Source: Blastococcus sp. TBT05-19 (GTDB taxonomy: Bacteria > Actinomycetota > Actinomycetes > Mycobacteriales > Geodermatophilaceae). From it: a stretch of DNA of 64,000 nt. This document shows, one piece after another, positions 1 through 64,000 of the stretch (position 1 is its first letter; each line of letters begins with the position of its first letter). The stretch is from positions 496,001-560,000 of the forward strand of contig NZ_QOHI01000001.1 in NCBI RefSeq assembly GCF_003319095.1. The letters are read 5' to 3'. The notes below the pieces were generated by a model. That model searched no databases and was not told where the DNA came from. It worked only from the letters and a program-made list of their open reading frames with translations. The position numbers were made by a program, and so were the translations under genes.

Positions 1-1059
1 CGGGCCGGGGAGCTGGAGCCGGCCGAGGGTGGCGTGCTCGACGTCGACCAGCAGGCCCTGCGACAGCGTCTGGTCCCAGCCGTAGACCTCGTCGACGGTG
101 CGCACCTTCCCGGCGGGGATCCCGGCGGCGGCGAGCCGGGCGAGCAGGTCCTCCGGGTCGATGGTGGCGAACGCGCCCTCGAGGAGCTCGATGACCTGCT
201 GCCGGTGGTCCACCCGCTCACCGTTGGTGGCCATGCCGGGTGCCTCGGGATCGAAGCCGAACTCCGCGCAGAGCTTGCGCCACAACCCCTCGGACCCGCA
301 GGACAGCTGCACGCTGCCGCCGGAGCAGCGGAACAGGCCGTACGGCGCGATCGAGGGGTGGTGGTTGCCCTGGGCGTGCCCGACCTTCCCGGCCACCGTC
401 CACGCCGTCCCCTGGAACGCGTGCACGCCGACGATGGCGGCCAGCAGCGAGGTGCGCACCACCTGGCCGCGGCCGGTGCGCTCGCGCTCCATCAGCGCGG
501 CGAGCACGCCGTAGGCGCCGTACATGCCGGCCAGCAGGTCCCCGATCGGGACGCCGACCCGCTGCGGGTCCTCGGGGCCCGAGCCGGTGAGCGACATCAG
601 CCCGCCCTCGCCCTGGGCGATCTGGTCGTAGCCGGCGCGGCCGCCCTCGGGGCCGTCGTGGCCGAAGCCGCTGATCGCCAGCGTCACCAGCCGCGGGTTG
701 AGCTCGGCGAGGACGTCGGTGCCGAACCCGAGCCGGGCCAGCGTGCCCGGCCGGAAGTTCTCCATGAGCACGTCGGTGCGGCGCAGCAGCTCGGTGAGCA
801 CGCGCTTGTCGGCCTCGTCCTTGAGGTCGAGGGTGATCGACTCCTTGTTCTTGTTCGTCGACAGGAAGTACGTCGACTCGCGATCCGCCCCCTCGGGTTG
901 GACGAACGGCGGGCCCCAGCCGCGGGTGTCGTCACCGCTGCCGGGGTTCTCCACCTTGATCACCCGCGCGCCGAGGTCGCCGAGCATCATCGCGGCGTGC
1001 GGTCCGGCGAGCGCGCGCGTCAGGTCCACGACGAGGACGCCGTCGAGAGGTCCGGTCAT
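1..1059 (-). CDS. CaiB/BaiF family CoA-transferase, C-terminus cut by window edge
   Basis: Class III CoA-transferase, which moves CoA between carboxylic acids (formyl-CoA or succinyl-CoA transferase type). The 353 visible residues begin MTGPLDGVLVVDLTRALAGP and show the family's N-terminal Rossmann part, the VIKVENP turn and the ENFRPG motif near residue 100. Asp174 in PIGDLLAG matches the aspartate that forms the acyl anhydride in formyl-CoA transferase. The frame is open to base 1, so the end is missing. The start is an ATG 14 bp after the stop of the upstream carrier gene, so the two are probably one operon taking up and activating a dicarboxylic or short organic acid. The substrate cannot be told from sequence. 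Confidence 0.9.
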   Translation of the reverse strand, partial: MTGPLDGVLVVDLTRALAGPHAAMMLGDLGARVIKVENPGSGDDTRGWGPPFVQPEGADRESTYFLSTNKNKESITLDLKDEADKRVLTELLRRTDVLMENFRPGTLARLGFGTDVLAELNPRLVTLAISGFGHDGPEGGRAGYDQIAQGEGGLMSLTGSGPEDPQRVGVPIGDLLAGMYGAYGVLAALMERERTGRGQVVRTSLLAAIVGVHAFQGTAWTVAGKVGHAQGNHHPSIAPYGLFRCSGGSVQLSCGSEGLWRKLCAEFGFDPEAPGMATNGERVDHRQQVIELLEGAFATIDPEDLLARLAAAGIPAGKVRTVDEVYGWDQTLSQGLLVDVEHATLGRLQLPGP

Positions 1060-1073
1060 GGGGTGATCCTCAC

Positions 1074-2411
1074 CTACAGCCAGCCGGGGACGACGAACAC
1101 CAGCCACGCGAGCAGCGGTCCGATGGTCACGACGATCCCGGCATAGGCCAGGATCTGCTTGTAGAAGCGGTCGCGGTCCACGTCCTGCGCGTTGGCCAGC
1201 ACCAGGGCGCCGTTCGTGGAGAACGGGCTCACGTCGACGATCGTCGAGGCCACCGACAGGGCCACGACCACACCCACGGCGCCGATCTCCCCGGCGAGCA
1301 GGAACGGCACCGCGAGCGAGATGGCGACGCCGATGATCGCCGTCGACGACGCGAACGCCGACACCACGCCGCCGATGTAGGCCAGCAGCAGGGCGATCAG
1401 CAGGGGCGCGCCGAGGGCGATGACGGCGTCGCCGACGTAGTCGATCGTGCCCGCCTCCTGCAGCACGAACACGAACGTGAGCACGCCGGCGATCAGCAGG
1501 ATCGTGCTCCAGCTGATCTGGGTCACCGCCCCCTTGTGCTGCTGCGCCGAGAACAGCGCCAGCACGACCGCCACGGTGATCGAGACGAAGCCGATGTCCA
1601 GGTCGAAGGCCAGGGCGAGGACGGCGACGACCGCCAGCCCCACCAGCGTGAGGATCTGCTCGAAGCGCACCGGCTGCGCGACGTCGGGGTGCACGTGCTC
1701 GTCGTCGTCCCCGCCGACCGCCGGGCCGGGGGCCGCGCCGTGGCCGCGGACCAGGGTGCCGTGCGCGTGCTCGGTGTGCGGCACGCCCTCGGCGGCGACC
1801 TTCCGGCCCATCAACCGGCGACCGCCCAGGACGAAGAACAGGACCAGGGCGATCGCGATGTTGAACCCGAGGCTGCCGAGGAACACCGTCAGCGGGCTGC
1901 CCGGCAGCCCCTCCTCGTCGACGATGTCGTTCACCGTCACGCCGTAGACGCTGAGCGGGGAGAACCCGCCGCCCTGCGCGCCGTGGATGACCATCATGCC
2001 CATCAGCAGCGGGCTGATCCCGTGCCGGGCGGCGAACGTCAGCGCGATCGGCGCGATGATCGCGACCGCCGCGGGGGAGAGCGCCCCGATGGCGGTGAGC
2101 AGCGCGGTCACGAAGAACATGACCCACGGGATCGCCGCCACGTGGCCGCCGACCAGCCGGACGGCGCCGCGCACCAGCAGGTCGACGGTCCCGTTGTTCT
2201 GCGCGATGGCGAACAGGTACGTGACGCCGATCAGCGTGAGCACGAGCCCGGCCGGGAACCCGCCCAGGATGTCGTCGGTGGTCAGCCCGACCGACAGGGT
2301 GCCGACCACGAAGGCGGCGACGAACGCCAGGGCCCCCATGTTGATCGGGAGGAACGTGGCGATCGCGAAGATCACGACCAGCGCCAGGATGGTGACGATC
2401 TCGGGGGACAC
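1074..2411 (-). CDS. MatC/SLC13-type dicarboxylate carrier membrane protein
   Basis: Polytopic membrane permease of 445 residues with about 10-12 hydrophobic segments, resembling the malonate/dicarboxylate carrier MatC family (IT superfamily). Two similar halves are visible, the second beginning around residue 240 after a hydrophilic His/Glu/Asp-rich loop containing DDDEHVHPD. I chose the GTG at 2411 because GGGAGG lies five bases upstream. An in-frame extension to 2498 exists but has no ribosome-binding site and would run to within 27 bases of the divergent galU. The adjacent CoA-transferase suggests uptake followed by CoA activation of the same acid. The transported substrate is inference. 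Confidence 0.85.
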   Translation of the reverse strand: MSPEIVTILALVVIFAIATFLPINMGALAFVAAFVVGTLSVGLTTDDILGGFPAGLVLTLIGVTYLFAIAQNNGTVDLLVRGAVRLVGGHVAAIPWVMFFVTALLTAIGALSPAAVAIIAPIALTFAARHGISPLLMGMMVIHGAQGGGFSPLSVYGVTVNDIVDEEGLPGSPLTVFLGSLGFNIAIALVLFFVLGGRRLMGRKVAAEGVPHTEHAHGTLVRGHGAAPGPAVGGDDDEHVHPDVAQPVRFEQILTLVGLAVVAVLALAFDLDIGFVSITVAVVLALFSAQQHKGAVTQISWSTILLIAGVLTFVFVLQEAGTIDYVGDAVIALGAPLLIALLLAYIGGVVSAFASSTAIIGVAISLAVPFLLAGEIGAVGVVVALSVASTIVDVSPFSTNGALVLANAQDVDRDRFYKQILAYAGIVVTIGPLLAWLVFVVPGWL

Positions 2412-2512
2412 GATCCCTCCCACTTCATCGGGGGGTGAGGATCCGCCCACTGTGGCAGTGACCGGCGGGTAGCGCCTGCCAGCGCTCGCGCTGCTCACCG
2501 GCGCGCGCTGGC

Positions 2513-2518
2513 TAGGCT
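2513..2518 (+). promoter_or_regulatory. Putative -10 box for leaderless galU transcript
   Basis: TAGGCT ends seven bases before the galU ATG, so a transcript starting at the usual distance would begin at or next to the start codon. The same hexamer sits at the same distance before eno, and TAGTCT before metG. No clear -35 is visible. Confidence 0.4.
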
Positions 2519-2524
2519 GCCCGC

Positions 2525-3445
2525 ATGTCGAACCCGAAGACCCGTCCGGCGCGGAAGGCGGTCATCCCCGTCGCGGGCATGGGTACCCGCTTCCTGCCGG
2601 CCACCAAGGCCGTGCCCAAGGAGCTGCTCCCGGTCGTCGACCGACCCGCGCTCCAGTACATCGTCGAGGAGGCCGCGCGCGCCGGCCTGGGCGAGGTGCT
2701 CATGGTCACCGGCCGCGGCAAGGCCGCCATCGAGGACTTCTTCGACCGCACCCCCGAGCTCGAGGCCGCCCTGGAGAAGAAGGGCGACGCCGGCCGGCTG
2801 GCCGCCGTGCGCGAGTCCACCGACGTCGCGCAGGTGCACTTCGTCCGGCAGGGCGAGGCCCGCGGGCTGGGCCACGCGGTGCTGCAGGCCGCGGCCTTCG
2901 TCGGCGACGAGCCCTTCGCCGTCCTGCTCGGCGACGACCTCATCGACGCCCGCGACCACCTGCTGGAGCAGATGCTCGCCGTCCAGGCCGAGCACGGCGG
3001 TTCGGTCATCGCGCTGCTCGACGTCGGCATGGAGAACATCGACAAGTACGGCGCCGTCGCGATCGACCCGGGCTCGGAGGGCAGCGACGTCGTCGCCGTC
3101 ACCGGGCTGGTCGAGAAGCCCCCGGTCGAGGAGGCGCCCAGCAGCCTGGCCATCATCGGCCGCTACGTGCTGGCCCCGGAGGTCTTCGACGTCCTCCGCG
3201 AGACCGCGCCCGGCCGCGGCGGCGAGATCCAGCTGACCGACGCGCTGGCCACCCTCGTGGAGCGCGGCGAGCCCGTGCACGGCGTCGTCTTCGACGGCCG
3301 CCGCTACGACACCGGCGACAAGCTCGACTACCTCAAGGCCGTCATCCGGCTGGCCGCCGAGCGCGACGATCTCGGCCCGGCGCTGCGCGGCTGGCTGCGC
3401 GACTTCGTCACCGAGCTGCCCGCCGAGGGCGCGTCGTCGTCCTGA
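2525..3445 (+). CDS. galU: UTP--glucose-1-phosphate uridylyltransferase
   Basis: Makes UDP-glucose from UTP and glucose-1-phosphate, the precursor for exopolysaccharide, trehalose and cell-envelope glycans. The 306 residues are the usual length. The nucleotide-binding signature PVAGMGTRFLPATKAVPKE spans about residues 15-33, with LGDD (Mg/UTP site) and the VEKP and GRYVL motifs following in order. The next gene is glp; the order galU-moeA1/glp-rimJ-membrane protein is the same in Mycobacterium tuberculosis (Rv0993-Rv0996). The start ATG has no Shine-Dalgarno but a -10-like TAGGCT immediately upstream, consistent with leaderless translation. It could supply the polysaccharide locus 25 kb away. 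Confidence 0.96.
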   Translation: MSNPKTRPARKAVIPVAGMGTRFLPATKAVPKELLPVVDRPALQYIVEEAARAGLGEVLMVTGRGKAAIEDFFDRTPELEAALEKKGDAGRLAAVRESTDVAQVHFVRQGEARGLGHAVLQAAAFVGDEPFAVLLGDDLIDARDHLLEQMLAVQAEHGGSVIALLDVGMENIDKYGAVAIDPGSEGSDVVAVTGLVEKPPVEEAPSSLAIIGRYVLAPEVFDVLRETAPGRGGEIQLTDALATLVERGEPVHGVVFDGRRYDTGDKLDYLKAVIRLAAERDDLGPALRGWLRDFVTELPAEGASSS

Positions 3446-3500
3446 GCGGCGTCCGGCGGGGCACGATCGCACGGCGGCGCGAGCGCGCCGCAGGACGACG

Positions 3501-4937
3501 GTGGTGAGGATGTCGGGGCAGAGCGACAGCGGCAACAGCGGCGGCGGGGGGTCCCGGACCCACCGGGACACCGCCCAGGTCGACATGCCCATGGCGCCAC
3601 CGCAGCGCACCGGGCCCGTGGGGGCGCGCGGCTCGACGCCCGTGCCCCCGAAGCCCGCGCTCACCGGGCCGGTCCCGCTGCCGGCCGACGGGCGCTCCGA
3701 CGCCTCGCCGATGGTGCGCACCGTGGAGCGGCACCTCGACGAGATCCTCGGCGCGGTGCCGCAGCCGGACCCGATCGAACTCGCCGTCCTCGACGCGCAG
3801 GGGCTGCTCTGCGCCGAGGACGTCGTCAGCTCCCGCGCGCTGCCGGCGTTCGACCAGGCGGCGCTGGAGGGCTACGCGGCTCGTGCCGAGGACGTCGCGA
3901 CCGCCTCGGTGCGCCGGCCGGTCGAGCTGGCGGTCGTGGGGGAGAGCGTGGCCGGGGTCGACGTGCCCGCGGCGATCGGCCCGGGCCTGGCGCTCAAGGT
4001 GTCCGCCGGGGCGATGCTGCCGGCCGGCGCCGACGTCGTCGTCCCCGCCGTCTGGACCGATCGGGGCGCTGCCCGCGTGGCGGTGCAGGCCGGTCCGCCG
4101 GCCGGGAGCTACGTGCGCCGGACCGGTGACGACGTCGCTCCCGGTGACCCCGCGGTCCAGGTGGGCACGCCGATCGGCCCGGCCCAGATCAGCCTGCTCG
4201 CCGCCGTCGGCCGGGAGCGCGTGCTCGTGCGGCCGCGGCCCCGGGTGGTCGTGCTCAGCGCCGGCACCGAGCTGGTCGACGTCAGCGCCACCCCGGCGCC
4301 GGGCCAGGTCGTCGACGTGAACAGCTACGCGCTGGCCGCCGCCGCCCGTGACGCCGGGGCCGACGCCTACCGCTCCGGCATCCTGCCCGCGGACCCCCGG
4401 CGCCTCGCGGAGGTGCTGGAGAGCCAGCTGCTGCGCAGCGACCTGGTGCTCATCTCGGGCACCGTCGCCAGCGGCGGGTTCGACGTGGTGCAGGAGGCGC
4501 TGGCCCAGCTCGGCGAGATGCGCTTCCGGCAGGTCGCCATGCACCCCGGCCCCGCGCAGGGGTTCGGCCAGCTCGGGCGGGACGACATCCCGGTCATCTG
4601 CGTGCCGGGAGAGCCGGTCGCGGCGCTGGTCTCCTTCGAGGTGTTCGTCCGCCCCGCGATCCGGCTGATGCTCGGCAAGCGCCAGCTGTTCCGCCGCACG
4701 GTGCAGGCGATCTCGGGCCAGCAGCTGCTCTCGCCGCTGGGCTACCGCCAGTACCTGCACGGCACCGTCATGCGGCACCCCGACGGCGGGTACGTCGTCG
4801 AGCCCGTGGGCGAGGCCACCGACGCCCTGCTGGCGCGGATGGCACGGGCGAACTGCCTCATCGTGATCGACGAGGACGTCACCGAGGTGGCCGCGGGCGG
4901 GCTGGTCACCGTCATGCCGCTGCTGCTCGGCGGCTGA
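3501..4937 (+). CDS. glp: Gephyrin-like molybdotransferase Glp (MoeA homologue)
   Basis: MoeA/gephyrin-E-domain protein of 478 residues. In Corynebacterium the orthologue binds FtsZ and acts in division with the membrane receptor GlpR, and the same neighbours are present here (rimJ-like gene, then glpR). The conserved core begins near residue 71 (MVRTVERHLDEIL), after a low-complexity Gly/Pro-rich extension. Catalytic motifs of true MoeA are altered: the FDNSAMDGYA block reads FDQAALEGYA, so the usual Asp is Glu, and the KPGKP lysines are replaced (AMHPGPAQGFGQL). That argues for a structural rather than an enzymatic role. GTG 3501, GTG 3504 or ATG 3510 could each be the start; none has a strong ribosome-binding site. 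Confidence 0.88.
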   Translation: MVRMSGQSDSGNSGGGGSRTHRDTAQVDMPMAPPQRTGPVGARGSTPVPPKPALTGPVPLPADGRSDASPMVRTVERHLDEILGAVPQPDPIELAVLDAQGLLCAEDVVSSRALPAFDQAALEGYAARAEDVATASVRRPVELAVVGESVAGVDVPAAIGPGLALKVSAGAMLPAGADVVVPAVWTDRGAARVAVQAGPPAGSYVRRTGDDVAPGDPAVQVGTPIGPAQISLLAAVGRERVLVRPRPRVVVLSAGTELVDVSATPAPGQVVDVNSYALAAAARDAGADAYRSGILPADPRRLAEVLESQLLRSDLVLISGTVASGGFDVVQEALAQLGEMRFRQVAMHPGPAQGFGQLGRDDIPVICVPGEPVAALVSFEVFVRPAIRLMLGKRQLFRRTVQAISGQQLLSPLGYRQYLHGTVMRHPDGGYVVEPVGEATDALLARMARANCLIVIDEDVTEVAAGGLVTVMPLLLGG

Positions 4938-4947
4938 CCCCGGGCCC

Positions 4948-5580
4948 GTGACCGATCCTCTGCTGCACCCCGGCTGGCCCGCCCGGCTGACCTCGGGGCC
5001 GGTGGAGCTGCACCCGCTGCGCCGGCGCGACGCCGCGGAGTGGAGCCGGTTGCGGGTGGCCAACGAGAGCTGGCTGAGCCCGTGGGAGCCGACGGCCCCC
5101 GTGCCGTGGGTGCCGCGGCACGCCCCGGCCGCCTACCGGGCGATGCGGCGGACCGTCGCGCGCCGGGCCCGCCTCGGTACGTCGCTGCCGTTCGCCGTCC
5201 GGGTGGACGGGCGGCTGGCCGGGCAGGTGACGGTGGACAACATCGTGCGGGGCGCGCTGCGCACCGGGTACCTCGGCTACTGGATCGACCGCTCGGTGGC
5301 GGGGCGGGGGATCGCGTCGCTGGCCGTGGCGCTCGTCTGCGACCACGCGTTCGGGCCGGTCGGGCTGCACCGGCTGCAGGCCGACATCCGGCCGGAGAAC
5401 CTGCCCAGCCAGCGGCTGGTCGAGCGGCTGGGCTTCCAGCGCGAGGGGCTGCTGCGCCGCTACCTCGACATCGATGGCGACTGGCGCGACCACCTGGCGT
5501 ACGCGCTGCTGGCCGAGGACCTGCCCCGCGGCGTGCTGACCCGCTGGCGGGAGATGTCGCCGGGTCGACCCGGCGGCTGA
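4948..5580 (+). CDS. GNAT N-acetyltransferase, RimJ/RimL type
   Basis: Probable acetyl-CoA-dependent N-acetyltransferase of 210 residues. The GNAT acetyl-CoA-binding loop is visible as VAGRGIAS (about residues 117-124), and the C-terminal NLPSQRLVERLGFQREG motif is typical of the RimJ/RimL group that acetylates ribosomal-protein N-termini. It starts at a GTG ten bases after the glp stop and probably shares its transcript. The glp-rimJ-glpR order is conserved in mycobacteria and corynebacteria, but a role in division has not been shown for this enzyme. An 18-nt perfect palindrome, CGCCGGGTCGACCCGGCG (5558-5575), overlaps its last codons. Confidence 0.88.
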   Translation: MTDPLLHPGWPARLTSGPVELHPLRRRDAAEWSRLRVANESWLSPWEPTAPVPWVPRHAPAAYRAMRRTVARRARLGTSLPFAVRVDGRLAGQVTVDNIVRGALRTGYLGYWIDRSVAGRGIASLAVALVCDHAFGPVGLHRLQADIRPENLPSQRLVERLGFQREGLLRRYLDIDGDWRDHLAYALLAEDLPRGVLTRWREMSPGRPGG

Positions 5581-5760
5581 TCGACCCGGCGGCATAGCAC
5601 GCAGGGGAGGGGGGCGCTGCGGTGCTCGGAGGCGACACGCCGTCCGTCGTCACACCGGTCCCACAACTCTCCACGACACGCCCGCGCGCCTCCCGGATCG
5701 CACCGTCGTCGCTGCTTAGCCTCGCCTGGCGAGTGACTGATGTGACAGGTGGTGTTCCGA

Positions 5761-6468
5761 ATGGGATCGGGCGTGCTCTTGGCCGCGCTGGTCGTGCTGT
5801 GGTTCGTCGTGCTGGTGCCCATGGTGGTGACCCGCGGCGACGCGGAGGGCGGCCGGACGACGGCTGCCGACGCCGGCCGCACGCTGCAGCGGCGGCGGTC
5901 GGCGGAGACCGTGCGGCACGCCGAGACGGAGCGGGTCGAGATCGACCGCGACGTCCTGCGCACCACCGGTGAGCTGAAGGTGGACGTGCACGCGCTGCGC
6001 CGCCGGGCGCTCGGCGGCCTGGTGCTGGCGACGCTGGCCTCGCTGGCCGGTGCGCTGCTGCTGACCCCGTGGCTGTGGGTGGCCACGCTCGTGGCCGGCC
6101 TGGCCACCGTCGGCTACGTGCTGGTGCTGCGGAAGGTGGCCCGCCGCGAGCGGATGGCCGCCCGCCGTGCCGCCCGCGTCGCGGCCCGTGCGGCGATGCA
6201 GGCCCGTCCCGCCGCCCGTCCGGCGCCGGCGCCCGTCCAGCGGACCGCCCCGCCGGCCGAGCTGCACGAGACGGTCGCGCAGCAGGGTCTCCCGCACCCG
6301 AGCGTGCCCCTGGCGCCGGTGCACGCCCTGCGCCCGGGCCGGGTCGTGGCGGCGCGCACCCCGGCGCCGGCCGGCTGGCAGAACAGCGCGGTGGTCGGGC
6401 TGGACGACGACGACATCGGTTTCGCGGACATCGACGAGTACCGCCCCGCCCGCGTCGTCAACGGCTGA
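5761..6468 (+). CDS. glpR: Gephyrin-like receptor GlpR, divisome membrane protein
   Basis: Membrane protein of 235 residues in the place occupied by glpR (Rv0996-like) downstream of glp and rimJ. There is one helix at the N-terminus (about residues 4-24), a charged helical stretch, then a hairpin of two helices near residues 84-125. A long Arg/Ala-rich cytoplasmic region follows, ending in the acidic DDDDIGFADIDEY tail. In Corynebacterium GlpR is the membrane partner of Glp at the septum and pole; applying that here is inference from synteny and topology. The start is uncertain: ATG 5761 has AGGTGG eight bases upstream, while GTGs at 5749 and 5752 would add three or four residues. Confidence 0.8.
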   Translation: MGSGVLLAALVVLWFVVLVPMVVTRGDAEGGRTTAADAGRTLQRRRSAETVRHAETERVEIDRDVLRTTGELKVDVHALRRRALGGLVLATLASLAGALLLTPWLWVATLVAGLATVGYVLVLRKVARRERMAARRAARVAARAAMQARPAARPAPAPVQRTAPPAELHETVAQQGLPHPSVPLAPVHALRPGRVVAARTPAPAGWQNSAVVGLDDDDIGFADIDEYRPARVVNG

Positions 6469-6534
6469 TGGCCTTCCCGGCGCCGCCCCGGTGGTGGCGC
6501 CGGGGAGCGGGACCGATAGACTCTCTTCTCGCAA

Positions 6535-6608
6535 GGGGCTGTGGCGCAGTCCGGTAGCGCACCTCGTTCGCATCGAGGGGGTCAGGGGTTCAACTCCCCT
6601 CAGCTCCA
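6535..6608 (+). tRNA. tRNA-Ala (anticodon CGC)
   Basis: A complete cloverleaf can be drawn. The acceptor GGGGCTG pairs with CAGCTCC (one G-U), the anticodon stem CCTCG/CGAGG holds the loop TTCGCAT with CGC, and the T arm contains GGTTCAACTCC. Discriminator A is at 6608 and no CCA is encoded. A GATAGACT -10-like box lies about 15 bases upstream. Confidence 0.96.
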
Positions 6609-6614
6609 CCCAGC

Positions 6615-6654
6615 ACGACGAAGGCCGGACCCGATCGGGTCCGGCCTTCGTCGT
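6615..6654. terminator. 40-nt perfect palindrome, bidirectional terminator
   Basis: A perfect palindrome centred on GATC at 6633-6636, with arms beginning ACGACGAAGGCCGGACCC. It lies between tRNA-Ala and the convergent enoyl-CoA hydratase gene and is well placed to stop transcription from both sides. There is no clear T tract, as is usual in actinobacteria. Confidence 0.75.
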
Positions 6655-6666
6655 TCCCGCGCCCGG

Positions 6667-7449
6667 TCAGCGGGCGTTGCGGAAGTCCGGCTGCCGCTTC
6701 TCCACGAACGCCCGCACGCCCTCCCGGCCCTCCGGGTCGGCCGCCGACTCCGCGATCAGCCGGGCCTCCTCGTCCAGCTGCTCCTCGAACGAGCGGGTGG
6801 CCGCGCGCCGCAGCAGCGCCCGGGTGCGCACCATGGCGCGGACCGGCCCGGCCGCGAGGGCGTGCGCCGTCGCGACGGCGACGTCCCGCAGCTCCTCGTC
6901 CTCCACCAGGCGGGCGACCAGGCCGGTGAGGTGCGCCTCGGCCGCGGTGAGGGCCTTGTTCGTGAGCACCAGGTCCAGCGCGCGGGGCGCGCCCAGAGCG
7001 CGGGCCAGCGCCCAGGACGTGCCGCCGTCGGGGGAGAAGCCCAGCGCCCCGTAGGCCGGGCGGATCTTCGTGGTGCGGCCGCAGACGACGAGATCGCATG
7101 CGCCCATCAGCCCGATCGCCGCGCCCGCCACCGCTCCCTGGACCCCGGCGACCACCGGCACCGGGCAGGAGAGCACTCGGCGGACCGCCTCGTGCCAGTC
7201 GTGCGCGAGCCGGCCGACGTGCGCGCCGGGGTCCTCGGCGCCGGCGAACGAGTGCACGTCGCCGCCCACGCAGAACCGCGGGCCGTTCGCCAGGATCAGG
7301 ACCGCCCGGGTCTGCTCCGGACGGGCGGCCAGCGCGCCGGCGAACTCCGCCGCCAGCTGCGGGGTGAGCGCGTTGCCCGTGTCGGGGCGGTCCAGCGTGA
7401 TCCGCCAGACGTCGCCGTCGGTCTCCGTGAGCACGTGCGGCGCGGTCAT
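6667..7449 (-). CDS. Enoyl-CoA hydratase/isomerase (crotonase) family protein
   Basis: Crotonase-fold enzyme of 260 residues acting on an acyl-CoA, most likely in fatty-acid or aromatic-acid degradation. The oxyanion-hole segments are visible as NGPRFCVGGDVHSFAG (about residues 55-70) and GVQGAVAGAAIGLMGACDLVV (about 100-120). At the second catalytic position the sequence reads GFSPDGGTSW, with Asp where classical hydratases carry Glu, as in PaaG-like isomerases. The exact reaction is therefore open. The ATG at 7449 was chosen because family alignment begins at MTAPHVLTETDGDVWRI. It converges on tRNA-Ala with a strong hairpin between them. Confidence 0.88.
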   Translation of the reverse strand: MTAPHVLTETDGDVWRITLDRPDTGNALTPQLAAEFAGALAARPEQTRAVLILANGPRFCVGGDVHSFAGAEDPGAHVGRLAHDWHEAVRRVLSCPVPVVAGVQGAVAGAAIGLMGACDLVVCGRTTKIRPAYGALGFSPDGGTSWALARALGAPRALDLVLTNKALTAAEAHLTGLVARLVEDEELRDVAVATAHALAAGPVRAMVRTRALLRRAATRSFEEQLDEEARLIAESAADPEGREGVRAFVEKRQPDFRNAR

Positions 7450-7504
7450 CGTCGTCCTCCCGGCAGCAGAACCGTTCGCCGTCACCGTAGGCGGCGGGTG
7501 GCGG

Positions 7505-9016
7505 CTAGAACCAGGACGGGAACCACATGCGGCGCGACCACTCCGCGTTGGACAGCGGCTCCCCGGTGAGCACCGGCCAGAAGAAGACGAACGTCGCGGC
7601 CACCACCGCCACGTACAGGCATGCCGCACCCAGGCCGATGCGCCGGCGCAGCCACGACGCGTCCGCCCGCCCGACGACGTCCTGCAGGACGAGCGCGACC
7701 GCCACGATGAAGAACGGCAGCGCCGGGGCCATGTAGAAGATGAACATCGTCCGGTCGGTGTTCAGGAACCAGGTGAGCCACCCGGCCCCGATGCCGACGC
7801 CCGCCACCAGCGCCGCGGGGTCCCGGCGGGCCACGGTGCGCCAGACCAGCCAGAGCAGCGCCGGGGCGAACGCCAGCCAGAGCGTCGGCGTCCCGACCAT
7901 GAGGATGTAGCGGATCACCTGCTCGCCGTTCGAGTCGGTGATGCCCTGCGGGTTCCACAGCAGGATGGGTCGGCCGTTGACCAGCCACGACCACGGCCCG
8001 GACTCCCACGGGTGCGGGCTGGACAGCCCGTTGTGGAAGCGGAGCCACTCGGCGTGCTGGTGCCACAGCGAGCGCAGCGCGTCGGGGACCCACGGGAAGG
8101 CGGTGTCGGGGTTCTGCTGGGCCCAGGCCTTGCCCTGCGACGTCTCGCCCAGGAACCAGCCGGTGAAGCTGGCCAGGTAGGTCAGCACCGGGACGACGGC
8201 CAGCGCCCACAGCGCGCCGGGCAGACCGCGGCGGGCCGCCGTCCGGGTGGGGCGGGGGACGCCGGCCTCCCGCCAGGCCGCGCGGTCCCAGAACAGGCTC
8301 AGGACCGCGAAGAACGCCAGGAACCAGATCCCGCTCCACTTCACCGCGCAGGCCGCGCCGAGCAGCAGGCCCCCTGCGATCCGCCAGCCGCGCGGGCCGA
8401 GCCGGAACCCGTGCGCGCCGACCTGGCTGGACGCGCGGATGCGGGCGCGGACCAGGTCGCGGTCGACCACCAGGCAGGAGACCGCGGCGAGCACGAGCAC
8501 CTGCAGGAAGATGTCGAGCAGGCCGATCCGCGAGAGCGTGAACTGGAAGCCGTCGGCCAGCATCAGGACCCCGGCGAACAGCCCGACCAGGGTCGAGCCC
8601 GTGAGCCGGCGGGTGAGCCGGAACAGCAGGACGACGGCGATCGTCCCCGCGACGGCCGAGGGGAACCGCCAGCCGAACGAGTCCCTGCCGAACACGAGCT
8701 CGCCGAGCGCGATGAACCACTTGCCCAGCGGCGGGTGGACGATGAAGGAGTAGCCGCGGTTGTACTCGTGGCCCCAGGTCAGCAGCTGCTCGGCCTGCGG
8801 CGGGTAGTACGCCTCGTCGAACAGCAGGCCCTTCGGGTAGCTGATGCCCCACAGGCGGACGACCAGGGCGAGCACGCCGAGGACGGCGGAGATGATCCAC
8901 GACGTGCGGCGGTCCGCGGGCAGCGGCGGCACGACCTCGAGGCGCCGTCCCGGTGCGCGCAGCCGGCGGCGGGGTGCGGGTGCTGGTTCGACCCGTTCGG
9001 GAGCCAGCACCGCCAT
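7505..9016 (-). CDS. pmt: Dolichyl/polyprenyl-phosphate-mannose--protein O-mannosyltransferase
   Basis: GT39 membrane enzyme of 503 residues that transfers mannose from polyprenyl-phosphate-mannose to Ser/Thr of secreted proteins during Sec export. The acidic pair Asp67-Glu68 (LLFDEAYYPP) in the first periplasmic loop matches the catalytic DE of the PMT family, and HPPLGKW and about ten further membrane helices follow. It is divergent from rsmI across 53 bp, the same arrangement as Rv1002c/Rv1003 in M. tuberculosis. Likely substrates include lipoproteins and Ser/Thr-rich secreted proteins such as the giant ones in this window (inference). Confidence 0.93.
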   Translation of the reverse strand: MAVLAPERVEPAPAPRRRLRAPGRRLEVVPPLPADRRTSWIISAVLGVLALVVRLWGISYPKGLLFDEAYYPPQAEQLLTWGHEYNRGYSFIVHPPLGKWFIALGELVFGRDSFGWRFPSAVAGTIAVVLLFRLTRRLTGSTLVGLFAGVLMLADGFQFTLSRIGLLDIFLQVLVLAAVSCLVVDRDLVRARIRASSQVGAHGFRLGPRGWRIAGGLLLGAACAVKWSGIWFLAFFAVLSLFWDRAAWREAGVPRPTRTAARRGLPGALWALAVVPVLTYLASFTGWFLGETSQGKAWAQQNPDTAFPWVPDALRSLWHQHAEWLRFHNGLSSPHPWESGPWSWLVNGRPILLWNPQGITDSNGEQVIRYILMVGTPTLWLAFAPALLWLVWRTVARRDPAALVAGVGIGAGWLTWFLNTDRTMFIFYMAPALPFFIVAVALVLQDVVGRADASWLRRRIGLGAACLYVAVVAATFVFFWPVLTGEPLSNAEWSRRMWFPSWF

Positions 9017-9069
9017 GCCGTCAGGGTATGTGGACCGGTCGCACGGCCCGTCGTGACAGGCTCGGCGTC

Positions 9070-9909
9070 GTGAGCGGACGGCTGGTGCTGGGCGGAGCGC
9101 CCCTGGGGCAGCCCGGGGACGTCGGCCCCCGGCTGCGCGCGGTGATGGCGACGGCCGACGTGCTGGCCGTGGAGGACACCCGGCGGCTGCACCGGCTCGC
9201 CGCCGACCTCGAGGTCACGTTCACCGGCCGGGTGGTCACGTTCCACGAGTCGGTGGAGCAGGCGCGGTTGCCCGGGCTGCTCGACGCGCTGGCCTCGGGC
9301 GCGACCGTCCTGCTGCTCACCGACGCGGGCATGCCGTCGGTGTCCGACCCCGGCTACACGCTGGTGCGGGCGGCGATCGAGGCCGGGTTCGACGTCACCT
9401 CGGTGCCCGGGCCCTCCGCCGTCACCACGGCGCTGGCGGTGTCGGGGCTGCCGGTCGACCGGTTCTGCTTCGAGGGCTTCCTGCCCCGGCGGTCGGGGGA
9501 GCGGCGGTCGACCTTCACGGCGCTGGCCGACGAGCGCCGCACGATGGTGTTCTTCGAGTCGCCGCACCGGCTGGCCGACGCGCTGACCGACGCCGCCGCG
9601 GTGCTCGGGGACGACCGGCCGGCCGCCGTGTGCCGCGAGCTGACCAAGACCTACGAGGAGATCCGGCGCGGTGGCCTGGCGGAGCTCGCCGCGTGGGCGG
9701 CCGAGGGCGTGAAGGGCGAGATCACCCTGGTGGTGGCGGGGGCCCCGGAGCGGGTGGTGTCGCTGACCGGTGCCGAGCTCGCTGCCGCCGTCGCCGCCGA
9801 GGAGGCCGCCGGCGCGACCCGCAAGGACGCCATCCGCGCCGTCGTCACCCGGACCGGGCTGCCCAAGCGCACCGTGTTCGACGCCGTCGTCGCCGCGAAG
9901 GGCTCGTAG
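9070..9909 (+). CDS. rsmI: 16S rRNA (cytidine1402-2'-O)-methyltransferase
   Basis: Tetrapyrrole-methylase-fold SAM-dependent enzyme that 2'-O-methylates C1402 in the ribosomal P site; 279 residues is normal length. Family blocks are GGAPLGQPGDVGPR (about residues 7-20), AVEDTRR, LLLTDAGMPSVSDPGY (about 79-94), PGPSA and FEGFLPR. The GTG at 9070 places the conserved glycine strand right at the N-terminus. A longer in-frame reading would run into the divergent pmt gene and has no support. A CAGGCT box lies nine bases before the start. Confidence 0.94.
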   Translation: MSGRLVLGGAPLGQPGDVGPRLRAVMATADVLAVEDTRRLHRLAADLEVTFTGRVVTFHESVEQARLPGLLDALASGATVLLLTDAGMPSVSDPGYTLVRAAIEAGFDVTSVPGPSAVTTALAVSGLPVDRFCFEGFLPRRSGERRSTFTALADERRTMVFFESPHRLADALTDAAAVLGDDRPAAVCRELTKTYEEIRRGGLAELAAWAAEGVKGEITLVVAGAPERVVSLTGAELAAAVAAEEAAGATRKDAIRAVVTRTGLPKRTVFDAVVAAKGS

Positions 9910-9924
9910 CCCCCGTCGCGGCAC

Positions 9925-9973
9925 TGTGCGCTGATCGGGGTGGCGGAGCGGCCATCACCCCGATCACCGCACA
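9925..9973. repeat. 49-nt palindromic repeat, copy 1, at 3' end of DUF559 gene
   Basis: 18-nt arms TGTGCGCTGATCGGGGTG and its complement (one mismatch) surround a 13-nt loop. The right arm contains the stop codon and last codons of the DUF559 gene. In inverted orientation the second copy at 10915-10963 shares an identical 18-nt arm. It may also act as terminator between rsmI and the convergent gene. Confidence 0.75.
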
Positions 9974-10851
9974 CCGGCGGCGCTGAGGAACGCGGCCAGC
10001 CGGACGATCAGCCGCTCCGGGTCGTGGAGGTCCGCGGCCGTCACGAAGAAGACCCGCCAACCCGCTGCGTGCAGCCGGTTGAGCCGTCGGCGGTCGTGGG
10101 CGAACTGGCCGGGCTCCGCGTGCCACAGGCCGTCGTACTCCAGAGCGACGCGGTGTCCTGGCCAGGCGAAGTCGACCCGCGCGACGAACCCGCGCTCGTC
10201 GCGCACCGTGAACTGGGCGACCGGCGGCGGCAGGGAGCTGCGCGCGACGAGCAACCGGAGGCGGGTCTCCTGGGGCGACCCGGCCAGTCCGTCGGCGAGC
10301 GCGCACACGCGGCGGGCACGCGCGGAGCCCGGTCCCCGAGCCGCCTCGGCGAGCCTGCGGACCTCTTCCAGGGCGGCGAGCCGGGCCGCCACCAGCCGAT
10401 CGACCGCGACGACGCCGTCGTCCAGGTCGAGGGCGGCGGCCAGCCGCACCGCCGTGGCGGCCGGCGACGTGACAGGGACCTCGTGCCGGCGTCCCACCTG
10501 CTCCACCGGTAGTGCGGACCGTCGGACGCGGATGCCGCGGACCCGACGGGGGAACCGGTCCGGCGGGACGGTCAGCTCCACCTCGTCGTCGGTGGTTGCC
10601 ATGTCGACGCCCCACAGCACGGCGGCGCTGCGTCCGGTGACCACCGAGCCCGGGACCACCATCGCAGCGGCGACGCGCGCCAGGAGCAGGTGGGAGACCG
10701 GCCGGTCGACGTGGACGTAGACGTCCGAGAACAGCCGGCGCCATGCTGGACCTCGCAGCTGGTCAGGGGTGAGCAGACCGCGCGCGACGGCGACGCTGCC
10801 GCGGAACACGCCCAGCCGCAACGACGACGGCACGACGGCGACGGGCGGCAC
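9964..10851 (-). CDS. AbiEi-like winged-helix + DUF559 (Vsr-like nuclease fold) protein
   Basis: 295 residues in two parts. Residues about 15-60 resemble the AbiEi antitoxin winged helix (GLLTPDQLRGPAWRRLFSDVYV). The C-terminal about 100 residues are a DUF559 domain, a Vsr/PD-(D/E)XK-like fold, with RVDFAWPGHRVALEYDG and a C-terminal RRRLNRLHAAGWRVFFVTAADL. Such genes are multi-copy and of unknown function in several actinobacterial families; a toxin partner is not visible here. The start is GTG 10851. The gene is bracketed by two inverted copies of a 49-nt palindrome, and its stop codon lies inside one of them, which suggests that gene and repeats travel or evolved together. Confidence 0.85.
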   Translation of the reverse strand: MPPVAVVPSSLRLGVFRGSVAVARGLLTPDQLRGPAWRRLFSDVYVHVDRPVSHLLLARVAAAMVVPGSVVTGRSAAVLWGVDMATTDDEVELTVPPDRFPRRVRGIRVRRSALPVEQVGRRHEVPVTSPAATAVRLAAALDLDDGVVAVDRLVAARLAALEEVRRLAEAARGPGSARARRVCALADGLAGSPQETRLRLLVARSSLPPPVAQFTVRDERGFVARVDFAWPGHRVALEYDGLWHAEPGQFAHDRRRLNRLHAAGWRVFFVTAADLHDPERLIVRLAAFLSAAGVR

Positions 10852-10914
10852 GTGGGCACGGTGCCCGATCGGACCGCCGGCTTGCTGACGTCGTCCACAG
10901 CCCGTGTCCGCCGG

Positions 10915-10963
10915 TGTGCGCGGATCGGGGTGATGGAGTCGCTGTCACCCCGATCAGCGCACA
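10915..10963. repeat. 49-nt palindromic repeat, copy 2 (inverted), upstream of DUF559 gene
   Basis: 18-nt arms with one mismatch around a 13-nt loop (ATGGAGTCGCTGT). It is the inverted counterpart of 9925-9973. It lies between the DUF559 start and the corA stop, so it may also serve as a terminator for one of them. Confidence 0.75.
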
Positions 10964-10983
10964 GCCGCGCCGCCGCAAAGCCC

Positions 10984-12105
10984 TCAGAGCCAGCCGTTGC
11001 GCTTGAAGCCGCGGTAGAGGAAGAAGCAGGAGCCGATGATGACCAGCCACACCATGAGGTAGCCGAAGCGCCACTCCAGCTCCGGCATGTGCTCGAAGTT
11101 CATGCCGTAGATCCCGGCGATCGCGGTCGGGACGGCGATGATGCCGGCGTAGGCCGAGATCTTCCGCATGTCCTCGTTGTCGGCCATCGAGGTCCGCGCC
11201 AGCGATGCCTGCAGGATCGAGGTCAGCAGCTCGTCGAGCCCGTTGACCTGGTCGCGCACCCGGATCGCGTGGTCCATCACGTCGCGGAAGTACGAGCGGA
11301 TGGCGTCCGGGACGACGTCGATCGGCCGCTCGGCCAGCTTCTGCAGCGGCACCTCCAGCGGGGAGACCGCGCGCCGCAGCGCCATGAGCTCGCGCTTGAG
11401 CTGGTACAGCCGCCCGATGTCGTCAGTGCGGTCGGGGCTGAACACCGACGCCTCCAGCTCGTCGACGTCCTCCTCGACCGCGCCGGCCACCTCCACGAAG
11501 GTGTCGACGACGAGGTCGGCGACGGCGTAGAGCACCGAGGAGCTGCCCAGGCAGAGCAGGTCCCGCTGGTCCTCGAGCCGCTGCCGCAGGTCGGCCAGGT
11601 GGTTGTGCTCCCCGTGCCGCACGGTGATCACGTACCGCTCGCCGAGGAACACCATCACCTCGCCGGTGTCGACCACCTCGCTGGTGGCCGTCAGCTCCTC
11701 GTGCTCCACGTAGGTCGCCGTCTTGAGCACCATGAACAGCGCGTCGTCGTAGCGCTCGAGCTTGGGCCGCTGGTGGGCGTACACGGCGTCCTCGACGGCG
11801 AGCGGGTGCAGGTCGTACCGCTCGCCGATCGCGCCCAGCTCCTCCTCGGTCGGCGCGAACAGCCCCAGCCACACGAAGCCGCCGCGTTCCTCGGCCATCG
11901 CCAGCGCGTCCTCCGGCGCCACCGCCTCCTGCCGGCGGCCGTCGACGTAGACCGCGCAGTCGACGACGACGTCGACGTCGGGACGCCTGGTGGGGGTGCG
12001 GCCCTGACGGCCGGCCGGGCGCGGGCGCAGCGTGGGAGGCCCGCTCAGGGGCGCTTCCGACGGCAGGTCGAGCGGCGCGGCGCGGGGTGTCTCACCGGTG
12101 GTCAT
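10984..12105 (-). CDS. corA: CorA-type magnesium/cobalt transport protein
   Basis: Pentameric Mg2+/Co2+ channel family, 373 residues. It has a long cytoplasmic N-terminal domain with acidic and helical segments, then two C-terminal membrane helices. The selectivity motif Gly-Met-Asn (YGMNFEHMPE, residues 334-336) ends the first helix, and the chain finishes with the basic tail FLYRGFKRNGWL, as in the family. The first about 45 residues are Pro-rich and probably disordered. The start ATG at 12105 has CCAGGAGGGG upstream. It is divergent from the permease gene at 12229, with 123 bp between them for both promoters. Confidence 0.94.
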   Translation of the reverse strand: MTTGETPRAAPLDLPSEAPLSGPPTLRPRPAGRQGRTPTRRPDVDVVVDCAVYVDGRRQEAVAPEDALAMAEERGGFVWLGLFAPTEEELGAIGERYDLHPLAVEDAVYAHQRPKLERYDDALFMVLKTATYVEHEELTATSEVVDTGEVMVFLGERYVITVRHGEHNHLADLRQRLEDQRDLLCLGSSSVLYAVADLVVDTFVEVAGAVEEDVDELEASVFSPDRTDDIGRLYQLKRELMALRRAVSPLEVPLQKLAERPIDVVPDAIRSYFRDVMDHAIRVRDQVNGLDELLTSILQASLARTSMADNEDMRKISAYAGIIAVPTAIAGIYGMNFEHMPELEWRFGYLMVWLVIIGSCFFLYRGFKRNGWL

Positions 12106-12228
12106 GGCGGCCCCTCCTGGATCGGTCCTCGGGCTGGTGCAGCGTAGGCGTGCGGCGGGCAGCGACCCGTGCGAACCTGCGGGGAGGGGCTGCCGGACCG
12201 TCGGGCCCTCGACCTGCGAGGAGGCACC

Positions 12229-13737
12229 GTGGCGGCAGGTACGCGGCGGATCAAGTCCGTCGAGGACTCCATCCGTGACACCGACGAGCCGGAGCACCGG
12301 CTCAAGAAGCACCTGTCCGGCCTGGACCTCGCGGTCTTCGGCGTCGGTGTGATCATCGGCACCGGCATCTTCGTGCTCACCGGTGTGGTGGCCCGCGACC
12401 AGTCGGGGCCGGCCGTCGCCATCTCCTTCGTCATCGCCGGCGTGGTCTGCGGGCTGGCGGCGCTCTGCTACGCCGAGTTCGCCTCCACCGTCCCGGTCGC
12501 CGGGTCGGCCTACACGTTCTCCTACGCGACGTTCGGCGAGTTCATCGCCTGGATCATCGGGTGGGACCTGGTGCTCGAGCTCGCGCTGGGCGCGGCCACC
12601 GTCGCCGTCGGCTGGTCGGGGTACCTGAACCAGCTGCTCGCCGACGTCGGGATGCCGCTGCCGGAGTCGATCGCCGGGGAGACGGCGAGGTTCAACATCC
12701 CGGCGATCGTGATCGTCGCGGTGATGACCGCCGTCCTCGTCCTGGGCATCAAGCTCTCGTCGCGGGTGACGGCGGTCATCGTGGTGATCAAGGTGGCCAT
12801 CGTGCTGCTGGTCATCGGGGTGGGGCTCTTCTTCGTGAAGGCGGCCAACTACAGCCCGTTCGTCCCGCCGGCCCAGCCGGCCGAGGCCGGCGCGAGCGGC
12901 TGGGACGCGCCGCTGGTCCAGACGCTGTTCGGCTTCAGCCAGGGCACGTTCGGCTGGGGCGGCGTGATGGCCGGTGCCGCCGTCGTGTTCTTCGCCTTCA
13001 TCGGCTTCGACATCGTGGCCACCGCGGCCGAGGAGACGAAGAACCCCGGGCGCGACCTGCCCCGCGGCATCCTGGGCTCGCTGGCGATCTGCACGATCCT
13101 CTACGTCGCGGTGTCGCTCGTCGTGGTGGGCATGCAGCGGTACAGCGAGCTCAGCGCCGACGCGCCCCTGGCGGCGGCCTTCTCCGACGTCGGGCTGCCC
13201 GTCTTCGCGACCATCATCTCGATCGGCGCGCTCGCCGGCCTGACGTCGGTCGTGATGATCCTGATGCTCGGGCAGTCGCGGGTGCTGTTCGCCATGAGCC
13301 GCGACCGCCTGCTGCCCGCGGGCCTGGCGTCGGTGCACCCGCGCTACGGGACCCCCTACAAGATCACCATCGGCACCGGGGTCTTCGTCGCGATCCTCGC
13401 CGCGGTCGTGCCGCTCGAGGAGCTCGCCAACCTGGTGAACATCGGCACGCTGTTCGCCTTCGTGCTCGTCTCCATCGGCGTGATCGTGCTGCGGCGGACC
13501 CGACCGGACCTCCCGCGCGCCTTCCGGGTCCCGCTGATGCCGGTGCTGCCGATCGTCTCCGCGCTGGCCTGCGTCTGGCTGATGCTGAACCTGCCAGGGG
13601 AGACCTGGTTGCGGTTCGCCCTCTGGATGGTGGTCGGCGCTCTCCTGTACGTCGGCTACAGCCGCCGGAAGAGCCGGTTCGCGACCGCGGGCGGACGGGA
13701 GGACGCCGCGGCCGCGAACGCCGCGCGGAAGGGCTGA
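12229..13737 (+). CDS. APC-superfamily amino acid permease
   Basis: Cationic amino-acid transporter-like APC permease of 502 residues with about 12 membrane helices. The conserved first-helix motif GVGVIIGTGIFVLTG (about residues 41-55) is the substrate/ion site of the superfamily. AFIGFDIVATAAEETKNPGRDLPRGI (residues about 258-283) is the helix 6-7 block typical of the CAT/YfnA group. The GTG at 12229 was chosen because GCGAGGAGG lies five bases upstream. The substrate (basic or general amino acids) cannot be settled from sequence. The C-terminus is an Arg/Ala-rich cytoplasmic tail. Confidence 0.9.
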   Translation: MAAGTRRIKSVEDSIRDTDEPEHRLKKHLSGLDLAVFGVGVIIGTGIFVLTGVVARDQSGPAVAISFVIAGVVCGLAALCYAEFASTVPVAGSAYTFSYATFGEFIAWIIGWDLVLELALGAATVAVGWSGYLNQLLADVGMPLPESIAGETARFNIPAIVIVAVMTAVLVLGIKLSSRVTAVIVVIKVAIVLLVIGVGLFFVKAANYSPFVPPAQPAEAGASGWDAPLVQTLFGFSQGTFGWGGVMAGAAVVFFAFIGFDIVATAAEETKNPGRDLPRGILGSLAICTILYVAVSLVVVGMQRYSELSADAPLAAAFSDVGLPVFATIISIGALAGLTSVVMILMLGQSRVLFAMSRDRLLPAGLASVHPRYGTPYKITIGTGVFVAILAAVVPLEELANLVNIGTLFAFVLVSIGVIVLRRTRPDLPRAFRVPLMPVLPIVSALACVWLMLNLPGETWLRFALWMVVGALLYVGYSRRKSRFATAGGREDAAAANAARKG

Positions 13738-13839
13738 TCGTTCGCCCGGACGGGGGAGATCCGCCGCCGGGCCTACAGCACCTGCCCGCACGCGCCGTCC
13801 TGATCGGAGACAGCACCCTCCGGTCAAGGAGAACAGCAC

Positions 13840-14523
13840 GTGGCCATCAGCGTCCTCGACGTCCGCGACACCGTCGCGTCGCCGTACCTCCGCACCCCGC
13901 GGACGGCCGACGCCACGTCGCAGGCGGACGCCGGTCAGGCCCTGCGCCGCGTCCCGGTCCCCGCGCTGGTGGCCGGGCTCGTCGCGATCGTGCAGGCCGT
14001 GGGCCTGCTGGCCGCGGGGCTCGACGGGATCGACGACGTCCTGGCGTCGGCGACCCGCCCGGCCGGTCTGCTGATCCTCGGTGGCCTGCTCGCGCTGGCG
14101 GCCTGGATCGTGCTGGCGGCCGGTGGCGGCGCGGCGATGATCGACGGGTGCAACCGGCGGCTGCTGGTGCTCACCTCGTCGGTCGAGCTGTTCGTCGTGG
14201 CGCTGGTCGGTGCGGTCGCCGTCGTCTGGCCGGTCCCGGAGGCGCTGACCTTCGGCCTGCCGGTGCCGGTGGCCTTCGCCGGCGCGGTCGCCGTCCCCGT
14301 CGCCAAGCTGCTGCTGGCCGACGCCCCCACCGCCCGTCGCTGGGTGGCCCAGGGGCCGCGGCTGCGCACCCGCCGCCCGGGTCCGGACCCGGTGGTCGTC
14401 CACCGCGTGCTGTGCACCGCCACCCTCGGCGTCATCGCTCTGGGCCTCGGCGCCGTCGCGCTCCTCTCGCCCGTGCAGCCCGGCGCCGAGAACCCCGCGT
14501 CGAGCGTCGTCTACCACCCCTGA
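13840..14523 (+). CDS. Hypothetical four-helix membrane protein
   Basis: 227 residues. A polar N-terminus of about 40 residues is followed by hydrophobic stretches near residues 45-62, 76-96, 108-128 and 137-155 and a last one near 190-208. The short loops are rich in Arg and Pro. No family is recognised. It starts at GTG 13840 with AAGGAG nine bases upstream, 102 bp after the permease and 127 bp before metG, so it may be a single-gene unit. It could be a small integral membrane protein with no catalytic function. Confidence 0.7.
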   Translation: MAISVLDVRDTVASPYLRTPRTADATSQADAGQALRRVPVPALVAGLVAIVQAVGLLAAGLDGIDDVLASATRPAGLLILGGLLALAAWIVLAAGGGAAMIDGCNRRLLVLTSSVELFVVALVGAVAVVWPVPEALTFGLPVPVAFAGAVAVPVAKLLLADAPTARRWVAQGPRLRTRRPGPDPVVVHRVLCTATLGVIALGLGAVALLSPVQPGAENPASSVVYHP

Positions 14524-14580
14524 CCGGGGCGCGGTCGGCCCGCACGGGACACCCCGCCACGGTCCGTCCGGTGCCTGCGC

Positions 14581-14620
14581 CGTTCCGCTCCTCGGTCGCC
14601 GGCGCTCCCTGCGATGCTCG
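14581..14620 (-). repeat. 40-nt dispersed repeat, copy A
   Basis: The reverse complement of this segment is identical over 40 nt to 57259-57298 (it contains GAGCATCGCAGGGAGCGCCG), and a diverged copy is at 52803-52841. This copy is intergenic, upstream of metG; copy B is inside a gene end. Confidence 0.85.
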
Positions 14621-14638
14621 CGGCTCGGTCACCTTCAC

Positions 14639-14644
14639 TAGTCT
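14639..14644 (+). promoter_or_regulatory. Putative -10 box for leaderless metG transcript
   Basis: TAGTCT lies six bases before the metG GTG, the same geometry as before galU and eno. No Shine-Dalgarno is present for metG, which supports leaderless translation. Confidence 0.4.
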
Positions 14645-14650
14645 CGTGCC

Positions 14651-16444
14651 GTGAGTGATCGGCACATCCTGACCGCAGTCGCCTGGCCCTACGCGAACGG
14701 GCCGCGGCACATCGGGCACGTCTCCGGGTTCGGCGTCCCCTCCGACGTCTTCAGCCGGTACCACCGCATGGCCGGGGACAGGGTCCTCATGGTCAGCGGC
14801 ACCGACGAGCACGGCACCCCGATCACGGTCGCCGCCGACGCCGAGGGCATCACGCCCCGCGAGATCGCCGACCGCAACAACCGGATCATCGTGGACGACC
14901 TGGCCAGCCTCGGGCTGAGCTACGACCTCTTCACCCGCACGACGACGGTCAACCACGCGAAGACCAGCCAGGAGATCTTCCTCGGCCTGCTGAAGAACGG
15001 GTACGTCTTCCCGAAGACGACGCTCGGCGCGATCAGCCCCTCGACCGGCCGCACCCTGCCCGACCGCTACATCGAGGGCACCTGCCCGATCTGCGGCTAC
15101 GACGGCGCCCGCGGCGACCAGTGCGACAACTGCGGCAACCAGCTCGACCCGACCGACCTGGTCAACCCGGTCAGCAAGATCAACGGCGAGACGCCGAAGT
15201 TCGTCGAGAGCGAGCACTACTTCCTCGACCTGCCGGCGTTCACCCGCGCGCTGGGCGACTGGCTGGCCACCCGCAACAGCTGGCGGCCCAACGTCCTCAA
15301 CTTCAGCGTGAACCTGCTCGAGGACCTCAAGCCGCGCAGCTACACCCGCGACATCGACTGGGGCGTCAAGGTGCCCCTGGACGGCTGGCGCGACCGGAAC
15401 GACAAGCGGATCTACGTGTGGTTCGACGCGGTGGTCGGCTACCTGTCGGCGTCGATCGAGTGGGCCCGCCGCTCCGGTGACCCCGAGGCCTGGCGGCAGT
15501 GGTGGCAGACGCCGGACGCGGACGCCTACTACTTCATGGGCAAGGACAACATCGTCTTCCACTCCGAGATCTGGCCCGCCCAGCTGCTCGGCTACAACGG
15601 CGAGGGTGACAAGGGCGGGTCCGCGGGCTCCCTCGGCCGGCTCAACCTGCCCACCGAGGTGGTCTCCAGCGAGTTCCTGACCATGGAGGGCAAGAAGTTC
15701 TCCAGCAGCCGCCAGATCGTCATCTACGTGCGGGACTTCCTCGCCCGGTACGACGCCGACGCGCTGCGCTACTTCATCGCCGTCGCCGGGCCGGAGAACC
15801 AGGACACCGACTTCACCTGGGAGCAGTTCCGCCGGCGCAACAACGACGAGCTCGTCGCGGGCTGGGGCAACCTGGTCAACCGCAGCATCTCGATGGCCGC
15901 GAAGAACGTCGGCGCGGTGCCCACCCCGGGCGACCTCACCGACGCCGACCGCGCGCTGCTGGAGACGACGAAGAACGCGTTCGGGCCCGTCGGCGACCTG
16001 CTGGCCCGCAACCGGCAGAAGGCCGCCGCCACCGAGGCGATGCGCGTGGTGTCGGAGGCGAACAAGTACCTCTCGGACCAGGCGCCGTGGAAGCTCAAGG
16101 AGGACCCGGCCCGCCGGGACACCGTGCTGCACACCGCCCTGCAGGCGATCAGCGACTGCAACACGCTGCTCACTCCGTTCCTCCCGCACTCCGCGCAGAA
16201 GGTGCACGAGGCGCTGGGCGGCACGGGCGTGTGGTCGCCGGCGCCGCAGATCGTGGAGACCGAGGACCTCGACGACGGCTCCCCGTACCCGATCATCACC
16301 GGCGACTACGGCGACGCCCAGGCCGTCTGGGCCTCCCGGCCGCTGCCGTCGGGCACCCCGCTGGCCGCGCCGACGCCGATCTTCAAGAAGCTCGACGAGT
16401 CCGTGGTCGCCGACGAGCTGGCCCGCCTGGAGGGCAGCGCGTGA
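14651..16444 (+). CDS. metG: Methionyl-tRNA synthetase
   Basis: Class I aminoacyl-tRNA synthetase charging tRNA-Met, 597 residues, without the C-terminal dimerisation domain. The HIGH signature is HIGH in [14 protein letters not shown] (residues about 14-27). The zinc-binding knuckle [18 protein letters not shown] has all four cysteines (about 142-159). The KMSKS loop reads KKFSSSR near residue 348, the form seen in Streptomyces-type MetRS. The anticodon-binding helical domain follows. The gene starts at a GTG with a TAGTCT -10 box six bases upstream and overlaps tatD by four bases (GTGA). The order metG-tatD-rpfB-rsmA-ispE is conserved in actinobacteria. Confidence 0.97.
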
Positions 16445-17328
16445 GCCGGTCGGCGTCCTCGCGGGCCAACCGGCGCGGCGAGCCGCCGCCGTCCCCCGAG
16501 CCGCTGCCGGCGCCGGTGCTGGACAGCCACACCCACCTGGACATCGTCCTCGGGGAGCGGCCGGCGGACGGCGAGCACGGCGAGTGGGCCTCCGACGACG
16601 CCGTCGACGCCGAGATCGCCGCCGCCGCCGCGGTGAACGTGACCCGGCTCGTGCAGGTCGGTGTGGACGTCGCGTCGTCGCGCTGGTCGGCCGCGCTGGC
16701 CGCCCGGCACGCCGGCGTGCTGGCCGCCGTGGCGGTCCACCCCAACGAGGCCGGCGCCGGCGGTGCCGACGACGACGCCCTGGCCGAGATCGACCGGCTC
16801 GCCGCGCTGCCACGGGTGCGGGCGGTGGGGGAGACCGGGCTGGACCGCTTCCGCACCGGCGAGGAGGGGTGGGCCGCCCAGGAGGCGTCGTTCCGGGCCC
16901 ACATCCGGATCGCCAAGGAGCACGGCATCGCCCTGGTCATCCACGACCGCGACGCGCACGACGAGATCCTCCGCGTGCTCGAGGACGAGGGCGCTCCGGA
17001 GCACACGGTGTTCCACTGCTTCTCCGGCGACGCCGTCTTCGCGAAGGCCTGCGTCGAGCGGGGCTACGTGCTCTCCTTCGCCGGCACCATGACCTTCGGC
17101 AACGCGGCCTACCTGCGCGAGGCCGCGGCCCTCACCCCGGCCGGGCAGCTGCTGGTGGAGACCGACGCGCCGTTCCTGACGCCGGTGCCCCACCGCGGCC
17201 GGCCCAACGCCTCCCGCCTCGTGCCGCACACCGTGCGGGCGCTGGCCGAGGTGACGGGGATCGAGCTGACCGAGCTCTGCGACACCCTCACGGCGAACGC
17301 CGAGCGCGTCTTCGGCGCCTGGCGGTAG
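16441..17328 (+). CDS. tatD: TatD family metal-dependent deoxyribonuclease
   Basis: TIM-barrel metallo-hydrolase of 295 residues, a 3'-5' DNA exonuclease/repair-type enzyme. Metal ligands and family blocks appear in order: DSHTHLD (about residue 27), [14 protein letters not shown] (about residue 132), [19 protein letters not shown], and [18 protein letters not shown] near residue 240. The GTG start overlaps the metG stop (GTGA), so translation is probably coupled. The N-terminal about 25 residues are Pro/Arg-rich and not conserved. The next genes are a membrane protein and rpfB. Confidence 0.94.
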
Positions 17329-17380
17329 GAGGACGACCCTTCAGCCGCCGCCTCACAGGGAACCGGGGGACACTGGGGTC

Positions 17381-18220
17381 GTGGGCCGTCTCATCGCCGT
17401 TGTGCTCTTCGTCGCCCTGCTGGTGCCCGGGGTGCTCCTCGCCCGTGCGTGGGGTCTGGCGGCCGCTCGCCGGGCCGTCGCCGGAGCGGCCGTCGAGCTG
17501 GCCGATCCGACGCCCGAGGGCGTGGACACCCTGCGCCGCCAGGCCGCCCACGGGCGCCGGTGGCGCGGGCTGGGCCTGCTGCTCGGCGTCGCGGGCATCG
17601 TCGCCAGCGTCGTCCTGTTCGCCGAGGCGTCGGTCTTCCTCTGGATCCCGGCGCTCGCGGTGGGCCTCCTGGCCGGCGTCCTGCTGGCCGAGGCCACCCG
17701 GCCGCGCCCGCGCTGGGCCCTCTCCTCCCCGGCGCGGCGCCCCGGCCAGGGTGAGCAGATCTCGGCGTGGCTCGTGTGGAGCATGCGGGCGGTGGTCGCG
17801 GGCGTGCTGCTCGCCGCGGGCCTGATGTGGGACGCCGGGGACCTCGGCGGCGCGGTGGCCCCGATCGTCGTCGCGGTGCCGGTGGTCGCCTGGCTGACCG
17901 CGGAGATCGCGCTGCTGCGCGCACTGCTGCGCCCGATGCCGGCCGCGGGTGCCGACGTGCCGGTGGACGAGGCGCTGCGCACGTGGACGGCCCACCTGGC
18001 GACCGCGGCCGCCAGCATCGCCGCGCTGCTGCCGCTGGGCACGCTGCTCCTGCGGGCCGGCCTCGACCTCGGCGACCGCCCCGGCGGGGGCCTCGACGTG
18101 CTGCCCGTCGCCCTGGTGGCCGGCGGGTTCTCCGCGCTCGCCGCGGGCCTCGCGGTCACCGTCTTCCTCGTGACCTGGCTGCGCCCCGTGCGGTCGGCGG
18201 CCCCCGCCCTCGCGGGCTGA
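17381..18220 (+). CDS. Hypothetical multi-pass membrane protein
   Basis: 279 residues with hydrophobic segments near the N-terminus (4-22), 64-82, 88-106, 132-148, 155-175, 205-225 and 240-262. There are no recognisable catalytic motifs. The loops are Arg/Pro-rich on the presumed cytoplasmic side. It begins at a GTG 52 bp after tatD, and the stop is followed by a 361-bp stretch before the rpf gene. No family is recognised. The position between tatD and rpfB is not shared with M. tuberculosis, so it is probably lineage-specific. Confidence 0.75.
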   Translation: MGRLIAVVLFVALLVPGVLLARAWGLAAARRAVAGAAVELADPTPEGVDTLRRQAAHGRRWRGLGLLLGVAGIVASVVLFAEASVFLWIPALAVGLLAGVLLAEATRPRPRWALSSPARRPGQGEQISAWLVWSMRAVVAGVLLAAGLMWDAGDLGGAVAPIVVAVPVVAWLTAEIALLRALLRPMPAAGADVPVDEALRTWTAHLATAAASIAALLPLGTLLLRAGLDLGDRPGGGLDVLPVALVAGGFSALAAGLAVTVFLVTWLRPVRSAAPALAG

Positions 18221-18581
18221 CCGGGGGGCGGTCCTGCCCCTGGCGCGGCCGGGCCACACCGTGGCGTTCCTCACGGCCGCCCCGTGCACCGATCGCTCGC
18301 CACAGGGGCCCCACACGGCACGCCCGTAACACACGGTGTCGGCGCGCCCCCGGAGCGCGACCGACGAGTCCTGCTTCACTCGTCGTGCACCGTTGTCACG
18401 CGCGGAGTGTTCGTTATCGTGTCGTGACCGATCAGCCGGGGTGGAGGATGACCCGGGTGGCACCCAGCGGTCCGGCACCTCGGTCCCGGACGGCCGCCGC
18501 CCGCGTCTGCACCGGTGGCCGTGCCGCTCCCCAGCGGCCCGGACGCTCTCCTGCCCGGGTTCTGTGACCCCTGGAAGTGCC
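18221..18581 (+). promoter_or_regulatory. 361-bp non-coding leader/promoter region of the Rpf gene
   Basis: I see no convincing gene here. An AT-richer patch near 18408-18424 (GTTCGTTATCGTGTCGTGAC) is the best promoter candidate for the downstream Rpf gene. That would leave a leader of about 150 bases. I could not recognise a known riboswitch fold in it. Confidence 0.35.
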
Positions 18582-19673
18582 GTGCGCCGCTCGCTTCAGC
18601 TCAGCCTCTTCGCCCTGGTCCTCCTCGGACTCGTGGGCGGGACGCTGGCCTACTTCATCGCCCAGAAGTCCGTGACGCTCACCGTCGACGGGCAGACCCG
18701 CGACGTCGGCACCTACGCCGACACCGTGGGCGAGGTGCTGGAGGACGAGGGGCTGGAGCCGGCCGCGTACGACGTGGTCCTCCCGTCGCCCGACGCCCCG
18801 GTCGGCGACGGCGACGCAGTGGTGCTGAACCGGGCCCGCCCGCTGACCCTCACGATCGACGGCGTCTCCCGCGAGGTCTACGTCACCGCGCTCTCCGTCG
18901 AGGACGCGCTGGACCAGCTCGGCCTGCGCGCCGAGGGGCTCGTGGTCTCCGCCAGCCGCGCCGAGCGCCTGCCGCTCGAGGGCATGCAGCTGACCATCAC
19001 CACCCCCAAGGAGGTCGTGCTCAGGGTCGACGGCCAGGAGCGGCTCGTCGTCACCACCGCCGCCACCGCCGGTGACCTGCTCGCCGAGCAGGGCATCGCG
19101 CTGAGCGAGACCGACCGCACGAGCCTGCGGCTCGAGCAGGGCCTGCTGCACCGCATGCGGCTCCAGGTCTTCCGGGTGCAGATCGGTGACGTCACCGAGA
19201 CCACCGCCATCCCGCACGGCACCGTCGAGACCAAGGACGACGCCGCGTTCCAGGGCGACGAGGAGGTCACCCAGCCGGGCGTCGACGGCGAGCAGACCAC
19301 CACCTGGCGCGTCACCGTCGTGGACGGCCGCGAGACCGGGCGCGAGAAGCTCAGCAGCTCGGTCACCCGCCAGCCGGTCGACGAGCACGTCACCGTGGGC
19401 ACCAAGGCCAAGCCGGCCAACTCGCCGACCGCCGACGGGCTGAACTGGGCCGCGCTGGCCAAGTGCGAGTCCGGTGGCCGCCCGAACGCCGTCAGCGGCA
19501 CGGGCAAGTACCGCGGCATGTACCAGTTCTCGCAGAGCACCTGGAACGCCGTGGGCGGCACCGGCGACCCGGCCGCCGCGTCGGCCGACGAGCAGACCTA
19601 CCGCGCGCAGCTGCTGTACCAGCGCTCCGGCGCCGGCCAGTGGCCGCACTGCGGGCCCCGCCTGTTCGGCTGA
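18582..19673 (+). CDS. rpfB: Resuscitation-promoting factor, RpfB-like
   Basis: Secreted or membrane-anchored muralytic transglycosylase of 363 residues that wakes dormant cells and remodels peptidoglycan. A hydrophobic anchor lies at about residues 5-24. Three DUF348 repeats follow ([48 protein letters not shown]), then a G5 domain (about 200-275). The Rpf domain is at 287-363, with catalytic Glu296 ([10 protein letters not shown]) and cysteines 295 and 357 for the disulfide. The order tatD-rpfB-rsmA-ispE equals M. tuberculosis Rv1008-Rv1011. GTG 18582 has GGAAG five bases upstream and puts the anchor at the N-terminus; GTG 18564 is an alternative. Confidence 0.93.
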
Positions 19674-19683
19674 TCGGATCCCC

Positions 19684-20550
19684 CTGAGCACCACACCTGA
19701 GCAGACCGACGGGCTGCTGGGCCCGGCCGCGATCCGCGAGCTGGCCCAGCAGCTCGATCTGCGTCCCACGAAGACCCTCGGGCAGAACTTCCTGCACGAC
19801 GCGAACACGATCCGGCGGATCGTGCGCACCGCCGGGCTGCGTCCCGACGACGTCGTCCTGGAGATCGGGCCCGGCCTCGGATCGCTGACCCTGGGGCTGC
19901 TCCCCGCCGCCGCGCACGTCACCGCCGTGGAGATCGACCCACGGCTGGCCGCGCTCCTGCCGGAGACGGTCGCGGCCCGCCGTCCCGACCTCGCCGACCG
20001 GCTGACCGTCGTCGAGGCCGACGCGCTGCGGGTGACCGAGCTGCCCGGCCCGCCGCCGACGGCGATGGTGGCCAACCTCCCGTACAACATCGCCGTCCCG
20101 GTTCTGCTGAACATGCTCGAGCTGCTGCCGACGCTGGACCGGGCCCTGGTGCTCGTGCAGGCCGAGGTCGCCGAGCGCCTCGCGGCCGCTCCCGGGTCCG
20201 GCGTGTACGGCATCCCGTCGGTGAAGGCGTCCTGGTACGGCGAGGTGCGCCGCGCCGGCAACGTGGGACGACGGGTGTTCTGGCCCGAGCCGAACGTGGA
20301 CTCCGGCCTGGTCTCGCTCGTCCGCCGCCCACCGCCACCGGGCGACCGGCAGGCCACCTTCGCCGTCGCGGACGCCGCCTTCGCGATGCGCCGCAAGAGC
20401 CTGCGGGCCGCGCTCGCCCGCTGGGCCGGGAGCCCGGCGGCGGCCGAGACGCGGCTCCGGGCCGCGGGGATCGAGCCCTCCACCCGGGGCGAGCAGCTGT
20501 CGGTCGCCGACTTCGCGCGGCTGGCGGCCACCGACCCGGTGCTGCCGTGA
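19684..20550 (+). CDS. rsmA: 16S rRNA dimethyladenosine transferase (KsgA), apparent CTG start
   Basis: Dimethylates A1518 and A1519 in helix 45 of 16S rRNA. Motifs are [11 protein letters not shown] (about residue 26), the SAM motif [10 protein letters not shown] (about 60), EIDPRLA, the NLPYNI catalytic block (about 131) and [10 protein letters not shown]. Length is 288 residues if read from CTG 19684. No ATG, GTG or TTG lies in frame between the rpfB stop and the conserved TKTLGQNFL block. The next GTG upstream (19474) lies deep inside rpfB. CTGAGCACC, eleven bases after the rpfB stop, is therefore the best start. The gene overlaps ispE by four bases (GTGA). Confidence 0.9.
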
Positions 20551-21476
20551 CCGGCGTCGTCGTCGCCCGGGCACCGGCCAAGGTCAACGTGCACCTCGGC
20601 GTCGGGCCGCTGCGGGACGACGGCTTCCACGAGCTGCACACGGTCTACCTGGCGGTCTCGCTGTTCGACACCGTCAGCGCGCGTCCCGGGGAGGGGCTCT
20701 CGCTGACCGTGTCCGGCGAGGGCACCGGGGTGGCCGCCGGTCCGGGCCTGGTGCCCGGGGACCGCACCAACCTCGTCTGGCGCGCGGCCGAGCTGCTCGC
20801 CGAGCACGCGGGCGTCGCCGCCGACGCCGCGCTCGACGTCGCGAAGAGCATCCCGGTGGCCGCGGGGCTCGCCGGGGGCAGCGCGGACGCCGCGGCCGCG
20901 CTGGTGGCCCTGGACGCCCTGTGGGGGACGAGGGCCTCCCGCGAGGACCTGCTGGGGCTCGCGGCCCGGCTCGGCAGCGACGTGCCCTTCAGCCTCGTGG
21001 GCGGGGCGGCGCTGGGAACCGGCCGGGGGGAGCAGGTGACCCCGGTGCTCGCCCGGAGCCGGTCGCACTGGGTGCTCGGGATCGCGGGGGAGGGGCTCTC
21101 GACCCCCGCCGTCTACGGCGAGCTGGACCGCATGCGCGCGGCCGGAGCGCTGCCGGCGGCCGCCGGGCCCTCGCCCGCGGACCCGGTGATCGCGGCGCTG
21201 CGCGCGGGCGAGGCGGCACCGCTGGCGGCCGCGCTCACCAACGACCTGCAGCCACCGGCGCTCACCCTGCGCCCCGACCTCCGCCGCGCGCTGCGGGCGG
21301 CGACGGACGCGGGGGCGCTCGCCGCGCTGGTGAGCGGCTCCGGGCCGACCGTCGCGGCCCTGGCACCCGACGAGACGGCCGCGGTGCGGCTGGCCGCGGA
21401 GCTCGCCGGGGTCGGCGTCTTCCGCACGGTGCGCGCCGTCAGCGGGCCGGTGCCCGGCGCCCGGCTGGTCCCCTAG
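20547..21476 (+). CDS. ispE: 4-diphosphocytidyl-2-C-methyl-D-erythritol kinase
   Basis: GHMP kinase of the MEP pathway that phosphorylates CDP-methylerythritol on the way to isoprenoids (here also polyprenyl carriers for glycan export). It has 309 residues. The substrate segment [20 protein letters not shown] is at the N-terminus, and the ATP loop [17 protein letters not shown] is near residue 110. The C-terminal [10 protein letters not shown] motif is near 266. The GTG start overlaps the rsmA stop, so they are one operon. It converges with the tetR gene, and the stop codons are nearly adjacent (21473 and 21476), leaving no room for a separate terminator. Confidence 0.95.
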
Positions 21477-22066
21477 GGCCGGACCGGCGGCGTCGGACCC
21501 AGGTGGGAGAGCCCGTCGTAGGCCAGCGCCACCAGGTGCGCGGCCACCTCGTGCTTGCCCGGTGAGCGGGTGTCCAGCCACCACTGGCCGGTGAGCGCGA
21601 CCATGCCGACCAGCGCCTGGCTGTAGAGCCCGGCCAGCTGCGGGTCGGCCCCGCGCGCGGCGACGTGGGCGCCCAGGATGTGCTCGACCTTGCGGGCCAC
21701 CTCGCCGATGAGCGACCCGAACGGACCGGCGCCGCTGGTGACCGGCGCGTCCCGCGTGAGGACGCGGAAGCCGTCGGTGTCCTCCTCGATGTAGTCCAGG
21801 AGGACCAGGGCGGCCCGCTCGAGCAGCTCGCGGGGGTGCCCGGGCTCGGAGAGCGCCGTGGTGAAGCGGCCGAGCAGGCGCTGCATCTCCCGGTCGACGA
21901 CGTCGGCGTGCAGGCCCTCCTTGCCACCGAAGTGCTCGTAGACGACCGGCTTGCTCACCTCCGCGCGGGCGGCGATCTCCTCCACCGACGTCGCGTCGAA
22001 GCCCTTGCTGGCGAAGACGCCGCGGCCCACGTCGAGCAGCTGGCGCCGCCGCTCGGTCCGGGACAT
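21473..22066 (-). CDS. TetR family regulator, likely of the adjacent desaturase
   Basis: 197 residues. The N-terminal helix-turn-helix reads GFDATSVEEIAARAEVSKPVVYEHFGGKEGL (about residues 22-52), followed by a ligand-binding helical domain with a conserved QWWLDTRSPGKHEVAAHLVALAYDGLSHL end. It lies directly downstream of the acyl-CoA desaturase gene on the same strand. A 38-nt near-perfect hairpin sits between them, just in front of the ATG at 22066. By analogy with DesT/FasR-type TetR regulators it could sense acyl-CoA and control membrane unsaturation (inference). A longer N-terminus from a CTG overlapping the desaturase stop is possible but unlikely. Confidence 0.88.
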   Translation of the reverse strand: MSRTERRRQLLDVGRGVFASKGFDATSVEEIAARAEVSKPVVYEHFGGKEGLHADVVDREMQRLLGRFTTALSEPGHPRELLERAALVLLDYIEEDTDGFRVLTRDAPVTSGAGPFGSLIGEVARKVEHILGAHVAARGADPQLAGLYSQALVGMVALTGQWWLDTRSPGKHEVAAHLVALAYDGLSHLGPTPPVRP

Positions 22067-22076
22067 GCGCACGCGC

Positions 22077-22114
22077 GAGCGGCCGGCGGGAGCACCTGCT
22101 CCCACCGGCCGCTC
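22077..22114. terminator. 38-nt hairpin between desaturase and tetR (terminator or operator)
   Basis: 18-nt arms beginning GAGCGGCCGGCGGGAGCA pair with one G-U/mismatch around a 2-nt loop. It lies after the desaturase stop and 11 bases before the tetR ATG. This position would suit an attenuator, or an autoregulatory operator for the TetR protein. Confidence 0.65.
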
Positions 22115-22131
22115 GTCGTGCGCGGAGGTGC

Positions 22132-23124
22132 TCAGCTCGCGGCGGGCGCGGGCGTGCGCCGCTTGGCCGCCAGCCGGACCGGGTCCGGCCACTTGACGTG
22201 CCAGGCCCAGCCGAGCTTCTCGAAGGCCCAGATGACCCGGGCGCTGATGTCGATCTGGCCGCGCAGCACGCCGTGCCGCGCGCAGGTCGGGTCGGCGTGG
22301 TGCAGGTTGTGCCAGGACTCGCCGGCGCTGAGGATCGCCAGCGGCCAGAAGTTGGTCGCGCGGTCACGGCCGGGGGAGACGAACGGCCGCTCGCCGACGA
22401 CGTGGCACACCGAGTTGATCGACCAGGTGACGTGGTGCAGCACCGCGATGCGCACCAGCCCGGCCCAGAAGAACGCCGACAGGGCACCGGCCCAGCTCGT
22501 CGTCACCAGACCGCCGATGACCGCGGGCAGGAAGAGGCTGATGCCCGCCCAGACGACGAACATCTGGTCGGTGCGGACGAGGGCGGAGTCCTTCAGCAGG
22601 TCCGGCGCGTAGCGCTCCATGCTGGTCTTCCGCCGCTCGAACAGCCAGCCGAGGTGTGCGTGGAACATGCCCTTGAGCAGCGCGCGGAGGTCCGTGCCGT
22701 AGCGCCACGGGGAGTGCGGGTCGCCGTCGCGGTCGGAGAAGGCGTGGTGCCGGCGGTGGTCGGCCACCCACTGCACGACCGGGCCCTGGATGGCCATGGA
22801 GCCCGCGACCGCCAGGCCCAGGCGCAGCGGCCGCTTGGCCTTGAACGAGCCGTGCGTGAAGTAGCGGTGGTAGCCGACCGTCACGCCGAGCAGGGTGAAG
22901 AAGTAGAAGCCGATCGCGAGGCCGACGTCCAGCCAGGACAGGCCCCACCCCCACACCGCCGGGACGATCGCCGCGAGGGCGAGGAACGGCACGATCACGA
23001 TGACGTAGAGCGTCACGATCTCGAGCACGCTCTTGCGCCGGCCGATCGCGTTGGCCGGCAGCCCCTCGTGGGGCGCGGCCTGGCGCGGCGGGGACATGGG
23101 CCGGGTACGGGCAGGAGCGGACAA
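22132..23124 (-). CDS. Acyl-CoA desaturase (delta-9 type)
   Basis: Integral membrane di-iron fatty-acid desaturase of 330 residues, inserting a double bond into acyl-CoA. All three histidine boxes are present: HRYFTH (about residue 86), HRRHH (about 123) and HNLHH near residue 264. Four membrane helices are arranged in two pairs. TTG 23124 is preferred as start because GGAGGCCCC lies immediately upstream; an extension to 23166 would add 14 residues without a ribosome-binding site. The downstream tetR gene probably regulates it. Likely role: fluidity adjustment of membrane lipids. Confidence 0.93.
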   Translation of the reverse strand: MSAPARTRPMSPPRQAAPHEGLPANAIGRRKSVLEIVTLYVIVIVPFLALAAIVPAVWGWGLSWLDVGLAIGFYFFTLLGVTVGYHRYFTHGSFKAKRPLRLGLAVAGSMAIQGPVVQWVADHRRHHAFSDRDGDPHSPWRYGTDLRALLKGMFHAHLGWLFERRKTSMERYAPDLLKDSALVRTDQMFVVWAGISLFLPAVIGGLVTTSWAGALSAFFWAGLVRIAVLHHVTWSINSVCHVVGERPFVSPGRDRATNFWPLAILSAGESWHNLHHADPTCARHGVLRGQIDISARVIWAFEKLGWAWHVKWPDPVRLAAKRRTPAPAAS

Positions 23125-23343
23125 GGGGCCTCCGGGGGCGACCGACGGGGGGAACGGCGGGCGCACGTCGGGCCCGGCTACGTGGCCGTAACCTACGCCC
23201 CCGTAGGGCGCCCGGCGACCCGGCCCGGTCGACCGGCGCGGGCACCCGTCAGCCGGGCAGGTGTCCCGCCTCCGCGTCGGGCCCTAGGCTCGCGGGGAGC
23301 GCCGGCACGCAGCGGCGCTCCCGGGCTCCCGCGGGCCCGGGGA

Positions 23344-23416
23344 TGGGGGATGGGGTAATCGGCAGCCCGCCGGCCTTTGGAGCCGTGCAGTCTCGGTTCG
23401 AGTCCGAGTCCCCCAG
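23344..23416 (+). tRNA. tRNA-Gln (anticodon TTG)
   Basis: Acceptor TGGGGGA pairs with TCCCCCA. The D stem GGG/CCC and anticodon stem CCGGC/GCCGT (outer pair mismatched) hold the loop CTTTGGA, and the T arm is CTCGG-TTCGAGT-CCGAG. Discriminator G at 23416, no encoded CCA. A TAGGCT -10-like box lies at 23285-23290 on the same strand, about 53 bases upstream. Confidence 0.95.
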
Positions 23417-23449
23417 CGAGCACCGCGCCGACGCCGACCGAGGAGTTCC

Positions 23450-24958
23450 GTGACCCACGCCCAGCCGGACCCCGTCCCCGACGCGCCGACGGTCGCCGCC
23501 GTCGTCGTCCTCGCCGCCGGGCAGGGCACCCGCATGCGGTCGGCCACGCCGAAGGTCCTGCACCCGCTCGGCGGCCGCAGCATGCTCGGGCACGTGCTCG
23601 CCGCGGCCGCCCCGCTGGGCGCCGGGGTGACCGTCGTCGTGGTGGGCGCCGGGCGGGAGCTCGTCCGGGAGCACCTCGCCGCCGTCGCGCCGGACGCCCT
23701 CCCCGTGGTGCAGGAGGAGCAGCGCGGCTCCGGTCACGCCGCCGCCGTCGCCCTGGCCGCGGTGCCCGATCTCACCGGGCCGGTCCTGCTGGTCAACGGC
23801 GACGCCCCGCTGCTGCGGGCCTCGACGGTCGCCCGCCTGGTGGAGGAGCACCGCAGCCGGGAGAACGCGCTCACCGTGCTCACCGCCGAGGTCGAGGACC
23901 CCACCGGGCTCGGCCGCATCGTCCGGGACGCCGACGGTTCCGTGCGCGCGATCGTCGAGCAGCGCGACGCCACCGACGAGCAGCGGGCCATCCGCGAGAT
24001 CAACGCGGGCGTCTACGTGGGCGACGCCGCCGCCGTCCGGTCCGCGCTCGGCCGGATCGACGCCGACAACGACCAGGGCGAGCTCTACTTCACCGACGTC
24101 CTGGCCCTGCTCGTCGGGGACGGCGCCCGGGTCGGCGGCGTCATCGCCGAGGACCCCGACGACGTGCTCGGCTGCAACGACCGGGTCGAGCTCGCCGCCC
24201 GCCGTCGCACCCTCAACGACCGCGTGCTGGACGACCTCATGCGCAGCGGCGTCACCGTCGTCGACCCCCTCACCACGTGGGTCGACGTCACCGTGACCGT
24301 CGGCCGGGACGCCGTCCTCGAGCCCGGCACGCACCTCCAGGGGGCGACGTCGGTGGGTGACGCTGCCCACGTGGGCCCCGACACCACCCTGGTCGACTGC
24401 ACGGTGGCCGACGGTGCGTCGGTCGTGCGCTCGCACTGCCTCGGCGCCGCGATCGGACCGGGGGCGACCGTGGGTCCGTTCAGCTACCTCCGCCCGGGCA
24501 CCGACCTCGGCCGGGGGGCGAAGGTCGGGGCGTTCGTCGAGACGAAGAACGTGCAGGTGGGGGAGGGGTCCAAGGTCCCGCACCTGTCCTACGTCGGCGA
24601 CGCGACGATCGGCACCGGGAGCAACATCGGGGCCGCCACGGTGTTCGTCAACTACGACGGCGTCGCCAAGCACCGCACCATGATCGGCGACCACGTCCGG
24701 GTGGGCTCGGACACCATGCTCGTGGCGCCGGTCACGGTCGGGGACGGCGCGTACACCGCCGCGGGCTCCGTCATCACCTCCGACGTGCCCCCCGGGGCGA
24801 TGGGCGTCGCTCGGGCGGCCCAGCGCAATGTGGCAGGCTGGGTCCGTCGCCGACGGCCCGGAACGCCTGCTGCGCAGGCCGCGGAAGCAGCCGAGAACCG
24901 GGCCGGGGCACTTCGGGAGGAGTCGTCCGGTCCCTCCCGAGCGGACACCGACAGCTAG
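23450..24958 (+). CDS. glmU: Bifunctional GlcNAc-1-P uridyltransferase / GlcN-1-P acetyltransferase
   Basis: Makes UDP-GlcNAc, the precursor of peptidoglycan and of amino-sugar polysaccharides. 502 residues. The N-terminal pyrophosphorylase has VVLAAGQGTRMRSATPKVLH (about residues 16-35) and VNGDAPLL. The C-terminal left-handed beta-helix is visible as hexapeptide repeats from about 285, with the acetyl-transfer region RPGTDLG, KNVQVGEGSKVPHLSYVGDA and NYDGVAKHRT. The GTG start has GAGGAG upstream. A Ser/Ala/Glu-rich C-terminal tail is dispensable-looking. prs follows after 15 bp, as in mycobacteria. Confidence 0.97.
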   Translation: MTHAQPDPVPDAPTVAAVVVLAAGQGTRMRSATPKVLHPLGGRSMLGHVLAAAAPLGAGVTVVVVGAGRELVREHLAAVAPDALPVVQEEQRGSGHAAAVALAAVPDLTGPVLLVNGDAPLLRASTVARLVEEHRSRENALTVLTAEVEDPTGLGRIVRDADGSVRAIVEQRDATDEQRAIREINAGVYVGDAAAVRSALGRIDADNDQGELYFTDVLALLVGDGARVGGVIAEDPDDVLGCNDRVELAARRRTLNDRVLDDLMRSGVTVVDPLTTWVDVTVTVGRDAVLEPGTHLQGATSVGDAAHVGPDTTLVDCTVADGASVVRSHCLGAAIGPGATVGPFSYLRPGTDLGRGAKVGAFVETKNVQVGEGSKVPHLSYVGDATIGTGSNIGAATVFVNYDGVAKHRTMIGDHVRVGSDTMLVAPVTVGDGAYTAAGSVITSDVPPGAMGVARAAQRNVAGWVRRRRPGTPAAQAAEAAENRAGALREESSGPSRADTDS

Positions 24959-24973
24959 GGATACGCGAAGCCG

Positions 24974-25954
24974 ATGAGTGCGATCCGGCAGACGACGAAC
25001 AAGAGCCTGATGCTCTTCTCCGGTCGGGCCTACCCGGCGCTGACCGACGAGATCGCCGGTCACCTCGGCGTCACGCCGACCCCCACCGCGTCGTACGAGT
25101 TCGCCAACGGCGAGCTGTTCGTCCGGTTCGAGGAGTCGGTGCGCGGGTGCGACGCCTTCGTGGTGCAGAGCCACACGGCGCCGATCAACACCTGGCTGAT
25201 GGAGCAGCTGATCATGGTCGACGCGCTCAAGCGCGCCTCGGCCAAGCGGATCACCGTCGTCGCGCCGTTCTTCCCCTACGCCCGCCAGGACAAGAAGCAC
25301 CGCGGCCGCGAGCCCATCTCGGCCCGCCTGGTCGCCGACCTGTTCAAGACCGCGGGCGCCGACCGGCTCATGGCCGTCGACCTGCACACCGCGCAGATCC
25401 AGGGCTTCTTCGACGGTCCGGTCGACCACCTCTTCGCCATGAACCTGCTCATCGACGAGGTCAAGCGCAAGTGGGGGCACTGCGACCTCACCGTCGTCTC
25501 GCCCGATGCCGGTCGCGTCCGGGTGTCGGAGCGGTGGAGCGACAAGCTCGGCGGCACGCCGCTGGCCTTCATCCACAAGACCCGTGACCCGCTGCGGCCC
25601 AACGAGGTCGTCGCCAACCGCGTCGTCGGCGAGGTCGAGGGCCGCGTCTGCATCCTGGTCGACGACATGATCGACACCGGCGGCACGATCGTGAAGGCCG
25701 CCGACACGCTGTTCGCCGAGGGCGCCACGGACGTCGTCATCGCCGCGACCCACGGGGTGCTCTCCGGCCCCGCCGTCGACCGGCTGAAGAACAGCCGGGT
25801 CAGCGAGGTGCTGGTCACCAACACGCTGCCCATCGAGCCGGCCCGGCAGTTCGACAAGCTCACCGTGCTCTCCATCGCCCCGCTGCTGGCGCAGGCGATC
25901 AAGGCCGTCTTCGAGGACGGCTCGGTGACCAGCCTGTTCGGCGGCGAGTCGTAA
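24974..25954 (+). CDS. prs: Ribose-phosphate pyrophosphokinase
   Basis: Makes PRPP from ribose-5-phosphate and ATP for nucleotides, His, Trp and (in actinobacteria) decaprenyl-phosphoribose. 326 residues. The ATP-binding flexible loop region YARQDKKHRGREPISA is near residue 99, and the metal-binding DLHTAQIQGFF is near 136. The PRPP loop VDDMIDTGGTI lies near residue 229. It starts with ATG 15 bp after glmU and is probably cotranscribed. It is followed by a 318-bp repeat-containing spacer before rplY. Confidence 0.97.
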   Translation: MSAIRQTTNKSLMLFSGRAYPALTDEIAGHLGVTPTPTASYEFANGELFVRFEESVRGCDAFVVQSHTAPINTWLMEQLIMVDALKRASAKRITVVAPFFPYARQDKKHRGREPISARLVADLFKTAGADRLMAVDLHTAQIQGFFDGPVDHLFAMNLLIDEVKRKWGHCDLTVVSPDAGRVRVSERWSDKLGGTPLAFIHKTRDPLRPNEVVANRVVGEVEGRVCILVDDMIDTGGTIVKAADTLFAEGATDVVIAATHGVLSGPAVDRLKNSRVSEVLVTNTLPIEPARQFDKLTVLSIAPLLAQAIKAVFEDGSVTSLFGGES

Positions 25955-26025
25955 CACTGCGATCCTCCGGATCGCATCGCGGCCACGTGCCGTCCCCTGC
26001 TGCGACGAGCGAGCTCCCGTCCCGC

Positions 26026-26120
26026 CTCGGGGGAGCCTCCGGCCCCCCGCTCGGCGGAACCCGCTTCGCGGAGTTGCTCGCCCGTCCGTCCTCGGGGGAG
26101 CCTCCGGCCCCCCGCTCGGC
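26026..26120. repeat. Two 30-nt direct repeats between prs and rplY
   Basis: Bases 26026-26055 and 26091-26120 are identical 30-mers, beginning CTCGGGGGAGCCTCCGGCCC, with a 65-base period. Each can fold through GGGGG/CCCCC. The rest of the 318-bp spacer holds no gene I would support. A short open frame through it is only a by-product of base composition. Confidence 0.8.
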
Positions 26121-26272
26121 CGGACCCTCGGCCGGGTCGCGTATCGTGTCTCCCGTTGCCCGGCGAGGGAGCGCTCCTGCGTTCCGTGATCGACGTGCGT
26201 GTGCCCGCTGAGGGTGCGTTGCGCCCGGTCGCCGGCACGCACGCAGACCCTCTTCGCTAGGAGCACATCACC

Positions 26273-26989
26273 GTGGCTGACTTCCGCCTCGACGCCGAGA
26301 TCCGCACCGAGTTCGGCAAGGGCAGCGCTCGTCGCACCCGCCGCGCCGGCCGCGTCCCGGGCGTCCTCTACGGGCACGGCCAGGACGTCGTCCACCTGTC
26401 GCTGCCCGCCCGCGAGTTCGCCGCGGCGCTGCGCAACGGCGGTTCCAACGTGCTGCTCACCGTCGTCCTCGACGGCAAGGAGCAGCTCGCGCTGACCAAG
26501 GCCGTGCAGCGCGACCCGCTGACCCGCATCCACGAGCACGTCGACCTGGTCATCGTCCGCCGCGGCGAGAAGGTCACCGTCGACGTCCCCGTCCTCACCA
26601 CCGGCGAGACCACCGCCGACGTGCTGGTGAGCATCGAGCTCAACACCGTCTCCATCGAGGCGCTGGCCACCGCGATCCCCGAGTCGATCGAGGTCGACGT
26701 CACCGGCCGCGGCGTCGGCGAGGGCGTCACCGCCGGTTCGCTGGAGCTGCCGGAGGGCGCCACGCTGGTCACCGACCCCGAGGCGCTCGTCGTCAACCTG
26801 ATGGCCGCCCCGACCGCCGAGGCGCTGGAGGCCGAGCTCGCCGAGGCCGAGGCCGAGGCCGGCATCGAGCGCGAGGAGTCCGACGAGGCCGCCGAGGGCG
26901 CCGGCGAGGGCGACGTCGTCCCCGAGCCGCAGGACCAGGGCAGCGGCGAGTCGATGGACTCGGCGGAGAAGTCCGCCGACGACGCCTGA
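26273..26989 (+). CDS. rplY: 50S ribosomal protein L25 / general stress protein Ctc
   Basis: 5S rRNA-binding ribosomal protein of the long CTC type, 238 residues. The N-terminal L25 domain (FRTEFGKG-like start [20 protein letters not shown], then PGVLYGHG) is followed by the TL5-type C-terminal beta domain (about 95-185). An acidic Glu/Ala tail of about 55 residues ends the chain. GTG 26273 has AGGAG ten bases upstream. It lies between prs and pth, as in mycobacteria (with lpqT absent here). Confidence 0.94.
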
Positions 26990-26997
26990 GGCACCCG

Positions 26998-27645
26998 CTG
27001 ACCGAGAGCACGACCCCCAGGGGCGCCGGCACCGCCGGCGCCCCTGCGGCGTCCCCGCCGCCCGAGGGGCCCTTCCTGGTCGTCGGGCTGGGGAACCCGG
27101 GGCCGGGGTACGCCGGCAACCGGCACAACGTCGGAGCGATGGTGCTCGAGGAGCTGGCCCGCCGGGCCGGCATCAGGCTCGCGCCCGGCAAGGGCGCCCG
27201 CGCGCGGGCCGTCTCGGGCGAGGGGCGGCTCGCGGGACGCCGGGTCGTGCTGGCCCAGCCGCTCACCTACATGAACGAGTCCGGCAGCCCGGTCCGCGGG
27301 CTGCTCGACTACCACAAGCTGCCGCCCGAGCAGCTGGTCGTCATCCACGACGAGCTCGACATCCCCTTCTCCGCCGTCCGGCTCAAGCGCGGCGGGGGCG
27401 AGGGCGGGCACAACGGCCTGCGCTCCATCAGCCGGTCCGCCGGCACCAAGGACTACCTGCGGGTGCGCGTCGGCATCGGGCGACCGCCCGGCCGGCAGGA
27501 CCCGGCGGACTTCGTCCTCAAGGACTTCTCCGGGACCGAGCGCAAGGAGCTGGACCTGCTGCTCGTCGAGGCGGCCGACGCCACCGAGCTCCTGCTGACC
27601 GACGGTCTCGAGGCCGCGCAGAACCAGGTGCACCCCCGCAGCTGA
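26998..27645 (+). CDS. pth: Peptidyl-tRNA hydrolase, apparent CTG start
   Basis: Releases peptide from prematurely dissociated peptidyl-tRNA; 215 residues if read from CTG 26998. The catalytic N-terminus is [19 protein letters not shown] (about residues 29-47), including the essential Asn and His. YMNESG, HDELD and GGHNGLRSI follow. The first in-frame ATG, at 27139, would delete the active site. No in-frame ATG, GTG or TTG precedes it after the rplY stop, so CTG 26998 (with GAGG eight bases upstream, overlapping the rplY stop) is the best start. The first about 23 residues are Pro/Ala-rich and unconserved. Confidence 0.9.
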
Positions 27646-27676
27646 CTGCCCCCGCACGGTCCGATCGGGTGAACCC

Positions 27677-27716
27677 GTGACGCTCCGTGTTGACGCTCGC
27701 CCTGACTCTCTGTGAG
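27677..27716 (+). promoter_or_regulatory. Two BldD-like boxes upstream of the phosphoglycosyltransferase gene
   Basis: CTGACTCTCTGTGAG (27702-27716) differs from the Streptomyces BldD consensus (nTnACnCWGnGTnAn) at one defined position. GTGACGCTCCGTGTT (27677-27691) differs at two. Both lie more than 100 bases upstream of the first gene of the polysaccharide locus. Confidence 0.4.
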
Positions 27717-27796
27717 TGTGGCCGCTGATCAGCACGACTGCGCGGCACGAAGTGGCTGCTCAGAGCCCTGGGACTCCAGTCCGGGTGTTCGAGTAG

Positions 27797-27812
27797 TTAC
27801 GCTGCGTAATAT
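27797..27812 (+). promoter_or_regulatory. Candidate -10 (TAATAT) with TTACGC-T-GCGTAA palindrome
   Basis: TAATAT at 27807-27812 is one of the most AT-rich hexamers in the window and overlaps the perfect palindrome TTACGCTGCGTAA (27797-27809). It lies 18 bases before the ATG of the locus's first gene. A good -35 is not visible, so an activator or alternative sigma factor may be needed. Confidence 0.4.
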
Positions 27813-27830
27813 CGTTCGGGGGGACGCGCA

Positions 27831-29336
27831 ATGCTTCTGGACCGCCAGCAGGCGAGTACGGGGGCGGTGATCCTGCCGGGGGCACCCGGTGGATCGACCG
27901 CTCCGTCGCTGCCACGGCCACGCCCCCTCGTCCGGCGCTCGGCCCCCGCGTGGGTGCGGTCCTACACCGTCGCGCTGGCCGGGGCGGAGACGCTGATGGC
28001 CGCCGCGGCAGGCGCCGCCGTGCTGCTGGGCCAGGACGCTCCCGTCGGCCCGCGCACCGTGCTGCTGTGGGCCGCGCTCGCGCTCGTGGTGGCCTGGCCG
28101 GTCCTCCTCGGCTCCACCGGCGCCTACGCGGAGCGGGTGTACGGCACCGGGAGCGACGAGTACCGCCGCGTCGCCCGCGCCGGCTTCCTGCTGCTGGCGC
28201 TCGCCAGCTTCCTGTCCTACGCCGCCGCGCTCGACCTCAGCCGCGCGCTGGTCGTCGTGGCCATCCCGCTGCTCACCGGCGCGACGCTGCTGGGCCGGTA
28301 CGTGGCCCGCACCCGGCTGCGCAGGCTGCGCGCCCAGGGGCAGTGCACCAAGAAGGTCGTCGTCGTCGGCCGAGGTGGCGCGGTGCTGGAGCTCGTCGGC
28401 CGGCTGCAGCGCGAGCAGTACGCCGGGCTGGACGTGGTCGCGGCGGCCGTCACCCCTGCCGACCGGGTGCGGGTCGCCGAGCGGGCCGGCGTGCCCGTCG
28501 GCGGCCTCGACGACGTGCTGCTGCTCGCCGACCTGCACGACGCGGACACCATCGCCGTCACCTCGGCCAGCGAGACCGCCGCGCAGTACCTCCGCCAGCT
28601 GTCCTGGCAGCTCGAGGGCACCGGCATCGAGCTGCTCGTGGCCCCCGGCCTCATCGAGGTGGCCGGCCCCCGGCTGCACATCCGCCCCTTCGAGGGCCTG
28701 CCGCTGCTGTCCGTCGAGCAGCCGTGCTTCGAGGGCTGGCGGCGGGTCGTCAAGGGCGGCTTCGACCGCGCGGCGGCCGCGCTGGCGCTGCTCGTGCTGG
28801 CCCCGGTGCTCCTGACCGTCGCCGCGGCGGTCCGGCTGAGCAGCCCTGGCCCCGTGCTCTACCGCCAGGAGCGGGTGGGGCTGGGCGGGCGCACGTTCAC
28901 CATGCTCAAGTTCCGCAGCATGGTCGTCGACGCCGAACGGCAGCTCGACTCCCTGCGCGGGGACAACATCTCCGACGGCCTGCTCTTCAAGCTGCGGGCC
29001 GACCCCCGGGTCACCCCCGTCGGCCGGCTGCTCCGGCGGCTGTCCCTGGACGAGCTGCCCCAGCTGCTCAACGTCCTCGGCGGCTCCATGTCGCTGGTGG
29101 GCCCTCGTCCGCCGCTGCCCGCCGAGGTCGCGCGCTACGACACGTCGGTCAGCCGGCGCCTGCTGGTGAAGCCGGGACTGACCGGCCTGTGGCAGATCTC
29201 GGGACGCAGCGACCTCTCGTGGGAGGAGTCCGTCCGGCTCGACCTGCGCTACGTGGAGAACTGGTCGCTGGCGCTGGACGTGCTCATCCTCTGGAAGACC
29301 GGCCGGGCCGTGCTCTCCAGCTCCGGGGCGTACTGA
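27831..29336 (+). CDS. Exopolysaccharide polyprenyl glycosylphosphotransferase (WcaJ/CpsE type)
   Basis: Transfers a hexose-1-phosphate from a UDP-sugar to undecaprenyl/decaprenyl phosphate, starting the repeat unit of an exopolysaccharide. 501 residues. Four N-terminal membrane helices (about 42-155) are followed by a Rossmann-like domain (KKVVVVGRGG, near 177) and a fifth hydrophobic segment near 310-335. The C-terminal catalytic domain has KFRSM, DELPQLLNVLGGSMSLVGPR and PGLTGLWQISGRSD. It is the first gene of the 21-kb locus, after a 185-bp region containing BldD-like boxes and an AT-rich -10. Confidence 0.94.
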   Translation: MLLDRQQASTGAVILPGAPGGSTAPSLPRPRPLVRRSAPAWVRSYTVALAGAETLMAAAAGAAVLLGQDAPVGPRTVLLWAALALVVAWPVLLGSTGAYAERVYGTGSDEYRRVARAGFLLLALASFLSYAAALDLSRALVVVAIPLLTGATLLGRYVARTRLRRLRAQGQCTKKVVVVGRGGAVLELVGRLQREQYAGLDVVAAAVTPADRVRVAERAGVPVGGLDDVLLLADLHDADTIAVTSASETAAQYLRQLSWQLEGTGIELLVAPGLIEVAGPRLHIRPFEGLPLLSVEQPCFEGWRRVVKGGFDRAAAALALLVLAPVLLTVAAAVRLSSPGPVLYRQERVGLGGRTFTMLKFRSMVVDAERQLDSLRGDNISDGLLFKLRADPRVTPVGRLLRRLSLDELPQLLNVLGGSMSLVGPRPPLPAEVARYDTSVSRRLLVKPGLTGLWQISGRSDLSWEESVRLDLRYVENWSLALDVLILWKTGRAVLSSSGAY

Positions 29337-29450
29337 CCTCCCCCTCCCGGGCGTCACTCGCAGGGGTCACGCGGCCCCGCGGAACGGTCCCCGCAGCCCA
29401 TCTGATGGGTGAAGCTCCTGGTCAGACGGCGTTGCGCCGGCACCTCCCAG

Positions 29451-29477
29451 GTGTCCGGGACGTGCGCTCCCGGACAC
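29451..29477 (+). other. Stem-loop just upstream of the glycosyltransferase start
   Basis: GTGTCCGGGA pairs perfectly with TCCCGGACAC across a 7-nt loop. The hairpin ends five bases before the GGAGGGG ribosome-binding site of the gene at 29491. It could influence its translation or protect a processed end. Confidence 0.5.
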
Positions 29478-29490
29478 GGATGGAGGGGTC

Positions 29491-30732
29491 ATGCGGATCG
29501 CCATGGTCGGCACGCGCGGAGTACCCGCTCGGTACGGCGGCTTCGAGACCGCCGTCGAGGAGGTGGGCCGGCGGCTCGCCGACCGGGGCCACCGGGTGAC
29601 CGTGTACTGCCGCACGGCTCCGGGCCAGGAGCGCCCCGCGCGGCACCTGGGCATGGACCTCGTCCACCTCCCCGCCGCGCGCAAGCGCTCGCTGGAGACG
29701 CTGAGCCACTCGGCGCTCTCGGTCGGGCACCTGCTGACCCACCGCGCCGATGCGGCCTTCGTCTTCAACGCCGCCAACTCCCCGCTCCTGCCGGCCCTGC
29801 GGGCCGCGCGCATCCCGGTCGCGACGCACGTCGACGGCCTCGAGTGGAAGCGGGCCAAGTGGGGCCCGGTCGGCCAGCGCTACTACCGCGTGGCCGAGGC
29901 GCTGGCCGTGCGCTGGTCCGACGCGCTCATCGCCGACGCCCAGGGCATCGCCGACTACTACCGGTCGGAGTTCGGGGTGCCCACCACCCTGCTGACCTAC
30001 GGCGCGCCGGTGATCTCCCCGGGCACCGGCAAGCTCGCCGAGCTCGGCCTGACCCCGGGCGGCTACCACCTGGCCGTCGCCCGCTTCGAGCCGGAGAACC
30101 ACGTCGACGTCATCGTCGACGGCTACCGCCGCAGCGGCGCCACCAAGCCGCTCGTCGTCGTGGGCTCGGCGCCGTACTCCGACGCGTACACCGCCCGGGT
30201 GCACGGGCTGGCCGACGACCGCGTGCGCTTCCTCGGCGGCGTCTGGGACCAGGACCAGCTGGACCAGCTGTACGCGCACGCCTACACCTACCTGCACGGT
30301 CACTCGGTCGGTGGCACCAACCCCTCGCTCCTGCGCGCGATCGGTGCCGGCACCGCCGTCCTGGCCTACGACGTCGACTTCAACCGCGAGGTCATCGAGG
30401 ACTCGGGCCGGTTCTTCGGCAGCCCCGCCGACGTCGCGGCGCTCGTCGACGCCGCCGAGGCCGACCCGGAGCAGGTCCGCCGCTCCGGGGTGCGGGCCCG
30501 CGAGCTCGCGAAGGGCTACGACTGGGACGACGTCGCCGCCGGCTACGAGCAGCTGGCCCGTCGGCTGGCCGGCCGGCACGTGCCGAGCCGCCGTCCCTCG
30601 GGTCGCCGGTTCCCGGAACCGACCTATGCGCCGGCGCCGGTGCCGTTCCCGCGCCCGGCCCCGGAGGTCGGCGCCGCCCACCCCGTCGCCACGCGTCCCG
30701 ACGTGGTCCCGTTCCGGGGAGCGCAGCAGTGA
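29491..30732 (+). CDS. Glycosyltransferase, DUF1972/GT4 family
   Basis: Probable NDP-sugar-dependent GT-B glycosyltransferase of 413 residues extending the lipid-linked repeat unit in the cytoplasm. The N-terminal DUF1972 signature is MVGTRGVPARYGGFETAVEE, typical of rhamnosyltransferase-like enzymes, followed by THVDGLEWKRAKWG near residue 112. The C-terminal domain has VARFEPENH and GHSVGGTNPSLLRAIGAG, with Asn-Pro-Ser where many GT4 enzymes have the second Glu. The ATG has GGAGGGG six bases upstream. A Pro/Arg-rich tail of about 50 residues may be disordered. The next gene overlaps by four bases. Confidence 0.92.
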   Translation: MRIAMVGTRGVPARYGGFETAVEEVGRRLADRGHRVTVYCRTAPGQERPARHLGMDLVHLPAARKRSLETLSHSALSVGHLLTHRADAAFVFNAANSPLLPALRAARIPVATHVDGLEWKRAKWGPVGQRYYRVAEALAVRWSDALIADAQGIADYYRSEFGVPTTLLTYGAPVISPGTGKLAELGLTPGGYHLAVARFEPENHVDVIVDGYRRSGATKPLVVVGSAPYSDAYTARVHGLADDRVRFLGGVWDQDQLDQLYAHAYTYLHGHSVGGTNPSLLRAIGAGTAVLAYDVDFNREVIEDSGRFFGSPADVAALVDAAEADPEQVRRSGVRARELAKGYDWDDVAAGYEQLARRLAGRHVPSRRPSGRRFPEPTYAPAPVPFPRPAPEVGAAHPVATRPDVVPFRGAQQ

Positions 30733-31415
30733 GCCGCTGGAGTCGCAGGTCCGAGCAGGTCGACGCGGCGCGCACCGGGCACGAGCCGTCCGCGCCACGG
30801 CGCCGCCGGCAGATCGCCATCGGCGCGGCAGTGCTCGTGGCCCTGCTGGCGCTCGTGGCACTCCTGGTCACCCGCCCCGGCAACGGGGACGGCGCCGTCG
30901 CCGCCGCCGACGAGTCGGCGGCCGCGTCGACCTCGGGTGCGCCCGAGACCTCGATCGCACCCCCGCCACCGACCCCCACCCCCACGGGGCCCACCGAGGA
31001 CGTCGACGAGCCGCCGCCGTCCCTGCCGGAGGTCGCCATCGACGCCCCGGCCGCCGTGGGCAACGGGATCGTCGCCACCATCGCCTCGGTGGAGGCGATC
31101 GAGGGCACTGCCGTCGGCCCGGGGAACATCGCCGGTCCGGCACTCCGTCTGACGGTGCGCATCGAGAACGGCACGAGCGAGGCCGTGTCGCTCGACGGCG
31201 TCGCGGTCAACCTGTCCCACGGTGCCGACCGGACGCCGGCCTCGCCGCTGGACGACCCCTCGCGCCGGCCCTTCACCGGCATGGTCGACCCCGGTGCGTC
31301 GGGCGAGGGCGTCTACGTCTTCAGCGTGCCGACCGACGCCCGGGACCTGATCACCGTCGAGGTCGGTTACCAGGCCGGCGCGCCGCTACTCCTCTTCACC
31401 GGCCGGGCGGGCTGA
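30729..31415 (+). CDS. Membrane-anchored extracytoplasmic protein, DUF4352-like
   Basis: 228 residues. A basic N-terminus (about 34 residues) is followed by a single membrane helix at about 36-55, then a Ser/Ala/Pro/Thr-rich spacer (PPPPTPTPTGPTEDVDEPPP) and a folded beta-rich domain from about residue 100. That domain has ALRLTVRIENGTSEAVSLDGVAVNL and VDPGASGEGVYVFSVP, the pattern of DUF4352-type immunoglobulin-like domains. The GTG overlaps the preceding glycosyltransferase stop. Function unknown; it probably sits outside the membrane beside the export machinery. A strong terminator hairpin follows at once. Confidence 0.78.
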   Translation: MSRWSRRSEQVDAARTGHEPSAPRRRRQIAIGAAVLVALLALVALLVTRPGNGDGAVAAADESAAASTSGAPETSIAPPPPTPTPTGPTEDVDEPPPSLPEVAIDAPAAVGNGIVATIASVEAIEGTAVGPGNIAGPALRLTVRIENGTSEAVSLDGVAVNLSHGADRTPASPLDDPSRRPFTGMVDPGASGEGVYVFSVPTDARDLITVEVGYQAGAPLLLFTGRAG

Positions 31416-31432
31416 TCCCGCCGGATCGCTCG

Positions 31433-31478
31433 CGCACGACGACCCGCCACCGCTCCCGCGGTGGCGGGTCGTCGTGCG
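31433..31478 (+). terminator. Strong 21-bp hairpin terminator
   Basis: Perfect 21-bp arms (31433-31453 and 31458-31478) with a TCCC loop, 17 bases after the stop of the anchored-protein gene. It separates the glycosyltransferase operon from the giant secreted proteins. Confidence 0.8.
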
Positions 31479-31528
31479 TCCGGACCCGGGGCGGGCCGCC
31501 GCCGGCAGCCGCAGCGCTGATGCGGACG

Positions 31529-31543
31529 GTCACGCAGAGTGAG
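31529..31543 (+). promoter_or_regulatory. Perfect BldD-consensus box upstream of giant secreted protein 1
   Basis: GTCACGCAGAGTGAG fits every defined base of nTnACnCWGnGTnAn, the Streptomyces BldD box. It lies 150 bases upstream of the gene at 31693 and is repeated, with one mismatch, 96 bases further on. Confidence 0.55.
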
Positions 31544-31624
31544 CCGCTCTCACCAGCACGAGGGACATGACCCCTGCTCGTCACCGGATCGGGTGTCCCC
31601 TCACCCTTGTTCCAGGCCCCGATG

Positions 31625-31639
31625 GTCACGCAGAGTGTC
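31625..31639 (+). promoter_or_regulatory. Second BldD-like box upstream of giant secreted protein 1
   Basis: GTCACGCAGAGTGTC has one mismatch to the BldD consensus and shares 14 bases (GGTCACGCAGAGTG) with the box at 31529. The inverted repeat CCGTTCC-gag-GGAACGG follows at 31646-31662, before the ATG at 31693. Confidence 0.5.
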
Positions 31640-31692
31640 CAGCGTCCGTTCCGAGGGAACGGGCGCGTACTGGAACTTGAGCGGGGGCTCTC

Positions 31693-34600
31693 ATGCGGGA
31701 TGCAGGGACTGGTGCGCGCACGCGCGCCATGGCGGCGATGGTGGCCATGGTGCTCGCGGCCGGCAGCTGGGCGCTGACCGTCCCGACGGCGCGGGCGGAC
31801 TCCGCTCCGCAGCCCGCGACGGCCACCGACCCCGTGACGGTCTCGGCCGACGCGCTGCCCACCGTGCAGATCGACGGCGTGGCGTGGGCTCAGGTCGTCG
31901 TCGGGGACACCGTCTACGTCGCCGGCTCCTTCACCCGGGCCCGGCCCGCCGGGGCGCCGGCCGGCACCGCCGAGACCGTGCGGAACAACCTGCTGGCCTA
32001 CGACATCCGCACCGGCGCGCTCGTCACCTCCTTCGCGCCGAGCCTCAACGCCCAGGCGGTCAGCGTGGCGGCGTCGCCGGACGGCACAAGGATCTACGTC
32101 GGCGGTGACTTCACCGTCGCCGACGGGCAGCCCCGCAACCGGATCGCCGCCTACGACACGCGCACCGGCGCCCTGGTGGACAGTTTCCGGCCGACCGTCA
32201 ACGGTCAGGTCGCGGCCATCGCGGCCACCGGCACCACGGTCTACCTCGGTGGCAACCTCACCGCCGTCGGCGGGGTCAGCCGCACCCGGCTGGCCGCGGT
32301 CCGCGCGTCCGACGGCGGCCTGCTGCCCTGGGCCCCGGTGCCGGGGATCGGCCCCACCAGCGGCAACCGCAACCCGACCGACCCGAGCAAGCCGGGGAGC
32401 ACCGCGACCAGCAACGACGTCAAGGCCCTCGTGGTGACCGGTGGCGGCAGCCAGGTCGTGGTCGCCGGGCGCTTCGACACGATGAACGGCGTCAAGGCCA
32501 CGGGTGTCACGGCGCTCGACCCGACCACCGGCGCGACGCGGACCTTCGAGATCAACCGGCTCATCACGAACCAGGGCGTCAACTCCGCCGTCTGGAGCCT
32601 CTCCACCGACGGCGCCACCGTCTACGGGACCGGGTACGACTACTACGGGCCGGGCAACCTCGAGGGCTCCTTCGCCGTCGACGCCGCCAACGGCCGGGTG
32701 CGCTGGATCGCCGACTGCCGCGGTGACAGCTACTCGAGCTTCCCGGCCAACGGCGTGCTCTACATCGCGTCGCACGCGCACAGCTGCGTGAACATCGGCG
32801 GCTACCCGGAGCAGGACCCGAAGGTCGAGAAGCGCGCCACGGCGATGAGCGCCGCCGCGGCCGGCCGGGTCGGCCCGAGCACCCAGCGCAACCAGAACTT
32901 CACCGGGCAGCCGACGTCCGCGTTGCTCAACTGGTTCCCGCTCCTGTCCCAGGGGAGCGTCACCGGCCAGTACCAGGCGGGCTGGAGCGTCTCGGGCAAC
33001 GGGCAGTACGTCGTGTACGCCGGAGAGTTCCCGCGGGTGAACAGCAAGGCGCAGCAGGGCCTGGTCCGCTTCGCCGTCCCCTCGATCGCGCCGAACGCCG
33101 TCGGTCCGGAGGTCACCCCGGGGGTGGGCGTCACCGCGACCAGCGGGGGGCTGCGCGTGAGCTGGCAGGGCGCCACCGACCAGGACAACCGCGTGCTCAC
33201 CTACCGGGTGTACCGGGACAACGGTGCCCAGCCGGTGGCCACCTTCGCCCGGTCGTCGCTGTGGTGGCGGGTGGCACCCGTCGCGTGGACCGACCGCACG
33301 GCCGCCGCCGGAGCGCACACCTACCGGGTCACCGTGACCGACCCCTTCGGCAACGAGGCCGCCATCGGCACCGGGTCGGGCACCTCGTCCGGTCCCACGC
33401 CGGCCCGGGCCTACGCCTCGGCGGTGGCCACGGACGGGGCGACCGACCACTGGTCGCTCGGCGAGCGCTCCGGCACCGCCCGCTCCGACCTGACCGGCAT
33501 CGACGACCTCGTCGGCAGCGGCGACGTCCGCCACAACTGGTCCGGAGCGCTGCGCGGTGACGCGGACGGCTCCACGTGGTTCGACGGCGTCGGTGGCTTC
33601 CTCTCGACGCAGACCCCGCGCCGCGGACCGCACACCTTCTCGGTCGAGGCCTGGTTCGAGACCCGCAGCACCGCCGGCGGCCGGATCGTCGGCTTCGGCG
33701 ACCAGCGCACCGGGCTCAGCAACAACCACGACCGGATGATCTTCCTGGACCCGTCCGGCAGGCTGCACTTCGGTGTGTACCCCGGCTTCGGCGCCGAGCT
33801 CGTCACGCCGACCGCCTACAACGACGGGCAGTGGCACCACGTCGTGGCCACCCTGGGGACGACGGGGATGCAGCTGTTCGTCGACGGCCGACTGGTCGCC
33901 AGCCGGACCGACGTCGTCATGGCGCAGGACTACCTCACCGGTTACTGGCGGATCGGTGGCGACCGCACCTGGTCCGGGGCGCCCTACTTCAACGGCCTCA
34001 TCGACGAGGTCGCCGTCTACCCCACCATCCTCAGCGCCGAGCAGGTGGCCCGCCACCACGCGATCGGCACGACCGGGACGAGCACGAACCTCGCCCCGAC
34101 GGCGTCGTTCAGCTCCAGCGTGCAGGGGCTGACCGGGTCGTTCGACGGCCGGCTCTCCGCCGACCCCGACGGTGGTTCCCTCAGCCGGTACGCGTGGGAC
34201 TTCGGTGACGGGACCACCGCCACCGGGGCCACCGCGACCCGCACGTACGCGAGCGGCGGCACCTACACCGTCCGCCTGACCGTCACCGACGCTGCCGGTG
34301 CGACGGGCACCACCGAGCGGCAGGTCGCGGTGGTGGCTCCGGCCAACAAGCCGCCGACGGCGGCGTTCACCTCGACGTCGTCCGGCCTGAGCGCCGCGGT
34401 GGACGCCCGGAGCTCCACCGACACCGACGGCACGATCGCCTCCTACAGCTGGGCCTGGGGCGACTCGACGCCGAACGGTTCCGGCGCCACGGCGTCCCAC
34501 ACCTATGCGACCGCCGGGACCTACCAGGTGGCGCTGACGGTGACCGACGACGACGGCGCGGTCTCCACCGTGACCCGGGCGGTCGTGGTGACCGCCCCGG

Positions 34601-36216
34601 GCGCCACCCCGCCGGTGGCCAGCGACAGCTTCGCCCGGTCGGTGACCGGTGGGCTGGGTACCGCCGACCTCGGCGGCGCGTGGACGGCCGCGATCGGTGC
34701 CTCGCGCCAGTCGGTCAGCGGCGGTGCCGCGGTGCTGACCCTGCCCGCCGCCGGCAACGACACCGGCGCCTACCTCGGCTCGGTCAGCACCACGAGCGCC
34801 GATCTCCGGACGTCGTTCACGCTGACGTCCACCCCGACCGGGAACGGCACCTACGTGTACGTCATCGGCCGTCGGGTCGGCAGCGGGCAGGACTACACCG
34901 TGCGGTCGCGGGTGGCCGCGGACGGCCGGGTGTGGCTGGCGCTGTCCCGGACGACCGGCGGCGTCGAGTCCTTCCCCGGTGGCGAGGTGCTCGTGCCGGG
35001 CGTGACCTGGACGCCGGGGAAGACCCTGGAGCTCCGGGTGCAGGTCTCGGGCACCGGCACCACCACCGTCGACGGGTCCGTGTGGCTCTCCGGCCAGCCG
35101 GAGCCGACGGCGGCGCAGCTGACCCGGACGGACACGACCGCGGCGCTGCAGGGCCCCGGCGGCGTGGGCATCGGGGCCTACCGACCGGGCAACTCCACGG
35201 CAGCCACCTCCGTGCGCTTCGGGCCGCTGACGGTCACGGCGGTCGGCGCGTCCCAGCCGCCGGTCGAGGAGCCGCCCGCGGAGGATCCGCCCGTGGAGGA
35301 GCCGCCGGCCAACCAGGCGCCCGTCGCGGCGTTCACCGCGACCCCGGCGGACCTGGCCGTGGCGGTGGACGCCTCCACCTCGACCGACCCCGACGGCACC
35401 GTGTCCTCGTACGCCTGGAACTGGGGCGACGGCACGCCGGCGGGTACGGGGCCGACGGCGTCGCACACCTACGCGGCTGCGGGCACGTACACCGTGACCC
35501 TCACGGTGACCGACGACGACGGCGCGACCGCCACGACCACGCGTCCGGTGACGGTGGCGGCGGCGGGGGAGCCGCAGCCGCAGGTGCTCGCCGCGGACAC
35601 GTTCGAGCGGTCGAGCACCGGCGGCCTCGGCACGGCCGACACCGGTGGTGCGTGGACGACCCTCGTGGGGGCCGCGCGGCAGGCGGTCACCGGCGGCGCC
35701 GCGGTGCTGACGGTGGGGCCCGGCAACAACGCGGGCTCGCACCTGGCGTCGGTGTCGCAGACCGCGGTCGACGTCCGGACGACGGTGTCGTTCTCCCGCG
35801 TGCCGACCAACGGCACCGGGGCCTACGCCTTCGTGACCGGCCGGCGGGTGGGCACCGCGATGTACAACGCCCGCGTCCGGGTGCTTCCCGGCGGCGAGGT
35901 CGGGGTGTCCCTGGTGCGCGAGGTCGGCGGTGTGGAGACGACGCTGGGCTTCGTCACCCTGCCGGGGCTGACGTACACCGCCGACCTGCCGCTGCACGTG
36001 CACCTGCGGGTGGCCGGCACGGGCACGACGAACCTGGAGCTCACGGTCTGGCGGTCCGGGACGACCCGGCCGACCGCGCCGACGCTGGTGCGCACCGACA
36101 CCACGGCGGTGCTGCAGGCGGCGGGCTCGGTGGGTCTGGCGGCCTACCTGTCCGGCAGCTCCACCACTCCCGTCGCCGTCCGGTTCGACGACCTGCAGGT
36201 GACCGCCACCCAGTGA
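31693..36216 (+). CDS. Giant secreted multidomain protein 1 (propeller-FN3-LamG-PKD-X-PKD-X)
   Basis: 1,507 residues. A Sec signal peptide ends near residue 36 (TARA-DS). A beta-propeller-like region of delta-60/DUF5122-type repeats spans about 40-460 (YVGGDFTVADGQPRNRIAAY and similar). A fibronectin-III-like domain follows (about 475-560), then a LamG/concanavalin-like domain (about 572-795; NDGQWHHVVATLGTTGMQLF). Two PKD domains lie at about 798-966 and a third at 1205-1290. An unnamed about 200-residue domain beginning SVTGGLGTAD or similar occurs twice (976-1184, 1300-1507). There is no sortase motif or C-terminal anchor. It is a paralogue of the next gene. Probable extracellular matrix or adhesion protein; binding partner unknown. 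BldD-like boxes precede it. Confidence 0.85.
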   Translation: MRDAGTGARTRAMAAMVAMVLAAGSWALTVPTARADSAPQPATATDPVTVSADALPTVQIDGVAWAQVVVGDTVYVAGSFTRARPAGAPAGTAETVRNNLLAYDIRTGALVTSFAPSLNAQAVSVAASPDGTRIYVGGDFTVADGQPRNRIAAYDTRTGALVDSFRPTVNGQVAAIAATGTTVYLGGNLTAVGGVSRTRLAAVRASDGGLLPWAPVPGIGPTSGNRNPTDPSKPGSTATSNDVKALVVTGGGSQVVVAGRFDTMNGVKATGVTALDPTTGATRTFEINRLITNQGVNSAVWSLSTDGATVYGTGYDYYGPGNLEGSFAVDAANGRVRWIADCRGDSYSSFPANGVLYIASHAHSCVNIGGYPEQDPKVEKRATAMSAAAAGRVGPSTQRNQNFTGQPTSALLNWFPLLSQGSVTGQYQAGWSVSGNGQYVVYAGEFPRVNSKAQQGLVRFAVPSIAPNAVGPEVTPGVGVTATSGGLRVSWQGATDQDNRVLTYRVYRDNGAQPVATFARSSLWWRVAPVAWTDRTAAAGAHTYRVTVTDPFGNEAAIGTGSGTSSGPTPARAYASAVATDGATDHWSLGERSGTARSDLTGIDDLVGSGDVRHNWSGALRGDADGSTWFDGVGGFLSTQTPRRGPHTFSVEAWFETRSTAGGRIVGFGDQRTGLSNNHDRMIFLDPSGRLHFGVYPGFGAELVTPTAYNDGQWHHVVATLGTTGMQLFVDGRLVASRTDVVMAQDYLTGYWRIGGDRTWSGAPYFNGLIDEVAVYPTILSAEQVARHHAIGTTGTSTNLAPTASFSSSVQGLTGSFDGRLSADPDGGSLSRYAWDFGDGTTATGATATRTYASGGTYTVRLTVTDAAGATGTTERQVAVVAPANKPPTAAFTSTSSGLSAAVDARSSTDTDGTIASYSWAWGDSTPNGSGATASHTYATAGTYQVALTVTDDDGAVSTVTRAVVVTAPGATPPVASDSFARSVTGGLGTADLGGAWTAAIGASRQSVSGGAAVLTLPAAGNDTGAYLGSVSTTSADLRTSFTLTSTPTGNGTYVYVIGRRVGSGQDYTVRSRVAADGRVWLALSRTTGGVESFPGGEVLVPGVTWTPGKTLELRVQVSGTGTTTVDGSVWLSGQPEPTAAQLTRTDTTAALQGPGGVGIGAYRPGNSTAATSVRFGPLTVTAVGASQPPVEEPPAEDPPVEEPPANQAPVAAFTATPADLAVAVDASTSTDPDGTVSSYAWNWGDGTPAGTGPTASHTYAAAGTYTVTLTVTDDDGATATTTRPVTVAAAGEPQPQVLAADTFERSSTGGLGTADTGGAWTTLVGAARQAVTGGAAVLTVGPGNNAGSHLASVSQTAVDVRTTVSFSRVPTNGTGAYAFVTGRRVGTAMYNARVRVLPGGEVGVSLVREVGGVETTLGFVTLPGLTYTADLPLHVHLRVAGTGTTNLELTVWRSGTTRPTAPTLVRTDTTAVLQAAGSVGLAAYLSGSSTTPVAVRFDDLQVTATQ

Positions 36217-36470
36217 GCCGGGGTGCCGGGTCGCCCGACGCGACCCGGCACCTCGCACCCAGCTCGACGTCGCGCACCGCATCAGCGCGGTGCGATCGAC
36301 CGATCACAGCTGGTCACGGGCCCCCTCCCTGTGAGGGAGGAAACCGCAGCTCATCACCTGATCAGGCGATCGGCAGAACGGTCCGCACCTGCGATCGTCA
36401 CTCTCGGTACTCGACGACGGCATCCAGGGGGAGGCCGCCGCTCTCGGGTCCTGGCACACGGGGGAACCGC
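36217..36470 (+). promoter_or_regulatory. Spacer between the two giant genes with one weak BldD-like box
   Basis: GTCACTCTCGGTACT (36397-36411) has two mismatches to the BldD consensus. The region also has a CCCTCC/GGAGG hairpin near 36326-36342. It is long enough for a separate promoter, so the paralogues may be transcribed independently. Confidence 0.35.
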
Positions 36471-39400
36471 ATGTCCACGTCTTCGAACGCGCCTCGGCGC
36501 GCGCCCGCCCGCCTCGTCGCGGGCTCCGTCAGCCTCCTGCTGGCGGCCGGCAGCCTGGCGCTCCTGCCCGGCGTCGCCCAGGCGGACTCCGCGCCGCTGA
36601 CCCCGTCGGCCGCGACGCCGACCACCGTCGCCGCCGACGCCCTGCCCACGGTGCAGATCAACGGTGTCGTGTGGGCGCAGGCCGTCGTCGGCAACACCGT
36701 GTACGTGGGTGGCAAGTTCACGAGCGCCCGGCCCGCGGGAGCGCCCGTGGGGACCGGCGAGACGCCGCGGGCGAACCTGCTCGCCTACGACATCCGCACC
36801 GGTGAGCTCATCACCTCCTTCGCGCACGACCTCAACGGCCAGGTGCTGGCCGTCGCGGCCTCGCCCGACGGCTCCCGGGTGTACGTCGCCGGTGACTTCA
36901 CCGCCGTCGACGGCCAGACCCGCCGTCGCGTCGCCGCCTTCGACACCGCGACCGGCGCCCTCGTCGCCGGCTTCGCCCCGGCCGTGCAGAGCCAGGTCGC
37001 CGCCCTCGCGGCCACGAACGACACCGTGTACCTGGGCGGCAGCATCACCGCCGTCGGCAGCGTCAGCCGCAGCCGGCTGGCCGCGGTCAAGGCCGCCGAC
37101 GGCAGCCTGCTGCCCTGGGCCCCGGTGCCCGGCGTGGGTTCCACCGCCGGGAACCGGCTGCCGAACAACCCCGAGGGCAACGCCAAGACCAGCGACGCCG
37201 TCCTCGCCCTGACCGTCGCCGGCACGGGGCAGGTCATCGCCGGCGGGCGCTTCGACAGCATGAACGGCGTCAAGGCCACCGGCGTGGCCGCGCTGGACCC
37301 GGTCTCCGGTGCCACGAAGCCGTTCGCGATCAACCAGCGGCTGACCAACCAGGGCGTCAACTCCGCGGTGCACAGCCTGACCACGTCCGGTGACCTGGTC
37401 ATCGGCACCGCCTACGACTACTACGGCCCGGGCAACCTCGAGGGCTCGTTCGTCGTCCAGGCCGACGGCGGCGCCATCGTGGCGATCAACGACTGCCGAG
37501 GCGACTCCTACTCGAACTACTCGACCGGCGGGGTCGTCTACGTGGCCAGCCACAGCCACGACTGCAGCCAGATCGGTGGCTTCCCGGAGCAGAACCCGCG
37601 CACGCACCGCTTCGGCGTCGCCTTCACGCTGGGCGCCACGGGCACCGTCGGGACCAAGACCATGGCCAACGCCAACTTCCGCGGGCAGCCGGCGCCGTCG
37701 CTGCTGCCCTGGTTCCCGACGCTGACGCCGGGCGACTACACCAAGCAGTACCAGGCCGGCTGGTCGGTCACCGGCAACGACCGCTACGTCGTCTACGGCG
37801 GTGAGTTCCCGAGGGTCAACGGCGTCGGGCAGCAGGGCCTGGTGCGCTTCGCGCTGCCCGACAGCGCACCGAACGCGGTGGGCCCGGCGCGCGAGGGCTT
37901 CACCGCGACCGCGATCTCGCCGGCGCCCGGCCGGGTCACGGTGAGCTGGACCGCGACGTCGGACCAGGACAACGCGAACCTGGTCTACCGCGTCGAGCGC
38001 GAGGGTCAGGCCCTGCCGGTCGCCGAGACCGTCCAGGCCTCGACCTGGTGGAACCGGCCGGCCATGTCCGCCGGCGACGCCGGCGTCAGCGGCGACCTGC
38101 GCTACCGCGTCACCGCGACCGACCCGTTCGGCAACACCGTCGCGACGCCCTGGGTGGCCGTCTCGGTCGCCGCGGCGACCGGTGGCGAGACCCGGCCCTA
38201 CGCCGACACGGTGCGTGCCGACGGTGCGTCCAACCACTGGCGCCTCGGTGAGGTCTCGGGCAACGCCGTCGACGCGATCGGCAGCCGTCCGATGACGGTC
38301 GGCGCGGGCGTCACCCGCAACCAGGCCGGGGCCGTGCCGGGCGACACCGCCTACTCCTTCAACGGCAGCTCGACGGCGTCCCTGGCCACACGGGGCACCA
38401 CCGCCGCGCCGAACACCTTCACCCAGGAGGCGTGGATCCAGACGTCGTCGACGTCGGGTGGCCGGATCATGGGCTTCGGCAACAAGGCCACGGGCACCAG
38501 CTCGACCTTCGACCGGCAGGTGTACCTGCAGAACGACGGCCGGGTCTCCTTCGCCGTCAGGGTGCCGACGTGGTTCGGGCTCTCCAGCGAGATCCGGTCG
38601 GTCACCAGCACCGTCCGGGTCACCGACGGGGCATGGCACCACGTGGCCGCCACGATGAGCTCCTCGGGCATCGCGCTCTACGTGGACGGCGTCCGCGTCG
38701 CCTCGCGCACCGATGTGACGACCGGGCAGTCCTACAACGGCTACTTCCGGGTCGGGGCCGACAAGGCCGTCGCCGGCGTGAGCACGTTCACCGGGCGCAT
38801 GGACGAGGTGGCCCTCTACGGCACCGCGCTCTCGGCCCAGCAGGTGGCCGCGCACGCCGCCGCCGGCGGGGTCGCCGTGGCCGGGAACATGCCGCCGACC
38901 GCCCGCATCGCCGCCACCGCCACCGGTCTGACCGCGGCGCTCGACGCCCGCGGCTCGACCGACAGCGACGGCTCGGTCGCCTCCTACGCCTGGGACTTCG
39001 GCGACGGGGAGAAGGGCACCGGTGCGACGGCGTCGCACACGTACGCCGCCGCGGGCCGCTACGTCGTCACGCTCGCCGTGACCGACGACAAGGGCACCAC
39101 CACGACGGCGAAGACGCTGGTCACCGTGGCTCCCGCGCGGGTCAACCAGGCTCCGACGGCGGCGTTCACCGCCACCGGCCGCGACCTGGACGTGGCGGTC
39201 GACGGCTCGGCCAGCGACGACGCCGACGGCACCGTGGCCACCCACTCCTGGAACTGGGGTGACGGCTCCGCCGACGCCACCGGGGTCACCGCGACGCACG
39301 TGTTCGCCACGGCCGGCACCTACACCGTGACGCTCACGGTCACCGACGACGAGGGCGCCACGGCGACCACCTCCCAGGAGGTCACCGTCACCGCGCCGAT

Positions 39401-40982
39401 CCCGACCGCCCCGATCGCCAAGGACACCTTCGGCCGCTCGGTCACCGGTGGCCTGGGCACGGCGGACGTCGGTGGCGCGTGGACGGCGCTCGTCGGTGCT
39501 CCGCGGCAGTCGGTCACCGACGGCGTCGCCGAGCTGGGCCTGCCCGGCGCCGGCAACAACACGGCGTCGCACCTGGCCGGCGTGAGCACCACGAGCGCGG
39601 ACATCCGGAGCACCGTCACGCTCGGCGCCGCGCCGACCGGCACCAGCGGCACGTGGGCCTACGTGACCGGCCGGCGCACGGCTGCCGGTGACGAGTACCG
39701 GGTCCGGGTCCGGGTCGATGCCGCGGGTGCGGTGCACCTGGCCCTGTACCGGCAGGCCGGGGGCGTCGAGGCGTTCCCCGGCGGGGAGGTCACGGTGCCG
39801 GGGCTGACCTGGACGCCGGGCACCGCCCTGGCGACCCGGGTGCAGGTCTCGGGCAGCGGGACCACCGCCATCACCGCGTCGGTGTGGGCGGCCGGCCAGC
39901 CGGAGCCCGCGCAGCCGCAGCTGTCGCGGACGGACACGACCGCGGCACTGCAGGCGCCCGGGTCGGTGGGTCTCGCGGCCTACCGCCCGAGCAGCAACAT
40001 CGCGGCCACCGCGGTGCGGTTCACCGGCTTCCGGGTCGGCCTGGTCGGCGCGGGGCCGCACACCAACCTGGCTCCCACGGCCACCTTCACCGCGGAGGCC
40101 ACGGACCTCGCGGTCGCCGTCGACGCCGCGGGTTCCGCCGACACCGACGGCCGCGTCGCCCGTGCCGACTGGGACTTCGGGAACGGGTCGTCGGCCACCG
40201 GTGCCACCGCCACCCACACCTACGCGGCGGCGGGCACCTACACCGTGCGGTTGACGGTGACCGACGACGAGGGGGCCACGGCGACCACCACCCGGACGGT
40301 CACCGTGACCTCGCCGGCCGCCCCGCCGGTGGAGGAGCCGGCCGTGCAGGTCGCGGCCGACGCCTTCGAGCGGGCGGTGACCGGCGGCCTGGGGACCGCC
40401 GACCTGGGCGGGGCCTGGACCTCGGCGGCGGGCGCCTCGCGCCAGGCGGCCGTGGACGGCGGGGCGGTGCTGACGGTCAACCCGGGCAACAACACGGGTT
40501 CCTACCTCGGCGGGGTCTCCGCCGCCGCCGTCGACGTCCGCACCACGGTGTCGTTCTCGGCGGTGCCGGCCACCGGCACCGGTGCCTACGCCTTCGTGAC
40601 GGGGCGCCGGGTCGGGACCGCCCAGTACAACGCCCGGCTCCGGGTGCTGCCCGACGGCAGCGTCGGCGTGGCGATCATCCGCGAGGTCGCCGGGGTGGAG
40701 ACCATCCTCGGCCCGGTGACCACGCTCCGCGGCGTCACCTACACCGCCGGCATGCCGCTGGAGGTCCGGTTCCGCGTGACCGGCAGCGGCACGACGGACC
40801 TGGCCCTCACGGTGTGGCAGGGCGGCACGGCCGAGCCGGCCACCCCGACCCTGGTCCGCACCGACACCGCCGCCGAGCTCCAGGCGCCCGGCGGGATCGG
40901 GATCGCGGCCTACCTGTCGGGCAGCGCGACCGGCCCGGTCGGCGTGCGGTTCGAGGGGATCACCGCCACCGCCGTGCGCTGA
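36471..40982 (+). CDS. Giant secreted multidomain protein 2, paralogue of protein 1
   Basis: 1,503 residues with the same domain order as its neighbour. A signal peptide ends near residue 39 (VAQA-DS). The propeller repeats span about 45-460 and an FN3-like domain about 480-570. LamG is at about 575-801 (DGAWHHVAATMSSSGIALYV), with PKD domains at about 805-886, 891-973 and 1197-1280. The unnamed domain occurs twice, at about 982-1193 and 1294-1503 (DTFGRSVTGGLGTADVGGAW and AFERAVTGGLGTADLGGAW). ATG 36471 has GGGGGAA upstream. The pair is a tandem duplication that has since diverged. Lack of an anchor motif suggests release, or retention through the polysaccharide (inference). Confidence 0.85.
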   Translation: MSTSSNAPRRAPARLVAGSVSLLLAAGSLALLPGVAQADSAPLTPSAATPTTVAADALPTVQINGVVWAQAVVGNTVYVGGKFTSARPAGAPVGTGETPRANLLAYDIRTGELITSFAHDLNGQVLAVAASPDGSRVYVAGDFTAVDGQTRRRVAAFDTATGALVAGFAPAVQSQVAALAATNDTVYLGGSITAVGSVSRSRLAAVKAADGSLLPWAPVPGVGSTAGNRLPNNPEGNAKTSDAVLALTVAGTGQVIAGGRFDSMNGVKATGVAALDPVSGATKPFAINQRLTNQGVNSAVHSLTTSGDLVIGTAYDYYGPGNLEGSFVVQADGGAIVAINDCRGDSYSNYSTGGVVYVASHSHDCSQIGGFPEQNPRTHRFGVAFTLGATGTVGTKTMANANFRGQPAPSLLPWFPTLTPGDYTKQYQAGWSVTGNDRYVVYGGEFPRVNGVGQQGLVRFALPDSAPNAVGPAREGFTATAISPAPGRVTVSWTATSDQDNANLVYRVEREGQALPVAETVQASTWWNRPAMSAGDAGVSGDLRYRVTATDPFGNTVATPWVAVSVAAATGGETRPYADTVRADGASNHWRLGEVSGNAVDAIGSRPMTVGAGVTRNQAGAVPGDTAYSFNGSSTASLATRGTTAAPNTFTQEAWIQTSSTSGGRIMGFGNKATGTSSTFDRQVYLQNDGRVSFAVRVPTWFGLSSEIRSVTSTVRVTDGAWHHVAATMSSSGIALYVDGVRVASRTDVTTGQSYNGYFRVGADKAVAGVSTFTGRMDEVALYGTALSAQQVAAHAAAGGVAVAGNMPPTARIAATATGLTAALDARGSTDSDGSVASYAWDFGDGEKGTGATASHTYAAAGRYVVTLAVTDDKGTTTTAKTLVTVAPARVNQAPTAAFTATGRDLDVAVDGSASDDADGTVATHSWNWGDGSADATGVTATHVFATAGTYTVTLTVTDDEGATATTSQEVTVTAPIPTAPIAKDTFGRSVTGGLGTADVGGAWTALVGAPRQSVTDGVAELGLPGAGNNTASHLAGVSTTSADIRSTVTLGAAPTGTSGTWAYVTGRRTAAGDEYRVRVRVDAAGAVHLALYRQAGGVEAFPGGEVTVPGLTWTPGTALATRVQVSGSGTTAITASVWAAGQPEPAQPQLSRTDTTAALQAPGSVGLAAYRPSSNIAATAVRFTGFRVGLVGAGPHTNLAPTATFTAEATDLAVAVDAAGSADTDGRVARADWDFGNGSSATGATATHTYAAAGTYTVRLTVTDDEGATATTTRTVTVTSPAAPPVEEPAVQVAADAFERAVTGGLGTADLGGAWTSAAGASRQAAVDGGAVLTVNPGNNTGSYLGGVSAAAVDVRTTVSFSAVPATGTGAYAFVTGRRVGTAQYNARLRVLPDGSVGVAIIREVAGVETILGPVTTLRGVTYTAGMPLEVRFRVTGSGTTDLALTVWQGGTAEPATPTLVRTDTAAELQAPGGIGIAAYLSGSATGPVGVRFEGITATAVR

Positions 40983-40999
40983 CCCGCACGACGAGCCCC

Positions 41000-41032
41000 G
41001 TGCCGGGCCGGCCCCCGTGGCCGGCCCGGCAC
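41000..41032 (+). terminator. 14-bp hairpin terminator after giant protein 2
   Basis: GTGCCGGGCCGGCC pairs perfectly with GGCCGGCCCGGCAC across a 5-nt loop, 18 bases after the stop codon. Confidence 0.75.
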
Positions 41033-41033
41033 T

Positions 41034-41085
41034 GTGCTGTCCGCGGCACCGTGCTGTCCGCGGCACGGTGCTGTCCGCCGGCGCC
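41034..41085. repeat. 17-nt tandem repeat, about three units
   Basis: GTGCTGTCCGCGGCAC plus one base is repeated twice exactly and a third time with a diverged end, starting two bases after the terminator stem. Each unit contains the short palindrome CCGCGG. The rest of the spacer up to 41252 holds only the ribosome-binding site of the next gene. Confidence 0.75.
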
Positions 41086-41252
41086 ACGGGAGGACGACGC
41101 CCGACCGGGTGACCCGTGGGGGTGAGGGCGTCCGGCCAGCCCTCCCCATGCCTCCCGGACGCGTAGATGCTGGTCGGAGCGACGACCAGCGACCGTGCGT
41201 CCCGCGCGGCCGCATGCCGTCGGACCGGTCAGGCACAGCACGGGAGGCCACA

Positions 41253-42059
41253 GTGGACGGCTCGGGGAACGCCCTCGCCGAGGTCGAGGAGGCGTGGCCG
41301 GGAACGGCTGCCGCTCCCGCACCGCGCCCGGCGGACCCCGAGGGGCTGCGGGCCACGCTCCAGCGGCTGTCGGCCGCCCAGAAGGGTTCGGCCGGGGCGC
41401 CGCTGTACTCGCGCTTCGTGAACCGGCCGCTCGGCCGGTTCTTCGCCGCGCTCGCGTTCGGCGCGGGGCTGACCCCCAACGCGGTGACCGCCGTCAGCGC
41501 CGCGTTCACCGCCACCGGCATCGCGCTGCTCGCGCTCGTGCCGCCGTCGGTTCCGATGGGGCTGACCGTCGCCGCCTGCCTGGTCCTCGGCTACGGCCTC
41601 GACGCCGCCGACGGCCAGCTCGCCCGCCTGCGCGGTGGCGGTTCGCCGGCGGGGGAGTGGCTCGACCACATGGTCGACGCCGCCAAGGTCGCCGGCCTGC
41701 ACCTGGCCGTGGCGATCGGCCTGTACCGCTTCACCGACGTCGACCCGGCCGTGCTGCTCATCCCGCTCGGGTTCTGCTTCGTCGACGTCGTGATCTTCTT
41801 CGCGATGATGCTGAACGAGGCGCTGCGCGCCCAGCACGGCGCCGCCACGCGCGCCCAGGGCCCCACGCAGCAGGTGGGCATCGCCCGCTCGGTCCTGGCG
41901 CTGCCGACCGACTACGGCGTCCTGGCGCTCGCCTTCGTGCTCTTCGGCGCGACGTCGGTCTTCGTCCCGGTCTACGCGGCCCTCGGCCTGGCCGAGGGGC
42001 TCTTCCTCGCCCTCGCGCTGGTCAAGTGGTTCCGCGAGATGGACCGACTGCCCCGATGA
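41253..42059 (+). CDS. CDP-alcohol phosphatidyltransferase family membrane enzyme
   Basis: Integral membrane enzyme of 268 residues that transfers a phospho-alcohol from a CDP-alcohol to an acceptor. The complete CDP-AP signature is DGQLARLRGGGSPAGEWLDH followed by MVD (about residues 124-146), with all metal-binding aspartates present. About six membrane helices follow. GTG 41253 was chosen for the GGGAGG seven bases upstream; longer in-frame readings have no such site. It is in a polysaccharide operon, with a glycosyltransferase overlapping by ATGA, and a cytidylyltransferase lies at 48661. The acceptor may therefore be a glycan or lipid-linked sugar rather than a phospholipid (inference). 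Confidence 0.9.
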   Translation: MDGSGNALAEVEEAWPGTAAAPAPRPADPEGLRATLQRLSAAQKGSAGAPLYSRFVNRPLGRFFAALAFGAGLTPNAVTAVSAAFTATGIALLALVPPSVPMGLTVAACLVLGYGLDAADGQLARLRGGGSPAGEWLDHMVDAAKVAGLHLAVAIGLYRFTDVDPAVLLIPLGFCFVDVVIFFAMMLNEALRAQHGAATRAQGPTQQVGIARSVLALPTDYGVLALAFVLFGATSVFVPVYAALGLAEGLFLALALVKWFREMDRLPR

Positions 42060-43261
42060 CCGGCCAGGAGGACCGCCCGCCGCTGCTGGTGGTGCACCCG
42101 GGGTCGGAGCTGTACGGGGCCGACCGGATGCTGCTGGAGTCGGCGACCGCGCTGGCCGGCCGCTTCGCGGTGACCGTCGTCCTGCCCGGCCCCGGCCCGC
42201 TGGTCGCGGAGCTCGAGGCCCGAGGGGTGGCCGTCGAGCTGTGCCCGATGCCCGTGCTGCGCAACTCCGCGCTGCGGCCGCGCGGTGCCCTCCGGCTGCT
42301 CGCCGATGCCGTCCGCGGCCTGGTGCCCGCGCTGCGGCTGCTGCGCCGGCACGGCGCGGCGGGTGTCTACGTCAGCACCCTCACCCTGCCGTCCTGGCCG
42401 CTGCTGGCCCGGCTGGCCGGCCGGCGCTCGATCTGCCACGTGCACGAGGCCGAGCAGTCCGCTCCGCGGCTGCTGCGCCGGGGGATGGCGCTGTGCCCGG
42501 CCCTGGCCGACCGCGTGGTGGCCAACAGCCGGTTCACCCTCGACGTCCTCACCGAGGTGGCGCCGCGACTGCGCCGGCGCGCGACCGTCGTGCACAACGC
42601 CGTGCGCGGGCCCGCGGAGGTCGCCCCGGCCCGGGAGGGCCTCGACGGCCCGGTGCGCCTGCTGTTCGTCGGCCGGCTCAACCCCCGCAAGGGCCCGCAG
42701 GTGGCCGTCGCCGCGCTGGCCGAGCTCACCCGCCGCGGCGTGGACGCCCGCCTGACCGTCGTCGGCGACGTCTTCCCGGGCTACGAGTGGTTCGCCGAGG
42801 AGCTGCGCGCGAGCGTGGCCGACGCCGGCCTCGGGGACCGGGTGGAGTTCCTCGGTTTCCACGCCGACGTCTGGCCCGACCTGGCCCGCGCCGACGTCGT
42901 GCTCGTGCCCGCGGTGGGCGACGAGTCGTTCGGCAACACCGCGGTGGAGGCGGTCCTCGCCGCCCGGCCGCTGGTGGTCAGCGACCACAGCGGCCTGCGG
43001 GAGGCCGCGGCCGGCTACGCCGGCGCCCAGGCCGTCCCCGCCGGCGACGCCGGCGCCTGGGCCGACGCGATCGCCCGCGTGGCCGCCGACTGGCCCCGCT
43101 TCCGCGAGGCCGCCCTCGCCGACGCCGCCGTGGCCCGGCGGCGCTCGGCGCCCGATCGGTACGCCGCCGAGCTGGTCGACGCCGTCGCCGCGCTCCACGC
43201 GCCCCTGCCGGCGTCCCGGGAGCTGCTCGCGCCGGCCACCGGATCGGGGGCCGCGGCATGA
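42056..43261 (+). CDS. Glycosyltransferase family 4
   Basis: GT-B glycosyltransferase of 401 residues using an NDP-sugar in the cytoplasm. The N-terminal domain starts LLVVHPGSELYGADRMLLE; CHVHEAEQSAPRLLR is near residue 126. The C-terminal donor domain has LLFVGRLNPRKGPQVAVAAL (about residue 202) and the EX7E-type block DESFGNTAVEAVLAARPLVV (about 286). The ATGA overlap with the CDP-alcohol transferase and another with the deacetylase gene downstream show a tightly coupled operon. The sugar is unknown. Confidence 0.92.
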   Translation: MTGQEDRPPLLVVHPGSELYGADRMLLESATALAGRFAVTVVLPGPGPLVAELEARGVAVELCPMPVLRNSALRPRGALRLLADAVRGLVPALRLLRRHGAAGVYVSTLTLPSWPLLARLAGRRSICHVHEAEQSAPRLLRRGMALCPALADRVVANSRFTLDVLTEVAPRLRRRATVVHNAVRGPAEVAPAREGLDGPVRLLFVGRLNPRKGPQVAVAALAELTRRGVDARLTVVGDVFPGYEWFAEELRASVADAGLGDRVEFLGFHADVWPDLARADVVLVPAVGDESFGNTAVEAVLAARPLVVSDHSGLREAAAGYAGAQAVPAGDAGAWADAIARVAADWPRFREAALADAAVARRRSAPDRYAAELVDAVAALHAPLPASRELLAPATGSGAAA

Positions 43262-43998
43262 GCGCCGTCGTCAGCCGGGTCTCCGCCCCGGCGGTGCTGA
43301 TGTACCACTCGATCAGCGCCTCGTCCGAGCCCGATCCGCACGCGATCCGGGTGCACCCCGACCGGCTCGACCGGCACCTGGGGCTGCTGCGCCGGCTCGG
43401 TCTGCGCGGCGTCTCGCAGACCGAGCTGCTGCACGCCGTCGACCGCGGGCAGGCCGCCGGCCTCGTCGGCCTGACCTTCGACGACGGTTTCGCGGACTTC
43501 CTCACCACCGCCGTGCCGGTCCTGGCACGGCACGGCATGACGGCCACCGTCTACGTGGTCGCCGGCCACATGGGCGCCACGAACTCGTGGGACACCGGCC
43601 CGCAGTTCCCGATCATGACCGCCGACCAGGTGCGCGCGGCGGCGGCCGCCGGGCACGAGGTCGGCAGCCACACGATGACCCACGCTCGGCTCGCCGGTGC
43701 CGCCCCGGCGACGCTCGCCGCCGAGGTGGGGGACAGCCGGCGGCTGCTCGAGGACGTGCTCCAGGCCGAGGTGCCGGGTTTCTGCTACCCGTACGGGTCC
43801 TACGACGCCGCGGCCGCCGACGCCGTGCGCGCGGCCGGGTACGACAACGCCTGCGTCACCGGCGACTACGTGCCCGGGGACCGGCACACCCTGCCGCGCT
43901 GCTACGTGAGCCCCCGCGACACCCGCGCGCACATCCTGGCGCGGCTCGTCCGGCACGGCGTGCGCATCCGCCGCCCCCTGCCCGCTCCCGGACGCTGA
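43258..43998 (+). CDS. Polysaccharide deacetylase (NodB/CE4) family protein
   Basis: Carbohydrate esterase family 4 fold, 246 residues; removes N- or O-acetyl groups from a sugar polymer or repeat unit. Motif 1 TFDDGF (about residue 75) supplies the catalytic base and metal Asp, and motif 2 HTMTH (about residue 138) supplies the two metal His. CYPYGSYD is motif 3. No signal peptide or membrane segment is visible, so it may act in the cytoplasm on lipid-linked or nucleotide sugars, or leave by an unknown route. It starts with an ATGA overlap with the glycosyltransferase. Confidence 0.91.
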   Translation: MSAVVSRVSAPAVLMYHSISASSEPDPHAIRVHPDRLDRHLGLLRRLGLRGVSQTELLHAVDRGQAAGLVGLTFDDGFADFLTTAVPVLARHGMTATVYVVAGHMGATNSWDTGPQFPIMTADQVRAAAAAGHEVGSHTMTHARLAGAAPATLAAEVGDSRRLLEDVLQAEVPGFCYPYGSYDAAAADAVRAAGYDNACVTGDYVPGDRHTLPRCYVSPRDTRAHILARLVRHGVRIRRPLPAPGR

Positions 43999-44012
43999 CA
44001 GGCGGACCGGAC

Positions 44013-45296
44013 GTGCCCTCCGTGCTCTCGTCCCTGACCGGCCTGCTGCGCCGTCGGGCGACCACCGCCGTCATCGGCCAGGCCACGATGGCGCTGGCCG
44101 GGCTGACCCTGCAGGTCGCCGCCGCCCGGTTGCTCGGCGCAGGCGGGCTGGCGGTGTTCTCCCTGGTCTACGGCGCGCTCGTGCTGGTCACCGCGGTGTG
44201 CAGCGGGATGGTCGGTGACTCCCTGACGGTGCTGGACCGGCACGACCGCGCGGTGCGCGCCGGCCTGCACGTCTGGACCGTCCTCGTGTCCGCCGCCGCC
44301 GGCCTGGCCGGGGCGCTGGCCGCGCTGGTCACGGACGCGGTGCCGGTCTGGGCAGGGCTCCTGCTGGCCCCCGCGTGCGCCGCGTTCGTCGTCGAGGACA
44401 CCCTGCGCCGGCTGCTGATGGCCACCGGCCGGTACAGCGCTCTGCCGGTGGTGGACGCCACGAGCCTGGTCGGCGCGCTGGCGGCGCTGGTGCTGTGCGG
44501 CCTGGCCGGTGGGGTGACGCTCAGCTCGTTCGTCGTCGCGCTGCTGGCCGGGCAGGTCTCGGCAGCCGTGGTCGCCTGGTGGCTGCTGCCCGCGGCCGAA
44601 CGGCCGGCCGGGCCGTGGCGCCGTCCGGGCCTGCGCACCGTCGCCGACTTCGGCGTGTGGCGGGCGGCCGCCCAGACCGTCCGTCCGGGCTCGCTGACGC
44701 TGCTGCGGCTGCTGCTCGTGGGGACGGTCGGCGCGCTGGCCTACGGGCCGCTGGAGGCCGCCCGCGTCTACACCGCGCCGATGCTCACGCTCGTGGCGGG
44801 CATCGCCTCGTTCCTGCTGCCGCACTTCGTCGGCCTGCGCGACCGGCCGCTGCCGGACAGCCTGCGGGTGGCCGACCGGGCGTCACTGGGCCTCGTGGCG
44901 GGGATCGCCACGCTCGGGGTCGCGGCACTGGCCGCGCTGCCGTGGCTCGGGCCCGCGCTGACCGGCGGCGGGTACGACGTGCCCGTGGCGGCCGTCGCCG
45001 GCTGGACCGTGTACGCCGCCTGCGCGGCGCTGCTGCTGCCCTACGCGTCGCTGTCCTCGGTGCACGGCGAGCAGCGCCGGGTCCTCGCGCTGCGCGCCGT
45101 CGAGCTGGTCTCCCTCGGCGGTGTCGCCGCGCTGGTGCTCGTCGCGCCGCACGCGGTGGCCTGGGCGCCGTTCGTGCTCGCCGCCGGCCCGGCGCTGACC
45201 GCGCTCGCCGTCCGCCAGTCCGTCGTCGTCCCGCTGGTCCGGCGAGGTGCCGGCCGGCCGGCCCGCCGGCCCGCCCGGGACGAGGTCCCGGCGTGA
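44013..45296 (+). CDS. Polysaccharide flippase (Wzx/MOP superfamily)
   Basis: Membrane protein of 427 residues with about 12 hydrophobic segments, probably moving the lipid-linked repeat unit across the membrane. It belongs by topology and position to the MOP/oligosaccharidyl-lipid flippase group; sequence motifs in this family are weak. It starts at GTG 44013, 15 bases after the deacetylase stop, and overlaps the polymerase gene by four bases (GTGA). The flippase-polymerase pairing supports Wzx/Wzy-type assembly. The C-terminus is a basic tail. Confidence 0.85.
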   Translation: MPSVLSSLTGLLRRRATTAVIGQATMALAGLTLQVAAARLLGAGGLAVFSLVYGALVLVTAVCSGMVGDSLTVLDRHDRAVRAGLHVWTVLVSAAAGLAGALAALVTDAVPVWAGLLLAPACAAFVVEDTLRRLLMATGRYSALPVVDATSLVGALAALVLCGLAGGVTLSSFVVALLAGQVSAAVVAWWLLPAAERPAGPWRRPGLRTVADFGVWRAAAQTVRPGSLTLLRLLLVGTVGALAYGPLEAARVYTAPMLTLVAGIASFLLPHFVGLRDRPLPDSLRVADRASLGLVAGIATLGVAALAALPWLGPALTGGGYDVPVAAVAGWTVYAACAALLLPYASLSSVHGEQRRVLALRAVELVSLGGVAALVLVAPHAVAWAPFVLAAGPALTALAVRQSVVVPLVRRGAGRPARRPARDEVPA

Positions 45297-46531
45297 CCGC
45301 GCGGGTGCGGGAGACGGCGGTCCCCGGCCGCCTGCTGGTCTGCATGCTGCTGCTGGTCCTCACGACCGTGGGCTGGCGGCGCGGCACCTACTTCACCGGC
45401 TCGGTGGACCCGGTCGTCGCGGCCAAGGGCCTGCTCAGCGTGGCGGCGCTCGTCCTGGCCTACTTCGGTACCCGGCGCGTCGCCCTCCGCCTGGGGACGG
45501 GCACGCTCTGGGCGCTGGGACTGCTGCTCGCCGCCTCGGTGCTCGGGGCGTTGACCCACGGACCGCTGGTCGCCGGCGGGGTCATCGCGGTGCGCGTGAC
45601 CATCGTCGCGCTCACCGTCGTGCTGCTCCTGCGCTGCTACACCGGCACCCAGTTCTTCGCCGCCCTGGCGTGGTCCTCCGCGGGGATCGGCGGGGTGGCG
45701 GCGGTCAGCGGCCTGCCGAGCCTCTCCTCGGGCCGGCTGGCCGGGGGTTTTCCGCAGCTGGCCCCCAACGAGCTCGCGCTGCTCGCCTGCCTCGTGGTGC
45801 TGTACGCCGCGTGGCGGATCGCGCTGGGGGCCAGTGGCGTCCCCATGGCGGGGATCGCCGTGGTGGCGCTCGGCGTCCTGTGGTTCACCGGCTCGCGGAC
45901 GGCGCTGCTCATGCTCGTGCCCGCCCTGGTGATCATGGCGCTGCACGTGCGGCGTGCCCGCGTCGGCCTGGTCGTCAGCGGACTGCTGCTGGCAGCTGCC
46001 GCCACCGTCGCGGCGCTCAGCACCGATGCGCTGACCGCCTTCCTCGAGCGCGACGGCGACGGCACCAGCACGGTGGAGTCGCGGTTCATCGCCTGGGACG
46101 CCGCGACCACGTGGGCCGACGACAACTGGCAGCTCTTCTTCGGTGGCGGCATGTCGGTCAAGATCATCCCGGTCAAGGGTCAGTACTGGGACGAGCAGCC
46201 GCTGGACAGCAGCTGGGTCTCCCTGCTCGTGCAGGTCGGACTGGTGGGTCTCCTCGTGGCCTCGGCCTGGGCCCTGTGGACCGTGCGCGGAGCGCTCCGG
46301 GCCCCACGGGAGTCCCGGGCGCTGTTCCTCGGAGCACTGGTCTTCCTGCTCGGCCGCAGCGTGCTCGAGAGCGGGTTGTTCGACGCGACCCCCGACTTCC
46401 TCGCCTTCCTGGCCATCTCGCTGCTGGCCGAGGGTGGCTCCCGTCGCCGCCTCGCCGAGCAGCCCCCGGAGAGCGGTGCCGGGCCGGCGTTGCCCGCCCG
46501 CCGACCGCGGCCTGCTGCGCTCACCGGCTGA
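45293..46531 (+). CDS. O-antigen ligase/polymerase-like membrane protein (Wzy candidate)
   Basis: 412 residues, about 11 hydrophobic segments and one long extracytoplasmic loop (about 245-305) containing ESRFIAWDAATTWADDNWQLFFGGG. That Arg-rich loop motif is characteristic of Wzy/WaaL-type O-antigen polymerases. It probably joins repeat units outside the membrane. Its start overlaps the flippase stop. The C-terminal about 35 residues are Arg/Pro-rich and cytoplasmic. It is the last clear gene of the forward operon. Confidence 0.84.
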   Translation: MTARVRETAVPGRLLVCMLLLVLTTVGWRRGTYFTGSVDPVVAAKGLLSVAALVLAYFGTRRVALRLGTGTLWALGLLLAASVLGALTHGPLVAGGVIAVRVTIVALTVVLLLRCYTGTQFFAALAWSSAGIGGVAAVSGLPSLSSGRLAGGFPQLAPNELALLACLVVLYAAWRIALGASGVPMAGIAVVALGVLWFTGSRTALLMLVPALVIMALHVRRARVGLVVSGLLLAAAATVAALSTDALTAFLERDGDGTSTVESRFIAWDAATTWADDNWQLFFGGGMSVKIIPVKGQYWDEQPLDSSWVSLLVQVGLVGLLVASAWALWTVRGALRAPRESRALFLGALVFLLGRSVLESGLFDATPDFLAFLAISLLAEGGSRRRLAEQPPESGAGPALPARRPRPAALTG

Positions 46532-46806
46532 CCCTTCCTCGGAGCGCGCCCCGAGGAGACACCGCGCGAGCAACCCCCTGAGCACGGTCGCGCGTCCGTC
46601 CTCGATCGGATGACAGGGCGGTGCGCTCCGCGCACCCCTGGTCAGCGACCCAGCAGCATGGTGGCGACGGCACGGCTGACGGCAGGGTGGACACCGTGGA
46701 CATGGCCCGGCACCAGGGCGAGGGGGAGCAGCCGAACCGTCGAGGGGTGGGGGCCCGACTACCTCGTGCGCCCTCCCTCGCGACGCACGGCCTGGTCAGT
46801 GGAGTC
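46532..46806. other. 275-bp spacer after the polymerase gene
   Basis: The stretch contains no strong gene signal. An open frame runs through it into the small gene at 46807 but lacks a ribosome-binding site and has unlikely composition. I see no hairpin strong enough to call a terminator here. Confidence 0.4.
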
Positions 46807-46950
46807 GTGAACCTCCCGTGGCTGCTGTCGCTCGGATGGACGGGCTTCGTCATCGGATGGGCGGTCACGCTGACCGCGGTGCTCCTGATCAGGACCTTCT
46901 TCGTTGGACGCTGGCGTCGCGACGGCGAGGCGGCGGACGCACAGCCCTGA
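46807..46950 (+). CDS. Small single-span membrane protein (candidate)
   Basis: Reading from GTG 46807 gives 47 residues: a short VNLPWLLSLGWTGF segment, a hydrophobic helix of about 22 residues ending LLIRTFFVG, and a charged RWRRDGEAADAQP tail. TGGAG lies four bases upstream of the GTG. Longer in-frame starts (46621) add an unconvincing Arg/Gly-rich leader. No family is recognised. Its position, just before the bidirectional terminator that ends the polysaccharide operon, is compatible with an accessory export component, but it could be spurious. Confidence 0.4.
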   Translation: MNLPWLLSLGWTGFVIGWAVTLTAVLLIRTFFVGRWRRDGEAADAQP

Positions 46951-47052
46951 AGCCACCCTGGCGACTGCCCCGCGGGATCGCGACCGCCACCTGACCCGCC
47001 GTCGACAGGGCGTCGTCACAGGGACCAGGTCCGGCCGACGGCCCCGGGAACG

Positions 47053-47094
47053 CCGACGGGCCGGCCGGGACCGCGGTCCCGGCCGGCCCGTCGG
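47053..47094. terminator. 42-nt perfect palindrome, bidirectional terminator
   Basis: 20-bp perfect arms around GC, beginning CCGACGGGCCGG. It lies between the forward polysaccharide operon and the convergent Wzz-type gene, whose stop is 19 bases away. Confidence 0.85.
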
Positions 47095-47112
47095 TGCGTG
47101 CCGTGCGTCGGC

Positions 47113-48318
47113 TCAGCCGCGCCGGGCGCCGTTCATCGCGACCGGCTTGCCGGTCGTCGCGACCGGGGTCGGCCTCGGCGGCGTCGGCAGGACCGGCTGC
47201 GCGACGTCCGCGTCGTCGTGCGGGGAACGGCGGCCCCGACCCCGCGGCACCAGGGCGATGGCGAGCGGGGTGATCCCCGCCGAGCCCAGGATGGTGCGCA
47301 TCTCGCGGAGCTCCCGGTCGTCGACCCGGCCGCTCGTCACGACCAGGACGACGCCGTCGTGGCGCTCGGCCACCTGCTTCCAGGAGCGCAGCGGCATCAG
47401 CGGGTCGGCGAGGTCCAGACGGATCCGCGGACCGTCGTTCCCGACCGCGCCGGTGAGGGACTCGGTCACGGCGGCCGTCAGGCCGCGGCCGCCGAGCACC
47501 TCGGTGACCTGCTCGGCGAAGGCGCGGGACGCCTGCTCGTCCGCGGGCGCAGGGGAGAGGACCGCGATCCGCACCGGCTGCTTCTCGGCGTGCAGCTCGA
47601 GCCGCCGGGCGAGCGTGCCGGCCGCCTGCCCGGTCAGGGCGCTGCGGCGGCGGCGACCGGAGGGCTGCACGAGGACCTCGGTGTCCCCGGCGTCCTCGCC
47701 CCAGGCGCGGCGGACGTCGTCCTCGGTGTGCAGCGTCGAGTCCACCCGGCTCCTGACGACCGCGGCCGCCAGGCCGGCGAAGAGCCCGGCGACGACGCCG
47801 AGCACCAGCAGGTAGAGCAGCACGGGGGACGACGGCGAGGTCGGGGCCACGGCGGGATCGACGACGCTGAGGCGCACCGGCTGGTCACCCGACGACGGGG
47901 TCTCCAGGGTCTCGACGACGTCGGTGAAGAGGTCGGCCACCTCGTTCGCGATGGCGGCCGCCTCGACCGCGTCCGGACCGCTGACGGTGACGTGCAGCTG
48001 CGTGGTGTCCGCCGGGTTGGTCGCCGACACCCGGGTCCGGAGCTCGGCCAGCGGCACGTCGAGCCCGAGCTCCTCCCGGACCGGGGCGAGCACGGCCTCG
48101 CTGGTCACGATGTCGGGGTAGCTCTTCACCCGCTGCTGCACGAACGAGGCGCTGTTGGGGATCGAGGGCGAGACCGAGACGAAGACGGTGGCGCTCGCCG
48201 AGTAGGTCGCGGGTGTCACGGCGAACACGAGGAGCCCCGCGAGCGCGCCGGTCAGCGTCGCGCCGACCCAGATGACCCAGTGTCGCCGCACCGCGGCGAC
48301 GTAGTCGCTCAGTTCCAT
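47113..48318 (-). CDS. Wzz/Lyz-type chain-length protein with degenerate BY-kinase domain
   Basis: 401 residues. The N-terminal Wzz domain begins MELSDYVAAVRRHWVIW, with a first membrane helix at about 15-35, a periplasmic segment, a Pro-rich PTSPSSPVLLYLL motif and a second helix (about 165-185). The C-terminal half (about 245-365) has the fold pattern of a tyrosine autokinase. However, where the Walker A GKST would stand the sequence reads RIAVLSPAPADEQASRAF, and there is no Tyr cluster at the end. It probably controls chain length or export as a pseudokinase. The gene is divergent from the cytidylyltransferase gene across a 342-bp region carrying BldD boxes. Confidence 0.87.
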   Translation of the reverse strand: MELSDYVAAVRRHWVIWVGATLTGALAGLLVFAVTPATYSASATVFVSVSPSIPNSASFVQQRVKSYPDIVTSEAVLAPVREELGLDVPLAELRTRVSATNPADTTQLHVTVSGPDAVEAAAIANEVADLFTDVVETLETPSSGDQPVRLSVVDPAVAPTSPSSPVLLYLLVLGVVAGLFAGLAAAVVRSRVDSTLHTEDDVRRAWGEDAGDTEVLVQPSGRRRRSALTGQAAGTLARRLELHAEKQPVRIAVLSPAPADEQASRAFAEQVTEVLGGRGLTAAVTESLTGAVGNDGPRIRLDLADPLMPLRSWKQVAERHDGVVLVVTSGRVDDRELREMRTILGSAGITPLAIALVPRGRGRRSPHDDADVAQPVLPTPPRPTPVATTGKPVAMNGARRG

Positions 48319-48516
48319 GTCGTCCCTTGCCTGCCCGCGCGACCGAGCGAGGCCCGGAAGGGCGCCCTCGGGTCGCGTCCCCCAGTCGGAATTCCGACGA
48401 TATCCGCAGGTCAGCGCGCCGAGGCCGGTGCGGAGGGGCGCCTCACCCCTGCGAGGGGGGCGCTCCCGGCCGTGCCGGCGGCCCCGGCCCCCGAAGGGGT
48501 GAAGTATCCCGCGACG

Positions 48517-48531
48517 GTCACCAAGCGTGAC
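48517..48531 (+). promoter_or_regulatory. BldD-like box, one mismatch
   Basis: GTCACCAAGCGTGAC is the core of a longer inverted repeat, ACGGTCAC-caagc-GTGACCGT (48514-48534), and differs from the BldD consensus at one defined position. Confidence 0.5.
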
Positions 48532-48591
48532 CGTTCTCGATTAACTTTCCGGGCGTCGCCGCTGCGGAGCGCCATGGATGCCGTTCCTCGC

Positions 48592-48606
48592 GTGACCCAG
48601 CGTGAT
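48592..48606 (+). promoter_or_regulatory. Perfect BldD-consensus box
   Basis: GTGACCCAGCGTGAT matches all defined positions of nTnACnCWGnGTnAn and lies 55 bases upstream of the cytidylyltransferase ATG. Confidence 0.55.
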
Positions 48607-48660
48607 CAGGCGAGCGCTCCCGACCGGGGAGTGCGGACCACGGGAGGATCGGGGGATCCC

Positions 48661-49119
48661 ATGACGGTCATCGGCTACGCGCCCGGTGCCTACGACCTGT
48701 TCCACGTCGGGCACCTGAACATCCTCAAGCACGCCGCCGAGCACTGCGACCGGCTGATCGCCGGCGTGGTCTCCGACGAGATGCTGCTGCTGACCAAGGG
48801 CCGCGCGCCGGTGATCCCGCTCGCCGAGCGCATGGAGATCGTGAGCAACCTGCGCTTCGTCGACGCCGTGCACGCGGAGGTCGTCCCGGACAAGGTCGAC
48901 ACCTGGCGCGAGGTCCGCTTCGACGTGATCTTCAAGGGCGACGACTGGCGGGGCACCGCCAAGGGCGAGAAGCTCGAGCGCGACTTCGCCGAGGTGGGCG
49001 TCCGGGTGCACTACTTCCCGTACACGATGCACACCTCGAGCACGATCCTGCGCAAGGCGCTGGCGGCCATCGACGCCGAGGCGCCCGTGGGCCGCGGCGC
49101 CCGCGTCCTGACCTCCTGA
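48661..49119 (+). CDS. Adenylyl/cytidylyltransferase family protein (TagD-like)
   Basis: Small nucleotidyltransferase of 152 residues, CTP:glycerol-3-phosphate cytidylyltransferase type. The HxGH motif is YDLFHVGHLNILKHA (about residues 11-25). The KGDDW (about residue 98) and HTSSTILRK (about 122, equivalent to RTxGISTT) blocks complete the fold. It would make a CDP-polyol, which the CDP-alcohol phosphotransferase at 41253 could use to add a phospho-polyol to the polysaccharide. That link is inference from co-location. ATG 48661 has GATCGGGGG upstream, and two BldD-like boxes precede it. CTP versus ATP and the exact alcohol are unproven. Confidence 0.88.
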   Translation: MTVIGYAPGAYDLFHVGHLNILKHAAEHCDRLIAGVVSDEMLLLTKGRAPVIPLAERMEIVSNLRFVDAVHAEVVPDKVDTWREVRFDVIFKGDDWRGTAKGEKLERDFAEVGVRVHYFPYTMHTSSTILRKALAAIDAEAPVGRGARVLTS

Positions 49120-49254
49120 TCACCGGCCCCGCTGCAGGGGCCCGCGGCGAGCGAGCGAGTCGTGGGGGGCAGCGGGGTCCTTATGCTGGGAGACCGGCCC
49201 CTGCCGCACTCGGCGGCACGTGCGAGGCCGGTCGAACCTCAGGAGTAGAGAAGC

Positions 49255-52200
49255 GTGACCCTGCGCGGCGTGCTCGACGTCGTCCTCACCGACCCCGCGA
49301 TGGCCCGCGTGGTCGCCGCGGCGGGCAACACCGAGCTCGCGGTCACCGCGCCGCCGGCCGTGCAGCCGCTGGTCGCCGCGGCGCTGGCCGCGGCGGGCGG
49401 CGGCGAGGGCGTGCCGGTCCTGCTGGTCACCGCGGGCGAGCGGGACGCCGACGCGGCCGCCGACCTGCTGCGCTGCTTCCTCCCGCAGCGGCGGATCGAG
49501 ACCTTCCCCGCGTGGGAGACGCTGCCGCACGAGCGGCTCAGCCCCCGTGCCGACACCGTCGGACGCCGGCTGGCCGTGCTGCGCGACCTGACCCACCCGG
49601 GTGCCAACGGCACGATCGACGTCCTGGTCGCCCCCGTCCGCAGCGTGCTGCAGCCGCTGGCGCCCGGTCTGGGTGACCTGGTGCCCGTCGAGCTCAGGTC
49701 CGGCGACTCCGCCGACCTCGACGACATCGCCCGCGCCCTCTCCGACGCCGCCTACACCCGCGTCGAGCTGGTCGAGAAGCGCGGCGAGTTCGCCGTCCGC
49801 GGCGGACTGCTCGACGTCTTCCCGCCCACCGAGCCCCATCCGGTGCGGGTGGAGTTCTGGGGCGACGAGGTCGACGAGCTGCGCTACTTCTCCGCCGCCG
49901 ACCAGCGCTCGCTGGACGACCGGCCGGAGCGGCTGTGGGCCCCGCCGTGCCGCGAGCTGCTGCTCACCGAGGAGGTGCGCGCCCGCGCGGCGACCCTGGC
50001 GGTCGAGCACCCCGGCCTGATCGAGGTCCTGGGCAAGCTGGCCGAGGGCATCGCCGTGGAGGGCATGGAGTCGCTGACCCCGGCCCTCATCGGCGGCGCG
50101 GCGATGCAGCTGCTCACCGACCTCGTGCCCGCCGGCACGCACGTGCTGGTCGCCGACCCCGAGCGGGTGCGCAGCCGGGCCGCGGACCTGGTCCGCACCG
50201 CCGAGGAGTTCCTCGCCGCGTCCTGGGCGATGGCCGCGGAGGCGGGGGAGGCCCCGCTGGACCTGGGGGCGTCGTCGTTCCGCGACCTCGCCGACGTCGA
50301 GACCGCGGCCCGCTCCCGCGGCCTGCCGTGGTGGACCACCGGCGCCTTCACGCTCCAGGCCGAGGACGACGAGCGCCAGGTCACCCTCGACGCCGCCCCC
50401 GTCGAGCGGTTCCACGGCGACCAGGTGGCCGCCGTGCGGAAGATGCGTGACTGGCACCGCCAGGGGTGGCGGGTCGTCGTCACCTTCGCCGGCCCCGGTC
50501 CGGCCCAGCGCGCCGCGGACCAGTTCATGGAGGCCGAGCTCGGCGCCCGCCTGGTGCCGGACATCGCCCGGGCGCCGGACAAGGCCCTGACCCACGTCAC
50601 CCAGGGCAACCTGGAGGCGGGCTTCGCCTTCCCGGGCATCGGCCTCGCGCTGCTCACCGAGCAGGACCTCACCGGCCAGCGCGGCACCTCGATGCGCGAC
50701 GCCACGAAGATGCCCGCCCGCCGGCGCAACGCCGTCGACCTGGTGCAGCTGCAGCCGGGCGACCTCGTCGTCCACGAGCAGCACGGCATCGGCCGGTACA
50801 TCGAGATGGTCAGCCGCACCGTCAACGGCGGCCAGCGCGACTACCTGATCGTCGAGTACGCGGCGTCGCGCCGGAACCAGCCGCCGGACCGGCTGTTCGT
50901 CCCCACCGACTCCCTCGACCAGCTCACCCGCTACGTGGGCGGTGAGGCACCGGCGCTGTCCAAGCTCGGCGGCGCCGACTGGAAGAACACCAAGGCCAAG
51001 GCCCGCAAGGCGGTCAAGCAGATCGCCGGTGAGCTGATCCGGCTCTACTCGGCGCGCATGGCCAGCAAGGGCCACGCGTTCGGGCCGGACACGGTCTGGC
51101 AGCGCGAGCTCGAGGACGCGTTCCCCTTCCAGGAGACCCCCGACCAGCTGGCCGCGATCGACGAGGTCAAGGCGGACATGCAGAACCCGGTGCCGATGGA
51201 CCGGATCATCTGCGGCGACGTCGGCTACGGGAAGACCGAGATCGCGATCCGCGCGGCGTTCAAGGCGGTGCAGGACGGCAAGCAGGTCGCCGTCCTGGTG
51301 CCGACGACGCTGCTGGCCAACCAGCACTTCAAGACCTTCTCCGAGCGGGTCGCCCAGTTCCCGGTGACGGTGAAGGTGCTCTCCCGGTTCCAGTCGGACA
51401 AGGAGACGACCGAGATCCTGCGCCAGCTCGCCGCCGGGGAGGTCGACATCCTGGTCGGCACCCACCGGCTGCTGCAGCCGACGACCCGCTGGAAGGACCT
51501 CGGCCTGGTCATCGTCGACGAGGAGCAGCGCTTCGGCGTCGAGCACAAGGAGTACCTCAAGACGATGCGGACGGCGGTCGACGTCCTGTCGATGTCGGCC
51601 ACGCCGATCCCGCGCACGCTCGAGATGTCGCTGACCGGCATCCGCGAGATGTCGACGATCCTCACCCCGCCCGAGGAGCGGCACCCGGTGCTGACCTACG
51701 TGGGCGCCTGGGCGGACAAGCAGATGGCCGCCGCGGTCCGCCGGGAGCTGCTCCGCGACGGTCAGGTCTTCGTGATCCACAACCGGGTTCAGTCCATCGA
51801 CAAGGCCGCGGCCAAGATCCGGCACCTGGTCCCCGAGGCGCGGGTCGTCGTCGGGCACGGCCAGATGAGCGAGGCGGAGCTCGAGCGGGTGATGGTCGGC
51901 TTCTGGGAGAAGGAGTACGACGTCCTGGTCGCGACCACGATCGTCGAGTCCGGCCTGGACATCCCGAACGCCAACACCCTGATCGTCGACCGGGCCGACA
52001 CCTTCGGTCTCTCCCAGCTGCACCAGATCCGCGGGCGCGTCGGCCGTGGGCGGGAGCGGGCCTACGCCTACTTCACCTACGACCCGACGCGCACGCTCAC
52101 CGAGACCTCGGTGGACCGGCTGACCACGATCGCCAACAACACCGACCTCGGCGCCGGCATGGCCGTGGCGATGAAGGACCTGGAGATCCGGGGGTCGGGC

Positions 52201-52794
52201 AACCTGCTGGGCGGCGAGCAGTCCGGGCACATCGCCGGCGTCGGCTTCGACCTCTACGTGCGGCTGGTCGGCGAGGCCGTCGCCGACTACCGCGCCCAGG
52301 TCACCGGCGAGGACGCCCCCGCCGAGCCGGTCGAGGTGCGGGTCGACCTGCCGGTGGACGCGCACCTGCCGCACGACTACGTGCCCGGCGAGCGGCTGCG
52401 CATGGAGGCCTACCGCAAGGTCGCCGCCATCTCCGACGACGACCAGGCCCAGGCGGTGCTCGACGAGCTGACCGACCGGTACGGCGCGCCCCCGGCGCCG
52501 GTGCTCAACCTGCTCGCCGTCGCCCGGTTCCGGGTGGCGATGCGGGCGCTCGGCATCACCGAGGTGTCGCTGCAGGGGCGCACCATCCGGGTGGGTCCGG
52601 TCGACCTGCCGGAGTCCAAGCAGATGCGGCTGGCCCGGCTGGCCGACGGCGCCTCGTACAAGGCCGCGGTGGAGACGATCGTGCTGAAGATGCCGGTCGG
52701 CCCCGACCGCCGGACCCCGCTGCGCGACGTCGCCCTGCTGGAGAACCTGCACTCGGTGCTGAAGGCGGTCCTCGACCAGCCCGTCGCCGCCTGA
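49255..52794 (+). CDS. mfd: Transcription-repair coupling factor
   Basis: 1,179-residue DNA translocase that removes stalled RNA polymerase and recruits UvrA to lesions. The N-terminal UvrB-like region is at about 1-350. The RNA-polymerase-interacting domain is near 501 (GDLVVHEQHGIGRYIEM). Walker A GDVGYGKTEIAIR is near residue 655 and the DEEQ box VIVDEEQRFGVEH near 754. The GLDIPNAN and QLHQIRGRVGRGRERAYAYF motifs of motor domain 2 are near 900-930, and the C-terminal D7 domain follows. The GTG start has CAGGAG nine bases upstream and a TATGCT -10-like box at about 49184. It marks the return to the conserved backbone. Confidence 0.97.
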   Translation: MTLRGVLDVVLTDPAMARVVAAAGNTELAVTAPPAVQPLVAAALAAAGGGEGVPVLLVTAGERDADAAADLLRCFLPQRRIETFPAWETLPHERLSPRADTVGRRLAVLRDLTHPGANGTIDVLVAPVRSVLQPLAPGLGDLVPVELRSGDSADLDDIARALSDAAYTRVELVEKRGEFAVRGGLLDVFPPTEPHPVRVEFWGDEVDELRYFSAADQRSLDDRPERLWAPPCRELLLTEEVRARAATLAVEHPGLIEVLGKLAEGIAVEGMESLTPALIGGAAMQLLTDLVPAGTHVLVADPERVRSRAADLVRTAEEFLAASWAMAAEAGEAPLDLGASSFRDLADVETAARSRGLPWWTTGAFTLQAEDDERQVTLDAAPVERFHGDQVAAVRKMRDWHRQGWRVVVTFAGPGPAQRAADQFMEAELGARLVPDIARAPDKALTHVTQGNLEAGFAFPGIGLALLTEQDLTGQRGTSMRDATKMPARRRNAVDLVQLQPGDLVVHEQHGIGRYIEMVSRTVNGGQRDYLIVEYAASRRNQPPDRLFVPTDSLDQLTRYVGGEAPALSKLGGADWKNTKAKARKAVKQIAGELIRLYSARMASKGHAFGPDTVWQRELEDAFPFQETPDQLAAIDEVKADMQNPVPMDRIICGDVGYGKTEIAIRAAFKAVQDGKQVAVLVPTTLLANQHFKTFSERVAQFPVTVKVLSRFQSDKETTEILRQLAAGEVDILVGTHRLLQPTTRWKDLGLVIVDEEQRFGVEHKEYLKTMRTAVDVLSMSATPIPRTLEMSLTGIREMSTILTPPEERHPVLTYVGAWADKQMAAAVRRELLRDGQVFVIHNRVQSIDKAAAKIRHLVPEARVVVGHGQMSEAELERVMVGFWEKEYDVLVATTIVESGLDIPNANTLIVDRADTFGLSQLHQIRGRVGRGRERAYAYFTYDPTRTLTETSVDRLTTIANNTDLGAGMAVAMKDLEIRGSGNLLGGEQSGHIAGVGFDLYVRLVGEAVADYRAQVTGEDAPAEPVEVRVDLPVDAHLPHDYVPGERLRMEAYRKVAAISDDDQAQAVLDELTDRYGAPPAPVLNLLAVARFRVAMRALGITEVSLQGRTIRVGPVDLPESKQMRLARLADGASYKAAVETIVLKMPVGPDRRTPLRDVALLENLHSVLKAVLDQPVAA

Positions 52795-52802
52795 CCGCCG
52801 CG

Positions 52803-52841
52803 GGAGCATCGCAGCGAGCGCCAGCGAGCGAGGAGCGGACC
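52803..52841 (+). repeat. 40-nt dispersed repeat, diverged copy C
   Basis: About 34 of 39 positions match copies A (14581-14620, reverse) and B (57259-57298). It lies between mfd and the next terminator. Confidence 0.6.
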
Positions 52842-52880
52842 GTGGCGCGGAAGGCGGCCGGGTGCCATCGCCGCCTGACG

Positions 52881-52912
52881 CCCAGGGCCGACATGGCCAT
52901 TTCGGCCCTGGG
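52881..52912 (+). terminator. Hairpin terminator after mfd
   Basis: CCCAGGGCCGA pairs with TCGGCCCTGGG across a 10-nt loop, 39 bases before the lipoprotein start. Confidence 0.65.
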
Positions 52913-52950
52913 TGCGTCGTGGGTCACAGGGGGTGTGGGAGTCTCCCGGC

Positions 52951-53958
52951 GTGCTGACGCGTCGACCTCCCCGCACCCGGGCCGCCGTCCTGCTCGTGGC
53001 CGCCGCCCTGCCGATCCTCGCCGGCTGCCGCTCGGCCCCTGACGTCGCGGCCTACGTCGGCGACGAGCGGATCACGGTGACCGAGCTGGAGGCCGCGGTC
53101 CGCGAGCGGCTGGCCGACGACGGCATCGCCGCCTGGGCCGAGGGGCGGGAGGACGAGCTGACGCAACGCGTGCTCGGCACCCTGGTCGACCAGGAGGTCT
53201 ACGCCGCGGCGGCCGAGCGGTACGACGTGGACGTCGACGACGCCGACGTCTCCCGGCGGATCGACGAGCTGCTGGGCGACGACGATCCCGACGCCGCGTA
53301 CGAGGCGCTGGCCGCGCAGCAGGGCATCGGGCGCGCCGACGTGCGCGCGACGGTGCGCCAGCAGCTGGTGCGGCGCGAGCTGGCCGCCCGCGAGGGCGAG
53401 GCCGGCGCGCTGGAGGAGGAGGCGCTGCGGGCGCGCTACGAGGAGGTGCGGTCGAACCTGGCGACCCTCGAGTTCGGCTACGTCACCGTGCCGGACCAGG
53501 CCACCGCGGACGCACTGCTCGCCGAGCTGACCGCGGCCCCGGGGCGGTACGCCGAGCTCGCCGCCCGGTACCCCGGGCAGTACACGCTCCCCGAGCTGCG
53601 CTCCCAGCGGATCGAGGAGATCCCGCCGCTGCTGGCCGAGCAGCTGCAGATGACCCCGCCCGGCAGCGGGTTCACGCTCCCCGTCCCGGAGGTGGGTGGG
53701 GTGGTCGTCGGCCTCCTGGTCTCGACCGAGGTCCCCTCCTTCGCGGAGACCCGCGCACAGCTGGAGGAGGAGGCCGCCGGCCCCGCCGACGCCGCCGGGG
53801 GCGAGCTGGTGCGGGCGGTGCGCGAGGACCTGGGCGTGACCGTGAACCCGCGGTACGAGCTGCGCGACGCCGAGGGCCGGCTGGCTCCGGTGGAGGGTGG
53901 CGTCGTCGACCTCCTCGACGACGCCACCGCGGACCCGGCGGCCGGCGCGGCAGACTGA
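52951..53958 (+). CDS. SurA/PrsA-like lipoprotein, foldase N-terminal domain
   Basis: 335-residue exported lipoprotein. A basic, hydrophobic signal ends in the lipobox LAGC (Cys at about residue 29). The next part matches the SurA N-terminal chaperone domain (YVGDERITVTELEAAVRERL; VDQEVYAAAAERYDV). A rotamase-like C-terminal portion (about 165-290; PGRYAELAARYPGQYTLPELRSQRIEEIP) lacks obvious catalytic residues of parvulins. It likely assists folding or assembly of secreted proteins outside the membrane. GTG 52951 is preferred because it gives a standard lipoprotein signal. It lies between mfd and mazG, where mycobacteria carry mazG and lpqU. Confidence 0.85.
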   Translation: MLTRRPPRTRAAVLLVAAALPILAGCRSAPDVAAYVGDERITVTELEAAVRERLADDGIAAWAEGREDELTQRVLGTLVDQEVYAAAAERYDVDVDDADVSRRIDELLGDDDPDAAYEALAAQQGIGRADVRATVRQQLVRRELAAREGEAGALEEEALRARYEEVRSNLATLEFGYVTVPDQATADALLAELTAAPGRYAELAARYPGQYTLPELRSQRIEEIPPLLAEQLQMTPPGSGFTLPVPEVGGVVVGLLVSTEVPSFAETRAQLEEEAAGPADAAGGELVRAVREDLGVTVNPRYELRDAEGRLAPVEGGVVDLLDDATADPAAGAAD

Positions 53959-53962
53959 CCGG

Positions 53963-56162
<2,200 letters not shown>

Positions 56163-56172
56163 TCGGGAGCGG

Positions 56173-56748
56173 ATGAGCAGCGTTCGGGGGCGGCGGGGGG
56201 GCTCCCCGGCCGAGGGTGGTCGCCGCGCCACCGGCCGGGTGCCCCGGGTGCACTCCACCCGGCCGGTGCCCTCCGGCCTGCGCTCGGGAGCCTCCAGCCG
56301 TCCCGGGCAGCGGCGCACCGACCGCCGTCCCGAGCGCCGGCCCTCCGCCTCGGCGCGGCGCCGGCCGCTGGTCACCGGCCGGGCCGTGCTGCTGGTCGGG
56401 CTCGTGCTGCTGCTCGCGCTCACCCTGGCCGGCCCGGTCCGGCAGTACCTGGCCGGCCAGGCCGAGCTGGCCCGGCTGGCCGCGGAGGGCGAGGCGCTGG
56501 ACCAGCGCGCCGCTGAGCTGCGCGAGCAGCTGGACCGCCAGACCGATCCCGCCTACGTCGAGCGGGAGGCGCGCGAGCGGCTGGCCTACGTGCTGCCCGG
56601 TGACCGGCTGGTGATCGTCGTCGACGGCGAGGCGGTCGAGGGCGACGCGGGCACGCTGGCCGAGGCGACCGAGGAGCCCGAGCCGCTGCCCTGGTACGAG
56701 GGGCTGATGGCGTCGGTCGCCGACGCGGACGGAGGAGCGGACGAGTGA
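56173..56748 (+). CDS. Septum formation initiator family protein (FtsB/DivIC)
   Basis: Division protein of 191 residues with a single membrane helix at about 70-92. A disordered Arg/Pro/Ser-rich cytoplasmic N-terminus of about 65 residues precedes it. Outside the membrane comes a coiled coil (about 95-125; GEALDQRAAELREQLDRQTD) and the DivIC motif DPAYVEREARERLAYVLPGD (about residues 126-145). It likely links FtsL, FtsQ and the septal peptidoglycan synthase. ATG 56173 with GGGAG before it follows eno by 10 bases; DUF501 overlaps by four. Confidence 0.9.
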   Translation: MSSVRGRRGGSPAEGGRRATGRVPRVHSTRPVPSGLRSGASSRPGQRRTDRRPERRPSASARRRPLVTGRAVLLVGLVLLLALTLAGPVRQYLAGQAELARLAAEGEALDQRAAELREQLDRQTDPAYVEREARERLAYVLPGDRLVIVVDGEAVEGDAGTLAEATEEPEPLPWYEGLMASVADADGGADE

Positions 56749-57335
56749 GCGAGCCTGTCGGCCCCGAGGACCGGGAGACCGTCGAGCGCCAGCTCGGTCG
56801 CGCCCCGCGCGCGCTCACCGGCGTCGCGCACCGCTGCCCGTGCGGTCAGCCCGACGTCGTGGAGACCGCGCCGCGCCTGGAGGACGGCACCCCGTTCCCC
56901 ACGCTCTACTACCTGACCTGCCCCCGCGCGTCCGCCGCCGCCAGCCGGCTGGAGTCCGCGGGCCGCATGCGGGAGTGGCAGGACGAGCTGGCGACGAACC
57001 CGGAGCTCGCCGACGGCTACCGGGCGGCGCACGAGGCGTACCTGGCCACCCGCGACGCCAAGGACGTGCTGCCCACGCGCGCCACCGCCGGCGGGATGCC
57101 CGACCGGGTCAAGTGCCTGCACGCGCTGGCCGGGCACGCGCTGGCGGCCGGCCCGGGCGTGAACCCGATCGGTGACCGCGCGGTCGAGGAGATGGGGGAG
57201 TGGTGGGCGAAGGGGCCGTGCGCCCTCCCCGGCGGCCCTGCCGAGGACGACGCCCGAGCGAGCATCGCAGGGAGCGCCGGCGACCGAGGAGCGGAACGAG
57301 GTCGGGGTCGAGCCGACGAAGGAGCCGAGGCGTGA
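56745..57335 (+). CDS. DUF501 domain-containing protein
   Basis: 196 residues. The conserved core (about 1-155) has AHRCPCGQPDVVETAPRL and PTLYYLTCPRAS with the Cys pairs near residues 28-30 and 61, and VKCLHALAGHALAAG near residue 121, resembling a zinc- or metal-binding site. The function is unknown, but it is widely conserved between ftsB-like and ppx. The GTG start overlaps the upstream stop. The last about 30 codons consist of the 40-nt dispersed repeat and following sequence. The C-terminus is therefore an extension supplied by the repeat (ASIAGSAGDRGAERG). Confidence 0.9.
   Translation: MSEPVGPEDRETVERQLGRAPRALTGVAHRCPCGQPDVVETAPRLEDGTPFPTLYYLTCPRASAAASRLESAGRMREWQDELATNPELADGYRAAHEAYLATRDAKDVLPTRATAGGMPDRVKCLHALAGHALAAGPGVNPIGDRAVEEMGEWWAKGPCALPGGPAEDDARASIAGSAGDRGAERGRGRADEGAEA
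57259..57298 (+). repeat. 40-nt dispersed repeat, copy B (inside DUF501 gene end)
   Basis: Identical over 40 nt to the reverse complement of 14581-14620. It lies in the reading frame of the DUF501 gene, close to the ppx start. Confidence 0.85.
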
Positions 57336-58282
57336 CCCGGGTCGCGGCCATCGACTGCGGCACCAACTCCATCCGCCTGCTCGTCGCCGACGTCCCGGCG
57401 CGGGGCGGGCACACCGACCTGCTGCGCCGGATGGAGGTCGTGCGGCTCGGCCAGGGCGTCGACGCCAGCGGCCGGCTGGCACCCGAGGCGATCGAGCGCA
57501 CCCGCGTCGTGCTCGCCGAGTACGCGGCGCAGGCCCGCGAGCTGGGTGCCGAGCGGGTGCGGATGGTGGCCACCAGCGCCACCCGGGACGCCGCCAACCG
57601 CGCGGACTTCGAGGGCATGGTGCGGGCGACCCTGGGCCGCACCCCCGACGTCGTGACCGGGCGGGAGGAGGCGGAGCTGTCGTTCCTCGGGGCGACGGGC
57701 TCCCTCGCGGCGGCAGCCGCGGCGCACGGCCTGGAGCCGGCGCAGGCGCCCTGGCTCGTCGTCGACATCGGCGGCGGCTCCACCGAGTTCGTGCTGGGCG
57801 ACGCCGACGGCGTGCGGGCCGCCCGCTCGGTCGACATCGGCTGCGTGCGGCTCACCGAGCGGCACCTGCGCGACGACCCGCCGACGGCCGAGCAGATCGC
57901 GCTGACCGAGCGGGACGTCCGCGCCGCGCTGGCCACGGTCCGCGCCGAGGTGCCGGTGGGGGAGACCGCGGGCCTGGTCGGGCTGGCCGGCTCGGTCACC
58001 ACCGTGGCCGCCCTCGCGCTGGAGCTGCCCGGTTACGACTCCGACGCCATCCACGGGTCGCGCATCCCGGTCGCGGACGTGCGGCGGGTCTCCGCCGAGC
58101 TGCTGGCGGCCACCCGGGAGCGCCGGGCCGCCGAACCGGTCATGCATCCCGGCCGGGTCGACGTCATCGGCGCCGGGGCGCTGATCCTGCGGGTCCTGAT
58201 GGACGAGTTCGGTCTGCCCGAGGTGACCGTCAGCGAGCACGACATCCTCGACGGCATCGCCCTGCGCCTCGCGCGCGGCTGA
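57332..58282 (+). CDS. ppx: Ppx/GppA phosphatase family exopolyphosphatase
   Basis: Hydrolyses polyphosphate and/or pppGpp; 316 residues, the short actinobacterial form lacking the HD domain. The ASKHA phosphate loops are AAIDCGTNSIRLLVAD (about residues 5-20) and VVDIGGGSTEFVLGD (about 139-153). REEAELSF and GLAGSVTTVAAL follow. The GTG overlaps the DUF501 stop. It may act in the stringent or stress response, since GppA and Ppx activities cannot be told apart here. It ends the operon from mfd. Confidence 0.93.
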   Translation: MTRVAAIDCGTNSIRLLVADVPARGGHTDLLRRMEVVRLGQGVDASGRLAPEAIERTRVVLAEYAAQARELGAERVRMVATSATRDAANRADFEGMVRATLGRTPDVVTGREEAELSFLGATGSLAAAAAAHGLEPAQAPWLVVDIGGGSTEFVLGDADGVRAARSVDIGCVRLTERHLRDDPPTAEQIALTERDVRAALATVRAEVPVGETAGLVGLAGSVTTVAALALELPGYDSDAIHGSRIPVADVRRVSAELLAATRERRAAEPVMHPGRVDVIGAGALILRVLMDEFGLPEVTVSEHDILDGIALRLARG

Positions 58283-58301
58283 CGGGATCCGGGCGCTCCG
58301 C

Positions 58302-59573
58302 TCAGCGAGCGGCCCGGACCTGCCGGATCCAGTGCATGACGGTGCGGGCGAGTTCCCGCGCCCGGCCGTCCAGCACCCGGCGGGCGAAGGCCAGGACCGC
58401 TGAGATGGCGGTGGCCGCGGGGAGGTAACCGGCCGAGCCGAGGAGTCCCGGACGCGCCAGCAGCACGCGCTCGGCGGTCACGTGGTCCGGGCGCCACCGG
58501 AGCTTGTAGTCCTCGTCGCCCCGGAGGAACGAGTACTCGTCCCGGTCCAGCCGTCGCGCGAGGTCCTGGGCGCCGCTGACCAGCAGCACCGAGGTGTCGA
58601 TGTGCTCGCGGAGCTCCGGGCTGATCCCCGCGAGGTAGTAGGCCAGCTGCCGGTGCCCGACCAGGTCGACCTCGCTCGCCATCAGCCGCCCCTCCAGGCG
58701 GTACTCCACGACGACCGCCTGGCCGCGGTCGACCATGGCCGACAGGGCGTCGACGAGAAACGTGCGGAACCGCTCGGTGAGGTGCTCCGGGTTGCCCCGT
58801 CGACCGGCCCACTGGGCCTCGTGCAGCCGGATCAGCTCCTCGACCGCCGCCGGCACGCCCGCTGCGGAGAGCTCGGTCCGCTCGATGGCCAGCTTGTCGA
58901 TCTTCTTGATCTTCCGCCGCAGCGTGGAGGCGGTCCGGGACGGGAGCCGCGCGAGCAGGTCGTCCTGCGGCAGCACCGGGAGCTGGAGGTTGAGCGAGGA
59001 GGGTGTGCGGCGGGCCCGGCCCGGCCAGCTCCGTGCCCATTCCTGCGCGGCGGAGCCCGGCAGCACCTCCGGCAGGTCGAGGACGCGCCATCCACGGAGC
59101 CGGGCCAGCGCGGAGGCGAGGCGCGGACCGGCGTCCGGGACCCGCGGGTCGAGCAGGACGTCGTCGGAATCGCTCAGCGCACCACCGAGGGGAGCCAGCA
59201 CGGGCACCGCGCCGCGGCGCACCCGGTGCAGCGGCGCCGCCGCGACGAGCCTGTCGCCGTCCCACACCGTGACGACGGCCAGCCGCCCGGCGGGCACGTA
59301 CGCCCGGGCCCAGGCCGCGCTCCACGCGTGCGCCTGGAAGGCGGTGGCGGTGGGCATGCTCCGCCAGAGGGCGTCCCAGGCCTCGGCCAGCGCGTCGAGG
59401 TCCTCGTGGTCGGAGACGACGGTCGCACCGGGCATGCCCGGGAGCGCCCGGCCGATCGCGAACCCGGCGGTCCGGGACGGGAGCACGGGCGCCGCGGTCA
59501 GGGGGCCGGGCCCCGTGTCCGTGCCCAGGGCGAGCTGCAGCTCGTCGCTGGAGACATCCGCCGTCGCGCTCAT
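58302..59573 (-). CDS. BioF2-like GNAT acetyltransferase (cellulose/polysaccharide-associated type)
   Basis: 423 residues in two GNAT-like halves, as in the BioF2-like acetyltransferase domain found in CelD/BcsL and FemAB-related proteins. The region from about 190 has [17 protein letters not shown] and a GNAT core near 275-330 ([38 protein letters not shown]). The start, ATG 59573, has a divergent partner 140 bp away. Such proteins often occur in cellulose or capsule loci; here it stands alone, so acetylation of a glycan or a peptidoglycan-type acyl transfer is inference. An antisense open frame over it is not credible. Confidence 0.82.
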
Positions 59574-59713
59574 CCAGGCACACCCCTCGTCCGTGCGGCG
59601 CCTCCCGCCGTCCGGCTGGGTCGCTGACCTCGTCCGAGCGTAGGGACCGGGGAACGCGGGCGAACCCCCACGAAGGGGGAATCTCGTGCGGCGGTGCCGA
59701 CGGCCGCACCCAG

Positions 59714-60556
59714 GTGGCGTGCGGCGGGGTGGTCCACTGGGCCGTGCTCTCCGACGACGAGTTCCGGTCCCCGGTCACCCGCACACCGGCGGGCGTGGCA
59801 CGCGCTGCCCGCGCCGTCCGCGAGCTCCCGGTCCTCGACGCCCGTGTCTCGAACTGCTACGCCTGCCCCCGCCTGGTCACCTGGCGCGAGGAGGTGGCCC
59901 GGGTGAAGCGGGCGTCGTTCCGGGACGAGGACTACTGGGGGCGACCGGTGCCGGGCCTGGGGCCCGCCGACGCGCGGATCGCCGTCGTCGGCCTGGCCCC
60001 GGCGGCGCACGGCGGCAACCGGACCGGGCGGGTCTTCACCGGCGACCGCAGCGGTGACTGGATCTTCGCCGCGCTGTGGCGGGCGGGGCTGGCCAACCAG
60101 CCGACCTCGACCCACATCGGCGACGGGCTGGAGCTCACCGACGTCCGGGTCGCCGCCGCGGTGCGCTGCGCCCCGCCCCAGAACGCGCCGACGCCGGAGG
60201 AGCGGGACACCTGCTCGCCGTGGCTGGCGCGCGAGCTCGAGCTGCTGCCGCGGCTCCGCGTGATCGTGGTGCTGGGCGGCTTCGGCTGGACCGCGCTGTG
60301 GCCGGTGCTCGCCGCCGCGGGCTACGGCGTGCCCCGGCCGCGGCCGACCTTCGGGCACGGTGTGGAGGTGGCGCTGGAGGGCCCGCGCGGGCCGCTGACC
60401 CTGCTGGGCAGCTACCACGTCAGCCAGCAGAACACGTTCACCGGCCGGCTCACCGAGCCGATGCTCGACGCCGTCCTGAGCCGGGCGACCGAGCTGGCGG
60501 CCGGTGCGATCAGTGCGCCGATAGGTGCGCCGCCAGCGTCTCGCCCAGCGCGATGA
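59714..60556 (+). CDS. Family 5 uracil-DNA glycosylase (UdgB-type, Fe-S)
   Basis: Removes uracil and other deaminated bases from DNA, 280 residues. The four Fe-S cysteines fit NCYACPRL (about residues 47-54) and RCAPPQNAP...DTC (about 150-170). Motif A reads [19 protein letters not shown] (about 93-111), with Ala replacing the Asp/Asn activator of other UDG families, typical of family 5. [16 protein letters not shown] near residue 236 is motif B with the conserved His. GTG 59714, 59729 or 59744 could be the start; none has a good ribosome-binding site. The 3' end overlaps the convergent esterase gene by 47 bp. Confidence 0.87.
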
Positions 60557-61421
60557 CGGCGGCCGTCGACTCGCGCACCGAGCCGGCCGACACCTGGAAG
60601 ACGTGCCACATCCGGTCGAACCGGCGCAGGTCGACCGGCACACCGGCAGCGCGGGCCAGCCCCGCCAGCCGCACCGACTCCTCGAGCAGGATCTCGTCGC
60701 CACCCACCTGCACCACCAGCGGCGGTAGCCCGGTCAGATCGGCGGCCAGCGGGCTGAGCTCCGGTGAGCGCAGGTCGCGCCCGGGTGCGAAGTCGGCGGC
60801 GCAGCGGGCGAGCCAGGCCGGCTGCAGCATCGGGTCGACCCGGTCGGGGCGCCGGTCGTCGCCGGAGAGCTCGAGCAGCGGGGAGATCAGGGCCACCGCC
60901 GCCGGGAGCGGGCTGCCCTCGTCGCGCAGCCGCAGCGCTGCGGTCAGCGCCAGCCAGCCACCCGCCGAGTCCCCGGCGAGGACCGTCCGCTCCGGTCGGT
61001 CGGTCCGCCCCCGCAGCTCGCGGTAGGCGGCCAGGACGTCGTCGAGCGCGGCGGGGAACGGGTGCTCGGGAGCAAGCCGGTAGTCGAGCAGGTGCACGGT
61101 CGCACCCGAGGAGGCCGCGAGGTGGGTGGCGAGCGTCCGGTGCGTCGCCGCGGAGCCGGTGGTGAAGCCGCCCCCGTGCAGGTACAGCACCGCACCGGTC
61201 GACGGCGTCGCCTCCGGCACCATGACCTCGACCGGCCGGCCACCCAGCTCCCCGGCCCGGCGGTCGACGCCCGCCGCGGGCGGGGTGGTGGCGCTGACCG
61301 CGTCCAGCCAGCGCCGCTGCACGCCCACCGGCACGCGCGGCCCGAGCACCGGTCGCACGAGGGTGCGGACGACGGCGCGCATCACGCCCGCGGGCAGCTG
61401 GGGCGGTGTTCTCGTCGGCAA
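60510..61421 (-). CDS. Alpha/beta hydrolase, hormone-sensitive-lipase family esterase
   Basis: 303-residue carboxylesterase. The oxyanion-hole HGGGFTTGS is near residue 82, the nucleophile elbow GDSAGG near 149, the acidic residue in GGDEILLEE near 243, and the catalytic His in MWHVF near 273. There is no signal peptide. The substrate is unknown, probably a small acyl ester. TTG 61421 was chosen because CCGGAGGACCC lies upstream. It converges with the uracil-DNA glycosylase gene, and their last 47 bases overlap, which may give antisense coupling. Confidence 0.9.
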
Positions 61422-61491
61422 CGGGTCCTCCGGGAGGCGGATCGGGCGGCGCGGTCACCGTAAGGCCCGGGGCCGATAGCCTGCGCACCGC

Positions 61492-61565
61492 GCCCCCGTA
61501 GCCCAATCGGCAGAGGCAGACCCCTTAAAAGGGTTCGAGTGTCGGTTCGAATCCGACCGGGGGCA
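61492..61565 (+). tRNA. tRNA with UAA anticodon, predicted Leu, short variable arm
   Basis: 74 nt. Acceptor GCCCCCG pairs with CGGGGGC. The D stem is GCC/GGC with an 11-nt loop, and the anticodon stem GACCC/GGGTT holds CTTAAAA with TAA. The variable region is only CGAGT, and the T arm is GTCGG-TTCGAAT-CCGAC. Ordinary tRNA-Leu is class II with a long variable arm, so this is atypical. The 3-bp D stem is like that of class II tRNAs. Discriminator A, no encoded CCA. Confidence 0.85.
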
Positions 61566-61708
61566 CTCTGCATCAGCCGCCACGAGACGTGATCTCCCCG
61601 TCGACAGCAGTGACAGGAGGTCCGCGCTTCGACCGCGCTGGCCGAGGTCGAGCGGCTTGTCGGCGGGTTGCCGGATCAGACCGATCGCGCACGAGCACAC
61701 TGCCTGCC

Positions 61709-62719
61709 GTGAACGCGCCGAGGCTGTTCGAGGAGATGGTGAAGGGCCGTATCGCGCCCGCCCTGCGCGACCTGGGCATGCGTGGCTCCGGGCAGAACTT
61801 CCGGCTGCCGAACGAGGATGGCGACTATGCGCTGCTCGGCTTCCAGAAGGACAGCTGGGACGGCACCATGCGGTTCACCGCGAATGTGGCCTTTCACAGC
61901 GCCCGCGGGTGGCAGGACGCCCGCGACCGCCACGGCTGGCTCCCCGCCCAGCCCACCGCATCCTCGATGTACGCCGTCGAACCGGACCTCCAAGGTTGGT
62001 CGGAGCGGATCGGACACCTGATGGATCCGCCCCACGACCACTGGTGGACCATCCCGACCGAGAGCGATGTCCCGGTCGTCGCCGACCATGTGATCGCCGT
62101 CGTTCGCGGCACGGTGCTCCCGCAGCTACGGACCAGGTTGGCCGGCATCGAGCCCCCACCGCAGCCGACCAAGGAGATCGGCCCGGTCGCGGACTGCCCC
62201 GCGCCGACCTGCGCCTATCCACCCGTGGCGTGGGTGGACGGCGCTGAGCTCGACAGCCTGAGCGGTGTGCTCGCAGCAGACGAAGGAGACGACCCCGACC
62301 TCGACGCCGTGCAGCGGGAGCTCGTCGACCGCGCCCGCAACGTGGCCGTGCCCCGCGCGCGAGCATGGAAGGTGCTCCACATCAGCCGTGCACGGCTGGA
62401 CGAGTACGCCGACCGCATCGGCGCCGGCGCTGCGTTGACGTTCGCCCAGCTTCTCGCGGTGAACCTGCTTGGGACCGACGACCTGCTGGCCCCCGCTCGT
62501 TGGCCTGACGTGACTGCGTTGGTGACCGCATGGGCCGCGCAGCTGCCGGACGCCAATCCCGACGCCACCCTGGTGGTGGGGGAGGACGCCGTCGCGCTGA
62601 TGCCGCTGACCGCCGCGCTCACTCGAGACGACCACGGGTTCGGGAGCAGCGTCGTCCAGCCCCTGATGCCTGCGACCCTGTACCTGCTGGAGGAGCTGAG
62701 CAGCGCAAATGCGGTGTAG
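61709..62719 (+). CDS. DUF4304 domain-containing protein next to tRNA
   Basis: 336 residues. The DUF4304 core is at about 1-130 (FEEMVKGRIAPALRDLGMRG, then FRLPNEDGDYALLGFQKDS and HWWTIP near residue 112). A C-terminal half of unknown fold follows. No catalytic motif or membrane segment is visible. GTG 61709 is chosen because the domain begins there; a longer reading has no support. It stands alone 144 bases after the UAA tRNA, a typical place for accessory genes, though no integrase or duplicated tRNA end is present. Function unknown. Confidence 0.8.
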   Translation: MNAPRLFEEMVKGRIAPALRDLGMRGSGQNFRLPNEDGDYALLGFQKDSWDGTMRFTANVAFHSARGWQDARDRHGWLPAQPTASSMYAVEPDLQGWSERIGHLMDPPHDHWWTIPTESDVPVVADHVIAVVRGTVLPQLRTRLAGIEPPPQPTKEIGPVADCPAPTCAYPPVAWVDGAELDSLSGVLAADEGDDPDLDAVQRELVDRARNVAVPRARAWKVLHISRARLDEYADRIGAGAALTFAQLLAVNLLGTDDLLAPARWPDVTALVTAWAAQLPDANPDATLVVGEDAVALMPLTAALTRDDHGFGSSVVQPLMPATLYLLEELSSANAV

Positions 62720-62811
62720 CAGCAGGCCGTGAAGTCTCACGGTCCCGACGCGGTCGGACAGCAGGCCAACGAGCCCGTGTGACCAAGCGCACCGACCCGA
62801 TCGTCCGGAAA

Positions 62812-62830
62812 ACCGACCGATACGGTCGGT
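62812..62830. promoter_or_regulatory. Palindromic TetR-type operator
   Basis: ACCGACC-gatac-GGTCGGT is a perfect 7-bp inverted repeat with a 5-nt spacer, directly before the GTG of the tetR gene. It is well placed for autoregulation and for control of the tetR-mmpL unit. Confidence 0.7.
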
Positions 62831-62831
62831 C

Positions 62832-63443
62832 GTGCGTAACCTCTCCTCCGTGGCACGACCGTTCCGGCAGCAGATCGACGAGGGCATCCTCGATCGAGCC
62901 GCCGCGCTGTTCGCCCGCCAGGGGTACGTCAAGACCTCGTTGCAGGACATCGCGGACGCCGTGGGCCTGTCCAAGGCGGGGCTGCTGCACCACTTCCCGA
63001 GCAAGGACGCGCTGCGCGACGGCGTGGTGGCGCAGGTCGACACCGTCGCCCGCCGGGTCCTCGAGGCCGTGCAGCACCTGCCCGCGGGCCGGGAGCGGGA
63101 CCACCTCGGCGTCGCGGTCGTGCTCGACGCCGCCCTGGCGCACCCTGGGCTCGTGGCCCTGCTGATCGCCCCGGTGACCCGGGCCGACGGCGGCGCGATC
63201 GCCGAGGACGCGTCCCCGGAGGCCGCCGTCCTCGAGGCCTTCTGCGTCGATCCCGCCACCACCGCGCCCGAGCGGGTCGTGCGGGTCATCGGTGCCCTCG
63301 GCGCCCTCGCCGTCCTCACCCTGGCGGCCGAGCAGGACGACCAGACCACCGCGTGGCGGGCGCACGTCGCCGCCACCTGCTTCGACGCGCTCGGCCACGG
63401 CCGTCCCGCCGCTCTTCCCAGCTCCGACCAGGTGGAGGCCTGA
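62832..63443 (+). CDS. TetR family regulator of the adjacent MMPL transporter
   Basis: 203 residues if read from GTG 62832, 197 from GTG 62850. The helix-turn-helix is GYVKTSLQDIADAVGLSKAGLLHHFPSKDALRD (about residues 31-63). A ligand-binding domain of about 120 residues follows. It probably represses itself and the transporter gene that begins five bases after its stop, through the palindrome at 62812-62830. The ligand is unknown; exported lipids, dyes or drugs are typical for MMPL-linked TetR proteins (inference). The operator almost touches the start codon, so the transcript may be leaderless. Confidence 0.88.
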   Translation: MRNLSSVARPFRQQIDEGILDRAAALFARQGYVKTSLQDIADAVGLSKAGLLHHFPSKDALRDGVVAQVDTVARRVLEAVQHLPAGRERDHLGVAVVLDAALAHPGLVALLIAPVTRADGGAIAEDASPEAAVLEAFCVDPATTAPERVVRVIGALGALAVLTLAAEQDDQTTAWRAHVAATCFDALGHGRPAALPSSDQVEA

Positions 63444-63448
63444 TCAGC

Positions 63449-64000
63449 ATGGCTCTCGTTCTTTCCCGACTCGGCGCGTTCTCGCACCGGCGCCGGCTCC
63501 CCGTCGTCCTCGTCTGGCTGGCGGTCCTCGTCGCGGGCGGCGCCGGCGCCGCGACCCTGGCCGGTGAGACGTCGAGCAGCTTCTCCATCCCCGGGCAGGA
63601 GTCGACCGTCGCGCTGGACCGCATCGGCGACGAGTTCGGTGCCGGCGGCGAGGGGGCGACCGCGCGCGTGGTCGTCGTCGCCCCGGAAGGTCAGACGCTG
63701 ACGACGCCGGAGGGCGCGACCGCGATCGGCGAGCTGGTCGCCGAGCTCGGGGAGCTGCCGGGCGTCGTCTCGGCCACGAACCCGCTGGACCCGGCGGCGC
63801 CCTCGGTCAACCGCGAGCAGGACACCGCCTACAGCACGGTCACCTACGACGCGGCGCCCGGCGAGGTGACCCCCGCCCAGCAGGAGGCGCTGCTCGAGGC
63901 CGTCGACGGCGCGCGGGACAGCGGCTTCACCGTCGAGGCCGCCGGCGAGGCGACCCAGGAGCCGCCGCACGTCGGTGGCCCGGCCGAGGCGGTCGGCGTC
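63449..64000 (+). CDS. MMPL family RND-type transporter, N-terminal part only
   Basis: 184 residues visible before the window ends. A short cytoplasmic segment (MALVLSRLGAFSHRRRLPV) leads into the first membrane helix at about 19-37. The extracytoplasmic porter domain follows, with SSSFSIPGQESTVALDRIGDEFGAG, the standard opening of actinobacterial MMPL proteins. These export lipids, lipid conjugates or hydrophobic compounds using the proton gradient. Five bases after tetR, same strand, so one operon. The remaining about 500 or more residues lie beyond the window. Confidence 0.9.
   Translation, partial: MALVLSRLGAFSHRRRLPVVLVWLAVLVAGGAGAATLAGETSSSFSIPGQESTVALDRIGDEFGAGGEGATARVVVVAPEGQTLTTPEGATAIGELVAELGELPGVVSATNPLDPAAPSVNREQDTAYSTVTYDAAPGEVTPAQQEALLEAVDGARDSGFTVEAAGEATQEPPHVGGPAEAVGV

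Follow-up and report, generated by a model that had tools for sequence, protein, structure and literature searches.

BldD-like sites conserved on matrix promoters of Blastococcus and its relatives: slime and surface coat are probably switched by c-di-GMP

BldD is best known as the sporulation brake of mycelial actinomycetes. Its c-di-GMP-bound regulon has been described in Streptomyces (Tschowri et al. 2014, PMC4151990; den Hengst et al. 2010, via PMC4151990 and PMC4255298), where the published core operator is TNAC-N5-GTNA and the targets named are developmental, regulatory and diguanylate cyclase genes (PMC4151990). For simpler actinomycetes, a 2013 review went no further than suggesting roles of BldD in growth and stationary phase (PMC4255298). 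The published S. venezuelae consensus sequences for BldM are TCACcCgnncGgGTGA for Group I and TGnnCCGnnCGGGTGA for the BldM-WhiI Group II (Al-Bassam et al. 2014, PMC4125116). In Rubrobacter radiotolerans, RsiG-WhiG, a c-di-GMP switch of Streptomyces development, controls type IV pili, and twin-motif RsiG is reported from 16 of 16 Geodermatophilaceae species (PNAS 2021, PMC8325347). It offers a precedent for a c-di-GMP developmental switch acting on a surface structure in a unicellular actinobacterium, but it works through a sigma/anti-sigma pair and on pili (PMC8325347), whereas for Blastococcus we propose an operator-binding repressor and polysaccharide. Blastococcus is described as motile rods and/or non-motile cocci prone to aggregation; in the strains of that study no motility was seen, flagellar genes being annotated nonetheless (PMC9686282).

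The Blastococcus locus (Table 1), about 21 kb of exopolysaccharide (EPS) and giant-protein genes in a 64-kb window (the whole stretch of DNA that was analysed) of a Blastococcus-like genome of the family Geodermatophilaceae, shares with the Streptomyces BldD regulon the core operator, promoter-overlapping sites, box-like sites 5' of bldD and an orthologous BldD that bears the c-di-GMP signature (PMC4151990). Its predicted targets are unlike those of Streptomyces: they are EPS and giant secreted-protein genes, and the family consists of rods and cocci. The first giant PKD/laminin-G protein would be secreted, judged by its hydrophobic N-terminus, and the product of the membrane-protein-like gene at 44013..45296 might, as a guess from gene position, be a flippase.

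Table 1. Genes, BldD-like boxes and candidate promoter elements of the EPS locus (window coordinates)
Feature	Position	Strand	Remark
BldM-like element CGGTCCGATCGGGTGA	27657..27672	+	upstream of sugar-transferase promoter; 1 mismatch to BldM-WhiI Group II
Degenerate BldD-like box	27678..27690	+	2 mismatches to strict core; adjoins -35
Inferred -35 element TTGACG	27690..27695	+	TTGAC or TTGCC in most aligned sequences
BldD core match TGACTCTCTGTGA	27703..27715	+	perfect TNAC-N5-GTNA; strict box one mismatch
Inferred -10 element GAGTGT	27714..27719	+	18 bp past -35; GANNGT in most aligned sequences
Perfect strict BldD box TTACGCTGCGTAA	27797..27809	+	immediately 5' of sugar-transferase ribosome-binding site
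Exopolysaccharide polyprenyl glycosylphosphotransferase (sugar transferase)	27831..29336	+	TIGR03025 above cut-off
Glycosyltransferase family 4-like gene	29491..30732	+	
228-aa protein without Pfam match	30729..31415	+	matches in 38/110 loci scanned
Perfect strict BldD box TCACGCAGAGTGA	31530..31542	+	upstream of first giant gene
BldM-like element TCACCGGATCGGGTGT	31581..31596	+	2 mismatches to Group I consensus
BldD box, one mismatch, TCACGCAGAGTGT	31626..31638	+	over possible -10
Possible -10 GAGTGT, giant gene 1	31633-31638	+	inferred
Giant PKD/laminin-G protein 1, 1507 aa	31693..36216	+	start may be 31729
BldD core match TCACAGCTGGTCA	36304..36316	+	upstream of giant gene 2; 3 mismatches to strict box
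BldM-like element TCACCTGATCAGGCGA	36354..36369	+	3 mismatches to Group I
Degenerate BldD-like box, giant gene 2	36398..36410	+	2 mismatches
Giant PKD/laminin-G protein 2, 1503 aa	36471..40982	+	downstream of core match 36304
CDP-alcohol phosphatidyltransferase-like gene	41253..42059	+	
Glycosyltransferase	42056..43261	+	
Polysaccharide deacetylase	43258..43998	+	
Membrane-protein-like gene without Pfam match	44013..45296	+	
Wzy_C (O-antigen ligase/polymerase) protein	45293..46531	+	
Wzz-type chain-length protein	47113..48318	-	divergent from cytidylyltransferase-like gene
BldM-like element GCCCCCGAAGGGGTGA	48487..48502	+	3 mismatches to Group I
BldD core match TCACCAAGCGTGA	48518..48530	+	over inferred -35 region, cytidylyltransferase-like promoter
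Inferred -10 element TAACTT	48542..48547	+	11 bp past box
Perfect strict BldD box TGACCCAGCGTGA	48593..48605	+	5' of cytidylyltransferase-like gene
Cytidylyltransferase-like nucleotidyltransferase	48661..49119	+	PF01467

As BldD operator we took the TNAC-N5-GTNA core, preferably in the form TNACNCWGNGTNA. Rescanning the window recovered all seven sites that an earlier note on this DNA had listed, with the mismatches it gave (none in the cores 31530-31542 and 48593-48605, a single one in 27703, 31626 and 48518, and two in 27678 and 36398), and the pattern scan added a third perfect strict box at 27797-27809. All three perfect boxes of the window are intergenic and belong to the EPS locus. The note's premises, A and T each near 13% and about 0.1 chance perfect matches per 64 kb, agree with the measured composition (A 12.7%, T 12.7%) and with the recomputed expectation of 0.08. 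The strict box occurs at 10 places in the whole 3.92-Mb genome, 3 of them within the 21-kb locus, while the reversed pattern has no match in either the window or the genome. By the core, 27703 and 48518 are perfect as well, and so is 36304. Six of the 7 core sites in the window are intergenic and all six are found in promoters of the EPS locus, the intergenic share of the window being 9.7% by the gene calls made in the analysis. In the four promoter stretches concerned (1,058 bp) shuffles gave a mean of 0.078 core sites and a maximum of 2 in 1000.

That the boxes are chance matches, or palindromes retained for composition or RNA structure, seems extremely improbable to us. Some counts do lean that way: the whole-window core count of 7 is unremarkable (shuffle mean 3.7, maximum 9 in 100), the window's 8 sites with at most one mismatch (3 perfect and 5 one-mismatch) only double the shuffle mean of 4.18, and one-mismatch sites genome-wide barely exceed the control (133 vs 91). 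Since 2 of 100 shuffles reach 8 such sites, lone one-mismatch sites carry little weight; two of them, at 48273 in the wzz-like gene and at 50597 in the mfd-like gene, lie in coding DNA and were absent from the earlier note. Against chance stand the 10 forward versus 0 reversed places of the genome, the enrichment of all three promoter sets described below (about 20- to 40-fold above shuffles) and a hexamer resembling a -10 element, which keeps the same distance from the box in 17 of 20 promoters. An origin by chance or composition is also contradicted by the family comparison. Forward sites outnumber control sites in 19 of 19 genomes of the genus (148 vs 22 summed) and in 92 of 96 family genomes, the exceptions being G006, G024, G031 and G042. 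Moreover, boxes are not equally dense in coding and intergenic DNA but far denser in the latter, 51 of 70 perfect boxes in eight genomes of the genus being intergenic by the gene calls of the analysis. Location in promoters and recurrence among relatives, the two properties to be expected of a BldD box, are both seen.

The sugar transferase is preceded by one or more core sites in 45 of 49 family loci (Blastococcus 18/21, Geodermatophilus 12/12, Modestobacter 11/11, other family members 4/5) versus 3 of 27 loci outside the family, and the strict box before this gene is perfect in just 2 of 67 related loci. In the window the core match at 27703..27715 covers the promoter spacer and the inferred -10, and the degenerate box at 27678..27690 is conserved in only part of the family according to the alignment. 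Of 36 orthologous promoters of the giant PKD gene, 22 carry a perfect core, located around -147 to -185; the best match has one mismatch in 10, and 4 have no site within one mismatch. This promoter set (15.1 kb) holds 28 core sites vs 2 in the reversed control and a shuffle mean of 1.4, and the DNA 3' of the giant-gene starts has 1 core site in 100 kb. The cytidylyltransferase-like promoters possess a core site in 20 of 26 cases and lack it in 6. A TANNNT hexamer resembling a -10 element follows the box by 11 or 12 bp in 17 of the 20 site-bearing promoters (offsets 10-13 tried; background 1.9%). The wzz/cytidylyltransferase regions (14.6 kb) contain 26 core sites vs 1 in the control, a set of 26 that takes in the window's own 2 sites and in which L062 duplicates L125.

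A second conserved element near the BldD boxes resembles BldM or BldM-WhiI sites with 1-3 mismatches. In the block at 48487..48502, two C and two G columns are 94-100% conserved among 18 box-aligned promoters; because these rows were picked for a perfect core, the column analysis is no evidence for the core itself. The half-site GGGTGA starts 21-23 bp 5' of TTG[AC]C in 35 of 39 sugar-transferase promoters, the window included (39 of the 46 sequences given showed the promoter pattern). The two giant promoters are built to nearly the same spacing, with 51 bp in giant gene 1 and 50 bp in giant gene 2 between the starts of the core match and the BldM-like element, and 45 bp (31581 to 31626) and 44 bp, respectively, from there to the start of the next BldD-like box. 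As in the BldM and BldM-WhiI promoters described for S. venezuelae, a similar element is placed where an activator could act, but here it deviates by 1-3 mismatches and is paired with BldD boxes on one promoter (PMC4125116). The factor reading it may be of BldM type; at 2-3 mismatches the BldM consensus has many matches in coding DNA too.

The bldD homologue that the earlier note had called for is present in the genome and carries the c-di-GMP signature RXD-X8-RXXD. The orthologue is single-copy, and the genes beside it are, we take it, similar to pyrR and pyrB. Its XRE-type DNA-binding domain is identical to that of S. coelicolor (2ewt) at 58 of 71 positions (82%, E 2.4e-32), below the 95-100% reported for sporulating actinomycetes (Tschowri et al. 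2014, PMC4151990), and residues 33-55, the core helix-turn-helix stretch, are unchanged relative to 2ewt. The C-terminal domain matches PF21179 (E 4.3e-36), and its RHD-YNGKVLSI-RAED fits the signature. This RHD-X8-RAED form is unchanged in all readable family BldD loci (27 readable of 30), and each of the 85 good-quality family genomes that were searched has a match to the C-terminal domain. The bldD promoter has conserved box-like sites, which are one-mismatch at best in 26 of 27 members. The 40 GGDEF domain matches in the genome suggest that it is able to make c-di-GMP.

Could another transcription factor read the same TNAC-N5-GTNA palindrome, the presence of BldD being incidental? Among 236 genomes of the class, the forward/control box ratio, with relatedness ignored, is 5.3 in the 115 with a strong BldD match vs 2.0 in the 79 without. 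However, BldD-less genomes retain a two-fold excess (733 vs 359), which reaches 3.2-5.2 in three BldD-lacking groups (f25 3.5, f34 3.2 and f31 5.2, the last with 3 genomes), and some BldD-bearing families show little (f16 1.75, its BldD-less members 1.9; f13 2.4; f35 2.2). Across the class, the box excess thus goes with BldD only partially, and its support for the link is likewise partial. Tandem boxes with a neighbouring second element would suit other regulators as well. We nevertheless hold another factor to be unlikely, given the larger overall excess with BldD, the unchanged core helix-turn-helix stretch, the conserved box-like sites on bldD's own promoter and a genome without a close BldD paralogue (next match a 31% identical stretch, E = 0.0135).

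It is likely that the palindromes are operators of the genome's single BldD and that BldD-(c-di-GMP) keeps these genes repressed by occupying their core promoters; here we infer the binding, the sign of repression, the dependence on c-di-GMP and the promoter elements alike. At high c-di-GMP, a c-di-GMP tetramer would bridge two BldD subunits, and the dimer would sit on TNAC-N5-GTNA sites overlapping core promoters and on secondary sites nearby. In the cytidylyltransferase-like gene the operators would cover the -35 region, in the EPS sugar-transferase gene the spacer and the -10, and RNA polymerase would thereby be excluded from the EPS and giant PKD genes. A drop in c-di-GMP would free the operators, and an activator about 60 bp upstream, on the BldM-type site, would then drive expression. 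The proposal of the earlier note that matrix synthesis and the giant secreted proteins are under c-di-GMP control is thus supported, in that site position and conservation fit BldD-(c-di-GMP) control of the matrix genes, with binding predicted.

In many Gram-negative bacteria, high c-di-GMP raises matrix genes. BldD might likewise bind and activate, or act without c-di-GMP, so that matrix genes would be up at high c-di-GMP. Some core sites do lie away from the core promoter, the one at 27797 falling in the leader and the one at 31530 some 100 bp 5' of a possible start. This reading appears quite improbable, as the sites that recur are placed over the inferred -35, the spacer or the -10, where repressors typically sit, and the developmental targets listed in the review are all BldD-repressed (PMC4255298). 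The earlier note left the sign of control unstated; from the geometry of the sites, matrix expression would be expected to fall when c-di-GMP is high.

BldD would here act on matrix genes in a rod/coccus genus and, if it represses them, this would be an instance of c-di-GMP switching matrix production off. It is conceivable, though we advance it with some doubt, that the sporulation core of Streptomyces (BldD with its c-di-GMP co-repressor and a BldM-type activator) was rewired in Geodermatophilaceae onto matrix genes, with a sign opposite to the one usual for c-di-GMP. Matrix synthesis would then be closed at high and opened at low c-di-GMP, and the switch between motile rod and aggregating coccus would correspond, in a unicellular organism, to the control of sporulation. 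Against the EPS reading, the gene that most often has a perfect box in the genus, in 7 of 8 genomes, is a non-EPS gene. All four promoter regions are short enough for direct testing.

The seven BldD-type sites that an earlier note had placed in the exopolysaccharide (EPS) locus of Blastococcus sp. TBT05-19 are all present with the mismatch numbers it gave, and a further perfect match to the BldD box nTnACnCWGnGTnAn, the third in the window, lies at 27797-27809; the observation is borne out and extended. The strict core, TNACNCWGNGTNA, reads identically on both strands. The window (contig C7, 496001-560000) has 74.6% G+C, and throughout the 3.92-Mb host genome perfect boxes occur at 10 places against 0 for the reversed, uncomplemented pattern that served as control. 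Three of these 10 fall inside 21 kb, and seven are clearly intergenic according to the gene calls made here. The perfect box at L004:4337 (L numbers denote DNA stretches) overlaps a called start codon, related genes starting about 125 bp further on, while that at L006:4119 shares bases with the stop codon of the gene before it and that at L005:5817 is within a gene.

The core TNAC-N5-GTNA, quoted as the BldD core by Tschowri et al. 2014, has seven matches in the window and the reversed core none. Seven sites are not extreme for the whole window (shuffle mean 3.7, maximum 9 in 100), whereas the six sites in the four promoter regions, 27646-27830, 31416-31692, 36217-36470 and 48319-48660, are extreme (shuffle mean 0.078, maximum 2 in 1000). 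A genome scan for boxes with one mismatch gave 133 against 91 for the control and is too noisy for judging single sites. Chance matches are ruled out by the reversed-pattern control, the shuffles and the family comparison.

Sites and genes relevant to the predicted BldD control (window positions unless another DNA stretch is named)
Feature	Position	Strand	Remark
Core site	12092		coding DNA
Core sites	27703, 27797, 31530, 36304, 48518, 48593		between genes
BldM-like element	27657-27672		1 mismatch to Group II
BldM-like element	31581-31596		2 mismatches to Group I
BldM-like element	36354-36369		3 mismatches to Group I
BldM-like element	48487-48502		3 mismatches to Group I
EPS polyprenyl glycosylphosphotransferase (sugar transferase)	27831-29336		TIGR03025, score over cut-off
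Glycosyltransferases			in the locus
Two giant proteins			in the locus; PKD and laminin-G domains
CDP-alcohol phosphatidyltransferase			in the locus
Polysaccharide deacetylase			in the locus
Wzy_C protein			in the locus
Wzz-type protein			in the locus; divergent
Cytidylyltransferase-like gene			in the locus
BldD gene	L007:1402-1959 (contig C16, about 285.6-286.2 kb)	minus	

The locus is flanked on the left by L25 and peptidyl-tRNA hydrolase genes and on the right by genes that we take to be mfd and enolase. Its sugar transferase is 71-90% identical to Blastococcus counterparts (named records, full-length matches), and the spacer before this gene has largely diverged among relatives, the kept blocks lying about 125 bp and about 20-35 bp before the start. 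In 67 related loci the strict box, with at most one mismatch, was found at 44 sites before the sugar transferase against 3 for the control, two of the 44 being perfect. At least one core site precedes the gene in 18/21 Blastococcus, 12/12 Geodermatophilus, 11/11 Modestobacter and 4/5 other loci of the Geodermatophilaceae, in one of two paralogues and in 3/27 loci outside the family (78 of 80 loci were counted), while the reversed core is found there 0 times in the family and once outside. Upstream of the giant genes, 36 stretches (34 from the family, with L058 and L080 from outside) hold 28 core sites against 2 for the control, and the DNA downstream of the starts holds 1 in 100 kb; near -147 to -185 the core is perfect in 22 of the 36, has one mismatch at best in 10 and is missing in four. 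The divergent wzz/cytidylyltransferase region contains 26 core sites against 1 for the control in 14.6 kb (the window's own two included, and L062 duplicating L125), and wzz coding DNA 4 in 32 kb, the relatives' Wzz proteins being 39-76% identical to that of the window. Such counts are not independent events, because orthologues share descent, and the stronger argument is the contrast of the sites with diverged flanks and coding DNA.

The positions of the boxes bear on the sign of the predicted control. TTGAC (27690) and GAGTGT (27714), 18 bp apart, recur in most aligned sugar-transferase promoters, and the core at 27703-27715 sits between and over them. Among 26 cytidylyltransferase-like promoters examined, 20 have a site, and TANNNT follows the first box by 11 or 12 bp in 17 of these (offsets 10-13 tried; background 1.9%). 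When 18 such promoters were aligned on the box, a CC...GGGTGAA block 15-27 bp before it and the putative -10 stood out. A perfect core was the condition for entering this alignment, so its core columns are circular and prove nothing, and the column analysis counts only for the other two elements. We infer that TTGAC/GAGTGT and TANNNT are -35/-10 elements, and if the predicted -10 is real, the box of the cytidylyltransferase-like promoter would cover about -36 to -24. In both promoters the boxes would occupy places suited to a repressor, and it is from site position and from Streptomyces that repression is suggested; that BldD acts as an activator at these sites appears rather improbable. We regard the sites as probable operators at which BldD-(c-di-GMP) would repress the EPS and giant genes.

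The same promoters carry a second, GGGTGA-type element, which resembles the S. venezuelae BldM consensus, given in PMC4125116 as TCACcCgnncGgGTGA (Group I) and TGnnCCGnnCGGGTGA (Group II); the window copies differ from it by 1-3 mismatches. Of 46 sequences given, 39, the window among them, have the promoter pattern, and in 35 of these GGGTGA starts 21-23 bp upstream of TTG[AC]C. The centre of the element lies about 57-62 bp before the start predicted from the -10 in the sugar-transferase, first giant and cytidylyltransferase-like promoters, and both giant-gene promoters are built of a BldD core, 50-51 bp, the BldM-like element, 44-45 bp and a weaker second BldD-like box. The likeness to BldM sites rests on recurring position and not on match quality, because coding DNA too has many matches at 2-3 mismatches. 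Taken as the strict palindrome CACCNNATCRGGKG with one mismatch, the element gave 60/54 against 28/32 for the control across the genome and is not specific alone. Two overlapping BldM-like matches (1-2 mismatches) were also seen at 41097-41125, before the CDP-alcohol phosphatidyltransferase gene, with no BldD core there.

The check for a bldD gene that the earlier note had proposed turned up one in the source genome, with an ABC-transporter-like gene and, presumably, pyrR and pyrB as neighbours. Its DNA-binding domain matches 2ewt (58/71 identical, residues 33-55 unchanged), and its C-terminal domain has RHD-X8-RAED, fitting RXD-X8-RXXD. The exact helix string is contained in 27 of 30 BldD loci and the signature is kept in 27/27; because this c-di-GMP signature is conserved, the matrix genes are predicted to be under c-di-GMP control. 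With its 40 GGDEF matches, the genome (3.9 Mb) would seem to have a large c-di-GMP network. The region before bldD has a pair of box-like sites in 27/27 loci, one at about -54 to -58 and the other at about -21 to -25, with one mismatch in all cases but one, consistent with weak autoregulation. A PF21179 match was found in 91 of 96 family genomes and in 85/85 of those of good quality. When a natural BldD knockout was sought among the 96, five had no match, and none is usable as such because they are all 73-81% complete and every good genome has BldD. Several genomes of family f18, and G026 and G033, have 2-5 BldD-like C-terminal domain matches, so that BldD paralogues exist in some lineages.

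Forward boxes exceed the control in 92 of the 96 family genomes, including all 19 of Blastococcus. In a wider sample of 236 genomes of the class, the excess over the reversed control is 5.3-fold in the 115 that have a strong BldD match, 2.3-fold in the 42 with a weak one (families f20 and f24) and 2.0-fold in the 79 that have none; strong and none differ at p = 1.7e-8 (Mann-Whitney, ignoring relatedness). The relation is graded, not all-or-none, with exceptions both ways: families f25 (3.5), f34 (3.2) and f31 (5.2, three genomes) lack BldD, while f16 (1.75), f13 (2.4) and f35 (2.2) possess it. The box excess follows BldD overall, yet BldD alone does not explain it. This mixed class control, together with the circularity of the core-column analysis, makes operators of another transcription factor slightly more likely, though we still consider them improbable; the reading of the sites as putative BldD operators is well supported, if unproven. 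Family f15 (G107, G126, G141, G154 and G167) has 33-81 strict boxes per genome against 2-6 for the control, far above the other families listed, possibly reflecting a large BldD regulon.

BldD is a known regulator, and its predicted use on EPS/matrix genes would be a new one. No BldD control of EPS genes is reported in the open-access literature among the matches listed, as judged from titles and abstract beginnings, and a mention in Mouri et al. 2017 (Actinoplanes) or den Hengst et al. 2010 is possible.

In eight Blastococcus genomes, 70 of 72 perfect-box places were read with our own gene caller, mostly on 2.2-kb stretches, and downstream genes were grouped by blastp; 51 boxes are intergenic and 19 coding, the former count being inflated by any gene missed on such short stretches. 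The commonest target, in 7/8 genomes, is a gene whose protein starts MGLT/MGLS, possibly a PucR-type regulator (L004, L152, L166, L177, L181, L193 and L206; divergent partner in 6/7). EPS-type sugar transferases lie downstream in 4/8 genomes, the box overlapping the called start in one, and a cytidylyltransferase-like gene, a giant gene and a gene whose protein starts VPYSLVSAATLG in 3/8 each, as do what we take to be DUF3145-like (3/8) and galT-like (2/8) genes. EPS is a recurrent part, not the whole, of the predicted regulon. In three other genomes of the genus (G058, G028 and G088; stretches L161, L162, L174 and L200) a different EPS-type sugar transferase also has a perfect box upstream of it or at its called start, and in G058 a glycosyltransferase-like gene is preceded by one, which suggests a second EPS locus in the same putative regulon. 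The gene at L003:4628-4954, presumably the actinobacterial integration host factor mihF, has a perfect box (L003:4425) about 190 bp upstream. In L001 (3024-4195), another perfect box follows a gene with a GGDEF match at a distance of about 107 bp and precedes a presumed DUF3145-like gene.
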